Positions 1 to 62,293 of a DNA stretch of 62,293 nucleotides are shown piece after piece. Origin of the DNA: an uncultured Agathobacter sp. Its GTDB lineage: Bacteria > Bacillota > Clostridia > Lachnospirales > Lachnospiraceae. Every line of letters begins with the position of its first letter. The first letter of the stretch is position 1. The notes beneath the pieces are model-generated. The model was not told the DNA's origin and ran no database searches. It saw only the letters and a program-made list of their open reading frames with translations. The stretch covers positions 1 through 62,293 of the forward strand of contig CAMDYX010000008.1 in NCBI GenBank assembly GCA_945910395.1, given 5' to 3'. The translations under genes were made by a program, and so were the position numbers.

Positions 1-93
1 TGTTTCTGGTTCTCTCTAATGGATATTCTCTTCCAGCCAAGGTTTTTTCCTCCTATATTTAGTCGGCACAAAATTTCCAGCTTACACTGAAAA

Positions 94-564
94 TTAGAAA
101 CGATAGTGAGCAAACGCCTTGTTTGCTTCTGCCATCTTGTGCATGTCTTCTTTTCTCTTTACAGCTGCACCCGTGTTGTTTGCAGCGTCCATAATTTCGT
201 TTGCAAGTCTCTCTGCCTGAGTCTTCTCACCTCTCGCACGAGAATAGGTGGTTAACCAGCGAAGAGCCAAAGCCTGACGACGATCAGAGCGAACCTCGAT
301 AGGTACCTGATAGGTAGCTCCACCGATACGTCTTGCTTTTACTTCGAGAGCTGGCATGATATTGTTCATAGCCTCTTCGAATACTTCAAGAGCTGGTCTT
401 CCTGTCTTTTCTTCTACACTAGCAAATGCGCCGTATACAATCTTCTGAGCTACGCCCTTCTTGCCATCTAACATGATGCTGTTGACAAGCTTGGTAACTA
501 CTTTGCTGTTGTACATTGGATCTGCTAATACGTCTCTTTTCTGAGTATGTCCTTTACGTGGCAC
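94..564 (-). CDS. rpsG: 30S ribosomal protein S7
   Basis: S7 nucleates assembly of the 3' (head) domain of 16S rRNA and lines the E/P site of the small subunit. The 156-residue product has the usual bacterial length and opens [20 protein letters not shown], the S7 signature region, with the conserved [14 protein letters not shown] and RWL segments in the middle and a typical C-terminal helix. The ATG at 564 follows an AGGGAG-type Shine-Dalgarno. It lies 148 bp downstream of rpsL, the normal str-operon order. The next gene of that operon, usually fusA, would start left of the window; bases 1-93 contain no gene I can support. Confidence 0.99.
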
Positions 565-712
565 GTTACTTCCCTCCTTAACTAAATTTGTTTGGTTAAA
601 TCATCGGTACTCACATGTGTCTTTCAAATGTGTTTCGTGCAGGTTTATCATTCAAAAATAATCCCAACACTAACCATAAGTTCTGTTTGTGAATAACTTT
701 TTTTGGCAGTAA

Positions 713-1132
713 TTACTTACCAGCCTTTGGTCTCTTAGCGCCGTACTTTGAACGAGCCTGCTTTCTGTTTGCAACACCAGCGGTATCTAAGGTACCACGG
801 ATGATGTGGTAACGTGTACCTGGTAAATCCTTAACACGGCCACCACGGATCAGAACAACGCTATGCTCCTGAAGATTGTGTCCTTCTCCTGGAATGTAAG
901 ATGTTACTTCGATTCCGTTTGAAAGACGAACTCTGGCGATCTTTCTAAGAGCTGAGTTAGGTTTCTTAGGTGTAGCAGTCTTAACAGCTGTACATACACC
1001 ACGCTTCTGTGGAGAAGAGTTATTGATCGGTCTCTTCTGAAGAGAGTTATAGCTTCTCTGAAGTGCAGGTGCAGTAGATTTCTTTACTGTAGTCTGACGT
1101 CCCTTTCTTACTAACTGGTTGAATGTTGGCAT
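713..1132 (-). CDS. rpsL: 30S ribosomal protein S12
   Basis: S12 sits at the decoding centre and influences translational accuracy. The ATG at 1132 ([12 protein letters not shown]) is chosen because an AGGAGG Shine-Dalgarno (1141-1146 on the complementary strand) precedes it and all family members start here; a longer reading frame to 1222 runs into the promoter. The product is 139 residues. The streptomycin-relevant lysines are unaltered: the [11 protein letters not shown] loop keeps both lysines and VKDLPG keeps its lysine, so the sequence shows no classical streptomycin-resistance substitution. It is first in the transcript starting at the promoter 1190-1218. Confidence 0.99.
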
Positions 1133-1189
1133 TATTTTCACCTCCTGTAAGTATAGTTTAAAACTGCGCGCTCTAATGCACGCTAAATT

Positions 1190-1218
1190 ATTATAAGTAT
1201 TTCTCTGTCCCTTGTCAA
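1190..1218 (-). promoter_or_regulatory. Consensus sigmaA promoter for rpsL-rpsG
   Basis: On the minus strand TTGACA (1213-1218) and TATAAT (1190-1195) are separated by exactly 17 bp, a perfect consensus pair. It lies just after the rpoC terminator, so the str operon is transcribed independently of rpoBC. Predicted start is near 1183, giving a leader of about 50 nt. Confidence 0.9.
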
Positions 1219-1228
1219 GCAAAAAATG

Positions 1229-1263
1229 AAAAAGGAAAAGCCTCTAACAGCTTTTCCTTTTTT
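1229..1263 (-). terminator. Intrinsic terminator after rpoC
   Basis: A 12-bp stem (1230-1241 paired with 1250-1261, arms AAAAGGAAAAGC / GCTTTTCCTTTT) with an 8-nt loop is followed on the minus strand by a T-rich tract. It sits between the rpoC stop at 1301 and the rpsL promoter. Confidence 0.8.
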
Positions 1264-1300
1264 AATCTTTTTCTTTCGTATGTCTGAAAAATTCTCCGGC

Positions 1301-4300
1301 TTATTCTTCTACGGATTCCTCGGATACCTCTGCTTCCATATCCTCAAAATCAAGCTCATCCAATTCATCAAAAGAAATCTCATCATCTGCATTGATATCA
1401 CTGTCTAACTTGATGTTGCGATATCTTCTCATACCGGTTCCAGCCGGAATCAGTTTTCCGATAATTACGTTTTCCTTCATACCGATGAGTGGATCAATCT
1501 TGCCCTTGATTGCAGCTTCGGTAAGAACCTTCGTTGTCTCCTGGAAGGAAGCAGCTGAAAGGAAGGAATTTGTAGCAAGGGAGGCCTTTGTAATACCAAG
1601 AAGTACCTGTGAGGACTCTGCCAAGCTCTTTCCTTCTTCTTCTAGCTTCTCATTCATCTCAAGAAGGTCAAGTGCATCTACCATGCTTCCGGGAAGAAGT
1701 CCTGAATCACCAGCCTCTTCAACACGTACCTTCTGCAAGCACTGACGAACAATGACTTCAATATGCTTATCATTGATTTCTACACCCTGCAGACGATATA
1801 CACGCTGTACTTCACGAAGCATGTAATCCTGAACGGCACGCACACCCTTGATCTTTAAAATATCATGTGGATTTACAGAACCTTCGGTAAGTTCATCACC
1901 TGCCTCAAGTACTGCTCCATCCATGATCTTGATACGTGAGCCATAAGGAATCAAGTATGTCTTTGTCTCTCCGGTCTCATTGTTGGTAACGATAACCTCA
2001 CGCTTTTTCTTGGTATCCTTAATGGTTGCCACACCACCGAACTCGGTAATGATTGCAAGTCCCTTTGGCTTACGAGCCTCAAAGATTTCCTCTACACGAG
2101 GAAGACCTTGTGTAATATCGTTACCGGCAACACCACCTGTATGGAAGGTTCTCATGGTAAGCTGTGTACCAGGCTCACCGATGGACTGTGCTGCGATAAT
2201 ACCGATTGCTTCACCAACCTGAACGGCCTGACCGGTTGCCATGTTTGCTCCGTAGCACTTTGCACATACACCCATGTGTGAACGGCAGGTAAGAACTGTA
2301 CGGATCTTTACGGACTCAATCGGATTGCCATTCTCATCAACACCCTTGCTTACAATTGCTGCAGCACGCTTCGGTGTGATCATATGGTTTGCTTTCACAA
2401 TCATGTTTCCGTCTTTATCATAGATGGAATTGCAGGAGAATCGTCCTGTAATTCTTTCCTGTAAGCTCTCAATCTCTTCTTTTCCTTCCATGAAGGCTTT
2501 TACAACCATTCCCGGAATCTCACGGTTTGTTCCCGCACAGCAATCTGATTCGCGAACAATAATGTGCTGAGAAACGTCTACCAGACGTCTGGTCAGGTAT
2601 CCGGAGTCTGCGGTACGAAGAGCGGTATCAGAAAGACCCTTACGAGCTCCATGTGCGGACATGAAGTACTCCAATACGTCAAGACCTTCACGGAAGTTTG
2701 ACTTGATTGGCAACTCGATGGTTCTACCGGTTGTATCAGCCATCAAACCACGCATACCGGCAAGCTGCTTGATCTGCTTGTCAGAACCACGGGCTCCGGA
2801 ATCAGCCATCATAAAGATGTTGTTATACTTATCCAATCCGGAAAGAAGTGCATGCGTAAGTTCATCATCTGTCTCTTTCCAGGTCTCAACAACTTCTTTA
2901 TAACGCTCTTCGTCTGTAATAAGACCACGCTTATACTGCTTCGTGATGCGGTCTACCGTATTCTGGGCATCCTCAATCATCTGTGGCTTCTGAGGAGGCA
3001 CGGTCATATCAGAAATTGATACGGTCATGGCAGCCTGGGTAGAATACTTATAACCCATTGCTTTTACGTTATCAAGAACCTCAGCGGTGGTTGTAGCGCC
3101 ATGAACATTGATTACTTTTTCAAGGATCTTCTTGATCTGCTTCTTTCCAACGTGGAAATCAACCTCAAGCTTTAAGGCATTCTCAGGATTTGTTCTGTCT
3201 ACAAAGCCAAGATCCTGCGGAATGTTCTCATTGAAGATCAAAAGTCCTACGGTTACAGGAATAAATCCTGAAACCTCGGTTCCGTCTTCCAAGGTTGCTG
3301 TACGATATACGTAAATCGTCTGGTGGAGTGTAATCTCTTTATTCTCATATGCAAGCATTGCAAGATTTGCACTACCGAAACGGTATCCAAACAAATCTAT
3401 TGGCTTACAGAGAATACGGCGGTTACCATCCTCCACATCCTCAAACCAGATGTAATCGTATAATCCAAGCTCACTCTTTCCGGTCTTTTCATCCGGAGTG
3501 GTAAGCTTCTTCAGTTCTTCAAGATCATTATACACCTTGTCAGACACTGCCAAAGCAACCTTCTTTGGATCATCCTTGTAATCTGCAAGCTTTCTCATAG
3601 TAAGGTAGTAAACTCCAAGGATCATATCCTGTGAAGGAACCGCTACGAGTCCACCATCAGATGGCTTTAACAGGTTGTTTGGTGAAAGAAGCATGAATCT
3701 GCACTCTGCCTGTGCCTCAACAGAAAGCGGAAGATGGACAGCCATCTGGTCTCCGTCGAAGTCGGCATTGAATGCGGTACATACCAATGGATGAAGCTTA
3801 ATTGCCTTTCCTTCAACGAGGATTGGCTCGAAAGCCTGAATTCCCAGTCTGTGAAGTGTGGGGGCACGGTTCAGCATTACCGGATGCTCTTTGATGACGT
3901 CCTCAAGGACATCCCAAACCTCCGGCTGAAGTCTCTCTACCATCTTCTTTGCACTCTTAATATTGTGCGCAGTTCCATTTGCAGCAAGCTCCTTCATAAC
4001 GAAAGGCTTGAACAATTCGATTGCCATTTCCTTTGGCAGACCACACTGATAAATTTTAAGCTTTGGCTCTACACAGATAACGGAACGTCCTGAGTAGTCA
4101 ACTCGCTTTCCAAGTAAGTTCTGACGGAAACGTCCTCCCTTACCCTTTAACATATCAGACAAGGACTTCAGCGCTCTGTTACCAGGTCCGGTTACCGGGC
4201 GTCCACGGCGTCCATTGTCGATAAGTGCGTCAACCGCTTCCTGCAGCATACGCTTCTCGTTACGAACAATGATATCCGGTGCTCCTAACTCAAGAAGTCT

Positions 4301-5131
4301 TCTCAAACGATTGTTGCGGTTGATAATTCTTCTATATAAATCATTTAAATCGGAAGTTGCAAAACGTCCGCCATCCAGCTGAACCATTGGGCGAAGATCC
4401 GGTGGGATAACCGGAATAACATTCATGATCATCCACTCCGGCTTGTTTCCTGATTCACGGAATGCTTCTACAACTTCAAGTCTCTTGATGATTCTTGCGC
4501 GCTTCTGTCCGGAAGCATTTTCAAGCTCTGTCTTAAGCTCTACAGAATCCTTCTCAAGATCAATAGCCTCTAAGAGCTCACGGATTGCTTCAGCACCCAT
4601 TCCTACACGAAAGGCACTACCGTACTGCTCTCTTGCTTCCTGATATTCAGCCTCAGAAAGCACCTGCTTATATCCAAGAGAGGTATCGCCCGCATCGAGT
4701 ACGATGTAAGCTGCAAAATACAATACTCTCTCCAGCACACGTGGAGATAAGTCAAGGAGCAATCCCATACGAGATGGAATCCCCTTGAAATACCAGATAT
4801 GGGAAACAGGAGCTGCCAGCTCGATATGTCCCATACGCTCTCTACGAACACTTGACTTTGTGATTTCAACACCACAGCGATCGCAGACAACGCCCTTATA
4901 ACGGATCTTCTTATATTTACCACAGTGACATTCCCAATCCTTGGTAGGTCCAAAGATCTTTTCACAGAACAGACCATCCTTCTCAGGCTTTAATGTTCTG
5001 TAGTTGATTGTCTCCGGCTTTTTTACTTCTCCGTATGACCATTCACGGATCTTCTCAGGTGATGCAAGTCCAATCTGAATCGCATCAAATGTCATTGCCT
5101 GATTGATCTCTGTATTATTATTTTCTGGCAT
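1301..5131 (-). CDS. rpoC: DNA-directed RNA polymerase beta' subunit
   Basis: This is the catalytic large subunit of RNA polymerase. The 1276-residue protein has the N-terminal zinc ribbon ([13 protein letters not shown]...CDRCG, about residues 68-88), the Mg-binding NADFDGDQM loop that chelates the catalytic metal, the trigger-loop/bridge-helix region (MADSGARGS), and the C-terminal zinc site with [13 protein letters not shown]. The C-terminus is acidic ([17 protein letters not shown]), common in clostridia. No intein or insertion is seen. It starts 20 bp after rpoB, so the two are co-transcribed and probably translationally coupled. Confidence 0.99.
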
Positions 5132-5151
5132 TTATGGCACTCCCTTCCTAA

Positions 5152-8100
5152 TTATTCTTCATCGAAGTCTGCTTCGTCTGCATCATCGTAAAAATCGTCA
5201 TCGCCATCGGCGTATTCCTCTTCTTCGATATCAACAAGCTCTTCGTTCTCTGCGTCAAATTCCTGCTTGGTAAATCCATGCTGTTCGAAGGACTCACTAT
5301 CTTCGAATGCATAGTCCTTGTCATTTCCAATGATCGCATTTAAATCGGTGTTGCCATATTCACTGGTTTCGATAAGTTCCACTTCATTTCTGTCTTCATC
5401 AAGAACCTTGACATCAAGACCGAGAGACTGAAGCTCTTTTAAAAGTACCTTGAAGGACTCCGGAATACCCGGCTCAGGGATATTGTCACCCTTGATAATT
5501 GCTTCGTAGGTCTTAACACGACCAACAACATCATCGGACTTCACAGTAAGGATTTCCTGCAAGGTGTAAGCTGCACCGTAAGCCTCCAGTGCCCATACTT
5601 CCATCTCTCCGAAACGCTGTCCACCGAACTGGGCTTTACCACCCAACGGCTGCTGTGTTACCAGTGAGTAAGGACCTGTGGAACGAGCATGGATCTTATC
5701 ATCAACCAGATGATGAAGCTTCAGGTAGTGCATGTGACCGATGGTAACTTTTCCGTCGAAGCACTCACCGGTTCTACCATCACGAAGCTGAACTTTTCCA
5801 TCGCGGGAAATCGGAACACCCTTCCATACGCTTCTGTGAGCTCTGTTTGTAGAAAGATACTCCATAACATCCTCTCTTAGCGTATCCTTATACTTTTCAT
5901 AGAAGATTTCGGTTCCTTCTGCCCACTCAGGATCCTTTGCCTCTTCCTTATCAAAAGGAAGATTTACATAATCATTTGCAAGCTCCAGTGTATCCTGAAT
6001 ATCAATTTCCCTTGCTCCGTCAAATACAGGAGTCTCAATATTAAAGCCAAGGGCTTTGGCAGCCAGACTTAAGTGAATCTCAAGGACCTGACCGATATTC
6101 ATTCGGGAAGGTACACCAAGTGGATTTAATACAATATCCAGCGGACGTCCGTTTGGAAGGAATGGCATATCCTCAACAGGAAGTACGCGGGAAACTACAC
6201 CCTTGTTACCATGACGTCCTGCCATCTTATCACCGACAGAGATCTTTCTCTTCTGTGCAATGTAGATGCGAACTGCCTGATTTACTCCCGGTGAAAGCTC
6301 ATCTCCAGCTTCACGGGTAAATACTTTTGCGGCAACTACGATACCATATGCGCCGTGAGGTACCTTAAGGGAAGTATCACGAACCTCTCTTGCCTTCTCA
6401 CCAAAGATTGCGCGTAAGAGTCTCTCTTCTGCAGTAAGCTCTGTCTCTCCCTTTGGAGTAACCTTACCAACAAGAATATCTCCGGCACGGACCTCGGCAC
6501 CAACGCGGATGATACCTCTCTCATCGAGATCCTTAAGGGCATCATCGCCGACACCGGGAACATCACGGGTGATTTCTTCCGGTCCAAGCTTGGTATCACG
6601 GGATTCTACTTCGTACTCTTCAATATGAACAGATGTATAAACATCATACTCAACCAAACGTTCTGAAAGAAGAACCGCATCCTCGTAGTTATATCCTTCC
6701 CAGGTCATAAATCCGATCAATGGGTTTTTACCAAGAGCAAGCTCTCCCTGTGAAGTAGAAGGGCCATCTGCGATAACCTCTCCCGCCTCGACACGCTGTC
6801 CCTTAAATACGATTGGTCTCTGATTGTAGCAGTTAGACTGGTTACTGCGAGAGAACTTTGTAAGAACATACTCTCTTCTGTTTCCATCATCTTCTTTTAC
6901 AACGATACGGTTTGACTCGGAGCTAAGAACAGTACCTGCTGCCTTAGCAACAACGCAGACACCGGAGTCAACAGCTGCCTTTGTCTCCATACCGGTACCA
7001 ACAACAGGTGCCTCAGTGGTAAGAAGCGGAACGGCCTGACGCTGCATGTTAGATCCCATTAATGCACGGTTTGCATCATCGTTCTGAAGGAACGGAATCA
7101 ATGCAGTTGCAACAGAAAATACCATCTTTGGAGATACATCCATGTAATCAAACATGGTCTTATCGTACTCCTGGGTCTCTTCACGATAACGTCCGGATAC
7201 AGAATTACGAACAAAGTGCCCCTCTGCATCTAACTTTTCGTTTGCCTGTGCAACATGGAAGTTATCTTCCTCGTCTGCTGTCATATATACAACTTCCTCG
7301 GTAACAACCGGGTTCTCAGGATCACTGTGATCAATCTTACGATACGGAGCCTCAACAAAACCGTACTCGTTGATTCTTGCGTAGCAGGCCAGGGAGTTGA
7401 TCAAACCGATGTTCGGACCTTCCGGGGTCTCAATCGGGCACATACGTCCATAATGAGAGTAGTGTACGTCTCGAACCTCGAATCCGGCACGATCTCTGGA
7501 AAGACCACCCGGTCCAAGTGCAGATAAACGTCTCTTGTGTGTCAGCTCACCAAGCGGGTTATTCTGATCCATGAACTGTGACAGCTGGGAAGATCCAAAG
7601 AACTCCTTAACAGCAGCTGTTACAGGTTTGATATTTATTAAGCTCTGAGGTGAAATTCCCTCCAGATCCTGAGTAGTCATTCTCTCGCGAACAACTCTTT
7701 CAAGACGGGAAAGTCCAATACGGTACTGGTTCTGTAATAACTCACCAACCGCACGAATACGTCTGTTACCCAAATGGTCGATATCGTCATCATGTCCGAT
7801 ACCCCACTCAAGATGCATATTATAGTTAATGGATGCGAAGATATCCTCTTTTGTAATATGCTTTGGAATAAGATCGGCAATCTCTCTCTTAATAGCCTCG
7901 ATGCGCTCCTCATAGGAAGCATTCTCCTCAAGAATCTGAGCAAGTACCGGATAATACACCAGTTCATTGACTCCAAGCTCTCTTGGATTTTCAATTTCCG
8001 GCATCCAGGTCCTGATGTCAACCATCATAGAAGAAAGAACCTTAACGTCTCTTGACTCGGTCTGAATCCATACATATGGGACTGCAGCATTCTGAATGTC

Positions 8101-9081
8101 CTCAGCAAGCTCTCTGCTTACCGTTGTTCCTGCAGCAGCAAGGACCTCACCGGTAGAAGGATCTAAAACATCTTTTGCAAGAACATGTCCGTTGATACGG
8201 TTTTTCAGCGCTAACTTCTTATTAAACTTGTAGCGTCCGACCTTAGCAAGATCATATCTTCTTGGATCGAAGAACATTGCTGTGATAAGGCTCTCTGCGC
8301 TCTCTACAGAAAGCGGCTCGCCCGGACGAATCTTCTTATACAACTCAAGCAAACCAGCCTCAAAACTTCCGTTTGGCTCCTTTTCTGTTACAGAAGGGTC
8401 CTTTGCAATAGAAGCTAAAATCTTTGGTTCCTCACCAAACATTTCAATAATTTCCTGGTTTGTTCCTACACCAAGGGCACGAAGCAATACTGTAATCGGC
8501 ACCTTACGTGTACGATCTACTCTAACGGAAAATACGTCATTGGAGTCTGTCTCGTACTCTAACCATGCACCACGGTTAGGAATAACAGTACATGAATACA
8601 AGGTCTTACCAACCTTATCATGTGCAATACCGTAATAGATACCCGGTGAACGAACCAACTGGCTGACGATTACTCGCTCTGCACCATTGATTACAAATGT
8701 ACCGGTCTCTGTCATCAAAGGCAGATCACCCATGAAAATCTCATGCTCATTGATTTCATCTGTCTCTTTGTTGTGAAGTCTAACCTTAACCTTCAAAGGA
8801 GCAGCATATGTCGCATCTCTTTCTTTGCACTCAGGAATTGTGTATTTTACATCATCTTCGCATAATGTAAAATCAACGAATTCCAGACTCAAATGACCGC
8901 TGTAATCAGCGATTGGAGAGATATCCGCAAATGCTTCTTTCAAACCTTCGTCCAAAAACCACTTATAGGAGTCCTTCTGAACTTCGATAAGGTTTGGCAT
9001 TTGAAGAACCTCTTTTTGTCTTGAGTAACTCATACGCATGCCTTTTCCAGCCTTGACTGGACGTATTCTGTTTTTCTCCAT
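5152..9081 (-). CDS. rpoB: DNA-directed RNA polymerase beta subunit
   Basis: This is the beta subunit, 1309 residues. The rifampicin pocket is of the sensitive type: [18 protein letters not shown], then [13 protein letters not shown], keeping the Asp, His and Ser residues whose changes usually give resistance. The catalytic KGRHGNKG-like segment appears here as [13 protein letters not shown], and the C-terminal [20 protein letters not shown] block is intact. The tail is very acidic ([21 protein letters not shown]), an extension often seen in Lachnospiraceae. The ATG at 9081 follows a GAGGTG Shine-Dalgarno. It is first in the rpoBC transcript from the promoter at 9286-9314, with a leader of about 200 nt. 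Confidence 0.99.
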
Positions 9082-9285
9082 CGACGTTTCACCTCTCGTT
9101 TTTATTTGGAATCTAGCAAAAAATCTAGATTATGTTGAATCCTTCCTAAAAAAATCTATATCTTGTGGAATTTTCCAACCGCAGAATTTGTGAAGTGCAA
9201 TTTCGGTCAAAATCCGCTATTTTCAAGGGTTTCTCCTTAAAAAAGAGCATAGAATTGCCTACTGCACCACAATAGTGCAACGTAT

Positions 9286-9314
9286 ACTATACAACAATTT
9301 TTAAAATTATGCAA
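9286..9314 (-). promoter_or_regulatory. sigmaA promoter for rpoBC
   Basis: On the minus strand TTGCAT (9309-9314) and TATAGT (9286-9291) are 17 bp apart. The pair lies downstream of the rplL terminator, so rpoBC has its own promoter. The 315-bp gap 9082-9396 holds only this promoter, the terminator and an AT-rich leader; I see no gene in it. Confidence 0.8.
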
Positions 9315-9343
9315 GGGAAATTTTTGAATTTTGTATACAAAAC

Positions 9344-9374
9344 AAAAAATCCCGAAGATTTCTCTTCGGGATTT
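9344..9374 (-). terminator. Intrinsic terminator after rplL
   Basis: Perfect 12-bp stem (9347-9358 with 9363-9374, AAATCCCGAAGA / TCTTCGGGATTT), 4-nt loop, then a T-run on the minus strand. It separates rplJL from rpoBC. Confidence 0.9.
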
Positions 9375-9396
9375 CGTAGCATAGTTGTAATCAAAA

Positions 9397-9765
9397 CTAT
9401 TTGATTGTAACGGTTGCTCCAGCTTCCTCAAGCTGCTTCTTAATAGACTCAGCTTCATCCTTAGAAACGCCTTCCTTAACCATCTTAGGAGCTGCGGTAA
9501 CAAGATCCTTAGCTTCCTTAAGTCCAAGACCGGTGATCTCACGAACTGCCTTGATAACTGGAACACCAGAACCAGCGGTAAGCTCTACGTCGAACTCAGT
9601 CTTCTCTTCCTCAGCTGCTGCTGCAGGACCTGCTGCTGCAACTACAACGCCTGCTGCTGCAGATACACCAAACTCTTCTTCACATGCCTTTACAAGGTCG
9701 TTTAACTCTAATACGCTTAACTCTTTGATAGCTTCGATAAACTCAGCTGTTGTTAACTTTGCCAT
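9397..9765 (-). CDS. rplL: 50S ribosomal protein L7/L12
   Basis: This is the stalk protein that recruits translation GTPases. The 122-residue product has the N-terminal dimerisation helix pair ([20 protein letters not shown]), an Ala-rich hinge (residues about 38-52) and the C-terminal factor-binding domain with [15 protein letters not shown]. It lies 52 bp after rplJ and ends just before a strong terminator. Normal length and composition. Confidence 0.99.
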
Positions 9766-9817
9766 TCTTATTATCCTCCATTTTAAAAATTTGATTGTGT
9801 TGCCTTACGGCGATTTT

Positions 9818-10414
9818 TTATTCCTCTGTTGCTGGTGCTTCCTCTGCCGGAGCCTCAGCCTCAACCGGAGCAGCCTCCTCTACAGGAGCCTCCTCTGCTG
9901 CAGGTGCTGCTTCTACAGCTGCATCTGCTGCGCCACCCTTCTCTGCGATCTGATTAAGAACGCGAGCAAGATTGGTAACAGGTGACTGTAAGCTTCCAAG
10001 TAACTTGGAAAGAAGAACATCTCTGCTTGGAATAGTAGCAATCTGCTGCATTCCTGCTGCATCATAATATGTTCCTTCAACAATACCTGCCTTGATTTCT
10101 AACTTAGGAGCCTTCTTAGCAAACTCAGCTAATACTCTAGCCGGTGCTGTAGCATCCTCAGTAGAAACAGCGAAAGCGCTTGGTCCTTCAAGGACTTCTC
10201 TGATGCTCTCGAACTCAGTACCTTCAACTGCACGGCTAACATATGTGTTCTTGTAAACCTTATAAGAAATACCATTCTCTCTTAAGGTCTTACGTAACTG
10301 AGTATCTTCAGCAACGGTAAGTCCACGATAGTCAACTACTACAAGTGACTGAGCGTCTTTGAGTGATGCAGAAATCTCCTCGACGATTGGCTGTTTTAAT
10401 TCAACTTTTGCCAC
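9818..10414 (-). CDS. rplJ: 50S ribosomal protein L10
   Basis: L10 anchors L7/L12 dimers to 23S rRNA. The product has 198 residues: a typical core (about 1-165, with VVVDYRGLTVAEDTQLRK) and an unusual Ala/Glu/Pro-rich tail (about 166-198, repeats of the AAPAEEAPVEEAAP kind). Such acidic tails occur in clostridial L10, but this one adds about 30 residues to the usual length. The gene is preceded by an L10 leader with a terminator-like hairpin, so it is expected to be autoregulated by the L10(L12)4 complex. Confidence 0.98.
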   Translation of the reverse strand: MAKVELKQPIVEEISASLKDAQSLVVVDYRGLTVAEDTQLRKTLRENGISYKVYKNTYVSRAVEGTEFESIREVLEGPSAFAVSTEDATAPARVLAEFAKKAPKLEIKAGIVEGTYYDAAGMQQIATIPSRDVLLSKLLGSLQSPVTNLARVLNQIAEKGGAADAAVEAAPAAEEAPVEEAAPVEAEAPAEEAPATEE

Positions 10415-10467
10415 GATTTTTACCTCCTTTAATATTTTCGCATATAGACGTGAGGTTTTATAAACAA

Positions 10468-10589
10468 AGAAACCTCTCTGCCATCGACAGAGAGGTATTA
10501 GTCATTTTAAAGATGATAGTCATCTCAAAAATTCCCTCGGTAGGTACTACGGTTACGCCTTACGGCACCTACTGTCTTCGGCAATATGC
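10468..10589 (-). ncRNA. Ribosomal protein L10 leader
   Basis: The transcript from the promoter at 10596-10624 begins with a conserved kinked stem: CCGAAGACAGTAGGTGCC pairs back to GTAGTACCTACCGAGG (minus strand, roughly 10531-10583), the shape of the Firmicute L10 leader to which L10 binds. A 9-bp hairpin follows, ACCTCTCTG/CAGAGAGGT at 10472-10496, with a T-rich stretch, which would act as an attenuator. The family is established knowledge; this particular pairing was read by eye. Confidence 0.85.
10472..10496 (-). terminator. Attenuator hairpin inside the L10 leader
   Basis: Nine-bp stem (10472-10480 with 10488-10496), 7-nt loop, followed on the minus strand by TTTCTTTG. It lies 58 bp before the rplJ start, the expected place for the L10-controlled termination element. 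Confidence 0.75.
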
Positions 10590-10595
10590 TTTGCA

Positions 10596-10624
10596 ATTAT
10601 ATCAAACGATATTACGGATGTCAA
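10596..10624 (-). promoter_or_regulatory. Consensus sigmaA promoter for rplJ-rplL
   Basis: TTGACA (10619-10624) and TATAAT (10596-10601) on the minus strand with a 17-bp spacer, a perfect match to consensus. It defines the start of the L10 leader. Confidence 0.92.
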
Positions 10625-10691
10625 TTACTTTCCGCAAAAACTTTTGCTTGGCGTTTGATAGGTCTTAAGGTCTTTTACTTCATAATGTCTT

Positions 10692-11387
10692 TTACTGTGT
10701 AATCTTAATTACGTTCAACTTAACGCCAGGTCCCATTGTAGAGGTTAATACTGCACTCTTAATGTACTGACCCTTTAAGCTAGCAGGTTTTGCTTTATTA
10801 ATTGCACCCATAAGAGACTGGAAGTTGTCGCTTAACTGCTCGTCTGTGAAAGATGCTTTTCCAACTGGCACATGGATAATGTTTGTTTTGTCCAATCTGT
10901 ACTCAATCTTACCAGCTTTGATGTCGTTAACAGCCTTGGTAACATCCATAGTTACGGTTCCAGCCTTTGGGTTTGGCATTAAGCCCTTTGGTCCAAGTAC
11001 ACGTCCCAAACGACCAACAACACCCATCATATCAGGTGTAGCAACAACAACGTCGAAGTCTAACCATCCTTCGTTCTGGATCTTAGGAATTAACTCCTCG
11101 CCACCAGCATAGTCAGCTCCAGCTGCTAATGCTTCATCTAATTTAGCTCCCTTAGCGAAAACTAAAACCTTAACTGTCTTACCAGTTCCGTGCGGAAGTA
11201 CAACTGCACCACGGATCTGCTGCTCTGCATGACGACCATCACAACCGGTTCTAAGATGAAGTTCGATTGTCTCGTCAAATTTAGCTGTTGCATTCTTCTT
11301 TACGATCGCGATTGCTTCAGCAACATCGTACTGAGCTGTCTTATCGAATGCTTTCACAGCGTCTTGATATTTCTTTCCTCTTTTCAT
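10692..11387 (-). CDS. rplA: 50S ribosomal protein L1
   Basis: L1 forms the mobile L1 stalk at the E site. The start is ATG 11387 ([16 protein letters not shown]) because an AGGAGG sequence lies just upstream and the in-frame extension to 11432 runs into the rplK-rplA gap. The product is 231 residues, the family norm, with the conserved [23 protein letters not shown] and [10 protein letters not shown] segments. It lies 55 bp after rplK in the same operon. Confidence 0.98.
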
Positions 11388-11442
11388 GAAAAATAACCTC
11401 CTGGTGGTATTATCGGGAGAGGTCCCTCCCACTAATTGTTAA

Positions 11443-11868
11443 TTAATCAACTACTTCAACGCCCATAGATCTGCAGGTTCCTGCGATCATACTCATAGCT
11501 GCTTCTACAGAAGCTGCATTTAAGTCAGGCATCTTAAGCTCTGCGATTTCCTGAAGCTGAGCCTTTGTAATCTTTGCAACCTTGTCCTTGTTTGGCTTTC
11601 CGGAACCAGACTTAATGTTGCAAGCTTTCTTAATTAATACTGGAGCAGGTGGTGTCTTAGTTACGAAACTAAAACTTCTGTCTGCATATACAGTAATAAC
11701 TACAGGGATAATTGTATCGCCCATGTCTGCTGTCTTTGCATTGAACTGCTTTGTAAACTCTACGATGTTTACACCATGCTGACCAAGAGCCGGTCCAACT
11801 GGAGGAGCAGGTGTTGCCTTTCCAGCAGGGATCTGTAATTTAATGTATCCTTCTACTTTCTTTGCCAT
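11443..11868 (-). CDS. rplK: 50S ribosomal protein L11
   Basis: L11 binds the GTPase-associated region of 23S rRNA. The 141-residue product has the N-terminal proline-rich segment ([20 protein letters not shown]), where thiopeptide antibiotics act, and the C-terminal rRNA-binding domain ([12 protein letters not shown]...[10 protein letters not shown]). Normal length. It starts 14 bp after nusG. Confidence 0.99.
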
Positions 11869-11882
11869 TTGGAATTGCCTCC

Positions 11883-12401
11883 TTAATTCATTTTCTTAAC
11901 ATCTGCGAAACTTACTTCAACCGGTGTTTCGCGACCGAACAGCTCTACGTTAATAGTAACTGTCTGTTTGTTTTGATTCATTGCGGTAATCACACCTGCG
12001 GTATCTTTCCATACACCGCCGATTACGACGATCATATCGCCTTCTTCAAAATCAACTACAACATTTGCGGACTTGATACCTAATGGTCTCATCTCGGCAT
12101 CTGTCAGGGGAACAGGCTTGCTTCCCGGACCAACAAATCCGGTAACACCTCTGGTATTTCTGACAACGTACCATGTTTCATCATTCATAATCATATGAAT
12201 AAGAACATAGCCCGGAAACATCTTCTTGGAAACCTGTTTGCGAACTCCGTTCTTTAACTCAGTTACGTCTTCCATCGGAACACGCACCTCTAAGATCTGG
12301 TCTTCAAGATGTCTGTTTTCAATTGTCTTATCAATGTTCGCCTTGACTTTGTTTTCATAACCTGAATAGGTATGAACTACATACCAGTTTGCCTCTGCCA
12401 T
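11883..12401 (-). CDS. nusG: Transcription antitermination/pausing factor NusG
   Basis: NusG binds RNA polymerase through its NGN domain (about 1-110, opening [19 protein letters not shown]) and ribosome or Rho partners through the C-terminal KOW domain (about 120-172, [19 protein letters not shown]). I take ATG 12401 (172 residues): its GGAGG is 10 nt upstream, while an in-frame GTG at 12407 would leave only 4 nt. It follows secE by 16 bp, the usual secE-nusG pairing. Confidence 0.97.
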
Positions 12402-12417
12402 AATCACTTTGCCTCCA

Positions 12418-12633
12418 TTAAAAACTCAATCCAACAAGGAAATTCACGCCGTACTGGATGATCCAGTCAAGCATTGCAATAATAAGTCCGACAACAACTG
12501 ATGCGACAACAACAGCAACTGTCTGTCTTACAAGTGATTTCTGATCAGGCCAGATTATCTTATGAAATTCGGCCTTAAGACCGGTAAACCAGCTCACTTT
12601 TTGAGCTTTTTCTTTGTTCTCGGTTTGTCCCAT
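12418..12633 (-). CDS. secE: Preprotein translocase subunit SecE
   Basis: SecE is the small essential membrane subunit of SecYEG. It has 71 residues: a cytosolic amphipathic helix (WFTGLKAEFHKIIWPDQKSL, the conserved hinge with the IxWP signature) and one C-terminal transmembrane segment (about 37-65). It sits between rpmG and nusG, the classical arrangement. Confidence 0.97.
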   Translation of the reverse strand: MGQTENKEKAQKVSWFTGLKAEFHKIIWPDQKSLVRQTVAVVVASVVVGLIIAMLDWIIQYGVNFLVGLSF

Positions 12634-12660
12634 CTTTTCACTCCTTCACTCGAACTTGGA

Positions 12661-12810
12661 CTATTTGGTTTCCTTGTGTACTGTATGAGTCTTGCAGAAT
12701 CTACAGTACTTCTTGGTTTCCATTCTGTCCGGATGAGTTTTCTTGTCCTTTGTCATGTTGTAATTACGACGCTGGCACTCTGTGCAAGCTAATGTAATTC
12801 TTGTACGCAC
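12661..12810 (-). CDS. rpmG: 50S ribosomal protein L33 (zinc-binding type)
   Basis: I translated this short gene by hand: a GTG start at 12810 (reads [18 protein letters not shown]) after an AGGAGGTGG Shine-Dalgarno, ending at TAG 12661, 49 residues. It has the two cysteine pairs of the C+ form (CTEC near 9-12 and CRFC near 36-39) and the conserved [17 protein letters not shown] tail. It is first in the rpmG-secE-nusG-rplK-rplA operon. The zinc-binding form is the housekeeping version; no C-minus paralogue is in the window. Confidence 0.97.
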
Positions 12811-12891
12811 AACTTCCACCTCCGTTTAAATTCTTGTTTGCTAGCCCCTTAAAAAAGGGCATAAAAAAAAGACCTATTTCCAAGCCTCAAC

Positions 12892-12920
12892 ACTATATCA
12901 TAATCCTATTTTTTCGTCAA
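12892..12920 (-). promoter_or_regulatory. sigmaA promoter for rpmG-secE-nusG-rplK-rplA
   Basis: TTGACG (12915-12920) and TATAGT (12892-12897) on the minus strand, 17-bp spacer. The leader of about 75 nt contains a short hairpin (GCCCTT/AAGGGGC at about 12844-12860). The gap 12811-13105 otherwise holds only the divergent promoter of the next plus-strand gene. Confidence 0.85.
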
Positions 12921-13004
12921 CCACTTTTTTGAAATTAGTAGTTCGAAAACTATGCTAGCACAAAATCTAGAGTTCTGCAACACTTATTTCCTATTATATA
13001 GTGA

Positions 13005-13033
13005 TTGCATCTTTTTTTTCTGCGTGCTAGAAT
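13005..13033 (+). promoter_or_regulatory. sigmaA promoter for the orphan FliD-like gene
   Basis: TTGCAT (13005-13010) and TAGAAT (13028-13033) with a 17-bp spacer on the plus strand, about 65 nt before the start codon. It is not sigma28-like, so this gene is probably not coupled to late flagellar expression. Confidence 0.7.
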
Positions 13034-13105
13034 ATATATGAGTAAATGGATTTATTATGCCCCGTGCAGTCTGCATATTTCAAGGAAGAAAGGAGGGGTT
13101 CTATA

Positions 13106-14407
13106 ATGGCTAAGATCGATAGTGCCTATGACTACTATGTCTCCGTCTACGGCAACCAGGCCACCTCGCGTTATGATGCTCACAAAAAAAGCGATCTGCG
13201 CAAGGTCTACAATTCCATTGTAAAATCGAATAAGGAATCCCCTCTGTACAAGATCACGAATGCGGATAGTGCCAAGAAATATGCCATCGACATTAAAGAA
13301 AATGCAAAGGCAATTCAAAATGTTGTTGCATCCCTGTCGGATAACTACGGGGAATTCTCGAATTCCTTCCAGAAGAAAGTTGCTGTTTCTTCTGACGAAG
13401 ATGCGGTGGAAGTAGAATATATCGGAGACGGAAAAGAATCAAACAAGACAGACCGCTTTGAAATCCAGGTCAATAAGCTGGCGACCCCACAGGTCAACAC
13501 CGGCAACTATTTGAGGGATAACGCCCTTTCTTTCATCCCGGGCTCCTATTCTTTTGACCTGACCACAAATGCCTCAGCCTATGAATTTCAATTTAATGTA
13601 AATTCCGGCGATACCAACAGCATGGTTCTAACAAAGCTTGCGAATCTGATGAATGGATCCAATCTTGGAATTCAGGCGAAAGTAATCGGTGACGGAACAG
13701 GCTCAAGTGCTTTATCCTTAACTTCAAAGCAGACTGGGCTTTCCCCGGAGGAATCGTATCTTTTCTCCATCGAACCCGGTGCAGATTCTGCATCCATAAA
13801 TGCAATGGACCTTCTCGGAATCCATCACATAACAAAGCAGGCAGAAAACTCGGACTTTCTATTGAACGGAACTCCCCAGAGTTCTCTTTCCAACGCCTTT
13901 ACCATCAACAATGCGTTTGAATTGACTTTGAAAAAGCCAAGCGAAGATGGCAATCCAACCATCATCAGCTTCAAAGCAAACACAGAAGCTATTGCCGACA
14001 ACGTCCAGACGCTTCTGGATGTCTATAATAAAGCATTAAAAACTGCTGCACATTACTCAGAAGAAAGTGTTGGACACGGTCATCGGCTTTTGGCAGAATT
14101 GAGCTCTTCCGTAAAAGAACGAAGCGAATCTCTTGCTGCGATTGGCATAAACACAGAATCCGACGGGACACTCCGTATTGATCGGGAGATATTAGCAGAT
14201 GCCCTGACGCCGGAACGTGCCCCCTCAACCTTCCAGACATTGACGGAATTCAAGGACAGCATAGGAAGCAAGGCCAATGCCGCAGCAATCGATCCAATGA
14301 AATACGTCGACAAGGTCGTGGTTGAATACAAAAATCCGGGGCAAAATTTTGCAGCCCCATATGTATCCTCCATCTATTCCGGAATGATGATGGATAACTA
14401 TATTTAA
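13106..14407 (+). CDS. Orphan FliD-like (flagellar cap) protein
   Basis: The product has 433 residues and is the only plus-strand gene. ATG 13106 is chosen because GGAGGGG lies 7-10 nt upstream; a longer frame to 13046 has no Shine-Dalgarno. From about residue 120 it resembles the D2/D3 head of FliD: RFEIQVNKLATPQ, repeated strand-rich blocks (SYSFDLTTNASAYEF, SALSLTSKQTGLSPEE), then DNVQTLLDVYNKALKTA and LAAIGINTESDGTLRI, both typical of the FliD C-terminal half. It lacks the canonical FliD N-terminus (SGLDTDSIVQALM, seen in fliD here) and the C-terminal polymerisation helix. No signal peptide or membrane segment. It may be a secreted or cytoplasmic flagellar accessory; its function is unknown. 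Confidence 0.7.
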   Translation: MAKIDSAYDYYVSVYGNQATSRYDAHKKSDLRKVYNSIVKSNKESPLYKITNADSAKKYAIDIKENAKAIQNVVASLSDNYGEFSNSFQKKVAVSSDEDAVEVEYIGDGKESNKTDRFEIQVNKLATPQVNTGNYLRDNALSFIPGSYSFDLTTNASAYEFQFNVNSGDTNSMVLTKLANLMNGSNLGIQAKVIGDGTGSSALSLTSKQTGLSPEESYLFSIEPGADSASINAMDLLGIHHITKQAENSDFLLNGTPQSSLSNAFTINNAFELTLKKPSEDGNPTIISFKANTEAIADNVQTLLDVYNKALKTAAHYSEESVGHGHRLLAELSSSVKERSESLAAIGINTESDGTLRIDREILADALTPERAPSTFQTLTEFKDSIGSKANAAAIDPMKYVDKVVVEYKNPGQNFAAPYVSSIYSGMMMDNYI

Positions 14408-14457
14408 AAACCACTTTTTACTATTTATCTTAATAGTAGAAAGTGGTTTTGTTTTTT
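14407..14457. terminator. Bidirectional terminator between convergent genes
   Basis: A stem of about 18 bp (14407-14425 with 14432-14450, arms ACCACTTTTTACTATT / AATAGTAGAAAGTGGT) has T-runs on both sides. It serves the plus-strand FliD-like gene and the convergent minus-strand gene ending at 14460. Confidence 0.85.
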
Positions 14458-14459
14458 GA

Positions 14460-14906
14460 TTACAGGAACGCCTGCAGCGCATCCATAAAATCCTGCTCCG
14501 TTTTAATTAGCTTGTCACAAATACGAACAGTCTTATCATCGGCATCTTTATATTTGTTCTTGTATTCATTTAATGACTTTATGCCCATATTGCACCCATC
14601 AATCAGAATACTGGCCGCCTGATGTGAGTCTCCATTAATCATCATCTTAACCTGAGACTGAATCCAGGAGGCTGCTTTTGCCATAAGATTTGGTTCCGCG
14701 GATTGTTCTCCTGCCGAATTTAAGATCTCATGAATTTCTTCTCCCAATTTGATATGGTCCTCATTGTACTTCATGATTGTCGCTGCTAGGTCCGAATTGT
14801 TTACAAAGCCCATAATCTGTTCCATGCTCTCTGTTCCCATCTTGCAGCCGGAATCACATTCTTTTAATAATGCCAGCGTATCCGGATTTAATAATACTTC
14901 CCCCAT
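14460..14906 (-). CDS. Hypothetical all-helical protein (ferritin-like/DUF2383-like fold suspected)
   Basis: I do not recognise this protein with certainty. It has 148 residues, is soluble and highly helical, with two similar halves: GCKMGTESMEQIMGFVNN...ATIMKYNEDHIKLGEEIHEIL and ASILIDGCNMGIKSLNEY...VRICDKLIKTEQDFMDAL. Each half has a C-M-G-x(1,2)-S motif followed by a long amphipathic helix. This pattern recalls the two-hairpin four-helix bundle of DUF2383-type proteins. It has its own ATG after an AAAAGG Shine-Dalgarno and a shared terminator. No operon partner is obvious. Confidence 0.6.
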   Translation of the reverse strand: MGEVLLNPDTLALLKECDSGCKMGTESMEQIMGFVNNSDLAATIMKYNEDHIKLGEEIHEILNSAGEQSAEPNLMAKAASWIQSQVKMMINGDSHQAASILIDGCNMGIKSLNEYKNKYKDADDKTVRICDKLIKTEQDFMDALQAFL

Positions 14907-14958
14907 ATGCTACCTCTTTTCCTTTTTGAGGTAGTATGTGCAAAATTTAAGAAAATAC

Positions 14959-15312
14959 TCATCCCTTGGCAACATATAAATCATTTAATTTATGAATTTC
15001 ATTTTCAAAATACCAATTCGTCTCTTCAATTCTCTTATCCAGCTTCTTATCAATTTTGTCTACTTTTCTATTTAACTTCTTCATATCAACCTGTAAAGTA
15101 CTTACATCTGTCTTTAGAACTTTTACATCTTCCTTCAGGCCACTTACATCTTCCTTCAGGCTGCTTACATCTTCCTTCAGGCCGCTTACATCTGTTTTTA
15201 AGACTTCTACGTCTGTTTTCAAAACTCCTACATCTGTTTTAAGTTCTGTGATATCAGTCTGCATCACATCTAACTTTCCTAATATTAAATCAAATTTCTC
15301 GTCTTGTTCCAT
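14959..15312 (-). CDS. Heptad-repeat coiled-coil protein
   Basis: A 117-residue protein of unknown function. Residues about 20-75 are near-perfect heptads of the type LKTDV(x)V / LKEDVSG, predicting a long parallel coiled coil. At the DNA level this is a 21-bp tandem repeat (best at 15125-15190). The C-terminus (KLNRKVDKIDKKLDKRIEET) continues the coil and ends in a short non-repetitive tail. Such repeats expand and contract by slippage, so its length is probably variable between strains. No signal peptide or membrane segment. Confidence 0.6.
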   Translation of the reverse strand: MEQDEKFDLILGKLDVMQTDITELKTDVGVLKTDVEVLKTDVSGLKEDVSSLKEDVSGLKEDVKVLKTDVSTLQVDMKKLNRKVDKIDKKLDKRIEETNWYFENEIHKLNDLYVAKG

Positions 15313-15359
15313 AAAAACTCCTTCTCAATATGTCCTATTCAATTTAGTGTTAGTTATGA

Positions 15360-15623
15360 TTATCCCACCAGCTTCACATCCAGCCTCTTACCCAGACATT
15401 CTGCGTACTTTTCTAACACATCAATGGATGTACTATGCTTTTTTCCTTCAATCCTCGCAATATTAGCCCTCTTAATTCCGGTGAAGTCGGCAATTTCCTG
15501 CTGTGTCTTGTTCTGTGCCTTGCGTTCCGCAACAAGCATATCCACAATCTGGCCATGCAAGCCATAATTTGTTTCAATTAATAAATCTCCAAATTCTGTA
15601 TGTATCGCATAATCCATTCTCAT
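15360..15623 (-). CDS. XRE-family DNA-binding protein
   Basis: The product has 87 residues from ATG 15623, chosen because AAGAGG lies 7 nt upstream and the ATG overlaps the stop of the PHP gene as ATGA; a longer frame to 15752 runs inside the PHP gene. The helix-turn-helix covers about residues 30-75 (KTQQEIADFTGIKRANIARI is the HTH core). The N-terminus (DYAIHTEFGDLLIETNYGL) is of the kind found in small antitoxin-like regulators. The 4-bp overlap implies translational coupling with the phosphoesterase. No toxin gene is adjacent. Confidence 0.8.
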   Translation of the reverse strand: MRMDYAIHTEFGDLLIETNYGLHGQIVDMLVAERKAQNKTQQEIADFTGIKRANIARIEGKKHSTSIDVLEKYAECLGKRLDVKLVG

Positions 15624-16435
15624 ATCAAAACCTCTTTTCTTAAGTCTTCCACTTTCATTCCCAGCTTGACATCCGGCTTCACTTTCTCTCCATGAAAATC
15701 TGATCCTGCAGATATCCCCAAGCCGAGCCGTTTCGCAAGTGACAGATAACATCGCTCCTGCGCTTTGCAGTGCTTGCTATAATATACCTCTAATGCATCC
15801 AGTCCGGCCACTTTTAAATCCTTTATCAGACTTTCCTGCCATCTTTTTCCCATCTTAAGGAGCCCCGGATGAGCAAGTACCGCCTTTCCTCCCGCCTGAT
15901 GAATCAAAGAGATTGCTTCCCGAGGAGAAGGCAGAACACGGTCCGTCGCTTTATGAAAAGATGGGGTGTCAATATAGCGGTCAAAGGCCTCCTGTCTGGA
16001 TCTGACGTATCCATGCTTCTGAAGATATTCCGCAAAATGCGGACGTCCCACACTTCCAAATCCCGCAAGCTCTTTTACTTCCTCATAGTCCACCTCAACC
16101 CCTATACTTTTCAGATAGTCCGTAATCACAATGCCACGGTCTGTACGCTCCCTCATCCATTTTCCGGTAGCAGAAAGCAAGACTTCATTCTCCTCATCAA
16201 TCCCCAATCCAAGGATGTGGATTTCTTCACTTTCTCTCGTGCTGATTTCAATTCCGGCAATAAAGTCCTGTCCAATCTCTGTAGCCCTTTGTCTTGCTTC
16301 CCTGATTCCGGCTACCGTATCGTGGTCCGTAAGTGCAATCACTTCCAGATTCAATTGTTTTGCCAACTCCATTAATACAGATGGTGTATACTGACCATCC
16401 GATGCGCTGCTATGCGTGTGCAAATCCAAATACAT
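15620..16435 (-). CDS. PHP-domain phosphoesterase (RNase AM / TrpH-YciV type)
   Basis: This is a 271-residue metal-dependent phosphoesterase. The PHP motifs are present: DLHTHSSASDG (metal ligands HxH) at 4-14, LTDHDTV near 37, the GIEIST glutamate near 60, LAHPGLL near 190 and the C-terminal GSDFHG near 249. The length and the inserted helical segment (residues 90-160, including VGRPHFAEYL) match the YciV/TrpH group, which removes nucleotides from RNA 5' ends or hydrolyses 3',5'-nucleotide bisphosphates. It is transcribed with the overlapping XRE gene from the promoter at 16553-16582. Confidence 0.85.
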   Translation of the reverse strand: MYLDLHTHSSASDGQYTPSVLMELAKQLNLEVIALTDHDTVAGIREARQRATEIGQDFIAGIEISTRESEEIHILGLGIDEENEVLLSATGKWMRERTDRGIVITDYLKSIGVEVDYEEVKELAGFGSVGRPHFAEYLQKHGYVRSRQEAFDRYIDTPSFHKATDRVLPSPREAISLIHQAGGKAVLAHPGLLKMGKRWQESLIKDLKVAGLDALEVYYSKHCKAQERCYLSLAKRLGLGISAGSDFHGEKVKPDVKLGMKVEDLRKEVLI

Positions 16436-16462
16436 ACAAAATTCCTCATAAAAATGCTACTC

Positions 16463-16495
16463 CCATTTTACAAATGTGCGTCTGAATGAATTTGC
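16463..16495. repeat. Dispersed 33-bp repeat, copy 1
   Basis: This segment, ending GTCTGAATGAATTTGC, matches the one at 62109-62141 at 30 of 33 bases and the one at 59381-59415 with small insertions. It lies between the PHP promoter and its start codon, 28 bp from the ATG, so it is in the leader RNA. Confidence 0.75.
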
Positions 16496-16552
16496 ACACA
16501 AAAATAGAAATGGAAAAATACTATTTATCTTGCATCTTTTTTGATACCATCA

Positions 16553-16582
16553 ATTGTATCATATATGAAACCTTTTCGTCAA
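16553..16582 (-). promoter_or_regulatory. Likely sigmaA promoter for PHP-XRE pair
   Basis: TTGACG (16577-16582) and TACAAT (16553-16558) on the minus strand with an 18-bp spacer. A GATAC...GTATC dyad overlaps the -10 region and could be an operator, perhaps for the downstream XRE protein (inference). Confidence 0.6.
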
Positions 16583-16621
16583 CCATTCGAAACTTATTTT
16601 TCCCTAAAGTGTCCATAAAGT

Positions 16622-16653
16622 GAAAACAGGGTTTACCATCCGGCAAACCCTGT
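16622..16653 (-). terminator. Intrinsic terminator after the SDR gene
   Basis: Nine-bp stem (ACAGGGTTT at 16626-16634 with AAACCCTGT at 16645-16653) followed by TTTT on the minus strand, 38 bp after the SDR stop. Confidence 0.8.
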
Positions 16654-16691
16654 CCAATCACATTTATAAACTCTGTTTTTTAACAGCTCTT

Positions 16692-17456
16692 CTATAATGT
16701 ACTTCCGAAATCTGACACAATAATCTGTCCTGTAATTGCCCTTGACTCATCAGAGGCCAGAAACAGTAAAATATTGGCAACATCCTCCGGCATACATGGC
16801 GGAACCTTGAGATCCCCATGTTTTGACATCTGTGTAAACATATCCATGTCCATGTTGGACGCATTCATTCCTGCCACCATCGGTGTCACGATTGTTCCCG
16901 GACAAATCGCATTACAGCGAAGTCCTGTTCCGGCAAAACGCAACGCCGTATGCTTGGTAACACCAATAATTGCTGATTTTGAAGCAACATAAGCGGCGCC
17001 ACCGCATCCAAACACTCCGGCAGCAGATGCCACATTCACAATGGAACCGGCATTTGCCTTCGCCATTTCCGTGCTTGCAGCACGCATGCAATACATGGTT
17101 CCCTTCGTATTGATGTCAAGGATACGATCCATGTCCTCATCCTTCACGCGGTCAATCGGCTTTAGTCCCTCTTCCAGCACACCTGCGCAGTTAATCAGAA
17201 CATCGACTTTTCCAAATGTCTCCACGGTTGTCTGAACCAGACGATCCGCATCCTCGCGCTTTGAAATATCGCAGACTACCGGAAGAACCTCTCCCCCTGC
17301 CTCTCGGATCTTTAGTGCCACATCCTCAAGCTGTGGCTGGCGGCGAGCACTGATTACTACTTTTGCGCCTTCTTTTGCAAACAGAAGCGCGGTAGCTGCA
17401 CCTACACCTGAATTACCACCTGTAACAATTGCAACTTTTCCTTGTAAACGTCCCAT
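16692..17456 (-). CDS. Short-chain dehydrogenase/reductase
   Basis: A 254-residue NAD(P)-dependent SDR. ATG 17456 (MGRLQGKVAIVTGG) is used because GGAGGG lies 7 nt upstream. Motifs: TGGNSGVGAA cofactor loop (13-22), an Arg-rich turn (SARRQPQ) after beta2 suggesting NADP preference, NCAG near 90, the catalytic Ser in VASAAG, and YVASK (Tyr/Lys) near 155. The C-terminal part carries GTIVTPM, typical of classical SDRs. The substrate is not evident. It stands alone between its terminator and an HTH remnant, so context gives no pathway. Confidence 0.9.
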   Translation of the reverse strand: MGRLQGKVAIVTGGNSGVGAATALLFAKEGAKVVISARRQPQLEDVALKIREAGGEVLPVVCDISKREDADRLVQTTVETFGKVDVLINCAGVLEEGLKPIDRVKDEDMDRILDINTKGTMYCMRAASTEMAKANAGSIVNVASAAGVFGCGGAAYVASKSAIIGVTKHTALRFAGTGLRCNAICPGTIVTPMVAGMNASNMDMDMFTQMSKHGDLKVPPCMPEDVANILLFLASDESRAITGQIIVSDFGSTL

Positions 17457-17582
17457 ATAAAAGCCCTCCAAAAACAAACATTATTGTCACCTATATATTA
17501 CCTCATTTTCTAAAAAGAAGCAATAAAAAGGCCAAACTCCTCACAGATTGTTTGTGAAACTATGCCTAACTCTTTGCGCATA

Positions 17583-17768
17583 TTATTCTAACAAATCCTG
17601 TGGTTTACAGTTTAACACATTGCTCAACCGAATCACGTATTCGGCTTGTGCCTTGTTAATATTTTTCTGTCTCTGCTCGTACTGTTGAATTGTCTTTATT
17701 GGTATATCTGTCAACTTCCAAGATACTATACCCCGGTCCATAATCATTATTTGGCTTTCCTTCCCCAA
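17583..17768 (-). pseudogene. Remnant of an XRE-type helix-turn-helix protein
   Basis: The last about 40 residues (TIQQYEQRQKNINKAQAEYV, then IRLSNVLNCKPQDLLE) are the C-terminal three-quarters of a short HTH domain common in Lachnospiraceae. The upstream helices and turn expected before TIQQYE are replaced by unrelated sequence (MGKESQIMIMDRG...). There is no Shine-Dalgarno for the apparent ATG. I read this as a truncated, probably non-functional gene fragment beside an Rpn-type element; a very short functional protein is not excluded. Confidence 0.55.
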
Positions 17769-17856
17769 AGGAGGACACGGTCAACGTCGGCCGCATATGA
17801 AAGCAAAAGCGCCATGTCTCACAGCTCATTGCTTTCGGCATGGCTCAAAAAATCTC

Positions 17857-18747
17857 TTACACCGGCACCTGATAACCCGCCTCTGTCATTTTCTTTACGA
17901 ACTCTTCCACGGGTAATTGAAGTTTTTCTGCTCCTCTTGCCACAGATATATCCCCCTCTGAAACAAGCGTAAAAAATACACGTTTACGTTCTTCTTCACG
18001 TCCCTCTTCTCGCCCTTCTTCCCTTCCCTCTTCGCGACTGTCCCTCGCCTCTAGCTGCAACCTTCTCTCAAATGTAAAATCCAATACTTCCATCCTCAGA
18101 ACCTCCTCTCGTCTCCTTGAAAAAAACTCTGCCAGCACATCCTCCTCGATGCACTCATCCATCGCACGGTTAATGGCATCCTCCAGCGAAGCCGCTTCCA
18201 CGCTGTAGCGCCGCACCTTCTCCACAAATGTCGTGTATCCGCTTATAACCTTACTCTTTTTCTTGATATCCTCATTGTATCCCGGATTAATATTATAAAT
18301 CACACAAGACAGGTCCAGATCATACTCCTCGCACTTGTGCTCGTACAAATCCGACAGCTTCATGACTTCTTTCTCCGGACACTTTGTAAGTCCGTTGTAG
18401 AACACCACAAACTTCGGTGTAGGAATGCACACCTTGTGCCTTCCATACATATTCAAATTTTTTTCTTTAATCATTTCCCACATCAGATCCGAAAAATACA
18501 GCAACTGCCGGAGAGGCATATTCGGATTATAAGTCGACTGATGCTCATACAAATTCAAAAAGCTGTCCAGCAGAAAAGATGCATCGTTTCGCATCGACAG
18601 CAACACCCTTCCGTCCAGCTTCTGGATCGTGATGGCATCCTCATCCACATAGTCTGTTCCGTTCAGCGCATTGTAGGTGTCCAGCGCATACTTTGGTTCC
18701 TCCTCGAGCATCGTAAACACGCTGCTCTTGTACTCTCGCGTATTCAT
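17857..18747 (-). CDS. Rpn-family PD-(D/E)XK nuclease / putative transposase
   Basis: A 296-residue protein of the recombination-promoting nuclease group, frequent and multicopy in Lachnospiraceae. Its start (MNTREYKSSVFTMLEEEPKY) and the LLDSFLNLYEHQSTYNPNMPLR region carry the E-x-Q variant of the nuclease active site. The C-terminal third has a charged EEGREEGREEGREE tract (12-bp tandem repeats), a hallmark of this family and a slippage site. The ATG follows AGGGGG by 7 nt. These genes are mobile-element-associated; no terminal repeats were recognised around it. Confidence 0.8.
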   Translation of the reverse strand: MNTREYKSSVFTMLEEEPKYALDTYNALNGTDYVDEDAITIQKLDGRVLLSMRNDASFLLDSFLNLYEHQSTYNPNMPLRQLLYFSDLMWEMIKEKNLNMYGRHKVCIPTPKFVVFYNGLTKCPEKEVMKLSDLYEHKCEEYDLDLSCVIYNINPGYNEDIKKKSKVISGYTTFVEKVRRYSVEAASLEDAINRAMDECIEEDVLAEFFSRRREEVLRMEVLDFTFERRLQLEARDSREEGREEGREEGREEERKRVFFTLVSEGDISVARGAEKLQLPVEEFVKKMTEAGYQVPV

Positions 18748-19014
18748 AATCGTTCCCCCTGTCTGCAGGGAAAAACGATAAAAGAAGCTCCAAACGCCTT
18801 CCTTGGTACAACACTCCCTGCTTCATCATAAATTGTAAAATGGAATTTAAAAGCAGGAAATTTTTGCCTTTCGGCGATTTGAAATAGAAATAAACTATAT
18901 GAAATGATCTGACAACTCTGCCTCAGGAAAAAGCATAAGCTCTTTCCCGGTTTGTCTGCAAATGTTCTTCTGCTTTGAACTAAACATAGCACAGAAAAAT
19001 GGAATGTGCAAGCG
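18748..19014. other. Gene-free gap upstream of the Rpn-family gene
   Basis: Together with the terminator at 19015-19058 this is a 317-bp gap. Short frames exist on the minus strand but have no Shine-Dalgarno and no recognisable protein. I could not identify a convincing promoter. It may contain decayed sequence from the Rpn element's insertion. Confidence 0.4.
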
Positions 19015-19058
19015 AAAAAAGAGCCATGCCGCGCAGCTTACTACTGACGACATAGCTC
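19015..19058 (-). terminator. Intrinsic terminator after the flagellin-like gene
   Basis: Eleven-bp stem with wobble pairs (GAGCCATGCCG at 19021-19031 with CGACATAGCTC at 19048-19058), followed on the minus strand by six T. Confidence 0.8.
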
Positions 19059-19064
19059 AAAACG

Positions 19065-19829
19065 TTATCCAAACAAATTATTGATGTTTTTTGCTTCCTG
19101 CTCCTGGCGCTTCTTCTGCATCATAAGAGCGTATTCCTGAATCGTCTGCTGCTTTTTCTTCTCAGAAATCGCTTTAGGGAAATCCAAATCCTCCAGCTTA
19201 CTCTTTGCTCCGGTCAAATTATAAGAAGCATTCGCATTGTAATTCAAAGCATAGTCAAATGCATTGCTCTGTGCTCCCATGCTTCCTCTTGCTTGTGTCA
19301 CCTTGTCCAAAGCATCATCTATCGTTTGAAGATTAAAATCCTTCGTGACATCAAAATCTTCAATGCCTAGTGCCTGAAGCGTCGCATTTGCCGTTGTAAA
19401 AGATTTCGAATTGCCATCTGCATCTATCGCAAGATCGAACTGGGTATTGGTTCCATCTAAAAGCTTCTTGGTATTGTAATCCGTCTGACCTGCAATATCG
19501 CTGATACCTTGCTTTAACTGATTAATCTCATCCTGAATCATCTGCTTGTCAGAATCCGAATAGATTCCATTCTTTGCCTGCACTGCCAGTTCTCTCATAC
19601 GTTGCAAATAATCCGTCATCTGTCCAAGCGCACCATCCGAAATATTGAGGGCTTCCTTTGCAGACTTCATGTTGTTCGCACCGGCGTCCAGTCCGCCCAC
19701 TTGTCTGTTTTCATTCTCGATGATAGAAAGCTCAGCTGCACCATCAGCCGCTGAATTAATCTTCTTACCGCTTGCAAAATTGCCATAGCTTGAATAATTT
19801 ATACTGCTTACACCTGAAATTCCGCTCAT
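19065..19829 (-). CDS. Divergent flagellin-like protein lacking standard D0 termini
   Basis: The product has 254 residues from ATG 19829 (MSGISGVSSINYSSYG), with GGAGGGC 6 nt upstream. Residues about 20-115 are clearly flagellin N-terminal D1: SGKKINSAADGAAELSI, LDAGANNMKSAKEALNISDG, MRELAVQAKNGIYSDSD, INQLKQGISDIAGQTDYNTK. The extreme N-terminus lacks the MVVQHNMQAMNA start seen in the true flagellins here. The C-terminus, instead of the hydrophobic ...QGVLSLLQ end, is charged (KKKQQTIQEYALMMQKKRQE). It is therefore unlikely to polymerise like ordinary flagellin. It has its own sigmaA-type promoter and terminator and borders the glycan island. Role unknown. Confidence 0.75.
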   Translation of the reverse strand: MSGISGVSSINYSSYGNFASGKKINSAADGAAELSIIENENRQVGGLDAGANNMKSAKEALNISDGALGQMTDYLQRMRELAVQAKNGIYSDSDKQMIQDEINQLKQGISDIAGQTDYNTKKLLDGTNTQFDLAIDADGNSKSFTTANATLQALGIEDFDVTKDFNLQTIDDALDKVTQARGSMGAQSNAFDYALNYNANASYNLTGAKSKLEDLDFPKAISEKKKQQTIQEYALMMQKKRQEQEAKNINNLFG

Positions 19830-19851
19830 ATAAGTGCCCTCCTTTGAGGTC

Positions 19852-19880
19852 ATTGTAGCATGGGAAAATGGGATTTACAA
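19852..19880 (-). promoter_or_regulatory. sigmaA-type promoter for the flagellin-like gene
   Basis: TTGTAA (19875-19880) and TACAAT (19852-19857) on the minus strand with a 17-bp spacer, giving a very short leader of about 17 nt. No sigma28 motif (CCGATA) is present, unlike fliC1 and fliC2. Confidence 0.65.
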
Positions 19881-19894
19881 GGTATGATTACAAA

Positions 19895-21067
19895 CTATAA
19901 GAGCCCAGCCACTTTAAAAATCTCATTCAATCTTATTTCATATGTATGCTCACGTTCCATAATGTTAAAAGCATTCTCTCGAATCTTCTCGCGTTCTGCA
20001 TCATGTTGCAGGTAAAATCGGCACTTATCCAATGCCTCCTCTATGCTTCCATACAGCACCATATGAACATCCGGCTCAAAGTGTCTGAAAAAGTCCTCCT
20101 GATAATTCGATAGCAAAAATCCACCGCATCCCATGATATCAAGCGCACGTAACGGAATACCATTCTTAATGCTTCTTCGTGTATCATTTAGATTAATCTT
20201 CGCTACCTTAAAAGCCTTCGGCATCTCCGTATAGTAGGAAACCGTACCTTTATGATGCACATTTGGAATACCGGACTCCCCGTAAGTATAGAAATTCACA
20301 TCGAAAAAACTTCCTAGAATATACAACAAATCGATGCGGTTCAAAGTCGCAAGACGCTTTGATAAAAAAACATCAGCATACATCTCTTCCGGAGTCAAAA
20401 GGGAGCCCTCATTCAACATGTTTGCACCGATTCTCTCAAACACATCCAAAATATCCGGCGTCAATGCCTCCGCCATAAAGTTATAACCAAAGACTTTCTT
20501 CTGTGAATTTAGTAAGCCTTCTAAATAGCCACGAAAATGTTCATCCTTCGCTTTTTCCAAAAAATAACTATAGTAATTTGATTTCTCATTATACAACGAC
20601 CCAACGAAAGCCACATCACATCTATATTTTTCTTTATCCGACGCATTTATCTGAATTTTCTTCAAGCGTGAAGCATTTACTGCAAGAGGTGCATAATAGA
20701 TATGTTCCACACCTCTTGACTGCAGCTGCGTTACCATATATGAATCAAAGGTAAACACATAGTTGCACTCGTTCTTAACTTCCTTATCATAGACTGCCGT
20801 ATGTGGATTATCATATATCCAGGATACATACTTTTTATGAGTCTCATTGCAAGCGGCAGAAACGCTTGGCAGAAAATTCATGCTAAAAACCACATCCGGA
20901 TTATATGCTTTGATTGCAAATTCCACCCCTTCTACATAATCCTGATGAAACTCAAACGGAAGCTTCTCGGGCGTTGCAATAGTCTTCACTTCATTCCCAA
21001 GATTTTGAAATGCAAGCTTTACATCCTCTGCACAAAAGCATTTCCATTCAACATAAAGTATTTTCAA
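19895..21067 (-). CDS. CgeB-like glycosyltransferase
   Basis: A 390-residue protein. The N-terminal half (DVVFSMNFLPSVSAACNE, YVSWIYDNPHTAVYD) matches the DUF3880/CgeB N-domain. The C-terminal half is a GT-B type nucleotide-sugar binding domain: RSIKNGIPLRALDIMGCGGF carries the conserved glycine-rich acceptor/donor loop of the glycosyl transferase 1_2 group, followed by a YxxHE-like tail (EREHTYEIRLNEI). Such enzymes occur in flagellin and spore-surface glycosylation clusters. It is the last gene of the long operon beginning near 34630, one base after the epimerase-like gene. Confidence 0.85.
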   Translation of the reverse strand: MKILYVEWKCFCAEDVKLAFQNLGNEVKTIATPEKLPFEFHQDYVEGVEFAIKAYNPDVVFSMNFLPSVSAACNETHKKYVSWIYDNPHTAVYDKEVKNECNYVFTFDSYMVTQLQSRGVEHIYYAPLAVNASRLKKIQINASDKEKYRCDVAFVGSLYNEKSNYYSYFLEKAKDEHFRGYLEGLLNSQKKVFGYNFMAEALTPDILDVFERIGANMLNEGSLLTPEEMYADVFLSKRLATLNRIDLLYILGSFFDVNFYTYGESGIPNVHHKGTVSYYTEMPKAFKVAKINLNDTRRSIKNGIPLRALDIMGCGGFLLSNYQEDFFRHFEPDVHMVLYGSIEEALDKCRFYLQHDAEREKIRENAFNIMEREHTYEIRLNEIFKVAGLL

Positions 21068-21068
21068 A

Positions 21069-22010
21069 TCATTCTCCTTCTATCTTTTCACCAAAATACC
21101 TTCCAATAGTTCCAATCATTCGAAGCGCTTCCTCCTTTAGCTCAGCCGGAAAAGACTCCAATACTGGCGCAGTTTCAAAATTCAACACTCCGTGATAATC
21201 AATCTTCTTCAAACCATTAATAAATCCATCCCAATCTGTACTCGGCCTATTTTCACGCGTCTTTGTAAAGGTAAAAGGCACCTGATGTAGATCTACCATC
21301 CCATCATTGTCGTGAATATGAAGTACCTTAAGTCGTTGACCAAGCGTTGTGATAAAACGCTCAAAATCAATACCGACCAAATTTGCATGACCAGTATCGA
21401 AACAAAAGCCTAATACCTCTGCTCCATATTTCTCATTTATGCGGTCAATACGCTCCGCGGCTTTATGCGCATTACAGCAAGGGCCTTCGACAATATGCTT
21501 TCCGATACTTGTATATATATTCTCTATGCAAATTGTAATTCCATACTCCTTCGCAAGCGGTGCAAGGAACTCAACAAACTCCTGGGTTTTCGCCCACTCG
21601 GCTTCTTCACTTCCAAGAAAATACGCAAGTTTGAATCCATGACTCACAATGTATTTGCAACCGAGATAGTGGCACAGTTTCATGCTCTTGACAGACATCA
21701 CATCCCGAAGATATGAATTCAATTCTTCTGACGCCATTGGCACATAATTCGGATATGGCATATGCATCTGAAAAATCTCAATTCCGGTTTTTGCTGCTGC
21801 CTCTTTCATAGGGCGGAAATACTCAAATAACTGCTCTTCACTTTGATTAAAAAATGTATTCAATTCCTTCTGATATAACTGCTTATTCGTAAGAAAAGAA
21901 TTCAAGCTAAAATCTACGCAGGAAAACCCATTTTCCTTCAAGTACTGAAATCCCGGAAGAGGGTTTGTGTAATCAATTGCATTTTTCGTTTGTACTCCAA
22001 CTCGTAACAT
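21069..22010 (-). CDS. Sugar phosphate isomerase/epimerase, xylose-isomerase-like TIM barrel (intact site)
   Basis: A 313-residue single-domain TIM barrel. All metal ligands expected for this fold are visible: E163 (ICIENIYTS), D205 and H208 (CFDTGHANL), the HIHDND motif (231-236) and E279 (NFETAP). The family interconverts keto-/aldo-sugars or epimerises them with a divalent metal. It is adjacent to a related but degenerate, domain-fused paralogue (22013-23263), and a second such pair lies at 34804-36825. The substrate is unknown; context suggests a glycan precursor. Confidence 0.85.
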   Translation of the reverse strand: MLRVGVQTKNAIDYTNPLPGFQYLKENGFSCVDFSLNSFLTNKQLYQKELNTFFNQSEEQLFEYFRPMKEAAAKTGIEIFQMHMPYPNYVPMASEELNSYLRDVMSVKSMKLCHYLGCKYIVSHGFKLAYFLGSEEAEWAKTQEFVEFLAPLAKEYGITICIENIYTSIGKHIVEGPCCNAHKAAERIDRINEKYGAEVLGFCFDTGHANLVGIDFERFITTLGQRLKVLHIHDNDGMVDLHQVPFTFTKTRENRPSTDWDGFINGLKKIDYHGVLNFETAPVLESFPAELKEEALRMIGTIGRYFGEKIEGE

Positions 22011-22012
22011 GG

Positions 22013-23263
22013 CTAGTTCACCTCTTGACGTCCAACTCGGTTCTGATTATAAGCCGGCAAAAACTCACAATCAAATGACTCCACATTCAAAACGCCCATG
22101 TTTTTTAACTGTTCTTCGATTTCCCGATGGTACATGTTACAAATAAACACTCCCGTATCCTCCGGCAAATCCAATAAACACTCCGGACTTTTCACTTCAA
22201 TCCCATCAATAAATGTGCCCCATCTTGCCGAATTATTATCACAGGTAAATAGCGGCCTATATTTTTCACCAAAGGACCGAATAAAACCTCGTCCCAAATC
22301 GCCGGATCCAAAAAGGACGATATGCTTATATTTTTTTAAAGGCTCTTCTATTTGAATCTGGCTTCTGAAATATTCTGCAATTGTTTTTCCCATGGCAAGC
22401 ACCGAAGGGCGAATCAAAGATGGAGTAGAACGCAAGGTATTTGTCATATCCATGATCAAATCTCCATTAAATTCTATCTCGCGCATGCCACGAATGAACC
22501 CCATCCAATCCGTCGCTATTCCATTTTCATTTACACAGGTAAAAGGTATTGCAGCTATATCCTGATGTCCATCATTCGCTCTCACAATAGCTGCCAGTAC
22601 ACGTCCTCTTAACGTATTGGCAACGTCCTGCATGTTGATTCCACATAAGTTATAGGCTCCTATATCCATACAGAAACCAAATCGTTCCTCACCAAGTCCT
22701 TGCTTCTTGGCGAGTTCGTTCAAATGATCAACCCAATTCGCCGCTTCCGAAGCATCTGAACAAAGACCTCTGATGTAATGGCCTTCCACATTATTGCAAT
22801 GATTAATCAAAAGAATTTTTGATTCAGCATTCGTTAGGGCCCTCGCAAGTTGAAAAAAATATTCCAGATTGATGTCCCACTCACAATCCATCGGCACCCC
22901 AATAGAAAGCGGTTGTGCAATAAATCTTGTAACGCCAAGGCTTTCCGTTTCTCTGATACAATCCACACACAAATCCGTCAGCATCCCATTCAAGTCCGTA
23001 CGCTTTGTGTCTCCTGCGAGAAAAGGTAGCATAGCATATCTTGGATGTACTCCTCTTACAACTATTCCTGATTTCAGATTGGCAATGTCCTTTTTAATCA
23101 GCTCTTTATCTAATTTCTTTTCCCATTGCCTCAGAGTAGCCCCGGAAATATACTTACTCATGTCTAACATCGCATACTCAAATCCTGAGCCTGCAATATC
23201 CATCAATCCCTGATTTGGGAATTCGATTTTCACAATTCCACCTGTGGCACATACAATATTCAC
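22013..23263 (-). CDS. Degenerate epimerase-like TIM barrel fused to a Rossmann-like module
   Basis: The product has 416 residues from a GTG at 23263 (GGAG 8 nt upstream; the GTG overlaps the previous stop as TAGTG). Residues 1-300 align by eye with the neighbouring epimerase, but the metal site is altered: INHCN instead of xEN (N154), MDIGAYN instead of DTGH, VRAND instead of HxHD, MDMTN instead of FET. Residues about 313-400 are a Rossmann-like module (KHIVLFGSGDLGRGF ... GVFICNMYHREIEEQL). I infer a catalytically impaired partner of the intact paralogue, contributing the Rossmann domain or regulation. Confidence 0.75.
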   Translation of the reverse strand: MNIVCATGGIVKIEFPNQGLMDIAGSGFEYAMLDMSKYISGATLRQWEKKLDKELIKKDIANLKSGIVVRGVHPRYAMLPFLAGDTKRTDLNGMLTDLCVDCIRETESLGVTRFIAQPLSIGVPMDCEWDINLEYFFQLARALTNAESKILLINHCNNVEGHYIRGLCSDASEAANWVDHLNELAKKQGLGEERFGFCMDIGAYNLCGINMQDVANTLRGRVLAAIVRANDGHQDIAAIPFTCVNENGIATDWMGFIRGMREIEFNGDLIMDMTNTLRSTPSLIRPSVLAMGKTIAEYFRSQIQIEEPLKKYKHIVLFGSGDLGRGFIRSFGEKYRPLFTCDNNSARWGTFIDGIEVKSPECLLDLPEDTGVFICNMYHREIEEQLKNMGVLNVESFDCEFLPAYNQNRVGRQEVN

Positions 23264-25497
23264 TACTTTTTCTCCTTCTCAATAACTGCTTTGAGTTTTG
23301 TAGAACTAGTTGACTCAGTGTATGGAAAAAATACCAAGTCTGAACCTCTTTCCCTAAGCCATGCCTGCTCCGCCAACCATGTTGGATCATGCTCATAATC
23401 ACTGCCGGAGAACTGCGCATCAAAATGATATTTTCTGTAAACATCACGAGTCCCTGATGACACAATTGGCAGAATGAAGGCCTTATCCACATACTTGCAG
23501 GATTCAACAATTTCCAGACGTTCATTTTCGTTCACATAAGGACCTCTCGCCTTTCCAATGCTTGCCTGCTGGTCGGAGACCACTCCAACAAGTAAAATAT
23601 CGCACTGCTCTTTTGCCCTTCGGAACAGATTCAAATGGCCAATATGGAACAAGTCAAAAACTCCTGCAATGTAACCAAGATGATACTTTTTATCAGCTTT
23701 GACATTCTCATTCACTTCTGCATCCTTACATTGACGCTCCACCTTCTCAATTACAGTATCAGACACCGGTCTGTCAATATTTGGATCATACACTCCATAA
23801 TAGCGAACCCCCATATGTTTCAGTTGAAGCAATACAGAGCTATACTGTTTGATACAAATAATTACCTTAAAGCTGTCCGGCTCAAGTGTTTCCAAAATAT
23901 CTGGTGAACATACTTCAATCCCATCGACAACATTCCCTTGCTTGCTCCTATTATTATCCAATAGGGAAACAACAGAGACCTTCTCTCCATATTCTGCTAC
24001 AAATTTTTTCGCCCACATTCCGCTGCCAAATACAAATACCTTTTTACCTTCAACATCAGAAAGTAGATTAATAAAAATCCGGTTGTACTCCTCAACGGAA
24101 AAATTGGCTTTTTGCCGATTCATATTAATGACAGCCGGGTCCGCAAGATGCTGACTGTTAAATGCTACCAATACAGCTCTATTTCGTAGCTTTTTTATAT
24201 ACGTGTCACCCATCGTTCGAAATACACCCAATTTTTGTTCCATGCCGTATCTCTGAGTAAAAAAAGCTATGGGCACAATGCTCTCTATCGCCTTGTCACC
24301 CATATAAATGATGTCCAAAGCTCTGGCAAGAACAACTTTAATGGGATAATTTTCCTCACAAAACTCTTGATCAAAAGCAACGAAATGGCCATCTTTATAA
24401 AAACAATTCAACGGAACAAGATCTATATATGCCTTTTCAAAAAAAGGGCCAAGCTCCGCCTTGTCATTCTCGCTTTCCTCTACTTCACAAGACGATGCCA
24501 GAATCATGTCGAGAAAAGTGCATGTCTGCCTTATAAATTCATCCTTATTTTGAAATGCAAGCCCTCTCAAATATTCCAATGCGGTAGGTGCTTTCATATA
24601 TGGCATTTCTACTTCTGTCAATGGAATTCCATCATATACTCCCATCTGGCCATACTCCATGGGGACAACAGAAATGCCTCTGTCTGCCAGCTCCGAAGTA
24701 TGCCGGAGCAACGCATCCATTCGTGCATTTCCACTTGGATACAATGCCATTTTTTTTACGACTTCATTCTTTTGAATTAGTGTAGCGGTAGCGTTTTCCT
24801 CTCCCCGATCCATGGAAACTGTCACATGATTTACCTCGTAAAAAGTACCATCCATTGTACAATCAATGAGATATGCATTCGCCATCTGATGAAACATTCC
24901 ATTTTGAATTAAGCTATCATAAATCTGCGGAACATTCAGAAAAATGGACTGTGGGTTGTTATACAATGGCGTATATCGAATTGCAAGATTCTCTTTCGGA
25001 AGATAATCCCACGCATAAATCTGTTGTGGCATAGCCAGTCCCGGAAGGATGGAATATCCTCTCCTCCGGCAAAATCCTGCCTCATCCAAAAAGCGTTCTA
25101 TTTCAAAACGAGCATAGCATCTCCCCGCCAATGCCTGTTTGTCCTGTTCTGCCAGATTATAATAATTCTCAATTCCGTCAAAATTTCTATCTGTATAAGG
25201 ATCATGATCCCCCGCAAAATAGCACAGTGCCAGACGATTTTCACATGCCAAAAAGAGGTGACCATCCGGTTTCAAATCACCTCTTAAATCTGCTAATACA
25301 TTACTCGGGTCATCTGCTTCCTCTAACACACGAACTGCGATGATGTAATCATACGGAGCATTTACCTTCTCCACAACGCCCCTTCGCAAAATGTCCTGTT
25401 TCAATTCCTTCGGGCAATCCCCGGCAAAAAATATGCTTGCTCCAGGGGTCCATGGATACCAGTTCAAAAGACCATTGACTAAATCTTGTTCTACCAT
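23263..25497 (-). CDS. Multidomain protein: methyltransferase-like, kinase-like, Rossmann module, cytidylyltransferase
   Basis: A 744-residue fusion. Residues 1-185 resemble a class I SAM methyltransferase whose first glycine-rich motif is poor (ASIFFAGDCP) but whose VLADLRGDLKPDGHLFLACE block is clear. Residues about 225-430 have a kinase-like catalytic pattern, YIDLVPLNCF (D359, N364) followed by AFDQEF (D376). Residues 485-570 are the recurrent Rossmann module (VFVFGSGMWAKKF). Residues 606-744 are a TagD-type nucleotidyltransferase with GVFDLFHIGHLNLF (HIGH 618-621) and STSSTKL. Kinase plus cytidylyltransferase would phosphorylate and then CDP-activate an alcohol, as LicA and LicC do for choline; the substrate is inference. 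Confidence 0.75.
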   Translation of the reverse strand: MVEQDLVNGLLNWYPWTPGASIFFAGDCPKELKQDILRRGVVEKVNAPYDYIIAVRVLEEADDPSNVLADLRGDLKPDGHLFLACENRLALCYFAGDHDPYTDRNFDGIENYYNLAEQDKQALAGRCYARFEIERFLDEAGFCRRRGYSILPGLAMPQQIYAWDYLPKENLAIRYTPLYNNPQSIFLNVPQIYDSLIQNGMFHQMANAYLIDCTMDGTFYEVNHVTVSMDRGEENATATLIQKNEVVKKMALYPSGNARMDALLRHTSELADRGISVVPMEYGQMGVYDGIPLTEVEMPYMKAPTALEYLRGLAFQNKDEFIRQTCTFLDMILASSCEVEESENDKAELGPFFEKAYIDLVPLNCFYKDGHFVAFDQEFCEENYPIKVVLARALDIIYMGDKAIESIVPIAFFTQRYGMEQKLGVFRTMGDTYIKKLRNRAVLVAFNSQHLADPAVINMNRQKANFSVEEYNRIFINLLSDVEGKKVFVFGSGMWAKKFVAEYGEKVSVVSLLDNNRSKQGNVVDGIEVCSPDILETLEPDSFKVIICIKQYSSVLLQLKHMGVRYYGVYDPNIDRPVSDTVIEKVERQCKDAEVNENVKADKKYHLGYIAGVFDLFHIGHLNLFRRAKEQCDILLVGVVSDQQASIGKARGPYVNENERLEIVESCKYVDKAFILPIVSSGTRDVYRKYHFDAQFSGSDYEHDPTWLAEQAWLRERGSDLVFFPYTESTSSTKLKAVIEKEKK

Positions 25498-25515
25498 TAA
25501 TTTCTCACTCCATAA

Positions 25516-26841
25516 CTACTGACACAACTCATCATACATTGTAATCAAATCCGGTATTCCATCAATTGAAACAATATGGTCATCGCTTATTCCCAACTCT
25601 ATTAATTGTTTTTTTATCTCTTCCCTGTAACGCTTATTGGTAATCAACCATTGACTGTTTTTGTAGTTCCTTGCAGCCTCTTCGACGCTTAATACGAGAT
25701 ATTGTTCTTTATATGTATTTTGAATCGAACCATCATTATCGCAAACTGCTTCAATAATCTTTTCTTGGCGCATTAATTGTACCACTAAAAGCTTCTCAAA
25801 ATATTTTCCTGCACCAACCACAACATATCCATTATTTTTTCTCGCCCTTCGAATTACTTCTAAAAAACGCTGTTGGTCTACCTCTTGTTGTTTTTCATAT
25901 GTATTAATTGCTTCAGAAGATAAAAGAAATAGTGCATTATCCTTGTCTTCATCCGAACAATCCGGACTTGATAGAACGTCTTCCATTTCTCCAACAATTT
26001 CCTGTCGGAATAACCTTCTGCTCCTGTCGGAAAGTCGAAGCATATTCCACCGGTAGATTCTTAATTTAGTCGTCCGGACTAGTCGCTCATTTTCTTCCGT
26101 ACTCAAATGGTTCTTTTTCAGATAATTCTCTATATATGTAAATTCATCTATAACACATCTATATTTTGAATCGCACTTAACAGACGATTCCCTTCTATCC
26201 GTCCGATAATGATAAAAACAATCTGATATATATACGCAAGTTGCAGCAGTCAAGCCCACTAGAATGGAAAAACTAGTATCTTGAAATGACGCGCCCGGAG
26301 TTTCATTAAACCAAAGTCCCTTAGATAATAAAAACTCCCGTCGATAAATTCCCGACCATATATGATTAATGTCAGCAAGGCGATATTCCACTTGTTTAGA
26401 GAGATCTAGAACTTGACCATTTACAAAATCCGTTACCTTTTTCGTTACTTTCAAACACATTTTCTTACTTTTATGTTCAAAAAATTCTACATAACCGGAT
26501 TTGATAAAATCAGCATTGGTTTCTTCTGCAATCTTACATAAAGCCGTGAACATACCTGGTGTCACGAAATCATCTGTCTCAACAATGCCGATATATTCAC
26601 CCTTCGCCGCCTTTATTCCAAGATTCATCTGATATCCATAACTCTTTATGGCAGATTTAATCACTCTTATCCGGTCGCCTCTCGCCGCGAATTGTTCAAT
26701 AGTCTCCAAAGTCCCATCGGTTGATCCGGCATCAACGCATATTATCTCCATATCTTTCATTGCCTGTGTAATAACACTTTGAAGACATTCCTCTATGTAT
26801 TTTGCAACATTTAGTGAAGGTAATATAATCGATAGTCTCAT
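25516..26841 (-). CDS. GT2 glycosyltransferase with C-terminal Rossmann-like module
   Basis: A 441-residue protein. The N-terminal GT-A domain (about 1-240) begins RLSIILPSLNVAKYIEECLQ, with the nucleotide-binding VDAGSTDGT and the metal-binding VETDDF (DxD-like) motifs. Residues about 335-420 are the Rossmann-like module (GYVVVGAGKYFEKLL ... SQWLITNKRYREEIKKQL). No membrane segment, so it is a cytoplasmic transferase. It follows another GT2 by 51 bp in the same direction. Donor and acceptor are unknown. Confidence 0.88.
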   Translation of the reverse strand: MRLSIILPSLNVAKYIEECLQSVITQAMKDMEIICVDAGSTDGTLETIEQFAARGDRIRVIKSAIKSYGYQMNLGIKAAKGEYIGIVETDDFVTPGMFTALCKIAEETNADFIKSGYVEFFEHKSKKMCLKVTKKVTDFVNGQVLDLSKQVEYRLADINHIWSGIYRREFLLSKGLWFNETPGASFQDTSFSILVGLTAATCVYISDCFYHYRTDRRESSVKCDSKYRCVIDEFTYIENYLKKNHLSTEENERLVRTTKLRIYRWNMLRLSDRSRRLFRQEIVGEMEDVLSSPDCSDEDKDNALFLLSSEAINTYEKQQEVDQQRFLEVIRRARKNNGYVVVGAGKYFEKLLVVQLMRQEKIIEAVCDNDGSIQNTYKEQYLVLSVEEAARNYKNSQWLITNKRYREEIKKQLIELGISDDHIVSIDGIPDLITMYDELCQ

Positions 26842-26892
26842 GCCGTTATCTCCAAATTTTCAAGTTGATTATTGCTTTCTCTATCACATTCT

Positions 26893-28080
26893 CTAAATCC
26901 TATAGGATATAGGTTTGTTTGAAATGATTTTGTGTTCCGGCACACCATATTGCATAAGTTCCTTTTTCATCTGTTTTCGTACTTTTTCATCAACAGCTGC
27001 AAGAATTACAACATCGTAATGCAAAGATTTGATCTCATTTATAGAACAGGGTTCATCATTCCTCCTGAACTTTTCCAAACTTTTTTTATCCGTCCATGCA
27101 ACCAATCTGTATTGTCCACTTTTCTTTGCATATTTAACAAATTGCTTTCCGACTTTACCGGCCCCATGAATAATAATATTGCTTCCAATTTCTATCTCCA
27201 TATTTGGAAAACAAAATACTTGACTTGATACTTCTATTCCTAAAATGTTTTTCTCAATAGCTTTTAAATATGCCTCTACATAATAGTCAATTTGCTCTTG
27301 AATTCTCGGGTTTCTCTGCATTTCCTCTGCAATACTATACATACATTTTTTTAGTGTCAGAAGTTGCTCAAATGATTTCATTTCAAATTTGCGATTCTGA
27401 GAATCCGCATGTTGCTCATAATGATAAAAAGCTTGATTAATTATGTAAATATAGTTTGCTTCCATCAGTAAAGATAAAACAAAAGCCCCATCTTCACCAA
27501 ATGTCAATTTTTCATCTATTCTTGATATTGCCCGTATCGCTACTTCGCGCTTTATCAGCTTACAACAAACAGATGTCGTTATGGCATTAGTTTCTCTTTC
27601 TAAATCATAGACAAAATTAGGTAAGATACGGTCTTCAATTTCTTCTCTTCCATAGCAACCTTCCACAACGCCATCACACAACACATAACTTCCCACAGAG
27701 TTTGATAAATAATCAAAAAATAACCCTGAAGAAATAATATCTATTTTTTTGTTTCGGGCATAGTGAACCACCAAATTTTCACAATATTTTTCTTCTATCC
27801 AATCGTCTCCATCAATAAAACAAACTAACTCGCCCTTTGCTATATCAAGTCCTGCTTTTCTCGCAGACACCGTTCCTGCATTCTTTTTACGGACTATTCT
27901 AGCCTCTCTATGATGCTCCAACATCTTATCGCATATGATAAATGAGTTATCCGATGAACCATCATCAACTACTATAATTTCAATATCACTATACGTTTGG
28001 TGTAAAACGCTATCCAAGCATCTTTGAATATATTTTTCACAATTATAAACAGTTATAATCACGCTCAATGGTATGTCCAT
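26893..28080 (-). CDS. GT2 glycosyltransferase with C-terminal Rossmann-like module
   Basis: A 395-residue protein. The GT-A fold is shown by LSVIITVYNCEKYIQRCLDS, VVDDGSSDNS and FIDGDDWIEE (DxD) within the first 105 residues, then FGEDGAFVLSLL (the conserved ED motif) near 215. Residues about 300-390 are the Rossmann-like module (NIIIHGAGKVGKQFVKYA ... DVVILAAVDEKVRKQM). It belongs to the same operon as its neighbours on both sides. Confidence 0.9.
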   Translation of the reverse strand: MDIPLSVIITVYNCEKYIQRCLDSVLHQTYSDIEIIVVDDGSSDNSFIICDKMLEHHREARIVRKKNAGTVSARKAGLDIAKGELVCFIDGDDWIEEKYCENLVVHYARNKKIDIISSGLFFDYLSNSVGSYVLCDGVVEGCYGREEIEDRILPNFVYDLERETNAITTSVCCKLIKREVAIRAISRIDEKLTFGEDGAFVLSLLMEANYIYIINQAFYHYEQHADSQNRKFEMKSFEQLLTLKKCMYSIAEEMQRNPRIQEQIDYYVEAYLKAIEKNILGIEVSSQVFCFPNMEIEIGSNIIIHGAGKVGKQFVKYAKKSGQYRLVAWTDKKSLEKFRRNDEPCSINEIKSLHYDVVILAAVDEKVRKQMKKELMQYGVPEHKIISNKPISYRI

Positions 28081-28158
28081 ATTGTTTATCCTCTTATAGT
28101 TAAACCTACAACTATTATTGAAAATTTTTTACCATCATTACTAAATTCGCAATGATAA

Positions 28159-29391
28159 TTAGAATTTTATTTTGTTGTAAATGGTATATTGCGATTCTAT
28201 TCCAAGTTTCCTAATATTTCCAACAATCGCCTTACAATTCTCCTTATTTGCAGCAATGATAATCCCATCGTTTTTGCCCAAATTAACTTCATTAATAGAC
28301 TTTATTTCAACTCCATTTATTTCTTTCTGTTCTGTACTGTCAGTAACTAAAAAACTCTCAATATGAATATTCGAATTTGTCAATAGTTTCAAACAATCTT
28401 TCCCATACTCCCCTGCGCCATAGATATAAATGTGCTTATAGCCTTTAGAAAACTCAAGCAGTTGTTTGAGAGTAACTTTGAAACTATCCAATTCACATAT
28501 GTAACTTATTCCATACTGTTCCTTTAATACGCCAAACGATTTAGATAATGCATTTCTCAATATTTGAATATAGTCTGCCGCATACAGATCCGTCATTACC
28601 CAACCAGAAGTATATCCAGCATCTTGGACTACATAGGGAAAAACTCTCTCTATTGCATGACTTATTGTTCCATCGTTTGCTAAGGGCTCCTCTGGAAAAT
28701 CTTCATATTTCCACTCATATCGCATCATTTTTTTCAGCGCACTAACTCTTGCCCAAAAAACTGTTCCTATTGCGATAGGTGATTCATTAATATTGAGTTC
28801 TTCGCCTACTCCTAACATGCGACATAATTGTTTCGTATTTTCAAAATTATTCGACCATGCATCTAAATATCCCGCCGAAAATCTATCACTCACAAAAATA
28901 GGCGGTACAAGTAATCCTAATTCTGGTTTTTCTTCAAAAAGCTCAATGATATTATATATGTATTCTTTGGATCCAATCATATTTTCCCATAATGATTTTC
29001 TCCATTCAAGTGTGTCATTGTATCGTTCTTCGTATTTTTCTTTTTTATCATGTAAAAAGCAGACATAATCATATTTTTCTATCATTGATTTAGCTGCAAC
29101 TAGGAAAGAAGATATATCACGTCCTCTATTCTGTTTCCGAATAAATTGAATAGACAAGGATTTTTGATTTATTTTTTCCAACGCCTCTTTAATTTTTTCA
29201 TCCGAAAATGTCACCAAAATATCGCATAAATCAGACGGAATTAAGCGCAGATAATTAAAGTACCACTCAATATCTTCTAGATAATGTAAGTGGATAATAA
29301 CTACGCTTTTGACGCATTTTTTTTCATATCGTTGCTTATTTAAAACAGTCGATAACACATAAGTATCTGGACCTTTTTTTTTATTCTCCAT
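28159..29391 (-). CDS. RgpF-like (rhamnan synthesis F family) protein with Rossmann-like module
   Basis: The product has 410 residues. ATG 29391 (MENKKKGPDTYVLS) is chosen because AAAGG lies 7 nt upstream; a TTG at 29415 would overlap the preceding gene by 20 bp. The body has the RgpF signature regions: VVIIHLHYLEDIEWYFNYL, RKQNRGRDISSFL, YVCFLHDKKE, and GTVFWARVSAL near 225. Residues about 315-405 form the Rossmann-like module (HIYIYGAGEYGKDCLKLL). RgpF-type proteins extend rhamnose-type polysaccharides and are thought to act as glycosyltransferases. Confidence 0.82.
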   Translation of the reverse strand: MENKKKGPDTYVLSTVLNKQRYEKKCVKSVVIIHLHYLEDIEWYFNYLRLIPSDLCDILVTFSDEKIKEALEKINQKSLSIQFIRKQNRGRDISSFLVAAKSMIEKYDYVCFLHDKKEKYEERYNDTLEWRKSLWENMIGSKEYIYNIIELFEEKPELGLLVPPIFVSDRFSAGYLDAWSNNFENTKQLCRMLGVGEELNINESPIAIGTVFWARVSALKKMMRYEWKYEDFPEEPLANDGTISHAIERVFPYVVQDAGYTSGWVMTDLYAADYIQILRNALSKSFGVLKEQYGISYICELDSFKVTLKQLLEFSKGYKHIYIYGAGEYGKDCLKLLTNSNIHIESFLVTDSTEQKEINGVEIKSINEVNLGKNDGIIIAANKENCKAIVGNIRKLGIESQYTIYNKIKF

Positions 29392-29395
29392 TATT

Positions 29396-31093
29396 CTACC
29401 TTTCATCTTTTTCAAATAGGTTTGGCACTTTTCTTTCTAACTCCCACATATAATAATTGTAAAAATATTGACTATCTATCTTCTTATTTGCATATTGTAT
29501 AGTTCCCATATCCACTATCTGTTCATCAAATATAGGTCTTCTAAGAATTTCCTCCAGTTCCGGTTTTGGAGTAACTCCATCTTCCTTCATCATGGAAATC
29601 TCCTTAAATTCTTCTTCCGTAAATGTCCCCCAATTTAGTATCTTTGTAAAAAAGACCTCGTCTACACCTAGTACAAGTCCCCATTCTACAAATTTTTCCA
29701 TTTCTTTATAGTTTTCCTTTTGAACGACGAAATTCAATCTTAAATAAGCCAACTCTCCCTTTTTCCGAAGATATGACGCATATTCCATATTTCGTTTTAC
29801 AATTTCGAAGTTCCCCCCTCTACGAATTTTCTCATAGGTTTCCTTTGTTGCCGCATCAATAGAAAAAGTAGCCATTATTTTACTTGTTTTTTCTCCCTTA
29901 AAGTCCATCCAATTGTCTTGATTGAATAATGTCCCATTAGACAAAATTCTTATATATTTAGGATGGTTTAAAGCTTTGTTTCGGTATACTTCTCGATAAG
30001 CTCTACTTGCAAACACTTCTCCATTTCCAGCCATAATAAAAAACTTACATTTATCAATAATTTCATCACTTATTCTTCGACTCATTTTACAAGCAGCATC
30101 AAGATCTGTGCCTTTGGCAACAAATATTTCGTTCCTACATGTTTCACATCGTAGATTACATGACGCATCATAACCTATTGCCACAACGCTTGGCGATTCT
30201 TCAATCTGTTTATATTCTCCTTTTATATCCCCACACGTTTCTGCACTTCTCCCTACAAAATATGGACACATCTCTTTATTGCAAAAAGAGTATGTTCTAT
30301 TTACCACAGAAAGTGCTAATATTTTATGTATGGTGTTTCCCCAAACAGAATTAATTGATTTGTCAGAAATATTTCCTATCCCCTGTTCAACAAATGTCGT
30401 ACAACAGGTCCGCGTTTCACCTCCGCCTAGAATTTCTAAATGATTAAGCATAGTGTCACATTCGAAATCGTAATACGCTTTGTCGAATATCGTCTGCTTA
30501 AGCAAATCACCACAATTGTATGACAATTCTTCTGCAAGAACAAAATCTGTTCCATAGCATAATTGTTTTTTCTTTAAAAACTCAATTATTACTGTATTAT
30601 TTCTTGGAGTTACTATAATAAACAGACTGTTCCAATCCGAAATTTCATCCGGTTTAACAACATCTTTTCCCCAAAAACTAGTTTTCTTTGGGGATGAATC
30701 AATAAAAAACTGAAAATCAACCTCAGAATAATTTTCTATGAATTTTTTTCCTTGTCTTCCGATTCCCCATAAAACCACTTTTCGTCCTTTAGGAATTTGC
30801 GTAGCACCACTACTTAACTTGCATAAGAAATCATCCACAAACAAAAAATCTTTGCCATGTTTCATTCCATATGACTCTAGATTTTTTGTCTTTGCATCCT
30901 TGTCAAAATCACAAATAATAATCTTTTCCGAACCATGTTTACATATTACATCTTCAAGACTAATCACAGGCAAGCCATTCCATCTTTCTACTTCTTTCGT
31001 ATCATCAAAAACACCTATAACATTCAACGAATTAAAAAAATAGATAAAATCTTTTGCCACTCGATTGATTCCATAAATTATATAGTTTTCCAT
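29396..31093 (-). CDS. Radical SAM protein with N-terminal SPASM-like and two Rossmann-like modules
   Basis: A 565-residue protein. Residues 3-90 (NYIIYGINRVAKDFIYFF) and 103-190 (RKVVLWGIGRQGKKF) are two copies of the Rossmann-like module. Residues about 225-290 look like a SPASM segment (CCTTF...GIGNISDKSINSVWGN...YSFCNKEMCPYF), placed before the catalytic domain rather than after it. The radical SAM core starts with C312, C316 and C319 (DASCNLRCETCRN, CxxxCxxC) and continues to about residue 520 (GNGEVFASR, LRILSNGTL-type, TFSIDAATKETYEKIRRGG). Likely a sugar- or peptide-modifying radical enzyme of the glycan pathway; substrate unknown. Confidence 0.82.
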   Translation of the reverse strand: MENYIIYGINRVAKDFIYFFNSLNVIGVFDDTKEVERWNGLPVISLEDVICKHGSEKIIICDFDKDAKTKNLESYGMKHGKDFLFVDDFLCKLSSGATQIPKGRKVVLWGIGRQGKKFIENYSEVDFQFFIDSSPKKTSFWGKDVVKPDEISDWNSLFIIVTPRNNTVIIEFLKKKQLCYGTDFVLAEELSYNCGDLLKQTIFDKAYYDFECDTMLNHLEILGGGETRTCCTTFVEQGIGNISDKSINSVWGNTIHKILALSVVNRTYSFCNKEMCPYFVGRSAETCGDIKGEYKQIEESPSVVAIGYDASCNLRCETCRNEIFVAKGTDLDAACKMSRRISDEIIDKCKFFIMAGNGEVFASRAYREVYRNKALNHPKYIRILSNGTLFNQDNWMDFKGEKTSKIMATFSIDAATKETYEKIRRGGNFEIVKRNMEYASYLRKKGELAYLRLNFVVQKENYKEMEKFVEWGLVLGVDEVFFTKILNWGTFTEEEFKEISMMKEDGVTPKPELEEILRRPIFDEQIVDMGTIQYANKKIDSQYFYNYYMWELERKVPNLFEKDER

Positions 31094-31106
31094 AAATTAA
31101 TTCCTC

Positions 31107-32594
31107 TTATTCAATCAATAATTCTTCAAGTAATTCCGTAATGAAAATAATCTTTGCATTTGTTTTTTCCGAAAGTAGCGCATGTATTTTTTCCATATCA
31201 TATAGAACTGTAACAACAATTACTTGCACATTCGGCAAAGCCGCTTCAGCCCTATATACAGGAAAAGGTTTTCGCACATCTTCGCCTCTTCTATCTATTC
31301 CATAAAGAATATTAATCGTTGAATCATTGAGCTGTGTTACCAGATGACCGCCTAGCATTCCTAGTCCGTATATTGCAATATCCCTATATCCATGTTTTAC
31401 AAAATAGCTTCCGACTGTTTTATCTTTTTCAATCACTTGCATCCACAAGTCTAATGTCTTCCAAAAGCCGTGATACCGCTCTACAATAATCTGATTATTT
31501 GTTTTATTATTTTCTTCTCCAAATGTTCGATTACATTTTTCCTTTGTCGCATAAAAAAGAGCATTATTAACTGCTTCTAGCATTCGATACCCACGTGTTT
31601 CATCTGGTTCAAGATACATTCCCTCCCCCCACTCATTCCAAGCATTTATGAAAGTAAATTCATTACCTGCCGTCATTCCTTTTTGTATTAAGTACTTTAG
31701 GTTATTCTCAAAGATATCTGGTTCCATCGTAGACAACACTCGTCCGCCCTCTCCTCGACGTGGAGTATCATCGTACCCTGGAAATCCGCAATAATATACA
31801 GTATCATCTTTTTGAATCGGTTCATCCAAAATAGAATCCCATAGCAGTTGGCTATCAATAATACCACATTCCGAAGTGGCCCGCAGAGAATTCTGTGGTT
31901 CTTGCCGTAATACTGCGTCCAAACATCCTCCCCCGTTACTGTTCACTCCCAGTATATATAAATCTTTAAATCCACTTTCTTGTGCCATTTTTCTCCAACA
32001 AGTAATCATTTGATACAAGCATGGAATTGACATCGGTTTATAAATAATAAAAAGAGGTTTTCCATCAACTTTAATATACCTATTATCGCTGAAAAATGAT
32101 AACAGATATTCAAAATGACGTTTCCACTCTGTTTCACCGCCATATTCTTGTTCTATTAGTACGCTTTTTCCCTCATCAATATCTAATTTTCTATCTATCT
32201 TTGTTGACCAAGTATTTTTATCATAAATATTGCTCCATGAGCGTGCCCATGTTTCATTCGCCCATGAAAAACAAAAGGGCATATCTATGTCCTTCCATTT
32301 CAGCAAATTTTCAGCAGGCTTCTCAAGAATTTTCTTTCCATCCTTAAACCAATAGTGATATATAGCCATTCCATATATACTATATTGATGCATCAAATCC
32401 GCTTGCCACTGCATTGTTTTCTTATCTAAAAGATTATAATAGTTTTGGTTCAAGGGAACCCTAGGTTGATCTTGTCCTTCAAAATAGACCTCCGCATCCT
32501 TTACAGCCGTCCATTCAGTATATCCTTCTCCCCACCATTCATCATTTTCTTTTACTCGATGAAATTGTGGAAGATACATTGCAATCAGTTTCAA
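31107..32594 (-). CDS. WbsX-like / GH99-like glycan enzyme with Rossmann-like module
   Basis: The product has 495 residues from a TTG start at 32594 (GAGGTGG just upstream; the family begins exactly at MKLIAMYLPQFH). Residues 1-345 match the WbsX group of polysaccharide-cluster proteins: YLPQFHRVKENDEWWGEGYTEW, IYHYWFKDGKKILEKP, FSWANETWARSW, FTFINAWNEWGEGMYLEPD. This TIM-barrel family is related to GH99 endo-mannosidases and is annotated as glycosyltransferase or hydrolase without firm proof. Residues about 390-480 are the Rossmann-like module (DIAIYGLGMLGGHLV). Confidence 0.85.
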   Translation of the reverse strand: MKLIAMYLPQFHRVKENDEWWGEGYTEWTAVKDAEVYFEGQDQPRVPLNQNYYNLLDKKTMQWQADLMHQYSIYGMAIYHYWFKDGKKILEKPAENLLKWKDIDMPFCFSWANETWARSWSNIYDKNTWSTKIDRKLDIDEGKSVLIEQEYGGETEWKRHFEYLLSFFSDNRYIKVDGKPLFIIYKPMSIPCLYQMITCWRKMAQESGFKDLYILGVNSNGGGCLDAVLRQEPQNSLRATSECGIIDSQLLWDSILDEPIQKDDTVYYCGFPGYDDTPRRGEGGRVLSTMEPDIFENNLKYLIQKGMTAGNEFTFINAWNEWGEGMYLEPDETRGYRMLEAVNNALFYATKEKCNRTFGEENNKTNNQIIVERYHGFWKTLDLWMQVIEKDKTVGSYFVKHGYRDIAIYGLGMLGGHLVTQLNDSTINILYGIDRRGEDVRKPFPVYRAEAALPNVQVIVVTVLYDMEKIHALLSEKTNAKIIFITELLEELLIE

Positions 32595-32603
32595 TTCGCC
32601 ACC

Positions 32604-33791
32604 TCATTTTTCAATCAAATCTAGTAGAATCTGAGGATCTTGTATATATCTCTCCTCAATCCACATAATCTTTTTTCTATTTATCCCTGCTCCAATAAGC
32701 TCGTTAACAATTTCTTCTTTTACATCATATCTAAGTACTGTAATTACTATTTTTTCTGCGGATTCATAATCTGCAAGTATAGGATTATTTACAGGGATAT
32801 TCTTCCCCAGCTCTTCGAAATCCCTATCCACCCAATCTATAATTGTTATTTTTGAACAACTAGATAAATAACGGTAAAAATTTATTCCTACCGCTCCCGC
32901 TCCGTATAATATTATCTTACTCCCTTCTTCTATTCCTCCAAACGCTGCAAGGATTTTTTCCTTGTCAAATATCCATGGCATGCACCATATATAATGATAT
33001 ATCATGCTATACTTGCATTGATTAATAAAGTTCTCTCGATAAATAGAACTCGATGCTGCTCGAAGTATTATTTCAAAATTATTTCTTAACGTTTCATGTA
33101 TATTTGATGCTGGATTTCTCTTTAACGATTCAACATTTTTTCTATAATGATAAAAAGAGTTTTTGCAAACAAAAAGTGACTTTTCTTGTATTAAGTAAGG
33201 ATATACCGTAGCTCCATCTTCCATAAAATCAGCTCTATTCTTTATTTTCATTATATAGCTAATTACTTTTTCTCTTACAAACAATTTATTCCATAAATAT
33301 GGGGAAATCCCAGATGAAAAAAATTTTCCTGTATACATCATCGTCGGCATAACTATATCTAAAAACTTCTTTCCACAATATAATCCCTCATCATATTTTG
33401 GAACTGAGTCGATGACACTCTTCCTTTCATTATGCAATATTCCAGACTCAACTATGGATACATTGTATTTCTCCATAATATTTTCTAAATACTGGTACAT
33501 TTCCGGTTCAATCCAATCATCTCCATCTACAAATCCAACATACTTTCCTGTTGCTTTCGCAATTCCTGCCTTTCGAGCTGACACCACACCACCATTTTCC
33601 TTGTGTATAACTTTGATTCTTGGTTCTCTCGCCGCATATAAGTTGCATATTTCCCAACTGCTATCAACGGATCCGTCATCAATTAAAAGAATTTCCAAGT
33701 CTTTATATGTCTGATTAATAATACTTTCAATACATTGAGCAATATATTTTTCTACATTATAAACCGGTACAATTACTGATATTTTTTCCAA
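32604..33791 (-). CDS. GT2 glycosyltransferase with C-terminal Rossmann-like module
   Basis: The product has 395 residues from TTG 33791 (AGAGG 7 nt upstream), which places the GT2 start EKISVIVPVYNVEKYIAQ at the N-terminus; a TTG at 33806 is a poorer fit. Motifs: LLIDDGSVDSSWE, GFVDGDDWIEPE (DxD) near 90, FMEDGATVYPYL. Residues about 300-385 are the Rossmann-like module (KIILYGAGAVGINFYRYL). It is closely similar to the 26893-28080 protein in layout. The next gene downstream also starts with TTG. Confidence 0.88.
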   Translation of the reverse strand: MEKISVIVPVYNVEKYIAQCIESIINQTYKDLEILLIDDGSVDSSWEICNLYAAREPRIKVIHKENGGVVSARKAGIAKATGKYVGFVDGDDWIEPEMYQYLENIMEKYNVSIVESGILHNERKSVIDSVPKYDEGLYCGKKFLDIVMPTMMYTGKFFSSGISPYLWNKLFVREKVISYIMKIKNRADFMEDGATVYPYLIQEKSLFVCKNSFYHYRKNVESLKRNPASNIHETLRNNFEIILRAASSSIYRENFINQCKYSMIYHYIWCMPWIFDKEKILAAFGGIEEGSKIILYGAGAVGINFYRYLSSCSKITIIDWVDRDFEELGKNIPVNNPILADYESAEKIVITVLRYDVKEEIVNELIGAGINRKKIMWIEERYIQDPQILLDLIEK

Positions 33792-33811
33792 TGTTATACC
33801 TCTCAAATCTT

Positions 33812-34630
33812 TTAATTATATGTAAATATTTTTATTTTGCTAACCGGATGAACTTTTCTCTGTTCTTCTGGCGGCAGCTCCATATACTCTCCAAATTTAA
33901 ATCTCAAATAACCCTGATAATCCCTAATTCCTTGAAAAATCTCTCCTTCAAAAACGATATCTTCGCTCTCTTCATACCACTTTCTATAATATCCCCATTC
34001 TCTATTCGGGGTCGGAAACATTAGGATTCGTACCATTTTTGTCTGTTTTCTATTAGCCTGAGAAATCATTTGGTGATAGTATGAAAATACTACATTTTCA
34101 GGAAGGCGACTAAGCACGCGATACCACACTCGCTTAATCGGATTCTTATCGGCTATTTTCCCAACTTCTGACCATAAAATCTTTCGTACACAAAAACACT
34201 CAAAATTTTTAAGACTTCTTAATATATAATTATCCGGGACTCCATCTAATGGGAAAACGTCAATAAAGATTCCCTGCTCATATGGCATATGTTCTTGATG
34301 TTCACGAAGAAACAACGTATCTTTCCTTCTCAACTTACCATATCCCCATCGGTATCCCTTGGTATTTCTATGGTCTTGAAAATAGAATCTCGTTGTATCA
34401 AGTTCTGCCTTGCAAGCTTCCCGAAACCGTTCATATTCTGGACGCAGTAGTGCCACATCTGCATCATCGTCCCATGGAATATATCCTCCATGCCGAACAG
34501 CTCCTAAAAGTGTTCCTGCAATAATATTATAGTGAATATCGCATTTTTTGCAGATTCGATCTACTTCTATAAGCATCTCAAGCTGTATCATCTGAACTTC
34601 TCTTAATTGCTGATTCGTTAAGTGAACCAT
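33812..34630 (-). CDS. LicD-family phosphotransferase
   Basis: A 272-residue protein with the LicD nucleotidyl/phosphotransferase signature IIAGTLLGAVRHGGYIPWDD followed by DDADVALLRPEYERF and IDVFPLDGVPDN. LicD proteins move a phosphorylated alcohol (phosphocholine, glycerol- or ribitol-phosphate) from a CDP-activated donor to a sugar. The apparent ATG has no good Shine-Dalgarno: an AAGGAG lies on the far side of the hairpin at 34638-34665. It is the first gene of the long operon down to 19895, behind a sigma28-like promoter. Confidence 0.88.
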   Translation of the reverse strand: MVHLTNQQLREVQMIQLEMLIEVDRICKKCDIHYNIIAGTLLGAVRHGGYIPWDDDADVALLRPEYERFREACKAELDTTRFYFQDHRNTKGYRWGYGKLRRKDTLFLREHQEHMPYEQGIFIDVFPLDGVPDNYILRSLKNFECFCVRKILWSEVGKIADKNPIKRVWYRVLSRLPENVVFSYYHQMISQANRKQTKMVRILMFPTPNREWGYYRKWYEESEDIVFEGEIFQGIRDYQGYLRFKFGEYMELPPEEQRKVHPVSKIKIFTYN

Positions 34631-34637
34631 ATCATAA

Positions 34638-34665
34638 CAAAAAGCCCCGCACTAAGTGCAAGGCT
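34638..34665 (-). terminator. Terminator-like hairpin just upstream of the licD-type gene
   Basis: Stem AGCC..GCAC / GTGC..GGCT (34643-34665) with a TAA loop, followed by TTTTTG on the minus strand, ending 8 bp before the ATG at 34630. It can terminate the 36825-34804 operon but also lies inside the leader of the sigma28-like transcript, so it may attenuate it. Confidence 0.7.
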
Positions 34666-34683
34666 CTCCTTTCCATTATTCTT

Positions 34684-34697
34684 GCGACTCCATTCGC
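34684..34697 (-). repeat. 14-nt leader motif, copy 1
   Basis: GCGAATGGAGTCGC (minus strand) is identical to 36896-36909. It can fold as a 4-bp hairpin (GCGA/TCGC). Both copies lie between a sigma28-like promoter and a terminator-like hairpin in front of a glycan gene. Confidence 0.6.
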
Positions 34698-34734
34698 GCC
34701 AAATCCCAAATAGGCTTATTCTTTTCCGTTATAT

Positions 34735-34762
34735 ATATCGGTTAACTATACTCTAATCTTTA
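34735..34762 (-). promoter_or_regulatory. sigma28-like promoter upstream of the licD-type operon
   Basis: TAAA (34759-34762) and ACCGATAT (34735-34742) on the minus strand, 16-bp spacer. Sigma28 consensus is TAAA-N15-GCCGATAA; the -10 element matches well and the spacer is one base long, as at the flaG promoter. Confidence 0.6.
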
Positions 34763-34803
34763 CTATTTTGCATATCAGATTATATCTTTTTGATATAACC
34801 ACA

Positions 34804-35718
34804 TTAACCCACCATCTCTTCCCCAATCGCTTTAATCGTCCTCAGCACTTCTCCCCGCGCCCCTCTAGGAAAGCTGTTCATGCAAGGAAACGTTTCAAAG
34901 CTTAGTGTTCCATCAAATCCAATTTCTTCAAGCGCCGTTCTGAATGTCTCCCAATCCACTCCATCCTCCGGCTTGCTTCCAAACGTATAAGGCATCTGAT
35001 GCAGATCCCCAAGTGCATCATTCTCATGAAGGTGCATAATCTTAAGCCGGCTTCCTACCTGTCGAACATACTCTGATGGTTCGCGGCGAACCAGTTCCAT
35101 ATGTCCCGTATCAAGACATATTCCAAACAGCTCCTCTCCGGCAAGCGCATTAAGCATACCCACATACCAGATTGCCTCTTCTGGGTCCGCACATGTGCCC
35201 TCTGTAATTCTTCCGCCCACACCTTCATACAGATTCTCTACGCATACACCCACATGATGCTCCTTGAGCAGAGGAATCAGCGATTGAAAATATTGCAGGT
35301 TCATCGCACGCTCCACATCCAATCCAAACTTGTATTGTAGCTTAAATGGATGCATTACCACCCACGGAATCTCCATCTGTCCTGCAATTGCGATACTCTT
35401 TGGAATTACAACCTTCTGCATGTAATCCGTCACATCCGGTCTATTCGGTACAAAGATTGGATAGGGCGCATGCATCTGGGATGGTTTGATTCCATATGCT
35501 TCAAATGTCCTTTTATACTCACCAAAATAGGCAAGCATTACATCTAGATCAGCGTCAAAGAAGGAATTGATCCTGCCGGTATAGATATCCGAATTTTTTA
35601 GGAAAGTATCTAGGTTAAAATCCACTCTCTCAAATCCTGCAGCGGCAATGAATGCCACGCCTTCTTCTAGCCCCATCTCCGGCAATATGCCCTTTGTCTG
35701 TACTCCTACATCTATCAT
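34804..35718 (-). CDS. Sugar phosphate isomerase/epimerase TIM barrel (intact site)
   Basis: A 304-residue paralogue of the 21069-22010 protein. The metal ligands are complete: E161 (CVENLYEG), D203 and H206 (CLDTGHMEL), HLHEND (229-234) and E275 (SFETFP). It opens with the same VGVQTK motif as its paralogue. It lies 15 bp after a degenerate Rossmann-fused paralogue, repeating the pair arrangement seen at 21069-23263. It probably acts on a sugar phosphate in glycan synthesis. Confidence 0.85.
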   Translation of the reverse strand: MIDVGVQTKGILPEMGLEEGVAFIAAAGFERVDFNLDTFLKNSDIYTGRINSFFDADLDVMLAYFGEYKRTFEAYGIKPSQMHAPYPIFVPNRPDVTDYMQKVVIPKSIAIAGQMEIPWVVMHPFKLQYKFGLDVERAMNLQYFQSLIPLLKEHHVGVCVENLYEGVGGRITEGTCADPEEAIWYVGMLNALAGEELFGICLDTGHMELVRREPSEYVRQVGSRLKIMHLHENDALGDLHQMPYTFGSKPEDGVDWETFRTALEEIGFDGTLSFETFPCMNSFPRGARGEVLRTIKAIGEEMVG

Positions 35719-35733
35719 ACTTATTTTCCTATC

Positions 35734-36825
35734 CTATACATAATATCTATCGTGAAACTCTTCGTATTCCACACCCATTTCTCGCAGCTGCGCACCAATT
35801 GCATCGTAGTACATACAACAAATGACCACATTCCGGTCTTCTTCAGGAACCTGTAGAATTTCCTTTGGATTCTTGATTGGCACTCCCATGTATTCGGTGC
35901 CCCATCTTGCCTGTCCGTTATCCACCGCAAAATATGGTGGATATTTTTTCCCAAATTCTTGCATATAATCCACCAGCATCTGCCCTGCTCCAAAGAGAAT
36001 CAGCTTCTTATCCGGCTTGCCCAGCACGCGCTCTGCAAAGGTATACTGACTTTCCCACTCCCTTACAAGTGCACTCTGGATGCGCATAAACGATGTCTGA
36101 AGTTTCTTCGGGCATCTTGCGAACAATCCTGTGGTGTCAAAAATCATCCACCCTTGAAAATCCATCCGGATAAGCTCTCCAATGATGTGATACCAGTCGG
36201 TTACCAAATCGCCTCTACCCTTTGTAAATGTATAGGGCATCTGCTTGTCATTGTACCGTCCGCCATTATCATTGGCATGAACCATGCACAGATACTCGCG
36301 ACACTGGTAGAGTTGACTTCGTATATTTTTGGCAAGGAGGTTGCCATATCCGATATTATAACAAATCCCAACCATAGGTCGGTCACACAAGCGATTATAG
36401 AAATTAGCAATCCGAATCAAGCCTGTTACATCCGAATATTCATTATGTACATACCCGGATGCATCGTCTCCCTGACATCCATTCTCCAAAAAAATTGGTA
36501 TTCCAAAATCTTCTATCATACCATAGCATTCTTCTACCACTTCCTCGAAGATTCCCGGTTCACAGTTCATTGTTTCAAGAACAATATAGTTTCCCTGGTA
36601 TGCTTTGCATGCCTCAAGTATCTCATACAACTTTTCCGGTGTCAGCTTGTGTAGCGGATACAAAAAGCCCGATACACGCAACAGGCGGTTCTCCCCCTCC
36701 TTCTTCTCATAGGTCGGAAGCCCCTCTCCTTCTATCACTTCGTAAGGAATTTCCGCATAGGAAAATCCTGCGTCTGCAATTGCCTCCAAACTTAATGGGG
36801 CATGATACTGTACTCCTGCTAACAT
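35734..36825 (-). CDS. Degenerate epimerase-like TIM barrel fused to a Rossmann-like module
   Basis: The product has 363 residues. ATG 36825 (MLAGVQYHAPLSLEAIADAG) is chosen because GGGAG lies 6 nt upstream; the longer frame to 36918 crosses the terminator-like hairpin. The barrel keeps one ligand (E114, FLENGC) but has YNIGYGN in place of DTGH, VHAND in place of HxHD and FDTTG in place of FET. Residues about 273-355 are the Rossmann-like module (KLILFGAGQMLVDYM ... NVVICCMYYDAIGAQL), most like that of the 22013 protein. First gene of a two-gene transcript with its intact partner. Confidence 0.75.
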   Translation of the reverse strand: MLAGVQYHAPLSLEAIADAGFSYAEIPYEVIEGEGLPTYEKKEGENRLLRVSGFLYPLHKLTPEKLYEILEACKAYQGNYIVLETMNCEPGIFEEVVEECYGMIEDFGIPIFLENGCQGDDASGYVHNEYSDVTGLIRIANFYNRLCDRPMVGICYNIGYGNLLAKNIRSQLYQCREYLCMVHANDNGGRYNDKQMPYTFTKGRGDLVTDWYHIIGELIRMDFQGWMIFDTTGLFARCPKKLQTSFMRIQSALVREWESQYTFAERVLGKPDKKLILFGAGQMLVDYMQEFGKKYPPYFAVDNGQARWGTEYMGVPIKNPKEILQVPEEDRNVVICCMYYDAIGAQLREMGVEYEEFHDRYYV

Positions 36826-36840
36826 TTTTTTCTCCCATTC

Positions 36841-36869
36841 AAAAAGGATCCCGCATCTATGCGAGATCC
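36841..36869 (-). terminator. Terminator-like hairpin in the leader of the epimerase pair
   Basis: Stem of 10 of 11 pairs (GGATCCCGCAT at 36846-36856 with ATGCGAGATCC at 36859-36869) followed by TTTTT on the minus strand, then the Shine-Dalgarno and ATG at 36825. It lies downstream of a sigma28-like promoter, so it looks like an attenuator. Confidence 0.65.
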
Positions 36870-36895
36870 CTTCTACTCTTTTTCTCTCGTATCCG

Positions 36896-36909
36896 GCGAC
36901 TCCATTCGC
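36896..36909 (-). repeat. 14-nt leader motif, copy 2
   Basis: GCGAATGGAGTCGC on the minus strand, identical to 34684-34697 and in the same relative place between promoter and hairpin. Confidence 0.6.
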
Positions 36910-36962
36910 ACAATGCAAATTCCATTTTGCTCACTATATCTTACTGTTATTTCTATTATAGT

Positions 36963-36990
36963 TTATCGGATACTTCATTACAAATACTTA
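36963..36990 (-). promoter_or_regulatory. sigma28-like promoter for the epimerase pair
   Basis: TAAG (36987-36990) and TCCGATAA (36963-36970) on the minus strand, 16-bp spacer. The -10 octamer matches seven of eight consensus bases; the -35 is one mismatch from TAAA. Confidence 0.55.
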
Positions 36991-37006
36991 GTTCTATTTA
37001 ATAATA

Positions 37007-38182
37007 TTACCATTTATAAGCCTCTGAACTGCGGATCGCGGTAACTACCTCTGACCATCCGGCACCCTCGATTGCATTATAGAATTCTTTGCTGATCTCC
37101 CGGTTTGGAATATAGACCTCCTCTTTTTCAAAGTCATAGGCCAGATAACCTAAATGCACCAGCAATGTCAGCACATCATCCGCATTTTCAAATGTTGTCA
37201 TGTCATTACAAAATCGTCCGGTATTAATATGTTGACGGTCGCCTGCAAGCATCCTAGTCACCATATCCTTAAGTCCGGCATAATTCATTTCAATGTAGGA
37301 ACGCAAAGCCTCATAAGTCTCGGTTTTTGTCCAATAGCTGTCAAACACCCCACTGAGAGTTGCCTCTACAACCGCTTTGGGATTATAAACAGATTTTACC
37401 TGCAAAAATGAATAGCCATCATACCACGCCTTCATGTCCGCAAAGCTTCTATTATATTTTTCACATAGCTGCCGAACCTCCGTCTCCGTAAAGCCCACAT
37501 ACTCCTCCATCTCGCGTGGATTGGTCATGGAAAATTCTAAAAACATGTTCAATGCAGAATGACTTCCATACTTTTTGATGGGAAGAATTCCCGTCATATA
37601 GACAAGGGCTGTATAGGATTTGTCTTTTAACCAATCTCTCAGGAAATCAAGATACTGCTTCTGTTCCTGCTCCGCTCCCTTTTTTTCCCTGAAAATGCAA
37701 TCCCATTCATCGATGAGAATCACGAACGGAATCTTTTCCTGATTAAAAATATCCTGTAGCGTAAAGGTCAGATTATTCTCATCAAACAAGACCACGTCCG
37801 GATACTGTGCCCTGATATCAAATAACAGTCGTTTTTTTAGCATGGTAAGCATCTCATCCACATTTCCGCTGTTACTTAAAAACTCCTGCATATTTATACT
37901 GATGACATTGTATTGATTCAGGTGTTTTTTATATCCTTCTTTTTTTGATATTTTTAACTTTTCGAACTGTCTATTTGAATCGTTAAATCTGCCATAATAA
38001 GCGGCAAGCATATCAAGTGCCATGGACTTCCCAAAACGACGTGGTCTGCTTACGCACAAATACTGCTGATTCGTCCCCAATACGCTGTTGGTATACCCAA
38101 TCAGTTCTGATTTATCAACATAGATTTCAGAATTCAATGATCTCTGGAATTTTTCATTGGTAGGATTCAGATATATTCCCAT
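37007..38182 (-). pseudogene. Truncated AAA-ATPase-like protein (nuclease domain missing)
   Basis: The product has 391 residues from ATG 38182 (MGIYLNPTNEKFQRSL; GGAAGG 8 nt upstream). The N-terminal AAA-ATPase-like domain is complete: YVDKSELIGYTN, the Walker A region VSRPRRFGKSMALDML, Walker B-like FVILIDEWDCIF, and the linker typical of the family (MTNPREMEEYVGFTETEV). Family members normally run past 500 residues with a C-terminal PD-(D/E)XK nuclease domain; this one stops after NAIEGAGWSEVVTAIRSSEAY, where that domain should begin. The stop lies 17 bp from the sigma28-like promoter of the glycan genes. Likely a broken, mobile-type gene. Confidence 0.7.
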
Positions 38183-38249
38183 GAAGAACACCTTCCTTTA
38201 TTCTCTGCATGCATTTATATTATGATTATATCCGAAAATGGCTCTTGTG

Positions 38250-39998
38250 TCATTCATAAATCTCTGGCATATTAGTAAACACATCCGTCACGCCCCACAG
38301 TGAAAATTCGCGCAAATCGATTTTCTGTGGCTTCTGTTCTGGGAAAAAGGCTTCTATCCCATTCCATGCACGAACCGGCTTTCCTTGCCAATGCTCGGGT
38401 ATCGCGCAATCTAGTCCTCCAATACTTGGATGAAGTGCATCTGCATTTGCATAATCTCCCCATTTGATGCAGTCACTTAAGTTTGCTGCAAGCATGCCCG
38501 TCTTACAGGAGTCATCCAGTTCTTTCATTTTCTTAACGGATTCTGCCCAGAAGGAGGAATAAATGATATACTCTTCCAAGTTGTACTTTTTCACCAATTC
38601 CAGCGTTTTTTCTTCGATTCCCTCATAATGAATGGCACTAGTCTTTAGTTCAATATTAATCAGCAAATTCTTCTGTTCACAATATGGCTTTAACACTTCA
38701 AAAACTTCTTCCAGTGTCGGGATACGAACTCTGCTTTTATCCGGATACAGATCTTCATTGACCCCTCTCATTGGAATCTGCTGCAATTCCTTAAGGGTAT
38801 AATCGCATAGTCTGCCTTCAGTAGTCGTGATTCGTCCCAATGTCTCATCATGAAATACCACAACCTGACCATCTTTTGATAGCTGTACATCCAGTTCGAT
38901 TCCCTTTACTCCCGGAATCTTTGCTGCTTCTTCAAAGGCAAGTAGCGTATTTTGTGGGTACTTCATACACATACCACGATGCGCCCAAATACCAACCATC
39001 GCCTTCTCTTGCTCTGATGCAACTTTTCTAAGCGGAACATCCGCCTGAAGAAACTGCTCAATTACATGAACTGCACTAAGTGTCTCTTCTTCTGTGACAC
39101 CGGCTCCAATTGGTTCTCCTTCACAGTCTCGAATAAATCCTATGATTTCATAGATTAGGCCAGCACCCAGATAGTCAAATTCATACCTTTCTCTTCTGTT
39201 CGGATCTTCATAGCGCACTTCAAATTTTTTCGTCAGCCACCATGGGGATTCCGCCAGAATATAACCCTTCGTCCCTGAGATAAGCAACTGTCCTTCCGAC
39301 TTAACACCAAGTCCCATCTTGGCAGTTGCCATACCATTTTCGTAGGTAAATATCAACTTTGTATATTTATCTACGCCATTCGGTGCATGAATAGATTGTG
39401 CCTGCACTCCTGTATAATCACACCCCATTAATTTAAAAATCGGAAGCATGCAATATGCTCCCAACTCTGCTACGCTTCCACCGGTTTTGACATCCACGAA
39501 TTCCCGATTGCAGGTACTTTCTAACTTTGTGAAAGCAGCCTCCACATCACAGATTTCCCCAATCACACCACTTTGCGCTACTTCAAGCAATTTGAGAAAT
39601 CCCGGACAATAAGAGGTCTTTAGTGCCTCCCGGAGCACAAGCCCATTCTCCTTTGCTAGGGCAAACAATTCCTCTGCCTCCTCTAGTATAAGAGTCATCG
39701 GTTTTTCACACAATACATGCTTTCCTGCTTCAAGAGCGGCCTTTGCATACACATAGTGTGTCTCGTGCGGGGTTGCGATATATACGGCGTCGCACTGATT
39801 CCATAATACATTCAAATTCATTGTTGCAATTGGACTTTTTTCAACACCATAATCTTTGCAATATGCAGATACAAATTTTTCTGCGCTATTCTCATGGGGA
39901 TTATAAACACAGGTCAGCATTGCATCCTGTGTCATCAAAATATCCTTCACAAATCGTTGTGCTATTCGGCCTGTACCAATCATTCCGAATCTTATCAT
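38250..39998 (-). CDS. Gfo/Idh/MocA oxidoreductase fused to glycerophosphodiester phosphodiesterase
   Basis: A 582-residue fusion. Residues 1-335 are a Gfo/Idh/MocA oxidoreductase: FGMIGTGRIAQRFVKD (nucleotide loop), IATPHETHYVYAKAAL, HVLCEKPMTL (EKP motif). Residues about 340-582 are a GDPD domain: WAHRGMCMKYPQNTLLAF, GIELDVQLSKDGQVVVFHDE (the His, Glu, Asp, His set), RIPTLEEVFEVL. The ATG overlaps the stop of the preceding gene by 4 bp. GDPD enzymes cut glycerophosphodiesters; joined to an oxidoreductase in a glycan operon it suggests remodelling of a polyol-phosphate substituent. Confidence 0.85.
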   Translation of the reverse strand: MIRFGMIGTGRIAQRFVKDILMTQDAMLTCVYNPHENSAEKFVSAYCKDYGVEKSPIATMNLNVLWNQCDAVYIATPHETHYVYAKAALEAGKHVLCEKPMTLILEEAEELFALAKENGLVLREALKTSYCPGFLKLLEVAQSGVIGEICDVEAAFTKLESTCNREFVDVKTGGSVAELGAYCMLPIFKLMGCDYTGVQAQSIHAPNGVDKYTKLIFTYENGMATAKMGLGVKSEGQLLISGTKGYILAESPWWLTKKFEVRYEDPNRRERYEFDYLGAGLIYEIIGFIRDCEGEPIGAGVTEEETLSAVHVIEQFLQADVPLRKVASEQEKAMVGIWAHRGMCMKYPQNTLLAFEEAAKIPGVKGIELDVQLSKDGQVVVFHDETLGRITTTEGRLCDYTLKELQQIPMRGVNEDLYPDKSRVRIPTLEEVFEVLKPYCEQKNLLINIELKTSAIHYEGIEEKTLELVKKYNLEEYIIYSSFWAESVKKMKELDDSCKTGMLAANLSDCIKWGDYANADALHPSIGGLDCAIPEHWQGKPVRAWNGIEAFFPEQKPQKIDLREFSLWGVTDVFTNMPEIYE

Positions 39999-41344
39999 TT
40001 CATCCTCTCTCCGCTTCGTTTACTCATGAACAGCTCCACAATTCTTGACATTGCAATTGATTCTTCCTCGGTAAGCTTGTAGTCTTTTCTTCCGGTACCA
40101 TTGATTTTCCCGACAAATTCACTGATCTCATATCGAAGACCATCTCCTTGAAAGGAAGGTTCAAAATGCTCAATATCCGTTGGGTCCTCTCTTCGCACCT
40201 CAAACTTATGCGTCAGCCACCACGGAGATGGCGCAAGGATGTACCCCTCAGTTCCTGCCATTACCAGTTCTCCTTCCGATTTCACGCCTACACCCATTTT
40301 TGCAGTTGCCATACCGTCTGCATAACGCAACTGAATTTTCGTATACAAATCAATGCCATCATCTCCCAAGATACTGTCTATTTGCACATCTGAATAATTG
40401 GTTCCAAATAATTTAAAAATCGGAAGCAGCGTGTATGGCGCAAATTCCAAAAAGGCTCCTCCATATTTTGCGTCTGTTCTCTCTCTGGATCCAATGGCAG
40501 CCAGTCTCGTATAGCAAGCCTCTATGTCTCTTATTTCTCCAATCTTTCCGCTTTTTGCCACATTGATCAACTGTTGAAATCCGGGACAATATGCCGTTTT
40601 GATAGCCTCCATCAAAACAAGCCCTTTTTCTTTTGCCATATGATACAGTTCCATAGTCTCCTTGTGAGTAAAGGCCAATGGTTTCTCACTTAATACATGC
40701 TTTCCATGTTCAAGTGCCGCTTTTGCATACGCATAGTGGGTCTCATTTGGTGATCCAATATAAATGGCATCTGTTCTCTTCCAAAACTCTTCCATATCAT
40801 CTGAATAAACTTCTATTCCCTCTTCTTGCTGAAATCGTTTTGAACTCTCTTCTTCCGGATTATATGCACATTCGATTTCAAGGCCACTAACGTATTTTGC
40901 TTCTGAAATAAAGCGTGGAGCTATGCGACCTGTTCCAACAATTCCTAATCGTACAATTGGGAATTTTTCTTTTCGAATCATGGTAGAAGAAATATTTGCT
41001 GTTCTCTCTAAATAAACCACTTCACAATACTTCTTCAGATAATCATAGTGTCCTTTCCAATCAGATCCCAAAACAAAAACATCAACCCCATACTTTTGGA
41101 TATCCTCTACCTTTTGTCCCTCATGGTCTTCCACTATAATTTCATCTGCAAATCCTGTCTTTCGGACATTCTCCACACGCTCTAACAACGGGTCCACAAC
41201 ATTCACTTTTCCTCTTGCTTCATCAAAATGCTCCGTTGTAACACCTACTATCAGATAGTCTCCTAATGCTTTTGCTCGCTCCAATAATTTATAATGTCCT
41301 TCATGAAACAAATCATAGGTTCCATATGTAATGACTTTTTTCAT
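39995..41344 (-). CDS. Cytidylyltransferase (TagD-like) fused to Gfo/Idh/MocA oxidoreductase
   Basis: A 449-residue fusion. Residues 1-128 form a glycerol-3-phosphate cytidylyltransferase-like domain: KVITYGTYDLFHEGHYKLLE (HEGH 14-17), KVNVVDPLLERVENV, FVLGSDWKGHYDYL, ANISSTMIR. Residues 130-449 are an oxidoreductase: LGIVGTGRIAPRFI, HVLSEKPLAF, YILAPSPWWLTHKFEV. Such a pairing recalls ribitol-phosphate synthesis, where a reductase and a cytidylyltransferase (TarJ/TarI, fused in Bcs1) work together; here both partner folds differ. The product is probably a CDP-polyol or related donor for the LicD enzymes nearby (inference). Confidence 0.87.
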   Translation of the reverse strand: MKKVITYGTYDLFHEGHYKLLERAKALGDYLIVGVTTEHFDEARGKVNVVDPLLERVENVRKTGFADEIIVEDHEGQKVEDIQKYGVDVFVLGSDWKGHYDYLKKYCEVVYLERTANISSTMIRKEKFPIVRLGIVGTGRIAPRFISEAKYVSGLEIECAYNPEEESSKRFQQEEGIEVYSDDMEEFWKRTDAIYIGSPNETHYAYAKAALEHGKHVLSEKPLAFTHKETMELYHMAKEKGLVLMEAIKTAYCPGFQQLINVAKSGKIGEIRDIEACYTRLAAIGSRERTDAKYGGAFLEFAPYTLLPIFKLFGTNYSDVQIDSILGDDGIDLYTKIQLRYADGMATAKMGVGVKSEGELVMAGTEGYILAPSPWWLTHKFEVRREDPTDIEHFEPSFQGDGLRYEISEFVGKINGTGRKDYKLTEEESIAMSRIVELFMSKRSGERMK

Positions 41345-41355
41345 ATATGCTTCCC

Positions 41356-42375
41356 CTAAATGTATTCTACAATTTTATCTCTCTCTCGATTCATAATATT
41401 AATAACACGCTTATCGTCGGGTGCATGCATGTGTAATTTGTCAAGAATGTTTACCCACAATAAATCGTTCTGCTTATAAAACATATCCACATTCTTCAAT
41501 CCCTTTTCAATATCGAATGGTAGTAGCAAATCCTCTTTGTACCCTCTCCTATCTGGATTGAAAAATTGCGTTTTCGAAAAATTTCTTTCGGCTGTTTGTC
41601 CAAAAATAATCCGTCGTATTTGATCAAAAGTTTCTCTGTAGAACTCACGTTCAAAATGTGCCCCCTGCAGGTTATCCCATATATTAAAATCTCCCATAAA
41701 ATACTTTGATAAATCAATTACCCATGGATTATATTTATCAATAACATACTGTTCAAGTTTTCTTCCGACTTCGTTAAATCTTGGTAATGGATGAGAGCTA
41801 CCTCGAAATCTCTCTGGTATATATTCTACCGTTCCCTCTTTTGTCATATAGTAGGAGTTACAGCGAAAACAATTCAGAATGACATGATTACTATCATATT
41901 TTTCCATCATCTTTTTAAAAAAGTCATCTACATATCCAATCCACTCGTCCCATGGTTGGTCATAAATTCGAAACTTCGTTATCTCGCTCCCATATTTTTC
42001 ATCCAGATTCGTCCGAAAAAATTCATTTGCCTGGGGGGCAAAAATTGTATCGTGATATCTGCATTGATTCATATGCATATCCATAAAATCAATAACAACA
42101 TATTCTGCATCAGAATCTAATAATAACGACAAAGTTTCTTTGTTTAGGTTTTGTTTGAGTGAACGTATCGCTCCTTTTTCTCGAATACAAATATCTTTTA
42201 GATTTTCTACCTCCTCTTTTGGGAAGGGGGCGGGATACATTGCACATACAATATTCTGCTTATCCAAAAAATAGTCTATGTCTAGCCTTTCATCTAAAAC
42301 TCCATGCTCACTCTGTTTCCCATCTAAAAGAGATATTCTAGACACACAACTTCCCAAAACAGTAATCTTTATCAT
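41356..42375 (-). CDS. DUF6270-like protein of glycan clusters
   Basis: A 339-residue protein. The N-terminal ITVLGSCVSRISLLDG motif is characteristic of a family found in polysaccharide and flagellin-glycan clusters (DUF6270); the central VVIDFMDMHMN and C-terminal SSHPLPRFNEVGRKLEQYVI regions also fit. The GSC opening resembles the nucleophile loop of SGNH/GDSL esterases, so an acyl- or phospho-ester function is possible but unproven. The ATG overlaps the stop of the upstream licD-type gene by 4 bp, showing tight coupling. Confidence 0.7.
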   Translation of the reverse strand: MIKITVLGSCVSRISLLDGKQSEHGVLDERLDIDYFLDKQNIVCAMYPAPFPKEEVENLKDICIREKGAIRSLKQNLNKETLSLLLDSDAEYVVIDFMDMHMNQCRYHDTIFAPQANEFFRTNLDEKYGSEITKFRIYDQPWDEWIGYVDDFFKKMMEKYDSNHVILNCFRCNSYYMTKEGTVEYIPERFRGSSHPLPRFNEVGRKLEQYVIDKYNPWVIDLSKYFMGDFNIWDNLQGAHFEREFYRETFDQIRRIIFGQTAERNFSKTQFFNPDRRGYKEDLLLPFDIEKGLKNVDMFYKQNDLLWVNILDKLHMHAPDDKRVINIMNRERDKIVEYI

Positions 42376-43355
42376 TTGATATTCTCCAATATCTTCATTT
42401 CTATCAGCTGTTCCATCATCTCATCTGAAAGCTTCGTCTGAAACTCTTGCTCCATCACTTCCTTAAGACTTTTCATTTGTTCATTATAAAACGGATAATC
42501 GTGGGAGCTTCCAACATTTTTTGGTGTCATATAATCCGCTCCATAATAGTTTTTCAATATCCGATCATACCCTGAAGGAACAGGTATTACGGTATTCTCA
42601 AAGGGCATCTCCATATAATTTTCATAACACTCTCTTGGATATCGAAATTTCTTTCTATCGATACAAAATCCCATCATACATCCAATCTGAGTTGTACTAT
42701 CGTTTACATATTTTGCACTTAATAAATCAAATATTTTCTTCACTTCATGTTGGAGTCTATTATTGTAATCAATTGAAATTCCATAGGTTCTTTCTATTTC
42801 CCTCATTAAAGAAATTACATCCCTATCATAAGGTTCCTTTTCTGGAATGCTAGCTTCAACTCTTAGCAAAAAATCTAATGAATCTACCAAATTATCAAAT
42901 TGCCTTTCATCATCTGGCACATTATCAATGGGGAATATATCAATTCCAACAACATATGGGCACCTATGAAATTTTTTTAAAAAGACCTCATCAAAACACA
43001 TATGTCTTCCATTTATAACTCTTGCTTTAACCACATCATCTGTCGGATCACTATACACACTTTTTATCTCAAACCACTTACCAAGAACTTTCGGTGCTTT
43101 TTCGAGAAACTCCAAATAGTCTCGTCTGAGCATACAAATATCTAAATCATCATCCCACGGAATAAATCCTTTATGTCGAACAGCACCAAGCAAGGTTCCG
43201 AAATCTGCGTAAAAATGTAGATTCAATAAATTACATGCACTTCGAATTTCTTCTAATACTTCTAGCTGTGCCGCCCATGCACGTTTCATCATTGAAGAAA
43301 TAGTAAATTCCTCTCGTTCCTCCGCCAGAAAAAAATCCTCATCAAAATGTATCAT
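42372..43355 (-). CDS. LicD-family phosphotransferase
   Basis: A 327-residue protein with the full LicD motif FGTLLGAVRHKGFIPWDD, then DLDICMLRRDYLEF and GIDIFPIDNVPDD. The N-terminal MIHFDEDFFLAEEREEFTIS extension is shared with the next gene's product, so the two are recent paralogues. Expected to transfer a phospho-alcohol from a CDP donor. It is the second gene of the operon that starts at 45182. Confidence 0.9.
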   Translation of the reverse strand: MIHFDEDFFLAEEREEFTISSMMKRAWAAQLEVLEEIRSACNLLNLHFYADFGTLLGAVRHKGFIPWDDDLDICMLRRDYLEFLEKAPKVLGKWFEIKSVYSDPTDDVVKARVINGRHMCFDEVFLKKFHRCPYVVGIDIFPIDNVPDDERQFDNLVDSLDFLLRVEASIPEKEPYDRDVISLMREIERTYGISIDYNNRLQHEVKKIFDLLSAKYVNDSTTQIGCMMGFCIDRKKFRYPRECYENYMEMPFENTVIPVPSGYDRILKNYYGADYMTPKNVGSSHDYPFYNEQMKSLKEVMEQEFQTKLSDEMMEQLIEMKILENIK

Positions 43356-43367
43356 TCCTAATCTCTC

Positions 43368-45182
43368 CTAAATAAGATTATACATCTCTAGTAACTCTTT
43401 ATACCCCTTTGGTATCGGAACTGATATGTTATTCCAAAGTACGTCTTCTACTTCTTCAAACCATTCACTTCTATAAAAGATGTTCTTGCCCTCACGAACC
43501 TCATCTAAAATGTACAGATAATCACTTGATTCACAGTTCCTTCCTGCCACTATATCAGCCGCTTTATAAAACGCGTTTCGCAGATTCCCATCTATATTAA
43601 AATCTATTCCTATCGTTCGCTTCCAATCTTCAACAATTGCTTGTTCTTCTTCTCTATATGGTGGTTTTACTCCAACATTACCTGCTGTTTTTAGTAATCC
43701 TAGTATAATAGAATTACGCGCTTCTTCCAGTTTCGCATCATTACATACCGAATCCAGTGCCTGTATAGTAATGCCAGTTTCTTCCTTAAATCCATGAAAT
43801 CTTGCGCCATACTTTTCCCAATCTTCCCTTAATCCATCTGTGACAATTTCCAGTTCTAACTTTTCAATGTTGTCAGATATATATATACTATAAAAATCAA
43901 ACCACACTCCCAATTCCTCTGGAAGGCAATTTACAAAGGTTATATAATCTTCTCTCTTCATCGCAAATTCAAGATTACCAGAACTGAAATAACTCCCCTT
44001 AATAATACTAGATAGCGTTTCTCCTATCGCAAATAGTTTCAAATTATGATTTTTACATATCCGATTAATCTCTACAAATACTTCCATTTGTGCCGCTAAT
44101 CTTCGTTTTGCAACTTCGTCTTCTTTAGATGAAGTTGCAAAAAAATCTATACTATATTCTATACGTGGCTTGCAGTCTCGGTTAAGAAATTTCCAATAGT
44201 AATCAGTCGATATGGCCTTTATATGCTCCCTTGCGGCTTCTACTTTTCCGTTATATTTAATACTTGCTATTTCTTTAATCAATGTATTATAAAATGGATA
44301 ATCATGTCCTGCACGGACATTCTTCGGAACCAAATAATCATCACCGTATTTCAGACGAAGTACCAAATCATAATTCTCTGGAACTGGTACAGTAATATTT
44401 TCAAAAGGAATTCGAATAGCCTTATCGTATATTTCTTTCGGAATATAGTAATCTCTTCCACTTCCCAGACATGGCATCTCCGTCAAATAATCTGCATCGT
44501 TCTCTCTGTATAATGAATATACTTCATCAAGCAATATATACAATTCCTGTTCTGTAGGATTCTCCTGTGAGAATTCAATTTGACAAATCTTTTTTATCAT
44601 GTCTATTCGTTCTCGTATCATGGCAATCCCCTGAATATACTCCTTACTTGTAGGAGCATATTCCTTAATTTCTTGTTTTAAATGACAAACTTCCGTAATT
44701 ATTACTGTAGCATCTATTTGTTCCTTTTCTAAAGCTTTTTCTCTTGGCACATAGTCAAGAGAGAACACATCAATCCCTGTCACAAGAGAAAAACCATGGT
44801 ATTCTCTAATTCTCTTTCTTTCTGCAATCGTCGATATTCCATTAACCACCTTAATTGCATGCGCCCCCCATTCAGGTTCCGAATATACACTCAGACACAT
44901 CAATTCATCCTGGCAGTTCTCAATTACCTGCATAAATCTCACTAGGTCTTGACGACGCATACAAATATCCATATCATCATCCCATGGAATGAATCCACGA
45001 TGTCGAACTGCGCCCAGCAAAGTTCCCCAATCCGCAAAATATGGAATATCATACTGCATACATAATATATCTATTTTACTTAAAAGCTCTATCTGTGCTG
45101 CCCATGCATTTTTCATCATAGCAGAAATAACAAATCCATTTCTTTCTTCCTGCTCAAAAAATTCTTTTTTAAAGTTTACCAT
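43368..45182 (-). CDS. Tandem LicD protein with a degenerate second domain
   Basis: The product has 604 residues. ATG 45182 (MVNFKKEFFEQEERNG) is chosen because it aligns with the start of its paralogue (MIHFDEDFF) and GAGG lies 5 nt upstream. The first domain (about 25-300) is intact: DWGTLLGAVRHRGFIPWDDD, MDICMRRQDL. The second (about 350-604) keeps the scaffold (AQMEVFVEINRICKNHNLKL) but has IGETLSSIIKGSYFSSGN and LEFAMKREDY where the catalytic GTLLGAVRH and WDDDxD should be. It is probably a pseudo-domain with a structural or acceptor-binding role. First gene after fliC1; no clear own promoter seen. Confidence 0.85.
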   Translation of the reverse strand: MVNFKKEFFEQEERNGFVISAMMKNAWAAQIELLSKIDILCMQYDIPYFADWGTLLGAVRHRGFIPWDDDMDICMRRQDLVRFMQVIENCQDELMCLSVYSEPEWGAHAIKVVNGISTIAERKRIREYHGFSLVTGIDVFSLDYVPREKALEKEQIDATVIITEVCHLKQEIKEYAPTSKEYIQGIAMIRERIDMIKKICQIEFSQENPTEQELYILLDEVYSLYRENDADYLTEMPCLGSGRDYYIPKEIYDKAIRIPFENITVPVPENYDLVLRLKYGDDYLVPKNVRAGHDYPFYNTLIKEIASIKYNGKVEAAREHIKAISTDYYWKFLNRDCKPRIEYSIDFFATSSKEDEVAKRRLAAQMEVFVEINRICKNHNLKLFAIGETLSSIIKGSYFSSGNLEFAMKREDYITFVNCLPEELGVWFDFYSIYISDNIEKLELEIVTDGLREDWEKYGARFHGFKEETGITIQALDSVCNDAKLEEARNSIILGLLKTAGNVGVKPPYREEEQAIVEDWKRTIGIDFNIDGNLRNAFYKAADIVAGRNCESSDYLYILDEVREGKNIFYRSEWFEEVEDVLWNNISVPIPKGYKELLEMYNLI

Positions 45183-45272
45183 ATTTTCCTCATAACTGCT
45201 ATGCATACCATCCTAAGTCTTAATGAATTGTATCCTATATTGTCTTATATATTGTTTCCATAAAATTATGAA

Positions 45273-45297
45273 AGAGGATCACATATGTGATCCCCTT
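45273..45297 (-). terminator. Hairpin after fliC1
   Basis: An 18-bp perfect palindrome (GGATCACATATGTGATCC, 45276-45293) with flanking extension, followed on the minus strand by TCTTTCATAATTTT. It is a moderate terminator; read-through into the glycan operon starting at 45182 is plausible. Confidence 0.65.
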
Positions 45298-45327
45298 ATA
45301 AAAGTTCTCGAACGATGTCTCTGTGAA

Positions 45328-46137
45328 TTACTGAAGTAATGAAAGAACTCCCTGTGTTGACTGATTTGCCTGAGCAAGCATTGACTGACCTGCCTGTGTA
45401 AGTATATTATTCTTAGAGTACTTAACCATCTCATCTGCCATATCAGTATCACGGATACGAGACTCTGCTGCGGTTACATTCTCAACAATATTATCTAAAT
45501 TATCAATCGTATGCTCCAGTCTATTCTGAACAGCACCAAAGGTAGAACGCATCTCTGAAACATTCTCAATCTGTGTTGCAACATTGGTTATTAAAGTTTC
45601 TGCACCAGTTTGATTTGTAAATGAGCCACCAATTGCATCGGCAACATCAGATAATTTCACACCATCGATAGTAATTTTATTTGATGCTCCCGTCTTGTAT
45701 CCAACAAAAATATCTGCATCCTCTTCTGCAAGCATCTTCTTTCCGTTGAAATCTGTAGTAGATGCAATTCGACTAATTTCTTGCTTGAGCTGCTGAACCT
45801 CATCACTTATGGCTTTAACATCTTTAGATGAGTTTGTTCCGTTAGCTGCCTGAACTGCCAATTCGTTGATACGCTGAAGCATGGAATGCACTTCGTTAAG
45901 TGCGCCTTCAGCAGTCTGTACTGCTGAGATACCATCCTGTGCGTTTGTAGATGCACGGTCAAGACCTCTGATCTGCTTACGCATCTTTTCAGAAATGGAA
46001 AGACCTGCTGCGTCATCTGCTGCACGGTTGATTCTGTAGCCAGAAGATAACTTCTCTGAACTCTTTGTCTGCTGATTAGCTGTTACGTTAAGAACTCGGC
46101 TAGCATTCATAGCCTGCATATTGTGCTGTACTACCAT
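45328..46137 (-). CDS. fliC: Flagellin (copy 1)
   Basis: A 269-residue short flagellin consisting almost only of D0/D1 domains: MVVQHNMQAMNASRVLNVTA, GYRINRAADDAAGLSISEKM, a small central region (TGASNKITIDGVKLSDVADA), and the C-terminal coil ending NQSTQGVLSLLQ. With no large D2/D3 it would make a thin filament; glycosylation may add the exposed surface. It differs from copy 2 at four residues. It has a sigma28 promoter (46256-46282) and the Shine-Dalgarno AAGGAGG, a possible CsrA site. Confidence 0.97.
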   Translation of the reverse strand: MVVQHNMQAMNASRVLNVTANQQTKSSEKLSSGYRINRAADDAAGLSISEKMRKQIRGLDRASTNAQDGISAVQTAEGALNEVHSMLQRINELAVQAANGTNSSKDVKAISDEVQQLKQEISRIASTTDFNGKKMLAEEDADIFVGYKTGASNKITIDGVKLSDVADAIGGSFTNQTGAETLITNVATQIENVSEMRSTFGAVQNRLEHTIDNLDNIVENVTAAESRIRDTDMADEMVKYSKNNILTQAGQSMLAQANQSTQGVLSLLQ

Positions 46138-46255
46138 AATAATTTCCTCCTTGAATAAAAAACATATCCATCTTATTTTCTTTTTTTATCTTTCAGGGCC
46201 AGGCACCGGTCTCCTTACACCCCTTCGTAAGCATATCCTTTGCTTTACAATCAAT

Positions 46256-46282
46256 ATATCGGTAATATTTGCAATCCCTTAA
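46256..46282 (-). promoter_or_regulatory. sigma28 promoter for fliC copy 1
   Basis: TTAA (46279-46282), 15-bp spacer, ACCGATAT (46256-46263) on the minus strand, close to TAAA-N15-GCCGATAA. The leader is about 110 nt and has a GGA in an AT-rich loop plus the GGA of the Shine-Dalgarno. Confidence 0.85.
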
Positions 46283-46329
46283 CCCCCCTAACAAGTTTTT
46301 AACCTATTTTTTAAAAAAATTTTCTTATG

Positions 46330-46576
46330 GGTAATCAAAGTTTTTGAGGGGCTACGTTTTCGAGGGTTCTTTGTGAGGGTTTTCACCTATTACCCTTCTT
46401 GGCCAACAAAATATCATAATAGACAAATTCGTCAAGGACATGCTGCATATGCCGTGCAAAACCGCATCCTTGACGGATTTTTTTAATATGATAAAGAATT
46501 AATCAAGGCAGATACTAATAAAGGTCTGGTATTTCTACCAGACCCTCACAAAGAATCCTCAAAAACTTTGATTACC
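46330..46576. repeat. Long inverted repeat between the two flagellin genes
   Basis: Left arm 46330-46380 and right arm 46542-46576 match in inverted orientation: a 20-base identical block (46330-46349), a 16-base insertion in the left arm only (46350-46365), then 14 of 15 bases (46366-46380). The 161-bp centre contains a plus-strand terminator-like hairpin and a 9-bp GGTCTGGTA/TACCAGACC hairpin. The 546-bp gap 46138-46683 otherwise holds the fliC1 promoter and the fliC2 terminator; I see no gene. Confidence 0.85.
46425..46484 (+). terminator. Terminator-like hairpin on the plus strand inside the inverted repeat
   Basis: A 14-bp stem with one wobble pair (46425-46438 with 46467-46480, core CGTCAAGGA/TCCTTGACG) followed by a run of seven T on the plus strand. 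No plus-strand gene precedes it, so either it belongs to an undetected antisense or small RNA, or its orientation is accidental. Confidence 0.55.
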
Positions 46577-46610
46577 TAATCTTATATTGGGGAATACAAT
46601 ATGTTTTTCC

Positions 46611-46638
46611 AAAAAAGGACCGCGCTTTCGCGCGATCC
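46611..46638 (-). terminator. Intrinsic terminator after fliC copy 2
   Basis: Stem of 8 of 9 pairs (GGACCGCGC with GCGCGATCC, loop TTTC) followed by TTTTTT on the minus strand, 46 bp after the stop codon. Confidence 0.9.
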
Positions 46639-46683
46639 CTTCTGAAGTATTGTGTACGAATACTTTTTCCAGTAAGCTCTATA

Positions 46684-47493
46684 CTACTGAAGTAATGAAA
46701 GAACTCCCTGTGTTGACTGATTTGCCTGAGCAAGCATTGACTGACCTGCCTGTGTAAGTATATTATTCTTAGAGTACTTAACCATCTCATCTGCCATATC
46801 AGTATCACGGATACGAGACTCTGCTGCGGTTACATTCTCAACAATATTATCTAAATTATCAATCGTATGCTCCAGTCTATTCTGAACAGCACCAAAGGTA
46901 GAACGCATCTCTGAAACATTCTCAATCTGTGTTGCAACATTGGTTATTAAAGTTTCTGCACCAGTTTGATTTGTAAATGAGCCACCAATTGCATCGGCAA
47001 CATCAGATAATTTCACACCATCGATAGTAATTTTATTTGATGCTCCCGTCTTGTATCCAACAAAAATATCTGCATCCTCTTCTGCGAGCATCTTCTTTCC
47101 GTTGAAGTCTGTAGTTGATGCAATTCGGCTAATCTCAGTCTTGAGCTGCTGAACTTCGTCACTAATAGCCTTAATATCCTTGGATGAGTTGGTTCCGTTG
47201 GCTGCCTGAACTGCTAATTCATTGATACGCTGAAGCATGGAATGTACTTCATTCAATGCACCTTCAGCGGTCTGTACTGCAGAGATACCATCCTGTGCGT
47301 TTGTAGATGCACGATCAAGACCTCTGATCTGCTTACGCATCTTCTCAGAAATGGAAAGACCTGCTGCATCATCTGCTGCACGGTTGATTCTGTAGCCAGA
47401 AGATAACTTCTCTGTGCTCTTTGCCTGCTGATTAGCTGTTACGTTAAGAACTCGGCTAGCATTCATAGCCTGCATGTTGTGTTGTACTACCAT
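46684..47493 (-). CDS. fliC: Flagellin (copy 2)
   Basis: A 269-residue flagellin nearly identical to copy 1 (differences: QQAKST for QQTKSS, KDIKA for KDVKA, LKTEISR for LKQEISR). The last 401 bp before the stop are identical in DNA to copy 1, while the 5' part carries many silent differences. It has a sigma28 promoter, and the leader has a hairpin with AAGGAA in its loop followed by an AAGGAGGA Shine-Dalgarno, the arrangement recognised by CsrA. FliW (52163-52627) would relieve this repression. Confidence 0.97.
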   Translation of the reverse strand: MVVQHNMQAMNASRVLNVTANQQAKSTEKLSSGYRINRAADDAAGLSISEKMRKQIRGLDRASTNAQDGISAVQTAEGALNEVHSMLQRINELAVQAANGTNSSKDIKAISDEVQQLKTEISRIASTTDFNGKKMLAEEDADIFVGYKTGASNKITIDGVKLSDVADAIGGSFTNQTGAETLITNVATQIENVSEMRSTFGAVQNRLEHTIDNLDNIVENVTAAESRIRDTDMADEMVKYSKNNILTQAGQSMLAQANQSTQGVLSLLQ

Positions 47494-47500
47494 AATTTTT

Positions 47501-47537
47501 TCCTCCTTGAAATAAAAACTGTAGCTTCCTTGCTACA
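47501..47537 (-). promoter_or_regulatory. Putative CsrA-binding leader of fliC copy 2
   Basis: On the minus strand a perfect 6-bp stem TGTAGC/GCTACA (47520-47537) presents AAGGAA in its loop; 16 nt further on, the Shine-Dalgarno AAGGAGGA supplies a second GGA. Two GGA sites, one in a hairpin loop and one over the Shine-Dalgarno, match the known design of CsrA control of flagellin mRNA in Bacillus. Confidence 0.7.
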
Positions 47538-47605
47538 TGTGAACTTGTTGTAAGGTACTTAAGATTCAGCCGTACACTCTGTTTCTCTTTCCCTTTGTAA
47601 CTTAT

Positions 47606-47632
47606 ATATCGGAAAGTTTTTCCGATACTTAA
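47606..47632 (-). promoter_or_regulatory. sigma28 promoter for fliC copy 2
   Basis: TTAA (47629-47632), 15-bp spacer, TCCGATAT (47606-47613) on the minus strand. Same form as the fliC1 promoter. Confidence 0.87.
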
Positions 47633-47633
47633 C

Positions 47634-47659
47634 CCCCAAAGAAAAATTTTTCTTTGGGG
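47634..47659. terminator. Perfect 26-bp palindrome after fliT, probable terminator
   Basis: CCCCAAAGAAAAA followed directly by its exact complement TTTTTCTTTGGGG. It closes the flaG-fliD-fliS-fliT transcript and touches the -35 element of the fliC2 promoter. There is no T-run after the stem on the minus strand, so efficiency is uncertain. Confidence 0.6.
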
Positions 47660-47680
47660 AAATTACCAAAATTTTTCTGC

Positions 47681-48157
47681 CTAGTGCTTCCCATCCATAA
47701 ACTGGGGATCTACATAGTTAAGCTTCGACATCGTCTTATAATACTCATTCACCGCCACACTGCTTTTCCTCATAGTCTTTACCTGCTTTTTTACACTGGC
47801 AAACTTCGAGGTCATCAGATCCTTATTTCTTGCTTCCTGAGCCTGAATCTCCATGCTCTTATCTGTCACACTGCGGATATACTGCTTCATTTCCCGAATC
47901 TGGTCTGCATAGGTTTCCCTGTTTCCTTCCAGTTCCTCTTTCATCCTATCGAATAGCTTCTGAAAGCCGCTGTCCAGTTGTTCCAGCTGCTCAATCAGAT
48001 TTGCCTTTGCCTCCACTGTGGCATCAAAATCCTCTGCTTTTCCATTGACATCCTCTAGGATTTCTCTCTGCCTGCGATTCTCATCTATAATCTCTTTTAG
48101 CACCTGCTCCTTCTTCTTTAAGCTCTGGAGCATGATATCCACATACTGTTCTGACAT
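47681..48157 (-). CDS. fliT: FliT/FlgN-like flagellar export chaperone
   Basis: A 158-residue helical protein following fliD and fliS, the normal place for the FliD chaperone FliT. It is predicted to be almost entirely coiled helix (EQYVDIMLQSLKKKEQVLKE, AKANLIEQLEQLDSGFQKLF, ETYADQIREMKQYIRSVTDK), fitting the FliT/FlgN four-helix type; sequence conservation in this family is low, so the name rests mainly on context. It starts 8 bp after fliS. Confidence 0.65.
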   Translation of the reverse strand: MSEQYVDIMLQSLKKKEQVLKEIIDENRRQREILEDVNGKAEDFDATVEAKANLIEQLEQLDSGFQKLFDRMKEELEGNRETYADQIREMKQYIRSVTDKSMEIQAQEARNKDLMTSKFASVKKQVKTMRKSSVAVNEYYKTMSKLNYVDPQFMDGKH

Positions 48158-48165
48158 GTTCTCTC

Positions 48166-48576
48166 CTATGATACCTCAACCTTTGACACATTGGTATTCA
48201 TACCATTGTTCGTAAGTCGCATAACTTCCTTCCAGGTATCCCGCATGGTTCGAAGGTGTTTTAATACCTCTTCTAAGATTTCCGGGTCTTTTTTTACATT
48301 AGCCCTAATCAACCGTTCCATAAGATAACTATACACCCGATCAAAATCCTGTGCAACCGAATACTTCATATTAAGGGTTGCCTGAAACTCACCTATGATA
48401 CGCTCTGTCTTCATGATATTCGTATGAGCTTCCTTGATATCCTTTTTCTCACATGCCACAATTGCCCTGTTGCAAAATTTGATGGCGCCCTCATAGAGCA
48501 TCAGCGTAAGTTCTGCCGGTGAGGCATATTGAATTTTATTGTTGGCATATGCCTGATATCCCTTGTTTGCTGTCAT
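48166..48576 (-). CDS. fliS: Flagellar export chaperone FliS
   Basis: A 136-residue flagellin chaperone that binds the flagellin C-terminus and delivers it to the export gate. Characteristic segments: YQAYANNKIQYASPAELTLM, LYEGAIKFCNRAI, NIMKTERIIGEFQATLN. It lies 26 bp after fliD. Typical length and helical content. Confidence 0.97.
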   Translation of the reverse strand: MTANKGYQAYANNKIQYASPAELTLMLYEGAIKFCNRAIVACEKKDIKEAHTNIMKTERIIGEFQATLNMKYSVAQDFDRVYSYLMERLIRANVKKDPEILEEVLKHLRTMRDTWKEVMRLTNNGMNTNVSKVEVS

Positions 48577-48602
48577 TTTTTAACCTCCGTGTCACTTTAC
48601 TT

Positions 48603-51371
48603 TTACTGGAAATATCCGGAAAGCGATGACTGTGTACTGTTAAGTGTGGCCATTGCCTTTTCCATCGCTGAGAACTTCTTGTAGTAGTAGTCTTCTCTGT
48701 CTGCAAGCTTTTCTTCCCAGGTCTTAATCAGCTTAGTATAACTGTCCAAGTCCTTTGTCATCTGCTTATCACTGTATACCGTATATGCAGAACTTAAAGA
48801 AGTTGATTTCATCTTGGTATCCAGCGCTTCATATAGATTGGTACTGAGTTGCTTGAAGAAATCTACAACTGTATCCGGATCAGAGTTAATCATTGCCATG
48901 AGCTTATCGTCTTTTCCGGATGTTACATCATCATCCTCATCTCCATCGATGTGATAGGCATATTGTTCGTTCTTTGGGGCATTTAAGTATCCCAAGGTCT
49001 GAATTCCAAAGTTTGCCAATGAATACCTTTTACCATTCAATTCTATCGTCTGAAACATTGCATTTGTCATGGTATTCATAACACCTGAGACCGTACTGTC
49101 ATGACGGAGAAGAGAACCTTTGATTTTCTCCTCCCACTTCTCAATTTCTTTATCGGACATCTCCTCTTTCTCTTCGTCTGTAAGAGGATCAAAGTCCTTG
49201 ACATATTCTGCATTGTATTCCTTGCATAACTCGTTGATGACGGCGTTGTACTCTGAGAGGAATTCCTTGATCTTATCATAGATTCCCTGTGTATCCGTCT
49301 TGGTGTTGATGGTGATAGCATTTTCATCTCCATCTCCCGTAATGCCCATGGCTGATACAGTAATTCCGTTGACACTGATACTATTGGTATCACTGGTGTA
49401 TTCCACACCATTCAGCTTGATTTTTGCATCGCTTCCATCAATTTTAACCGCGGTTGCTTCATAGGTGGAGTCCTTCAGCACCTCTGCACCAATCTTAGCG
49501 GTCTGAATCATCTTGTTGAGCGCATCTGCATATTCCTGACTTCCTGCGTCTAAATCTGCGAGAGATGCTACCGCATCATTTTTATCCATGATGCCCTTCT
49601 GCTCTGTCTGCGTTTTTACAAGATCCGTCAGCTGTCCGATATAGCCATCGGCAAGTGTCTTAACCGCAGCAGCCTTATCTGTGGAGGCATCTGCATAAGC
49701 GGTCTTGATTGCATTCATCAGCTTTGTTTTACTGTTATCTGCAGCCGCCTCTTCGGCAGACTCTGCATTTGCCTGCTTCTCAAAAGAAGTAACGGTAGCA
49801 AGGTTTCCGGAAAATGTGGAAAGAATAGACTCTGCGGAAGCCTTTGCCTCTGCTTCTGTCTTTCCATCATCTGTTAGTTTCTTGATAATGAGGTCCTTAT
49901 ATTTTTCGTAGCGGTCATTTGCATTTTTGATTGTGCTATCCTGTGCACCGGTTCCATAGTCGTAGCTTACTTCGCCGATCTTTACAACATCTTCACCGTT
50001 TTTGAATTCTCCGGTTAGTGTGTCGCTTACATATTCCTTCCCATCTTTTTCTATATAGTACTGTGTCTTGGTTCCGCTCTCACCGTCTGAGACTTCTCTG
50101 CTCTTTACCGTATAGCTGATTTCATTTCCGTTCTCGTCCTTTTCGGTAGTCTTTCCGGTAATGACTTCATTTGCAGCATAGTAGTTTACATTTTTTGTAA
50201 GACCAGCGGTATCTCCTTCATATTTAATCTCGTTACCCTGTTCGTCTTTGCGAATATAGGAGCCATTCTCTTTCTTGGAATATACGTTACCTGATGAATC
50301 GGTATAAGTCTCGATTGCCTTTATGTAAGAAGTCGTTCCATCCGCATTCTTTTTCGAATAGATTGCATTTCCATCCGCATCAGTCTTTGAGATCTTTGTA
50401 TATTCGGTTCCATCATCTGCAACGACGGTATTTGCCCGTGCAGAAGATGACATTAAAGCCAGACTGTTAAAAGTGCTATCGCTGGATAAGATTCCATAAG
50501 TGGAATAAAAGTCCTGTGTCGCAGAATAGGCACTTCCATAGCTCTGGGCTGCCAGCTTAATATTATTAATCTGCGTAGTTACACTATTGTAAGCGGAAGT
50601 AGCTGCCTTATAACTGCTAAGGGCATTCTCGATATTTTCCTTAATCTTACTTTCGTCCGTGATAATTGCTCCTTCGGCAGTCATCGCATAGGTTCCGTAC
50701 TTTTTGTAGGTAGCCTGGGTTGCACTATCTCCCAAAGAGGTGGTAAGGCCAAGAGTTTTTAATGCCTCTAGTCCCTTAGAGTCCCCTGCTATCAGGTTAA
50801 AATCATTCTTCACACCGGTTTCTTTTGAGCTGACAAAAATCCGGTTATTTGTGGTATCAAGGGACGCATTTAATCCCTGCTTTCCCAGCTCTGTGGTAAG
50901 CTCCTCTATTGTAGTAGATGCACTGACTGTGATGGACGCACTTGTGCCGTCTCCTTTATCCACATTGATGGTACCCTCTCCTCCTGCATATCCAAGCTCC
51001 GCTAGAGTTGTTGAGGTGCTTGCCGTAGTAGAGAGCTTACCGCCTGTAAGATATCCGGATTGCGCAATGCTTAAGATATTCAGCTTTTGTGTTCCTGTTA
51101 CTGCTGTATTGGAAGCAGATACAGATGCCTTTGTTGCATCGGATACCGTTGTCTTTTTTAAATTGTAGGAAGTAGACCAGCGCAGATTACCTACCTTATT
51201 GTACAAGCTGTAAATATTGGTATTCAGGCTCTTCCACTTTTCCTGTGTCCACTCTAACGTTGTCTTCTTTTTTTCATAGGATTCTTTTTTTGTCTTTACA
51301 TCCATTACCAGGGCCTGAACAATACTGTCAGTGTCCAGTCCTGAATTCATTCCTGATATACGAATTGCCAT
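48603..51371 (-). CDS. fliD: Flagellar filament cap protein FliD with a large inserted region
   Basis: A 922-residue cap protein. The N-terminus (ISGMNSGLDTDSIVQALV) and the C-terminal coil (AMEKAMATLNSTQSSLSGYF) are canonical. Between about residues 315 and 470 lies a Tyr/Asp/Gly/Lys-rich insertion with irregular repeats of about 20 residues (DADGNAIYSKKNADGTTSY, DSSGNVYSKKENGSYIRKDE, DENGNEISYTVKS), giving a longer protein than usual. This would be a surface-exposed, possibly adhesive or antigenically variable head. It lies 11 bp after flaG. Confidence 0.95.
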   Translation of the reverse strand: MAIRISGMNSGLDTDSIVQALVMDVKTKKESYEKKKTTLEWTQEKWKSLNTNIYSLYNKVGNLRWSTSYNLKKTTVSDATKASVSASNTAVTGTQKLNILSIAQSGYLTGGKLSTTASTSTTLAELGYAGGEGTINVDKGDGTSASITVSASTTIEELTTELGKQGLNASLDTTNNRIFVSSKETGVKNDFNLIAGDSKGLEALKTLGLTTSLGDSATQATYKKYGTYAMTAEGAIITDESKIKENIENALSSYKAATSAYNSVTTQINNIKLAAQSYGSAYSATQDFYSTYGILSSDSTFNSLALMSSSARANTVVADDGTEYTKISKTDADGNAIYSKKNADGTTSYIKAIETYTDSSGNVYSKKENGSYIRKDEQGNEIKYEGDTAGLTKNVNYYAANEVITGKTTEKDENGNEISYTVKSREVSDGESGTKTQYYIEKDGKEYVSDTLTGEFKNGEDVVKIGEVSYDYGTGAQDSTIKNANDRYEKYKDLIIKKLTDDGKTEAEAKASAESILSTFSGNLATVTSFEKQANAESAEEAAADNSKTKLMNAIKTAYADASTDKAAAVKTLADGYIGQLTDLVKTQTEQKGIMDKNDAVASLADLDAGSQEYADALNKMIQTAKIGAEVLKDSTYEATAVKIDGSDAKIKLNGVEYTSDTNSISVNGITVSAMGITGDGDENAITINTKTDTQGIYDKIKEFLSEYNAVINELCKEYNAEYVKDFDPLTDEEKEEMSDKEIEKWEEKIKGSLLRHDSTVSGVMNTMTNAMFQTIELNGKRYSLANFGIQTLGYLNAPKNEQYAYHIDGDEDDDVTSGKDDKLMAMINSDPDTVVDFFKQLSTNLYEALDTKMKSTSLSSAYTVYSDKQMTKDLDSYTKLIKTWEEKLADREDYYYKKFSAMEKAMATLNSTQSSLSGYFQ

Positions 51372-51382
51372 ATCAAGCCCTC

Positions 51383-51829
51383 CTATCTTCTCTCATCCAC
51401 CATGAGTCCTGCCATCTCCCATACCCGTGCAATCATATCAAGTGTTTTCTCCGGTGGATATTCCTTGACCACTTCTTTCGTGTTCTTGTCTACGATCTTG
51501 ATAGTGACGCGGTTGGTCTCCTCATGAATACCAAAAATTGCCTCAGAGGTATTTATCATATTTTTGTTAATTTCTTCCACAGCCTTTTTAATCTGTGCGC
51601 TTTTTGCATATGCCTGCTGTCCTGCAGCCTGGCCTTCTGCTCCGGAGCCGGCTCCGTCTCCGCTTGTCTGCTTGGTATCTAACGAGATCGTGTCTGCTGC
51701 AAGCTGTGCCGATCCTTCAATATTTGCGCTATCATTCTGTTTTGGCTGCGCTTCCACCTTTACTTCAGCAGTTGATACACTTCCCTGATATACCATTCCT
51801 GCTCCGCTGATTCCTTCAATTCCTGCCAT
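51383..51829 (-). CDS. flaG: FlaG-family protein
   Basis: A 148-residue protein. The C-terminal half is the FlaG domain (EEINKNMINTSEAIFGIHEE, VTIKIVDKNTKEVVKEYPPE, LDMIARVWEMAGLMVDERR), linked to filament length control. The N-terminal 75 residues are low-complexity (Ala/Gly/Ser/Gln). First gene of flaG-fliD-fliS-fliT, with a sigma28-like promoter that overlaps the preceding terminator. Confidence 0.92.
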   Translation of the reverse strand: MAGIEGISGAGMVYQGSVSTAEVKVEAQPKQNDSANIEGSAQLAADTISLDTKQTSGDGAGSGAEGQAAGQQAYAKSAQIKKAVEEINKNMINTSEAIFGIHEETNRVTIKIVDKNTKEVVKEYPPEKTLDMIARVWEMAGLMVDERR

Positions 51830-51873
51830 ACTTTTGCACCTCCATGTGATATTTGTCGACTTTTCTAATTCCT

Positions 51874-51901
51874 TTATCGGTACAAAAACCCGGAAAGTTT
51901 A
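51874..51901 (-). promoter_or_regulatory. sigma28-like promoter for flaG-fliD-fliS-fliT
   Basis: TAAA (51898-51901), 16-bp spacer, ACCGATAA (51874-51881) on the minus strand. The -35 lies in the loop and the spacer in the stem of the csrA terminator. Confidence 0.75.
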
Positions 51902-51919
51902 TAACCTTCCGGGTTTTTT
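51884..51919 (-). terminator. Intrinsic terminator after csrA
   Basis: A 12-bp stem (AAAAACCCGGAA at 51884-51895 with TTCCGGGTTTTT at 51907-51918), 11-nt loop, T-run on both strands. It ends the flgM-to-csrA transcript. Confidence 0.9.
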
Positions 51920-51944
51920 CTTAATTTTCTTAGTAGCTTAATCC

Positions 51945-52160
51945 TTATACCAGATTTTTCAGCACTTCGAAGCTGTTTGCGTTTATGGATGCTTCATTTT
52001 CTTTCTGAATCTGCAGATATACCTCTTTTCGATAGATTGGTACATCCTTCGGTGCAGAGATACCGATTTTAACCTGGTCTCCGCGAATCTCAAGTATTGT
52101 TACTTCTACATTATTATTGATTACAAGAGCCTCGCCCTTTTTTCTTGTTAATGCCAACAT
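51945..52160 (-). CDS. csrA: Translational regulator CsrA
   Basis: A 71-residue RNA-binding protein starting MLALTRKKGEALVINNNVEV, with the conserved beta strands (EVTILEIRGDQVKIGISAPK) and RKEVY segment. In Firmicutes it represses flagellin translation and is antagonised by FliW. It starts 2 bp after the fliW stop. Its probable targets, GGA-bearing fliC leaders, are at 46138-46250 and 47501-47537. Confidence 0.98.
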   Translation of the reverse strand: MLALTRKKGEALVINNNVEVTILEIRGDQVKIGISAPKDVPIYRKEVYLQIQKENEASINANSFEVLKNLV

Positions 52161-52162
52161 CT

Positions 52163-52627
52163 CTATTCACCTGCCTTCTCTGTTTTATTTTTTATCAGGT
52201 GCGCAAGAGAGTACTTGATTGGATAATCATTTTCTACAATTACCTGCACGGCCTTATTGTTTTTCGTGTTTACAAGAATCGGTGCCTGCAGATTGCAGGT
52301 AAGCTTCTCGATATCCCTTGGTACAGTTACCGTGACAAGGGTGTAAATATCTTCGTCACGAAAATCCCCTAATACGGAAGCCACTTCAAGATTAATCTTT
52401 GGCTGATAATTGTCAAGTGCTTTGTGGGGTTCCATAACCGGAAATGCAATATCTCCGTCATCCATGGACTGGAACCACATAATGGTCCGATCCTTTTCCT
52501 CCTTCTCCTCATCAAAAATGAGTGCAAAGTGCTTCAGTTCCGGGAATCCGATCATTCCCTTTTCCATGGTAACAATCTTCTCATCTTCAATTTCGATTGT
52601 ACCAAAAATTCTTGTTTCTGCCTTCAT
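52163..52627 (-). CDS. fliW: Flagellar assembly factor FliW
   Basis: A 154-residue protein that binds either CsrA or free flagellin, closing a feedback loop on flagellin synthesis. Family features: FGTIEIEDEKIVTMEKGMIG, FPELKHFALI, ASVLGDFRDEDIYTLVTVTV, NLQAPILVNTKNNKAVQVI. It is separated from flgL by a long palindromic element but is otherwise in the same direction as the flgM operon. Confidence 0.97.
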   Translation of the reverse strand: MKAETRIFGTIEIEDEKIVTMEKGMIGFPELKHFALIFDEEKEEKDRTIMWFQSMDDGDIAFPVMEPHKALDNYQPKINLEVASVLGDFRDEDIYTLVTVTVPRDIEKLTCNLQAPILVNTKNNKAVQVIVENDYPIKYSLAHLIKNKTEKAGE

Positions 52628-52667
52628 GGTCTTTTCTCCTTTCGTCTCCGACGATTTATTTATACTT

Positions 52668-52832
52668 ATCAGAATCGTGATACAATATGAATTTTGCTAT
52701 TCCAATCAGAACGTTTAAAAAGCGTCGGCACTTAATGAGCAGGTACTGCGAATTTAGTACCGTTACGCTTTTTACAAACGAAAGTGGGTTCGGATTGGAA
52801 TATGCAAATTCATATTTCTTCATGATTCTGAT
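52668..52832. repeat. 165-bp palindromic element between flgL and fliW
   Basis: Arms of about 44 bp are inverted copies (ATCAGAATC outer ends; TATTCCAATC inner block in both), then GTTTAAAAAGCGT pairs with ACGCTTTTTACAAAC, and the centre has a GGTACT/AGTACC hairpin. On the minus strand the AAAAAGCGT/ACGCTTTTT part could act as a terminator. The left arm resembles intergenic sequence at 59403-59431. Confidence 0.8.
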
Positions 52833-52838
52833 CATATA

Positions 52839-54335
52839 CTATAGATAGTTGAGCAACGTCTGGTCCCCAATCTTTGCTGCCGCTGTCAGACTCGCCTGAT
52901 AAGCGTTGTAGGCTGCAGTATAATCAATCAAAATATCAGAAATCTCCCGGTCTTCATTGGAGGATTTTAGCTCCTTGATGGTCATCTGCTGATTCTCTAC
53001 ACGGTTCTTGGTCATTGATAAGCGGTTCTGCATACTTCCCACATTGGTAATGGCGGTATTGATCTGGGTCATATAGTTGTCAAAATTTGTGATGTACTGC
53101 TCATATGTCTTCTTCAGATTGTCATTGGCGTAAACCAATTCCTTCTGCGCTGCATCGAGATAGGTCTGAAGCTTTTCCTGATCCTCCGGGCTGGAATACT
53201 TCTCTTCCTTCATCATCTGCTTGATCTGCTCGACCTTTGCCTCTGCATTGAGGGATTTTTGAACAATATTAATCATTTCCTTCGTATCCCGCTGGATACT
53301 GGTGTCGAACACATCACTAGCCTGGGTATTCACGGTCAGAGTGGTGCTTGCAGCAATGGTATAGAAAATCTGCTGATCTTCCTTAGTATAGGTTACCCAG
53401 TTATCCTGATTGTAGGGATCGGATTTGTCGGTGCAGTTGTAATAGTATTCCGGACGCAGCTCCCCTGCGTCAAATCCGGTCTTGGTATAGGTTACATCTA
53501 CGCTGGCATGATTACTTTTCATAATCTGTGCCACATTTTCTCCAAATATGAACTCCCCGGTTTCCTTAATGAATACCACCTGATCGGGCTTCACCTGCTT
53601 CACTCCTGTGTCTGCTTCCCAATCCGCTTCTGTCTCAAAGGTAATTACATCCTGCTTTATCACCTGCTCCTTACCATTTTCATCATAATAAGAGTATGAA
53701 AAAGCATCCACTTTACTTACAGAATCATATCCTAGACGAATACGGTCGTAGGAATCTTCCTGTACGGTAGTAGTGCAGGCGCCGCCTAAGGTTACCGGCA
53801 CTTCCACATCTCCGGTATAGTATCTTTTTGTTTCCAGATCCTGATAAGAAAAGGATTGCTCGATCTGGTAAGTGGTATCTGCTTCATCGGTGTCAAAGGT
53901 CAGGTTTGAGGAGGTACGATATCCGGTAAAAATGGTTCTTCCGGAATAGTCCGCATTTCCCTCTGTATAGACCTGCTCAGAAAGTGACTGAAGCGATTTT
54001 AAAATAGTCTGACGGTCATCTGTTGAAAGTGTATCCGTAGATCCGTTTACACACTGGGTTCGGATGTCGCTGATCAGCGTGTACATATTGTTGAGCGCTG
54101 TATAGGTAACATCCAGCCAGGCTTCCGCATCCGGGATATTGTTATCCACATACTGATTGATATGGGACAGACTTGTCCCCAACCGAAGTGCACGAATGGC
54201 GATAACCGGGTCCTCCGATGCCTTGGAGATTTTTTTCTGGGTAGTCATCTGTGTATTATATTTATCAACAAAAATCTTATTTCCATTGATATTGCTTTTT
54301 GTGTTGCCTGTAATCATGTTATTCGTAATACGCAT
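52839..54335 (-). CDS. flgL: Hook-filament junction protein FlgL
   Basis: A 498-residue hook-associated protein 3. The N-terminus is of flagellin/FlgL type (MRITNNMITGNTKSNINGNK, EDPVIAIRALRLGTSLSHIN) and the C-terminus likewise (VGSMQNRLSMTKNRVENQQM, SLTAAAKIGDQTLLNYL). It is about 200 residues longer than the enterobacterial protein because of a central domain (about 150-340, with FTGYRTSSNLTFDTD). It forms the junction with FlgK, encoded by two genes just upstream. Confidence 0.95.
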   Translation of the reverse strand: MRITNNMITGNTKSNINGNKIFVDKYNTQMTTQKKISKASEDPVIAIRALRLGTSLSHINQYVDNNIPDAEAWLDVTYTALNNMYTLISDIRTQCVNGSTDTLSTDDRQTILKSLQSLSEQVYTEGNADYSGRTIFTGYRTSSNLTFDTDEADTTYQIEQSFSYQDLETKRYYTGDVEVPVTLGGACTTTVQEDSYDRIRLGYDSVSKVDAFSYSYYDENGKEQVIKQDVITFETEADWEADTGVKQVKPDQVVFIKETGEFIFGENVAQIMKSNHASVDVTYTKTGFDAGELRPEYYYNCTDKSDPYNQDNWVTYTKEDQQIFYTIAASTTLTVNTQASDVFDTSIQRDTKEMINIVQKSLNAEAKVEQIKQMMKEEKYSSPEDQEKLQTYLDAAQKELVYANDNLKKTYEQYITNFDNYMTQINTAITNVGSMQNRLSMTKNRVENQQMTIKELKSSNEDREISDILIDYTAAYNAYQASLTAAAKIGDQTLLNYL

Positions 54336-54390
54336 GACATTTACCTCCTGTCTCTACATACCTATATTTCGGTAGAAACATCAAAAATCT

Positions 54391-56277
54391 TTATACGCCG
54401 GTTTCATTGATCAGCCGGTCATACATTTCACTCATGACTGAAATGACCTTGGATGCCATATTGTATGCATTCTGGAATTTGATCAGATTGAGGGCTTCCT
54501 CATCTTCATCTACACCGGATACGGACATTCTCTGTTTTCCGACAGCTTCCTCTAAATTGCTGTAATTGGAGAAAAAGATCTGGGACTTCTGGGTGTCTAC
54601 CGTGATATCGGACAGCATGGTTTCCAAAAAAGCACTTGCTCCGTCCCCGCGGAACATAGTGACATCATTCTGCAGCTTCTTTAGCTGATCCATAAGGTCA
54701 GCGGCTTCTGTTCCGTTTACGGTGTCCTTCGTAGTTGCAAAATATCTTGGATTCCCAATGGACTTCGTGTTTACTGCTGCCGTTGCTGCGGTAAGCATGT
54801 AATAGGTATTGTAGTGTGCTGCTGCATGGGAGTTCGATCCGATAGTATAGGTTCCGGCATTTCCAATTGTCTGCTGTACAAACTTTCCGGTTTCCTTGTC
54901 CTTTGCCCAGTCGTCAAAATTGTACTCAATTCCGGTGGCAGTAATTGCGGTAAAGAAGGAGGACATGGGATTTCCATCCAGATCTTCTCCTGTCCGCTCA
55001 ATATCGTTGAACATCTGCATGAAATTGCGCAAAAACTCATTCATCTGCTGCTGGTAATATGGAATTCCCATTCCCGTAACAGCCTCGCCGCAGGTCAGAT
55101 ATTTGTCGTTTAAGGTTCCATTAATAACAAATTCATCATCTAAGGTTTCCTTCAGGTTAAAGGTGTAGGATGTAATGTTCCCGTCTGCATCCACTTCTGC
55201 TGTCCATCCATCGTATTTGTAGGATACATTTCCAACGGTAAACTGTCCCCTCTGGGCGATGTCCAGTGCATTGATATTCGTTACATTGGGATTCTGGATG
55301 GTGACGGTCTGGCTGGTAACCTTTGTAATGGTTCCGCCTAAAGCAAAGTTGTTGTTTCCGTCTCTGGTTTCAAAAAGTGCCTTGAGACTTCCGCTTGCGC
55401 TGGTTGTTGTTGCGGCAAAGTTCATTCCCGTGTCCGACCATACGATATGGTACAGTCCGTCGATATCATTCTGGTTATTGTTATAATTCTGGGAAACGCA
55501 TTCCAGCGTGCGGTAATCGTTTCCATCCACCAACACCTGTCCGTTGATGATTACCGTAAATACCGTTCCTCCCAGATTATCTCCGTTGGTGTTCTGCACC
55601 TCATACTCCGTGGTTTCCACGCTGACTATCTTTGAAAGGTCATCCAAGAGGTTTGCACGTTCATCCCGAAGCTCGTTTGCATGTCCCCCACGGACTTCAA
55701 TGGAGTTGATTTCTTTATTTAGCAATGCGATTTTTTCACTGATGGCATTGACATCCTGCACCTGGCTTTTGATTTCTTCGTTTACATCCTCCTGCAGAGA
55801 GCTTAAGCTTGTGGATAAGGAATTGAAATATGTGCAGAGTATCTGCGACTGATTAATAAATTGGTTTCTTACGCTCTCATCTGCGTTATTGTTGGAAAGT
55901 GTATCCAGAGAGTTGAACATATTTGAGAAAATCGTGGAAAAACCATTCTGTGTGGAATCATCCTTGAAAAAGTCCTCAATCTGGCTCTGGTAATACAGCT
56001 TCTGCTCATACAGACCGAGACTGGAGTTATTTCCTCTGTATTTGATGTCATAGTACAGATCCCGCTCCTGAGTAATTTCTGTTGCCTGCACACCGGTTCC
56101 AATACTTCCGTAGCGCGCGGTCACCCGGAGTGCTGTTGTAGATTCCACGCTGGTTGTCTGGCGTGTATATCCCTGCGTCTGCACATTCGAAATATTATTT
56201 GCTGTTGTATTGATGGAGGTCTGAAATGTGGAAAGGGCACTTGCCCCGATATTCAGTCCGAAAAATGTAGAAGGCAT
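54391..56277 (-). CDS. flgK: Hook-associated protein FlgK (paralogue 1)
   Basis: A 628-residue protein. The rod/hook N-terminal motif is SALSTFQTSINTTANNISNV followed by QTQGYTRQTTSVES; the C-terminus has the FlgK pattern SGVDEDEEALNLIKFQNAYN and MASKVISVMSEMYDRLINE. The middle includes the long coil EEIKSQVQDVNAISEKIALL. It lies 25 bp after a second, quite different FlgK. FlgK joins hook to filament with FlgL. Confidence 0.95.
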   Translation of the reverse strand: MPSTFFGLNIGASALSTFQTSINTTANNISNVQTQGYTRQTTSVESTTALRVTARYGSIGTGVQATEITQERDLYYDIKYRGNNSSLGLYEQKLYYQSQIEDFFKDDSTQNGFSTIFSNMFNSLDTLSNNNADESVRNQFINQSQILCTYFNSLSTSLSSLQEDVNEEIKSQVQDVNAISEKIALLNKEINSIEVRGGHANELRDERANLLDDLSKIVSVETTEYEVQNTNGDNLGGTVFTVIINGQVLVDGNDYRTLECVSQNYNNNQNDIDGLYHIVWSDTGMNFAATTTSASGSLKALFETRDGNNNFALGGTITKVTSQTVTIQNPNVTNINALDIAQRGQFTVGNVSYKYDGWTAEVDADGNITSYTFNLKETLDDEFVINGTLNDKYLTCGEAVTGMGIPYYQQQMNEFLRNFMQMFNDIERTGEDLDGNPMSSFFTAITATGIEYNFDDWAKDKETGKFVQQTIGNAGTYTIGSNSHAAAHYNTYYMLTAATAAVNTKSIGNPRYFATTKDTVNGTEAADLMDQLKKLQNDVTMFRGDGASAFLETMLSDITVDTQKSQIFFSNYSNLEEAVGKQRMSVSGVDEDEEALNLIKFQNAYNMASKVISVMSEMYDRLINETGV

Positions 56278-56302
56278 GGCACCCTCCTTTCTTAGCGTAT
56301 CG

Positions 56303-58021
56303 TTATACTAATCCGCTTACGATTAAGTTGGTCATCTCACTGATGACATTGATGTATCTGCTGGCGGCATTGTAGGCTGCCTGATATTTGATCATATGTG
56401 TCAGCTCCTCATCGGAGGAAACTCCGGTTACCTGAAGTCGCTTATTGTCCAAGGAGGTAACGGTTGTTGTAAGGGTTTCACTCTCGTTATTATAGATATT
56501 TCCAAAATTTCCAAGATTACCTATGAGCTTGTCATAATAGTTTTCAAAGCTGCACAGGGAGTTATCCTTTGGAGTAATGGTAAGTCCCTGATTTTCCCAG
56601 ATTGCTACCAGCTCCTCTGCCAGGCCGTAATTAACGGCACCATCCTGTTTCATGACCGGAAGTAAGGATTCCTCCTGAAGAAGTGCATCGTTGACCTTCA
56701 CGCTTCCGATCTGATACATGGTGGAGCTGTCCTTTGGATCCTCCTGATTGAAAACGTATATGGTTTTTTGCATTCCATTTTCGTCTTTATAATTTACCGT
56801 TGTATACCGGTCACACCCGATTCTTGAAAAGATTTCCTGAGGCGGAAGCTTTCCATCTGCTCCTACGTCACAGTTTTCCACATCAAGTACAAGAGTCCCC
56901 TCTGCTGCCACCAGCTTACCTGACGCATCATAGATGCTCTCTGTAAGCTCTGTGTTCGGGCAAAGCAAATCATTGATGGAAGTAATTACGGAGTGGAATA
57001 AGAAATCGATCTGTGCCTCCGTCTCCATCATGGTGGAATCCTCCACCTTTGCATAGGAATCGGTGGTAAGCATATCGGTGTATCTTCCATACTCAGAGCC
57101 TCTCATATACAAAAGAGCCTTAACCGAACCAATGTCTGTATTCATTTCAGAGGAGATTTCCCCTTCCAGATTGTATACCTTATAGTACTGTTCATGGGGG
57201 ACGTCGGAAAGCTGCGGCCAATATGGTGTATAAAAGCCGGTTCCGTTATCTGCTTTTAGCTGGATATTGTTGCATCTGTATTCTGTGATGAATTCTACAT
57301 CCTGAAAATCCAGCCACAAGAAGCCCGTTGCATCCTCCCGGAAGGATACGGTTCCATAGGTTGACAGCTCATCCACCAGGGAATCTCTCTCATCCCGAAG
57401 GGTCATAGCAGTCTCAATACCGGCGCCCTCTATTTTCTGAATTTCCAAATTCAGCTCATAGACACGGTCACCGATCTCATTGATCCGCTCGACAGCCTCT
57501 TTAATTTGTTCGTTCATGTTGTCCTGGTAATCCTGAAGATCAGAATAAAGCGCCACCGTCCTTGCAACGAAGAGCTCGCTTTTTTGAATAACCAGGTTCT
57601 GATTTACTGCGTCTCCCGGAGCCTTTGCAAGCTCCTGAAAAGCCGTATTCAGATCGTTGATACTCTGCTTAAACTCTTCTCCGTCAAGCTCCTGAAACAG
57701 ATCCTCCACCTGTGCAACTGTGTCGTAGCATGCTCCATAAAAGCTCTGACGGCCGTTTTCCTGACGATACGCTTTATCTAAGAAGATATCTCTTGCGTGT
57801 ACTACGTCGCCAATGGACACACCTAGTCCGGCCTGCTGAACATTGACGCCGATAGCTTCGCTTTGAAATGCATTATAATGTTTATCTGAAAAGATCACCT
57901 GCTGGCGCACATAGCCTTTGGTGTCTACATTTGCTAAATTGTTGGCAGTAACGTTTAATGCATTCTGTGCACTCATAAGTCCTGAGCTGCCGACAAAAAA
58001 GCTTCCAAAACCGTTTGCCAT
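56303..58021 (-). CDS. flgK: Hook-associated protein FlgK (paralogue 2)
   Basis: A 572-residue protein. Motifs: GLMSAQNALNVTANNLANVD, TKGYVRQQVIFSDKHYN at the N-terminus; SLDNKRLQVTGVSSDEELTH and MIKYQAAYNAASRYINVISE at the C-terminus. It differs in length and middle region from the adjacent FlgK, so the pair is an old duplication rather than a recent one. The two may form a mixed junction or serve successive positions. Confidence 0.93.
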   Translation of the reverse strand: MANGFGSFFVGSSGLMSAQNALNVTANNLANVDTKGYVRQQVIFSDKHYNAFQSEAIGVNVQQAGLGVSIGDVVHARDIFLDKAYRQENGRQSFYGACYDTVAQVEDLFQELDGEEFKQSINDLNTAFQELAKAPGDAVNQNLVIQKSELFVARTVALYSDLQDYQDNMNEQIKEAVERINEIGDRVYELNLEIQKIEGAGIETAMTLRDERDSLVDELSTYGTVSFREDATGFLWLDFQDVEFITEYRCNNIQLKADNGTGFYTPYWPQLSDVPHEQYYKVYNLEGEISSEMNTDIGSVKALLYMRGSEYGRYTDMLTTDSYAKVEDSTMMETEAQIDFLFHSVITSINDLLCPNTELTESIYDASGKLVAAEGTLVLDVENCDVGADGKLPPQEIFSRIGCDRYTTVNYKDENGMQKTIYVFNQEDPKDSSTMYQIGSVKVNDALLQEESLLPVMKQDGAVNYGLAEELVAIWENQGLTITPKDNSLCSFENYYDKLIGNLGNFGNIYNNESETLTTTVTSLDNKRLQVTGVSSDEELTHMIKYQAAYNAASRYINVISEMTNLIVSGLV

Positions 58022-58042
58022 ACCTACTTCCTCCTAAATTAG

Positions 58043-58555
58043 TTACTGCTTTGCATCAAAGCCACTACTGCCAAGCAAAGAGCCCGTATTGTAGGCATTC
58101 TTATTGTAATTGGCAGTCTCCGGGGCCTGTCTTAAGCTTCGGAATAAAGTAAGGTCAAATTCGGTTAGTTCAATTGCCTGTTTTAATAAGGCTTCATTCT
58201 GCTTGTTGAGGGCTGTTGCCTGTGTTGCAGTCTCAAGCAGGCGGTCGCGTGCGACCAGAAGCTTCTGTTGAATATCCGGCTGTGTATCCAGATATCCAAT
58301 TAGTTTGGTCACTGTCATCTGCTCATCGTTTTTCCCTAAAACGCTGGCGATGTCTTTTAGTGTCTGTGTCTGCTTATTGCCATAGCTAAGCAGAGAGTCA
58401 CTAACGGCCTGTTCCAAGCCGGTAAGCTTCTCAAGCGCCGGTACATCCGCTGCAATTAAAATGTCGCGCTTCTGTCTGGCATACTCGAGTATCTCCTGAT
58501 AAAGTTTTTCCTCTTCTACAAGAATGCTTACAAGCTCTTCAACTAAACTGGCCAC
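58043..58555 (-). CDS. flgN: FlgN-like flagellar export chaperone
   Basis: A 170-residue helical protein between flgM and flgK, the classical flgN position; FlgN escorts FlgK and FlgL. It has the FlgN-type N-terminus (LVEELVSILVEEEKLYQEIL, EYARQKRDILIAADVPALEK), a central helix (LGKNDEQMTVTKLIGYLD) and a polar tail. It is 21 bp from flgK and 16 bp from flgM. Confidence 0.85.
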   Translation of the reverse strand: MASLVEELVSILVEEEKLYQEILEYARQKRDILIAADVPALEKLTGLEQAVSDSLLSYGNKQTQTLKDIASVLGKNDEQMTVTKLIGYLDTQPDIQQKLLVARDRLLETATQATALNKQNEALLKQAIELTEFDLTLFRSLRQAPETANYNKNAYNTGSLLGSSGFDAKQ

Positions 58556-58571
58556 ACCAAATCCTCACCTT

Positions 58572-58850
58572 TTACAAAATTGCGTTGTACTTTTCAAGCA
58601 GCTTGCTTGCGAAGTCACCCTCGTCCACCTTATAAGTTCCGGCCTCAATCCGGCTCTTAAGCTGTGCAACTTTGCTTTCCCTGATGTCCGAAGCTTCTGA
58701 TACTGCGTTTTTTGCTACCTGAAAATCACGTCCTGCCTGGGAAATCGTTACCTGATCTCTTTTTCCAGCAGCAGCCTGTGTTTTGGTAGTCTTTACGGTA
58801 TTCTGTGCACCGTAGATCTGAGCGATCTGGTTGTATGCATCGATACGCAT
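58572..58850 (-). CDS. flgM: Anti-sigma28 factor FlgM
   Basis: The product has 92 residues from ATG 58850 (MRIDAYNQIAQIYGAQNT), the FlgM start in clostridia; GGAG is 9 nt upstream, whereas the in-frame ATG at 58859 touches the GGAG. The C-terminal helix pair (IRESKVAQLKSRIEAGTYKV, DEGDFASKLLEKYNAIL) is the sigma28-binding region. FlgM is exported through the hook when assembly is complete, releasing sigma28. It is itself behind a near-perfect sigma28 promoter. Confidence 0.95.
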   Translation of the reverse strand: MRIDAYNQIAQIYGAQNTVKTTKTQAAAGKRDQVTISQAGRDFQVAKNAVSEASDIRESKVAQLKSRIEAGTYKVDEGDFASKLLEKYNAIL

Positions 58851-58926
58851 AAACAGCATCTCCTTTCTTCCTTGAAATGAGAGTTCTCTAGGTTTTTCCT
58901 AAACACTCTTAAGCTTTCTACATTAT

Positions 58927-58953
58927 CTATCGGACGTTTTTTCCTTTTCTTTA
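58927..58953 (-). promoter_or_regulatory. sigma28 promoter for the flgM operon
   Basis: TAAA (58950-58953), 15-bp spacer, TCCGATAG (58927-58934) on the minus strand; the best -35/spacer match in the window. It drives flgM-flgN-flgK-flgK-flgL and probably fliW-csrA. Confidence 0.88.
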
Positions 58954-59035
58954 GCAGAAATTTTATTTTTTTGTGTGGGAATTTTTTGTTTGGAAAAGTG
59001 TATCTTTTTGTATTGGCGGGAAAGAGAAGTAATTA

Positions 59036-59075
59036 TGCATTACCAATCCTAGATTTGCATTAGCAATCCTAAATA
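59036..59075. repeat. Two tandem 20-bp repeats
   Basis: TGCATTACCAATCCTAGATT (59036-59055) and TGCATTAGCAATCCTAAATA (59056-59075) differ at four bases and abut exactly. They precede the 75-bp-period hairpin array. Confidence 0.8.
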
Positions 59076-59096
59076 AGAGAAGCCTTATTGATAGAG

Positions 59097-59360
59097 TTAC
59101 ATATAAGCGCAGAGAAATAGACTAATTTATCTGTAAAAATTGTCCCTTTGACAAGCGAGATTTTCTTGCAATTACATATAAAGCACTAGAATCAGTTGCA
59201 TTTATCTGTAAAACTATCCTTTCAAGTGTGCTTTCTGAAACCTAATTTACATATAGATCATATAAAAATAATGTGTTTATCTGTAAGTTCTATTTCTATG
59301 CCACTTAATACGGATAAAAAATACAGATAACAAGGACCGAAATGATAGGTTTATCCGTAA
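59097..59360. repeat. Array of four 40-bp hairpin elements at a 75-bp period
   Basis: Elements at 59097-59136, 59172-59211, 59247-59286 and 59321-59360. Units 1-3 begin TTACATATA and end TTTATCTGTAA; unit 4 begins ATACAGATAA and ends TTTATCCGTAA. The ends pair with each other (9 of 10 pairs in unit 1), leaving a variable loop of about 19 nt. The intervals are 35, 35 and 34 bp and unrelated in sequence. The 665-bp gap 58851-59515 contains no gene that I can support, only this array, the flgM promoter, a dispersed repeat and the sulP terminator. Confidence 0.85.
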
Positions 59361-59380
59361 ATTTCTTTTTTAAAGAACTT

Positions 59381-59431
59381 CCATTTTACTTTTGTGTGTC
59401 TATGAATGAATTTTGCTATTTGAATCAGAAC
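59381..59431. repeat. Dispersed repeat, copy 2
   Basis: The first part (59381-59415) matches the 33-bp repeat at 16463 and 62109 with a 2-base and a 1-base insertion. The second part (59403-59431) matches the left arm of the palindrome at 52686-52714 (27 of 29 bases: TTTTGCTATT and AATCAGAACGT are shared). Confidence 0.75.
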
Positions 59432-59447
59432 GTAAATTGCGCACATC

Positions 59448-59484
59448 AAAAGAAGTGACCCGGGAATTCCGAGTCACTTCTTTT
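59448..59484. terminator. Terminator after sulP
   Basis: A 12-bp perfect stem AAAAGAAGTGAC/GTCACTTCTTTT (59448-59459 with 59473-59484) with GC-rich inner pairs (CGG/CCG). Its T-rich 3' arm makes it usable on both strands. Confidence 0.85.
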
Positions 59485-59515
59485 GTCTTATTATGTATTA
59501 TTCTCGTGCCATGCT

Positions 59516-61165
59516 TTACCGGCAAAGTTCCGTTGCGCGGGTTAAAGCATCATCGATATGTGGACAGAAGTTTTCTGCACCCACCAGTTCAATAAATCCA
59601 TCCTTTTCCATGGTGTGATATGGCTGCTCATTTACATGAGAGAACACCATCTGTACATCATGACGCTTGCAGCGCTCATACAGAAGCTCCAGGGAATGCA
59701 TTGCCGTTGCATCAAGAGCCGGCACACCACGCATACGAATAACCAGGACTTTGGTGAAATTTTTCAAGGTGATTGCTGAAATGAGGTCAGCTGCACCAAA
59801 GAACATCGGTCCGCTGATTTCATACACACGAACCTGCTGAGGAACCGTACGAAGCTCGATGCCATCCGGATCTTCTTCGTCATCGAAGTATTTCCAGCCT
59901 CGGACCTCGGATTCCTCGCTCATGCGCTTCATGAAGAGTACTGCCGCGGCGATCATACCAACCTCAATTGCCACTACAAGGTCGAATACTACTGTAAGTA
60001 CGAAGGTCGCAACAAGAACGATGATATCGCTCTTTGGCGCAGTTTTGCAAAGATGTACAAAGGTTCTCCATCCACACATATTGTATGCAACCATAAAAAG
60101 AATGGCTGCAATCGTCGGCATTGGAATCAGTGCCGCATATGGCATTAATACAACAAGTACCAGTACCAGCACAATGGAATGCACCATTCCTGCAATTGGC
60201 GTGCGTCCACCGTTTTTGATATTTGCGGCAGTTCTTGCAATTGCTCCTGTTGCCGGAATACCACCAAATAATGCAGAGCCGATGTTACCGATACCCTGTG
60301 CAACAAGCTCCATGTTTGAGCGGTGCTTGGAGTTGATCATACTATCTGCAACAACGCAGGACAGAAGAGATTCAATGGCAGCAAGAATGGCGATGGTAAA
60401 TCCATCGGATAGCTCACTGCGGATGACATCTAAGGTAATCTGTGGGAAGTGGAAGGTCGGAAGACTGCTGCTTATGGTATATAGATCTCCAATGGTATTT
60501 GCAGAAAGTCCCAGGAATTTTACCATAAGAATTCCAACAATAACTGCAATCAAAGATCCCGGAATGGTCTTGCTAATATATGGCCATATAATAAGAATTG
60601 CCAGGCTGACCATTCCAACCACAAATGCCTGCCAGTTGAAGGTTGCAATGTTTTTAATGATTGCTTCTATTTTTTCCATGGTCTCAATGGTTGCTGTTCC
60701 CTGTGGATAGGTAAGTCCGAGGAAGTCCTTAATCTGTCCGATTACGATCGTAACTGCAATACCAGCAGTAAATCCGGTGGTAATGGTATAAGGAATAAAC
60801 TTGATCAGTCCACCCAGTCTTGCGATACCCATGATAATCAGCAGTATTCCTGCAATAATGGTTGCTACGATAAGTCCGTCCATTCCGTTCTTTGCTACAA
60901 TACCGGCTACAATGGTTGCGAAGGCTGCAGTTGGCCCTGCAATCTGAACTCGGCTTCCACCAAAGAAGGAAATCAGAAATCCTGCGATAATTGCCGTATA
61001 AATACCCTGTTCCGGTCCAACGCCGGATGCCAATGCCAGTGCGATAGAAAGGGGAAGCGCAATAATTGCAACAATCACTCCGGATACCACGTCTTTTACA
61101 AATTGCTCTTTCGTGTAGGTCTTCATGACACTAAAAAGCTTCGGTTTCAATTTCTCTTTTGCCAT
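59516..61165 (-). CDS. SulP-family anion transporter with STAS domain
   Basis: The product has 549 residues from ATG 61165 (MAKEKLKPKLFSVMKTYTKE; AAGGAG 7 nt upstream). A longer frame to 61378 runs through the promoter and hairpins. The N-terminal SulP membrane domain (about 20-400, 12-14 hydrophobic segments) contains VVSGVIVAIIALPLSIALAL, the QGIYTAIIAGF region and RVQIAGPTAAFATIVAG. The C-terminal STAS domain (about 445-545) includes VLVIRMRGVPALDATAMHSL, the nucleotide-binding-like loop. The family moves sulfate, bicarbonate or other anions; substrate not determinable here. Single-gene unit. Confidence 0.92.
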   Translation of the reverse strand: MAKEKLKPKLFSVMKTYTKEQFVKDVVSGVIVAIIALPLSIALALASGVGPEQGIYTAIIAGFLISFFGGSRVQIAGPTAAFATIVAGIVAKNGMDGLIVATIIAGILLIIMGIARLGGLIKFIPYTITTGFTAGIAVTIVIGQIKDFLGLTYPQGTATIETMEKIEAIIKNIATFNWQAFVVGMVSLAILIIWPYISKTIPGSLIAVIVGILMVKFLGLSANTIGDLYTISSSLPTFHFPQITLDVIRSELSDGFTIAILAAIESLLSCVVADSMINSKHRSNMELVAQGIGNIGSALFGGIPATGAIARTAANIKNGGRTPIAGMVHSIVLVLVLVVLMPYAALIPMPTIAAILFMVAYNMCGWRTFVHLCKTAPKSDIIVLVATFVLTVVFDLVVAIEVGMIAAAVLFMKRMSEESEVRGWKYFDDEEDPDGIELRTVPQQVRVYEISGPMFFGAADLISAITLKNFTKVLVIRMRGVPALDATAMHSLELLYERCKRHDVQMVFSHVNEQPYHTMEKDGFIELVGAENFCPHIDDALTRATELCR

Positions 61166-61214
61166 AACTATTCTCCTTGCCCTTTTTAGACACAATTTCA
61201 AAAACCAAGTTCCT

Positions 61215-61242
61215 ATTATAGACGAATTCTTCCATTTTACAA
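61215..61242 (-). promoter_or_regulatory. sigmaA promoter for sulP
   Basis: TTGTAA (61237-61242) and TATAAT (61215-61220) on the minus strand, 16-bp spacer, leader of about 43 nt. Confidence 0.75.
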
Positions 61243-61311
61243 GAGAAATGTGTGCTGTATCTGTAAAAGTACTTCTTATTCCTATATACCTACTAAATTC
61301 TCTGTAAAGAA

Positions 61312-61407
61312 AATGTGGTATGTATGCTTTTTTGCGCAATACATACCACATTAGAAAAAGTTGCTTTTTCGTATGCATTTTTTGGATATTTTTGGAGGCG
61401 CATACCT
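61312..61407. repeat. Two hairpins preceding the 53-bp-period array
   Basis: First: a perfect 14-bp stem (AATGTGGTATGTAT at 61312-61325 with ATACATACCACATT at 61339-61352), 13-nt loop. Second: CGTATGC/GCATAC arms at 61370-61376 and 61400-61405. They share the GTATG/CATAC core with the following array. Confidence 0.8.
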
Positions 61408-61430
61408 ACCATTTTACATATTATTCTTTT

Positions 61431-61725
61431 CTCGTATGTATGCTCTCTCCAATTATACAGACGAGTCTTTCGTATTTTCTTTCCTCGTATGTACGGCCTT
61501 TAAAAACATACATACGAGTTTTCATTTTTTTCTTTTCTTGTCTGTACGGCCTCTAAAAACATACATACAAATCTTTCCAATCATATTTTCTTGTAGGTAT
61601 GGTCCCAGAAGCGTACAGACGAATCATCTTCATCATCTTTCCTTGTAGGTATGACTCCAAAAACCTACAGACGAATCATCTTCATCCTCTTTTCTTGTAG
61701 GTATGGATCAGATCATACAGGCGAA
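61431..61725. repeat. Array of six hairpin elements at a 52-53-bp period
   Basis: Elements at 61431-61465, 61484-61518, 61537-61571, 61590-61623, 61642-61675 and 61694-61725 (35, 35, 35, 34, 34, 32 bp). Every interval is exactly 18 bp and pyrimidine-rich on the plus strand. Each begins CTYGT and ends in ACRA or GCGAA-like sequence; stems are strong in unit 2 (CTCGTATGTA/TACATACGAG perfect) and weaker in units 4-6. The 565-bp gap 61166-61730 holds no supportable gene, only these elements and the sulP promoter. Confidence 0.85.
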
Positions 61726-61730
61726 TTCTC

Positions 61731-62033
61731 TCAAATTTCGTAATCGAGACATACTCTATTGGCGGTATATGGGCGAACCTTTCCGTCTGCTACCGCAACG
61801 TGGGCCGGATGAACCGCGTAACCCTTTAATGCTGCTTCATCGGAAAAGGTGGAATCCAGCATCAGGTCTGCATTTGAGCTTGCAAGCCCACAGATATTGA
61901 CTTTGATTTCAAGGAGTCCCGGAATTTGCCCGTCCAGTCCTTCCAACCCTTCCTTAATCTCAAGCTTTACCTGCTTTTTCTCCTCCTCTGTAAGAGAATC
62001 CTTTAACTGCCATAAAATTACATGCTTTACCAT
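61731..62033 (-). CDS. Dabb-family (stress-responsive A/B barrel) protein
   Basis: A 100-residue protein from ATG 62033 (MVKHVILWQLKDSLTEEEKK; GGAGG 8 nt upstream). The opening VKHVILWQLKD, the LLEIKVNICG strand and the GYAVHPAHVAVADGKVRPYT helix with its conserved histidines match the Dabb family of small ferredoxin-like alpha/beta barrels. The biochemical role is generally unknown in bacteria. It stands alone; its stop is only 5 bp from the last element of the hairpin array. Confidence 0.9.
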   Translation of the reverse strand: MVKHVILWQLKDSLTEEEKKQVKLEIKEGLEGLDGQIPGLLEIKVNICGLASSNADLMLDSTFSDEAALKGYAVHPAHVAVADGKVRPYTANRVCLDYEI

Positions 62034-62108
62034 TTCATGAACCTCCTTATTATAAATTGCTTCCATTTCAAAATAAATGTTATGGATTTTTTCTCTATAA
62101 ATTTTTTC

Positions 62109-62141
62109 CCTTTTTACAATTGTGTGTCTGAATGAATTTGC
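62109..62141. repeat. Dispersed 33-bp repeat, copy 3
   Basis: 30 of 33 bases match 16463-16495. As there, it lies a short distance (76 bp) upstream of a minus-strand start codon. The following bases TATTTGAATCA continue the resemblance to 59403-59431. Confidence 0.75.
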
Positions 62142-62174
62142 GTATTTGAATCAAAATTGTGGAATTTGGCAAGA

Positions 62175-62293
62175 TTGAGGTGCTAGAATCGTCGTATACC
62201 TAAAATTCTTGAAAAACAGCTTTGAATTGCGGATTTTTTGCGAATTGTACTATTTTGAGGAGCTGATTTTGCTGTATACCTAATATTTTCAAT
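62175..62293. repeat. 80-bp-period imperfect direct repeat at the window edge
   Basis: TTGAGG at 62175 and 62255, and GTATACCTAA at 62194 and 62274, are both spaced 80 bp; AATT-rich sequence between is loosely similar. The window ends inside the second copy, so the array size is unknown. Confidence 0.6.

Follow-up and report, generated by a model that had tools for sequence, protein, structure and literature searches.

A candidate CDP-alcohol and LicD pathway in a probable flagellar glycosylation island of an uncultured Agathobacter sp.

CDP-ribitol is made by TarI/TarJ, an IspD-type cytidylyltransferase (CT) paired with an MDR-type reductase, and by Bcs1/Acs1, comprising a CT plus a reductase that are fused in Bcs1. 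For CDP-glucitol (HS5.18/HS5.17) and CDP-mannitol (Mnp1/Mnp2), the available portion of PMC10918830 describes a CT and an NADPH-dependent reductase that together yield the CDP-polyol, with a CDP-ketose as the substrate of the reductase. For C. difficile type A (CD0240-CD0244), the available portion of PMC10714395 describes a flagellin sugar bearing a phosphate-linked small molecule, a proposed CDP-activated donor, a TagF-like protein (CD0244), and the use of a phosphorylated amino acid, threonine. PMC5109656 describes tagD within a flagellar island of Geobacillus. In the parts of the open-licence literature available, flagellin, LicD, and glycosylation occurred together in a single paper, where the text concerns phosphorylcholine genes of Campylobacter, and no account was found of LicD, or of a CT fused to a Gfo/Idh/MocA oxidoreductase (CT-Gfo), in flagellin modification; the search was confined to open-licence papers and is therefore weak evidence of absence.

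Here, we analysed a 62,293-nt stretch of DNA (the window), in which glycan genes lie between flagellin genes. On balance, we read the locus as a flagellar glycosylation island distinguished by the addition of a phospho-alcohol via a CDP-alcohol and LicD transfer. A single minus-strand gene series runs from 45.2 to 19.9 kb and carries all the fusions named in an earlier sequence-only reading. That reading correctly placed the island between flagellin genes and ended it at 45182; the last gene actually ends at 45206, and the flanking flagellins start at 45328 and 46684, with a short one at 19065. The features are as follows (assigned by Pfam unless stated otherwise).

46684..47493, minus: flagellin, 269 aa, 98.5% identical to the 45328..46137 flagellin; sigma28-like site 113 bp upstream
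45328..46137, minus: flagellin, 269 aa, presumed acceptor; sigma28-like site 119 bp upstream
43368..45206, minus: double LicD, 612 aa, second domain weak (Pfam, two stretches; genome search)
42372..43355, minus: LicD, 327 aa
41356..42375, minus: DUF6270 protein, between LicD 42372..43355 and CT-Gfo
39995..41344, minus: CT-Gfo, TagD-like cytidylyltransferase (residues 1-128) plus Gfo/Idh/MocA oxidoreductase (residues 130-449)
38250..39998, minus: Gfo2-GDPD, GFO_IDH_MocA oxidoreductase plus GDPD
37007..38191, minus: AAA-ATPase_like protein, flanked by Gfo2-GDPD and the TIM-barrel pair
36964..36990, minus: sigma28-like site upstream of 35734..36918 (pattern search)
35734..36918, minus: xylose-isomerase-like TIM barrel (28.6, below cut-off 31.1) plus Rossmann domain; sigma28-like site 45 bp upstream
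34804..35718, minus: xylose-isomerase-like TIM barrel, 36% identical to 21069-22010
34736..34762, minus: sigma28-like site upstream of 33812..34630 (pattern search)
33812..34630, minus: LicD, 272 aa, probable CDP-alcohol phosphotransferase; sigma28-like site 105 bp upstream; relatives adjoin CT-Gfo in some loci
32604..33806, minus: GT2 plus Rossmann domain (Pfam; Rossmann comparison, as for the next five)
31107..32594, minus: WbsX-type glycosyltransferase plus weakly matching Rossmann domain
29396..31093, minus: radical SAM/SPASM protein plus two Rossmann domains
28159..29415, minus: RgpF-type rhamnan synthesis protein plus Rossmann domain
26893..28080, minus: GT2 plus Rossmann domain
25516..26841, minus: GT2 plus Rossmann domain
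23263..25497, minus: 744-aa protein, methyltransferase-like, APH-kinase-like, Rossmann, and cytidylyltransferase (CT2) parts (Pfam; fold matches)
22013..23263, minus: TIM barrel-like plus Rossmann protein, related to 35734-36918 (blastp; no Pfam hit), adjoining the 744-aa gene
21069..22010, minus: xylose-isomerase-like TIM barrel
19895..21067, minus: DUF3880/Glyco_trans_1_2 glycosyltransferase
19065..19853, minus: third flagellin, divergent and short, closing the island

Pfam recovered both fusions proposed from the sequence alone, CTP_transf_like with GFO_IDH_MocA in 39995-41344 and GFO_IDH_MocA with GDPD in 38250-39998, and the two genes share the claimed 4 bp; LicD 42372..43355 and the DUF6270 gene likewise overlap by 4 bp. 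The sequence closest to the CT domain is S. aureus glycerol-3-phosphate cytidylyltransferase (2b7l, 124 bits). TagD enzymes carry the motifs HxGH and RTxxIS(S/T)T, and the corresponding residues of CT-Gfo (H14, G16, H17, R114, T115, and S119) are kept in 98/98 fusions, with the HxGH, RGK, DW, and RT...S signatures intact. The Gfo domain scores 97.6 bits in Pfam, and EKP, the motif of Gfo/Idh/MocA oxidoreductases, is conserved (E220 in 135/136, K221 in 124/136, and P222 in 135/136, Gfo2 paralogues included). Gfo2 is a paralogue of the Gfo part of CT-Gfo (48.6% identical), and its GDPD partner, one of two GDPD proteins in the genome and the only one inside the island, scores 110.3 bits against a cut-off of 23.6. 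The HR, ExD, and H motif of GDPD enzymes is conserved in relatives (H340, R341, E368, and D370 in 43/44; H383 in 44/44); position 349 is Q in the window copy and E in 41/44.

The four LicD domains counted in the sequence-only reading are present (33812-34630, 42372-43355, and two in 43368-45206), and a search of the 3.14-Mb genome found no others. All score above the PF04991 cut-off, the second domain of 43368..45206 weakly so (23.8 vs 22.6 bits), and the DxD motif is conserved (D54 in 77/85, D56 in 78/85).

Comparison with described systems shows similar logic and different enzymes. In particular, the LicA/LicC/LicD phosphocholine pathway shares the logic of kinase (here only putative), CT, and LicD, but LicC is a MobA-like CT, whereas both island CTs fall in PF01467 without matching any MobA-like family; membership of the Lic1 pathway was rejected on this difference, and no LicB-type permease was found among Pfam-scanned ORFs. 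TarI/TarJ and Bcs1/Acs1 likewise combine a CT with a reductase, but the folds of both domains differ from those of CT-Gfo, and TarIJ membership was rejected since PF01467 and GFO_IDH_MocA are present instead. TagD (GCT) is closest to the CT domain but differs at two aligned positions, and CT-Gfo was excluded from TagD (TIGR01518) because it misses the equivalog cut-off (108.9 vs 165.4 bits). HS5.17 is an SDR separate from its CT, according to the available portion of PMC10918830, whereas the island joins a TagD-type CT and Gfo/Idh/MocA in one chain. In C. difficile type A, the available portion of PMC10714395 compares the nucleotidyltransferase with GDP-mannose pyrophosphorylase and the LicC-type CT and adds a phosphoserine-phosphatase-like protein, whereas the island has a TagD-fold CT fused to Gfo, together with GDPD and LicD transferases; a TagF-like protein occurs in that cluster and beside CT-Gfo in relatives of the island, but no homologue of the 850-aa family that supplies it in these relatives was found among 29 window proteins at E 1e-8. 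In the best reading, a CDP-alcohol is made and its phospho-alcohol is passed by LicD to the flagellin glycan, in analogy to the C. difficile type A system but with different enzymes. The combination of CT, Gfo, GDPD, and LicD appears to be undescribed, while its chemistry resembles known pathways.

The CT domain bears directly on another proposal, which we consider possible but rather unlikely: that CT-Gfo makes ordinary CDP-glycerol, that LicD adds plain glycerol phosphate, and that the Gfo and TIM-barrel proteins serve an unrelated sugar. The TagD-like CT domain is consistent with this proposal, and GDPD enzymes release glycerol-3-phosphate. The Geobacillus flagellar island with tagD (PMC5109656, available text) also fits. 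However, the score lies under the TagD cut-off, 97/98 fusions have Gly at the position that aligns with R63 of B. subtilis TagD (1coz), W74 is not retained in the alignment, and CT is fused to Gfo in 98/99 loci examined, in a search that favours full-length relatives.

The sequence-only reading further described the 744-aa protein as a kinase-like plus cytidylyltransferase fusion. Its CT part holds (CTP_transf_like at residues 610-735), and its N-terminus is methyltransferase-like by weak Pfam scores and fold matches. Residues 172-440, folded alone (AlphaFold pLDDT 75, pTM 0.76), gave aminoglycoside phosphotransferases and protein kinases as top Foldseek matches (best E 7e-4, TM about 0.3-0.5), with only 4 matches at E <= 0.001; matches this few and modest give weak to moderate support for the kinase-like part, which is plausible by fold. 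Kinases appeared only when this segment was folded alone; the 50 matches listed for the whole model included methyltransferases, cytidylyltransferases, and Rex-type Rossmann proteins. The position of the catalytic Asp varies in relatives (D, E, or G), and a profile search of PDB sequences with the 744-aa family found no kinase. Two features absent from the sequence-only reading are a Rossmann domain of ~90 residues, present in ten copies on nine island proteins, and the TIM-barrel genes, which form paralogous pairs, one pair next to each of the cytidylyltransferase genes.

CT-Gfo loci occur in rumen and gut Lachnospiraceae and also in records bearing names such as Selenomonas, Treponema, and Paenibacillus. 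Cultivated carriers include Butyrivibrio hungatei DSM 14810 (L024) and Lachnospiraceae bacterium KH1P17 (L018); a single locus of the latter combines flagellin, LicD, CT-Gfo, Gfo-GDPD, and the TIM-barrel pair. The scan kept the best 80 of 87 relatives, and short or unfused relatives may therefore be among the remaining 7; the window's own gene (L081-L083) was excluded from tallies, and the CT-Gfo tree comprised 95 tips, with fusions under 380 residues omitted. In relatives, CT-Gfo is accompanied by a second Gfo, GDPD, LicD, and/or a CDP-glycerol-transferase-like protein of ~850 residues, sometimes beside flagellin. Neighbours were tallied where more than 4 kb was present on both sides (55 near-type and 11 distant loci, of 97 non-window fusions). 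Within 10 kb, near-type loci contain LicD or the 850-aa protein in 44/55 cases and neither in 11/55, GDPD in 34/55, a second Gfo in 26/55, a further cytidylyltransferase in 25/55, and flagellin in only 12/55; LicD is within 10 kb in 6/11 loci of the distant clade. Pfam Glyphos_transf matched 5/22 members of the 850-aa family, and a profile search of PDB sequences with this family found no transferase.

CT-Gfo is statistically linked to flagella. Flagellin is present in 46/47 genomes, reached via 47 of the 80 loci, the exception being carrier genome G031. At least 17/48 genomes (own included) have CT-Gfo and a flagellin on the same contig, no more than about 35 kb apart, a lower bound because many contigs are short; in G028 and G042, the same-contig flagellin is farther off, at 55 and 80 kb. 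In a family draw (n=250; cut-off E <= 1e-100, weaker carriers counted as non-carriers), near-type carriers were flagellated in 9/9 cases (own included; G217, at L101, was not counted near-type, its match being without the CT domain), compared with 116/228 non-carriers (Fisher p 0.004, uncorrected for kinship and with groups set after identities were seen). Carriers of the distant clade were flagellated in 3/12 cases; this clade is mostly in non-flagellated cells, and CT-Gfo is therefore not inherently flagellar.

In some relatives, CT-Gfo stands close to flagellin and GT2 genes. L054 has consecutive genes for flagellin, GT2-TPR, LicD, CT-Gfo, and an 850-family protein; L098 has flagellin, GT2 with a weak TPR match, the 850-aa protein, CT-Gfo, GDPD, and LicD; and in L001, the closest relative, a GT2-LicD-LicD protein begins 2.2 kb after the flagellins. 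The window differs in that no Maf or TPR-type flagellin glycosyltransferase was matched by Pfam among its scanned ORFs. Sigma28-like promoters were proposed earlier for part of the island. The pattern TAA[AG]-N15-17-CCGATA, loosened after the flagellin sites had been seen, occurs 6 times in the window, always on the strand of the genes and twice inside the island, compared with a mean of 0.65 and a maximum of 3 in shuffles (6 reached by 0/100). The strict pattern TAAA-N11-17-CCGATA shows no clear enrichment (3 sites vs 1.08 expected; 7/100 shuffles reach 3), and GCCGATA alone is not enriched in the window (3 vs 4.78 expected).

These observations bear on whether the pathway decorates a surface polysaccharide or teichoic acid-like polymer, the flagellar position being a mere hot spot for glycan islands, an explanation we judge unlikely. 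WbsX, RgpF, and GT2 genes, typical of surface polysaccharides, are present in the island, and the mostly non-flagellated distant clade has LicD nearby in about half its loci and aminotransferases in several. Against this, near-type fusions track flagellated genomes, CT-Gfo lies beside flagellin and GT2-TPR-like proteins in some loci, two island genes have sigma28-like sites, and Pfam scans of island ORFs found no polymerase or flippase family.

Aminotransferases near CT-Gfo are HisC/CobD-like in 5 loci (within about 1.3 kb) and class V in 4 (within about 0.2 kb), a tally that omits two weak HisC-type matches (L002 and L097; about 48 bits, 3-5 kb away). Together with the phosphorylated amino acid of C. 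difficile type A (PMC10714395, available portion), they would suit an amino alcohol phosphate product such as serinol or ethanolamine phosphate (a CDP-amino alcohol), but this is very doubtful, given that Pfam scans of island ORFs found no aminotransferase family and that only 9/99 loci have one, 7 of them in the distant clade.

A CDP-alcohol pathway that feeds LicD-type transferases and is tied to flagella is thus supported by inference from relatives, the flagellar tie resting on partial synteny, flagellin co-occurrence, the sigma28-like sites, and the GT2-LicD-LicD protein after the flagellins of the closest relative. To this extent, the phospho-alcohol decoration of flagellin glycan first put forward from sequence is partly supported, a polyol product and a new alcohol being conjectural. 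Under this flagellar reading, the CT domain of CT-Gfo would join CTP to a small phosphorylated compound, an alcohol or a ketose, that is similar to glycerol-3-phosphate but probably differs from the usual substrate of TagD. The Gfo domain fused to it would oxidise or reduce the carbon chain, either ahead of activation or following it, to yield CDP-X. The precursor may be supplied or isomerised by Gfo2-GDPD together with the pair of TIM-barrel proteins; for GDPD, glycan trimming and precursor supply are equally possible roles. LicD would then move X-phosphate from CDP-X to sugars built for flagellin by the island glycosyltransferases, presumably in the cytoplasm before flagellin export. The 744-aa protein may form a second, kinase-plus-cytidylyltransferase branch feeding another LicD, and the AAA-ATPase_like protein is perhaps unrelated to the pathway. 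A broader proposal is tentative and rather improbable: a widespread undescribed pathway in which a one-chain TagD-type CT and Gfo synthase, partnered by Gfo2/GDPD and the TIM-barrel proteins, produces a new CDP-alcohol that a LicD or TagF-like enzyme puts on flagellin glycan, the shared Rossmann 'tag' on nine enzymes gathering them into a single complex or binding a common ligand.

Among bacterial antigens, the flagellins of gut Lachnospiraceae are prominent. Within the open-licence literature, as far as the available text goes, C. difficile type A is the one case in which a phosphate-linked group on flagellin has been elucidated. The island points to a second enzymatic route for phosphate-linked flagellin groups, and it offers named genes and a cytidylyltransferase-oxidoreductase fusion whose substrate could be found by simple in vitro assays.

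The genome that holds the window comprises 3.14 Mb in 127 contigs and is 89% complete; contig C8 in its entirety forms the window. The principal genes of the island are carried on the minus strand from 45.2 to 19.9 kb, with gaps of at most 173 bp or small overlaps. Two flagellin genes, 98.5% identical to each other, lie upstream of the island together with FlgN, FliS, FliD, and FlaG, and further upstream lie FliW, a flagellin-domain protein, and FlgK; the flagellin-domain protein, beside FliW and FlgK, is taken for FlgL. A short divergent flagellin lies at the downstream end. Pfam scans, and a genome search for LicD, confirm that the fusions and the four LicD domains reported in the sequence-only reading are real. 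Genome-wide, the only LicD matches are those of the island, and the genome contains two GDPD domains, one of them in the island. The features discussed here are:

43368–45206 (−), LicD gene
42372–43355 (−), LicD gene
39995–41344 (−), CT-Gfo, a TagD-like cytidylyltransferase (CT) fused to a Gfo/Idh/MocA oxidoreductase
38250–39998 (−), Gfo2-GDPD, a second Gfo fused to GDPD
37007–38191, AAA-ATPase_like protein between Gfo2-GDPD and a TIM-barrel pair, which may be a mobile insertion
34804–36918 and 21069–23263, two paralogous xylose-isomerase-like TIM-barrel pairs, each near one cytidylyltransferase-bearing gene and each having one member with a Rossmann domain and one without
33812–34630 (−), LicD gene
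29396–31093, radical SAM/SPASM protein carrying the Rossmann domain twice, within the glycan island; the NCBIfam models closest to it describe metalloenzyme maturases, and the scores fall far short of the cut-off
23263–25497 (−), 744-residue protein with a second cytidylyltransferase
13046–14407 (+), FliD_C-like gene of 453 aa, on the opposite strand and apart from the main FliD

CT-Gfo has 449 residues and combines a Gfo/Idh/MocA domain with a cytidylyltransferase domain of TagD type, which matches 2b7l at 124 bits and scores under the TagD equivalog cut-off. Its closest relative among the best 80 of 87, from a Lachnospiraceae MAG, is 87% identical. The fusion is present in 98 of 99 loci examined (the best 80 of 87 relatives from a scan, the window itself, and 18 picked out of whole genomes by their location), the exception, L101, having Gfo only; the scan queries were peptides from both halves of CT-Gfo, and hence fusions were not the sole target, while ranking and cut-offs favor full-length relatives. 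D11, H14, H17, R44, G45, K46, R56, D67, D95, W96, R114, T115, and S119 are invariant across the 98 fusions. The positions aligned to R63 and W74 of B. subtilis TagD (1coz), which we take to be part of the acceptor pocket, are glycine in 97 of the 98 and not conserved, respectively. Because of the invariant residues and the alterations at these two positions, we read the CT domain, from the alignment, as a distinct, active subfamily with an altered acceptor pocket. CT-Gfo also occurs in records labeled outside Firmicutes (L042 and L050, Treponema MAGs; L069 and L073, Chitinispirillia MAGs), which suggests horizontal spread, with MAG binning error possible.

In the proposed mechanism, CT-Gfo would produce CDP-X, X being the alcohol, and LicD would move X-phosphate onto flagellin glycan. 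In CDP-glucitol and CDP-mannitol synthesis, the CT uses a ketose phosphate and the reductase then uses the CDP-ketose (PMC10918830); the same order, CT first and reductase on the CDP product, is plausible for CT-Gfo by analogy. GDPD might take the group off, or it might act in supply, splitting glycerophosphodiesters into glycerol phosphate and an alcohol; its fusion to an oxidoreductase of metabolism makes us lean tentatively towards supply. In relatives, GDPD retains its catalytic residues and is a stand-alone gene in many loci and Gfo2-fused in others. At L060:11530-12297, GDPD and an additional cytidylyltransferase share a single 255-aa frame, which may reflect a genuine fusion or may have arisen in sequencing.

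Neighbors within 10 kb of CT-Gfo were tallied in the 55 near-type loci (the group closer to the CT-Gfo of the window) in which each flank exceeds 4 kb. LicD is present in 34 and a ~850-residue protein in 27, with one or the other in 44, both in 17, and neither in 11; GDPD is present in 34, a second Gfo in 26, an additional cytidylyltransferase in 25, flagellin in 12, and TIM barrels in 9. The ~850-residue family, in which 5 of 22 members match PF04464 (E ≤ 0.01), is, judged by sequence, related to CDP-glycerol glycerophosphotransferases, and the occurrence of LicD and these proteins near CT-Gfo thus ties the fusion to two unrelated kinds of CDP-alcohol-using enzyme. Nine loci, seven belonging to the distant clade, have an aminotransferase (HisC-like or class V) close to CT-Gfo, and for that reason species may vary in the alcohol finally made.

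The 744-residue protein comprises, in order, methyltransferase-like (weak Pfam scores and fold matches), APH/kinase-like, Rossmann, and cytidylyltransferase domains. In the kinase-like part, most members of the family keep a Lys, the Asn, and the DFG-like Asp, but the catalytic Asp position is variable. The cytidylyltransferase is nearest to ethanolamine-, glycerol-, and choline-phosphate CTs, and those additional cytidylyltransferases of relatives that were scored individually mostly resemble it. In six Paenibacillus/Cohnella loci, a ~520-aa relative shares a run of genes with LicD, LicD-Rossmann, and CT-Rossmann proteins. We infer that this protein belongs to a second CDP-alcohol branch, to which the TIM-barrel pair 22013 and 21069 would belong as well, parallel to the pair beside CT-Gfo (35734 and 34804). 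Between the two pairs, identity is 36% for the single-domain members and, over 281 residues, 30% for the TIM-Rossmann members.

The Rossmann domain (~90 residues, GxGxxG...D) occurs in ten copies on nine island proteins within 22073–36015: the 744-residue protein, two TIM proteins, three GT2 proteins, RgpF, WbsX (weak), and the radical SAM protein (twice). A profile search of the genome returned 11 copies, 10 in the island; the profile was built from the ten island copies, so it is the almost complete lack of copies outside the island that carries information. Of the near-type loci, 44 of 55 have the domain within 10 kb of CT-Gfo, versus 0 of 11 distant loci. The PDB sequences that match it best are the Rossmann domains of a UDP-quinovosamine dehydrogenase, Rex, and others; docking, or binding of a common ligand, are our guesses as to its role.

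Flagellin is present in 46 of 47 genomes with CT-Gfo, a count that drew on 47 of the 80 loci. In at least 17 of 48 genomes, own included, flagellin and CT-Gfo share a contig and are no more than ~35 kb apart, and in two further genomes the distance is 55 and 80 kb; the remaining CT-Gfo genomes of the 48 have no flagellin on the CT-Gfo contig among the matches listed. Of 250 genomes drawn from the family, 129 have flagellin. Nine of the 250, own included, carry near-type fusions (≥57% identity), and all nine are flagellated, versus 116 of 228 non-carriers (p = 0.004, uncorrected for kinship and with groups defined after identities had been seen). The second CT-Gfo group (42–48% identity) occurs in 12 of the 250, 3 of them flagellated; in a midpoint-rooted tree it forms one clade with support 1.0, and the near group has support 0.72.

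L054 and L098 are compact examples of the flagellar link. The order in L054 is flagellin, GT2-TPR, LicD, CT-Gfo, and a short member of the 850-aa family with no Pfam match of its own; that in L098 is flagellin, GT2 (TPR match below cut-off), 850-aa protein, CT-Gfo, GDPD, LicD, and an additional CT. TPR-repeat GT2 domains are regarded as flagellin glycosyltransferases in PMC13317340. In L001, the closest of the relatives examined, a 1024-aa GT2-LicD-LicD protein (L001:4863-7937), a glycosyltransferase fused to the proposed phosphotransferase, begins 2.2 kb past the flagellins. In the window, sigma28-like sites lie 105 bp upstream of the LicD gene at 33812, 45 bp upstream of the TIM-Rossmann gene, and upstream of both flagellins and FlaG, as detected with a pattern relaxed after inspection of the flagellin sites; the strict pattern alone gave no clear enrichment in the window.

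The nearest biological precedent is C. difficile type A (PMC10714395), but its enzymes differ from those of the island. A flagellar island of Geobacillus has been noted before to contain tagD (PMC5109656), and Butyrivibrio and Paenibacillus are included among genera with flagellar glycosylation (PMC13317340). Among the matches listed in the literature searches, none describes flagellin modification that involves LicD or a fused CT-Gfo.
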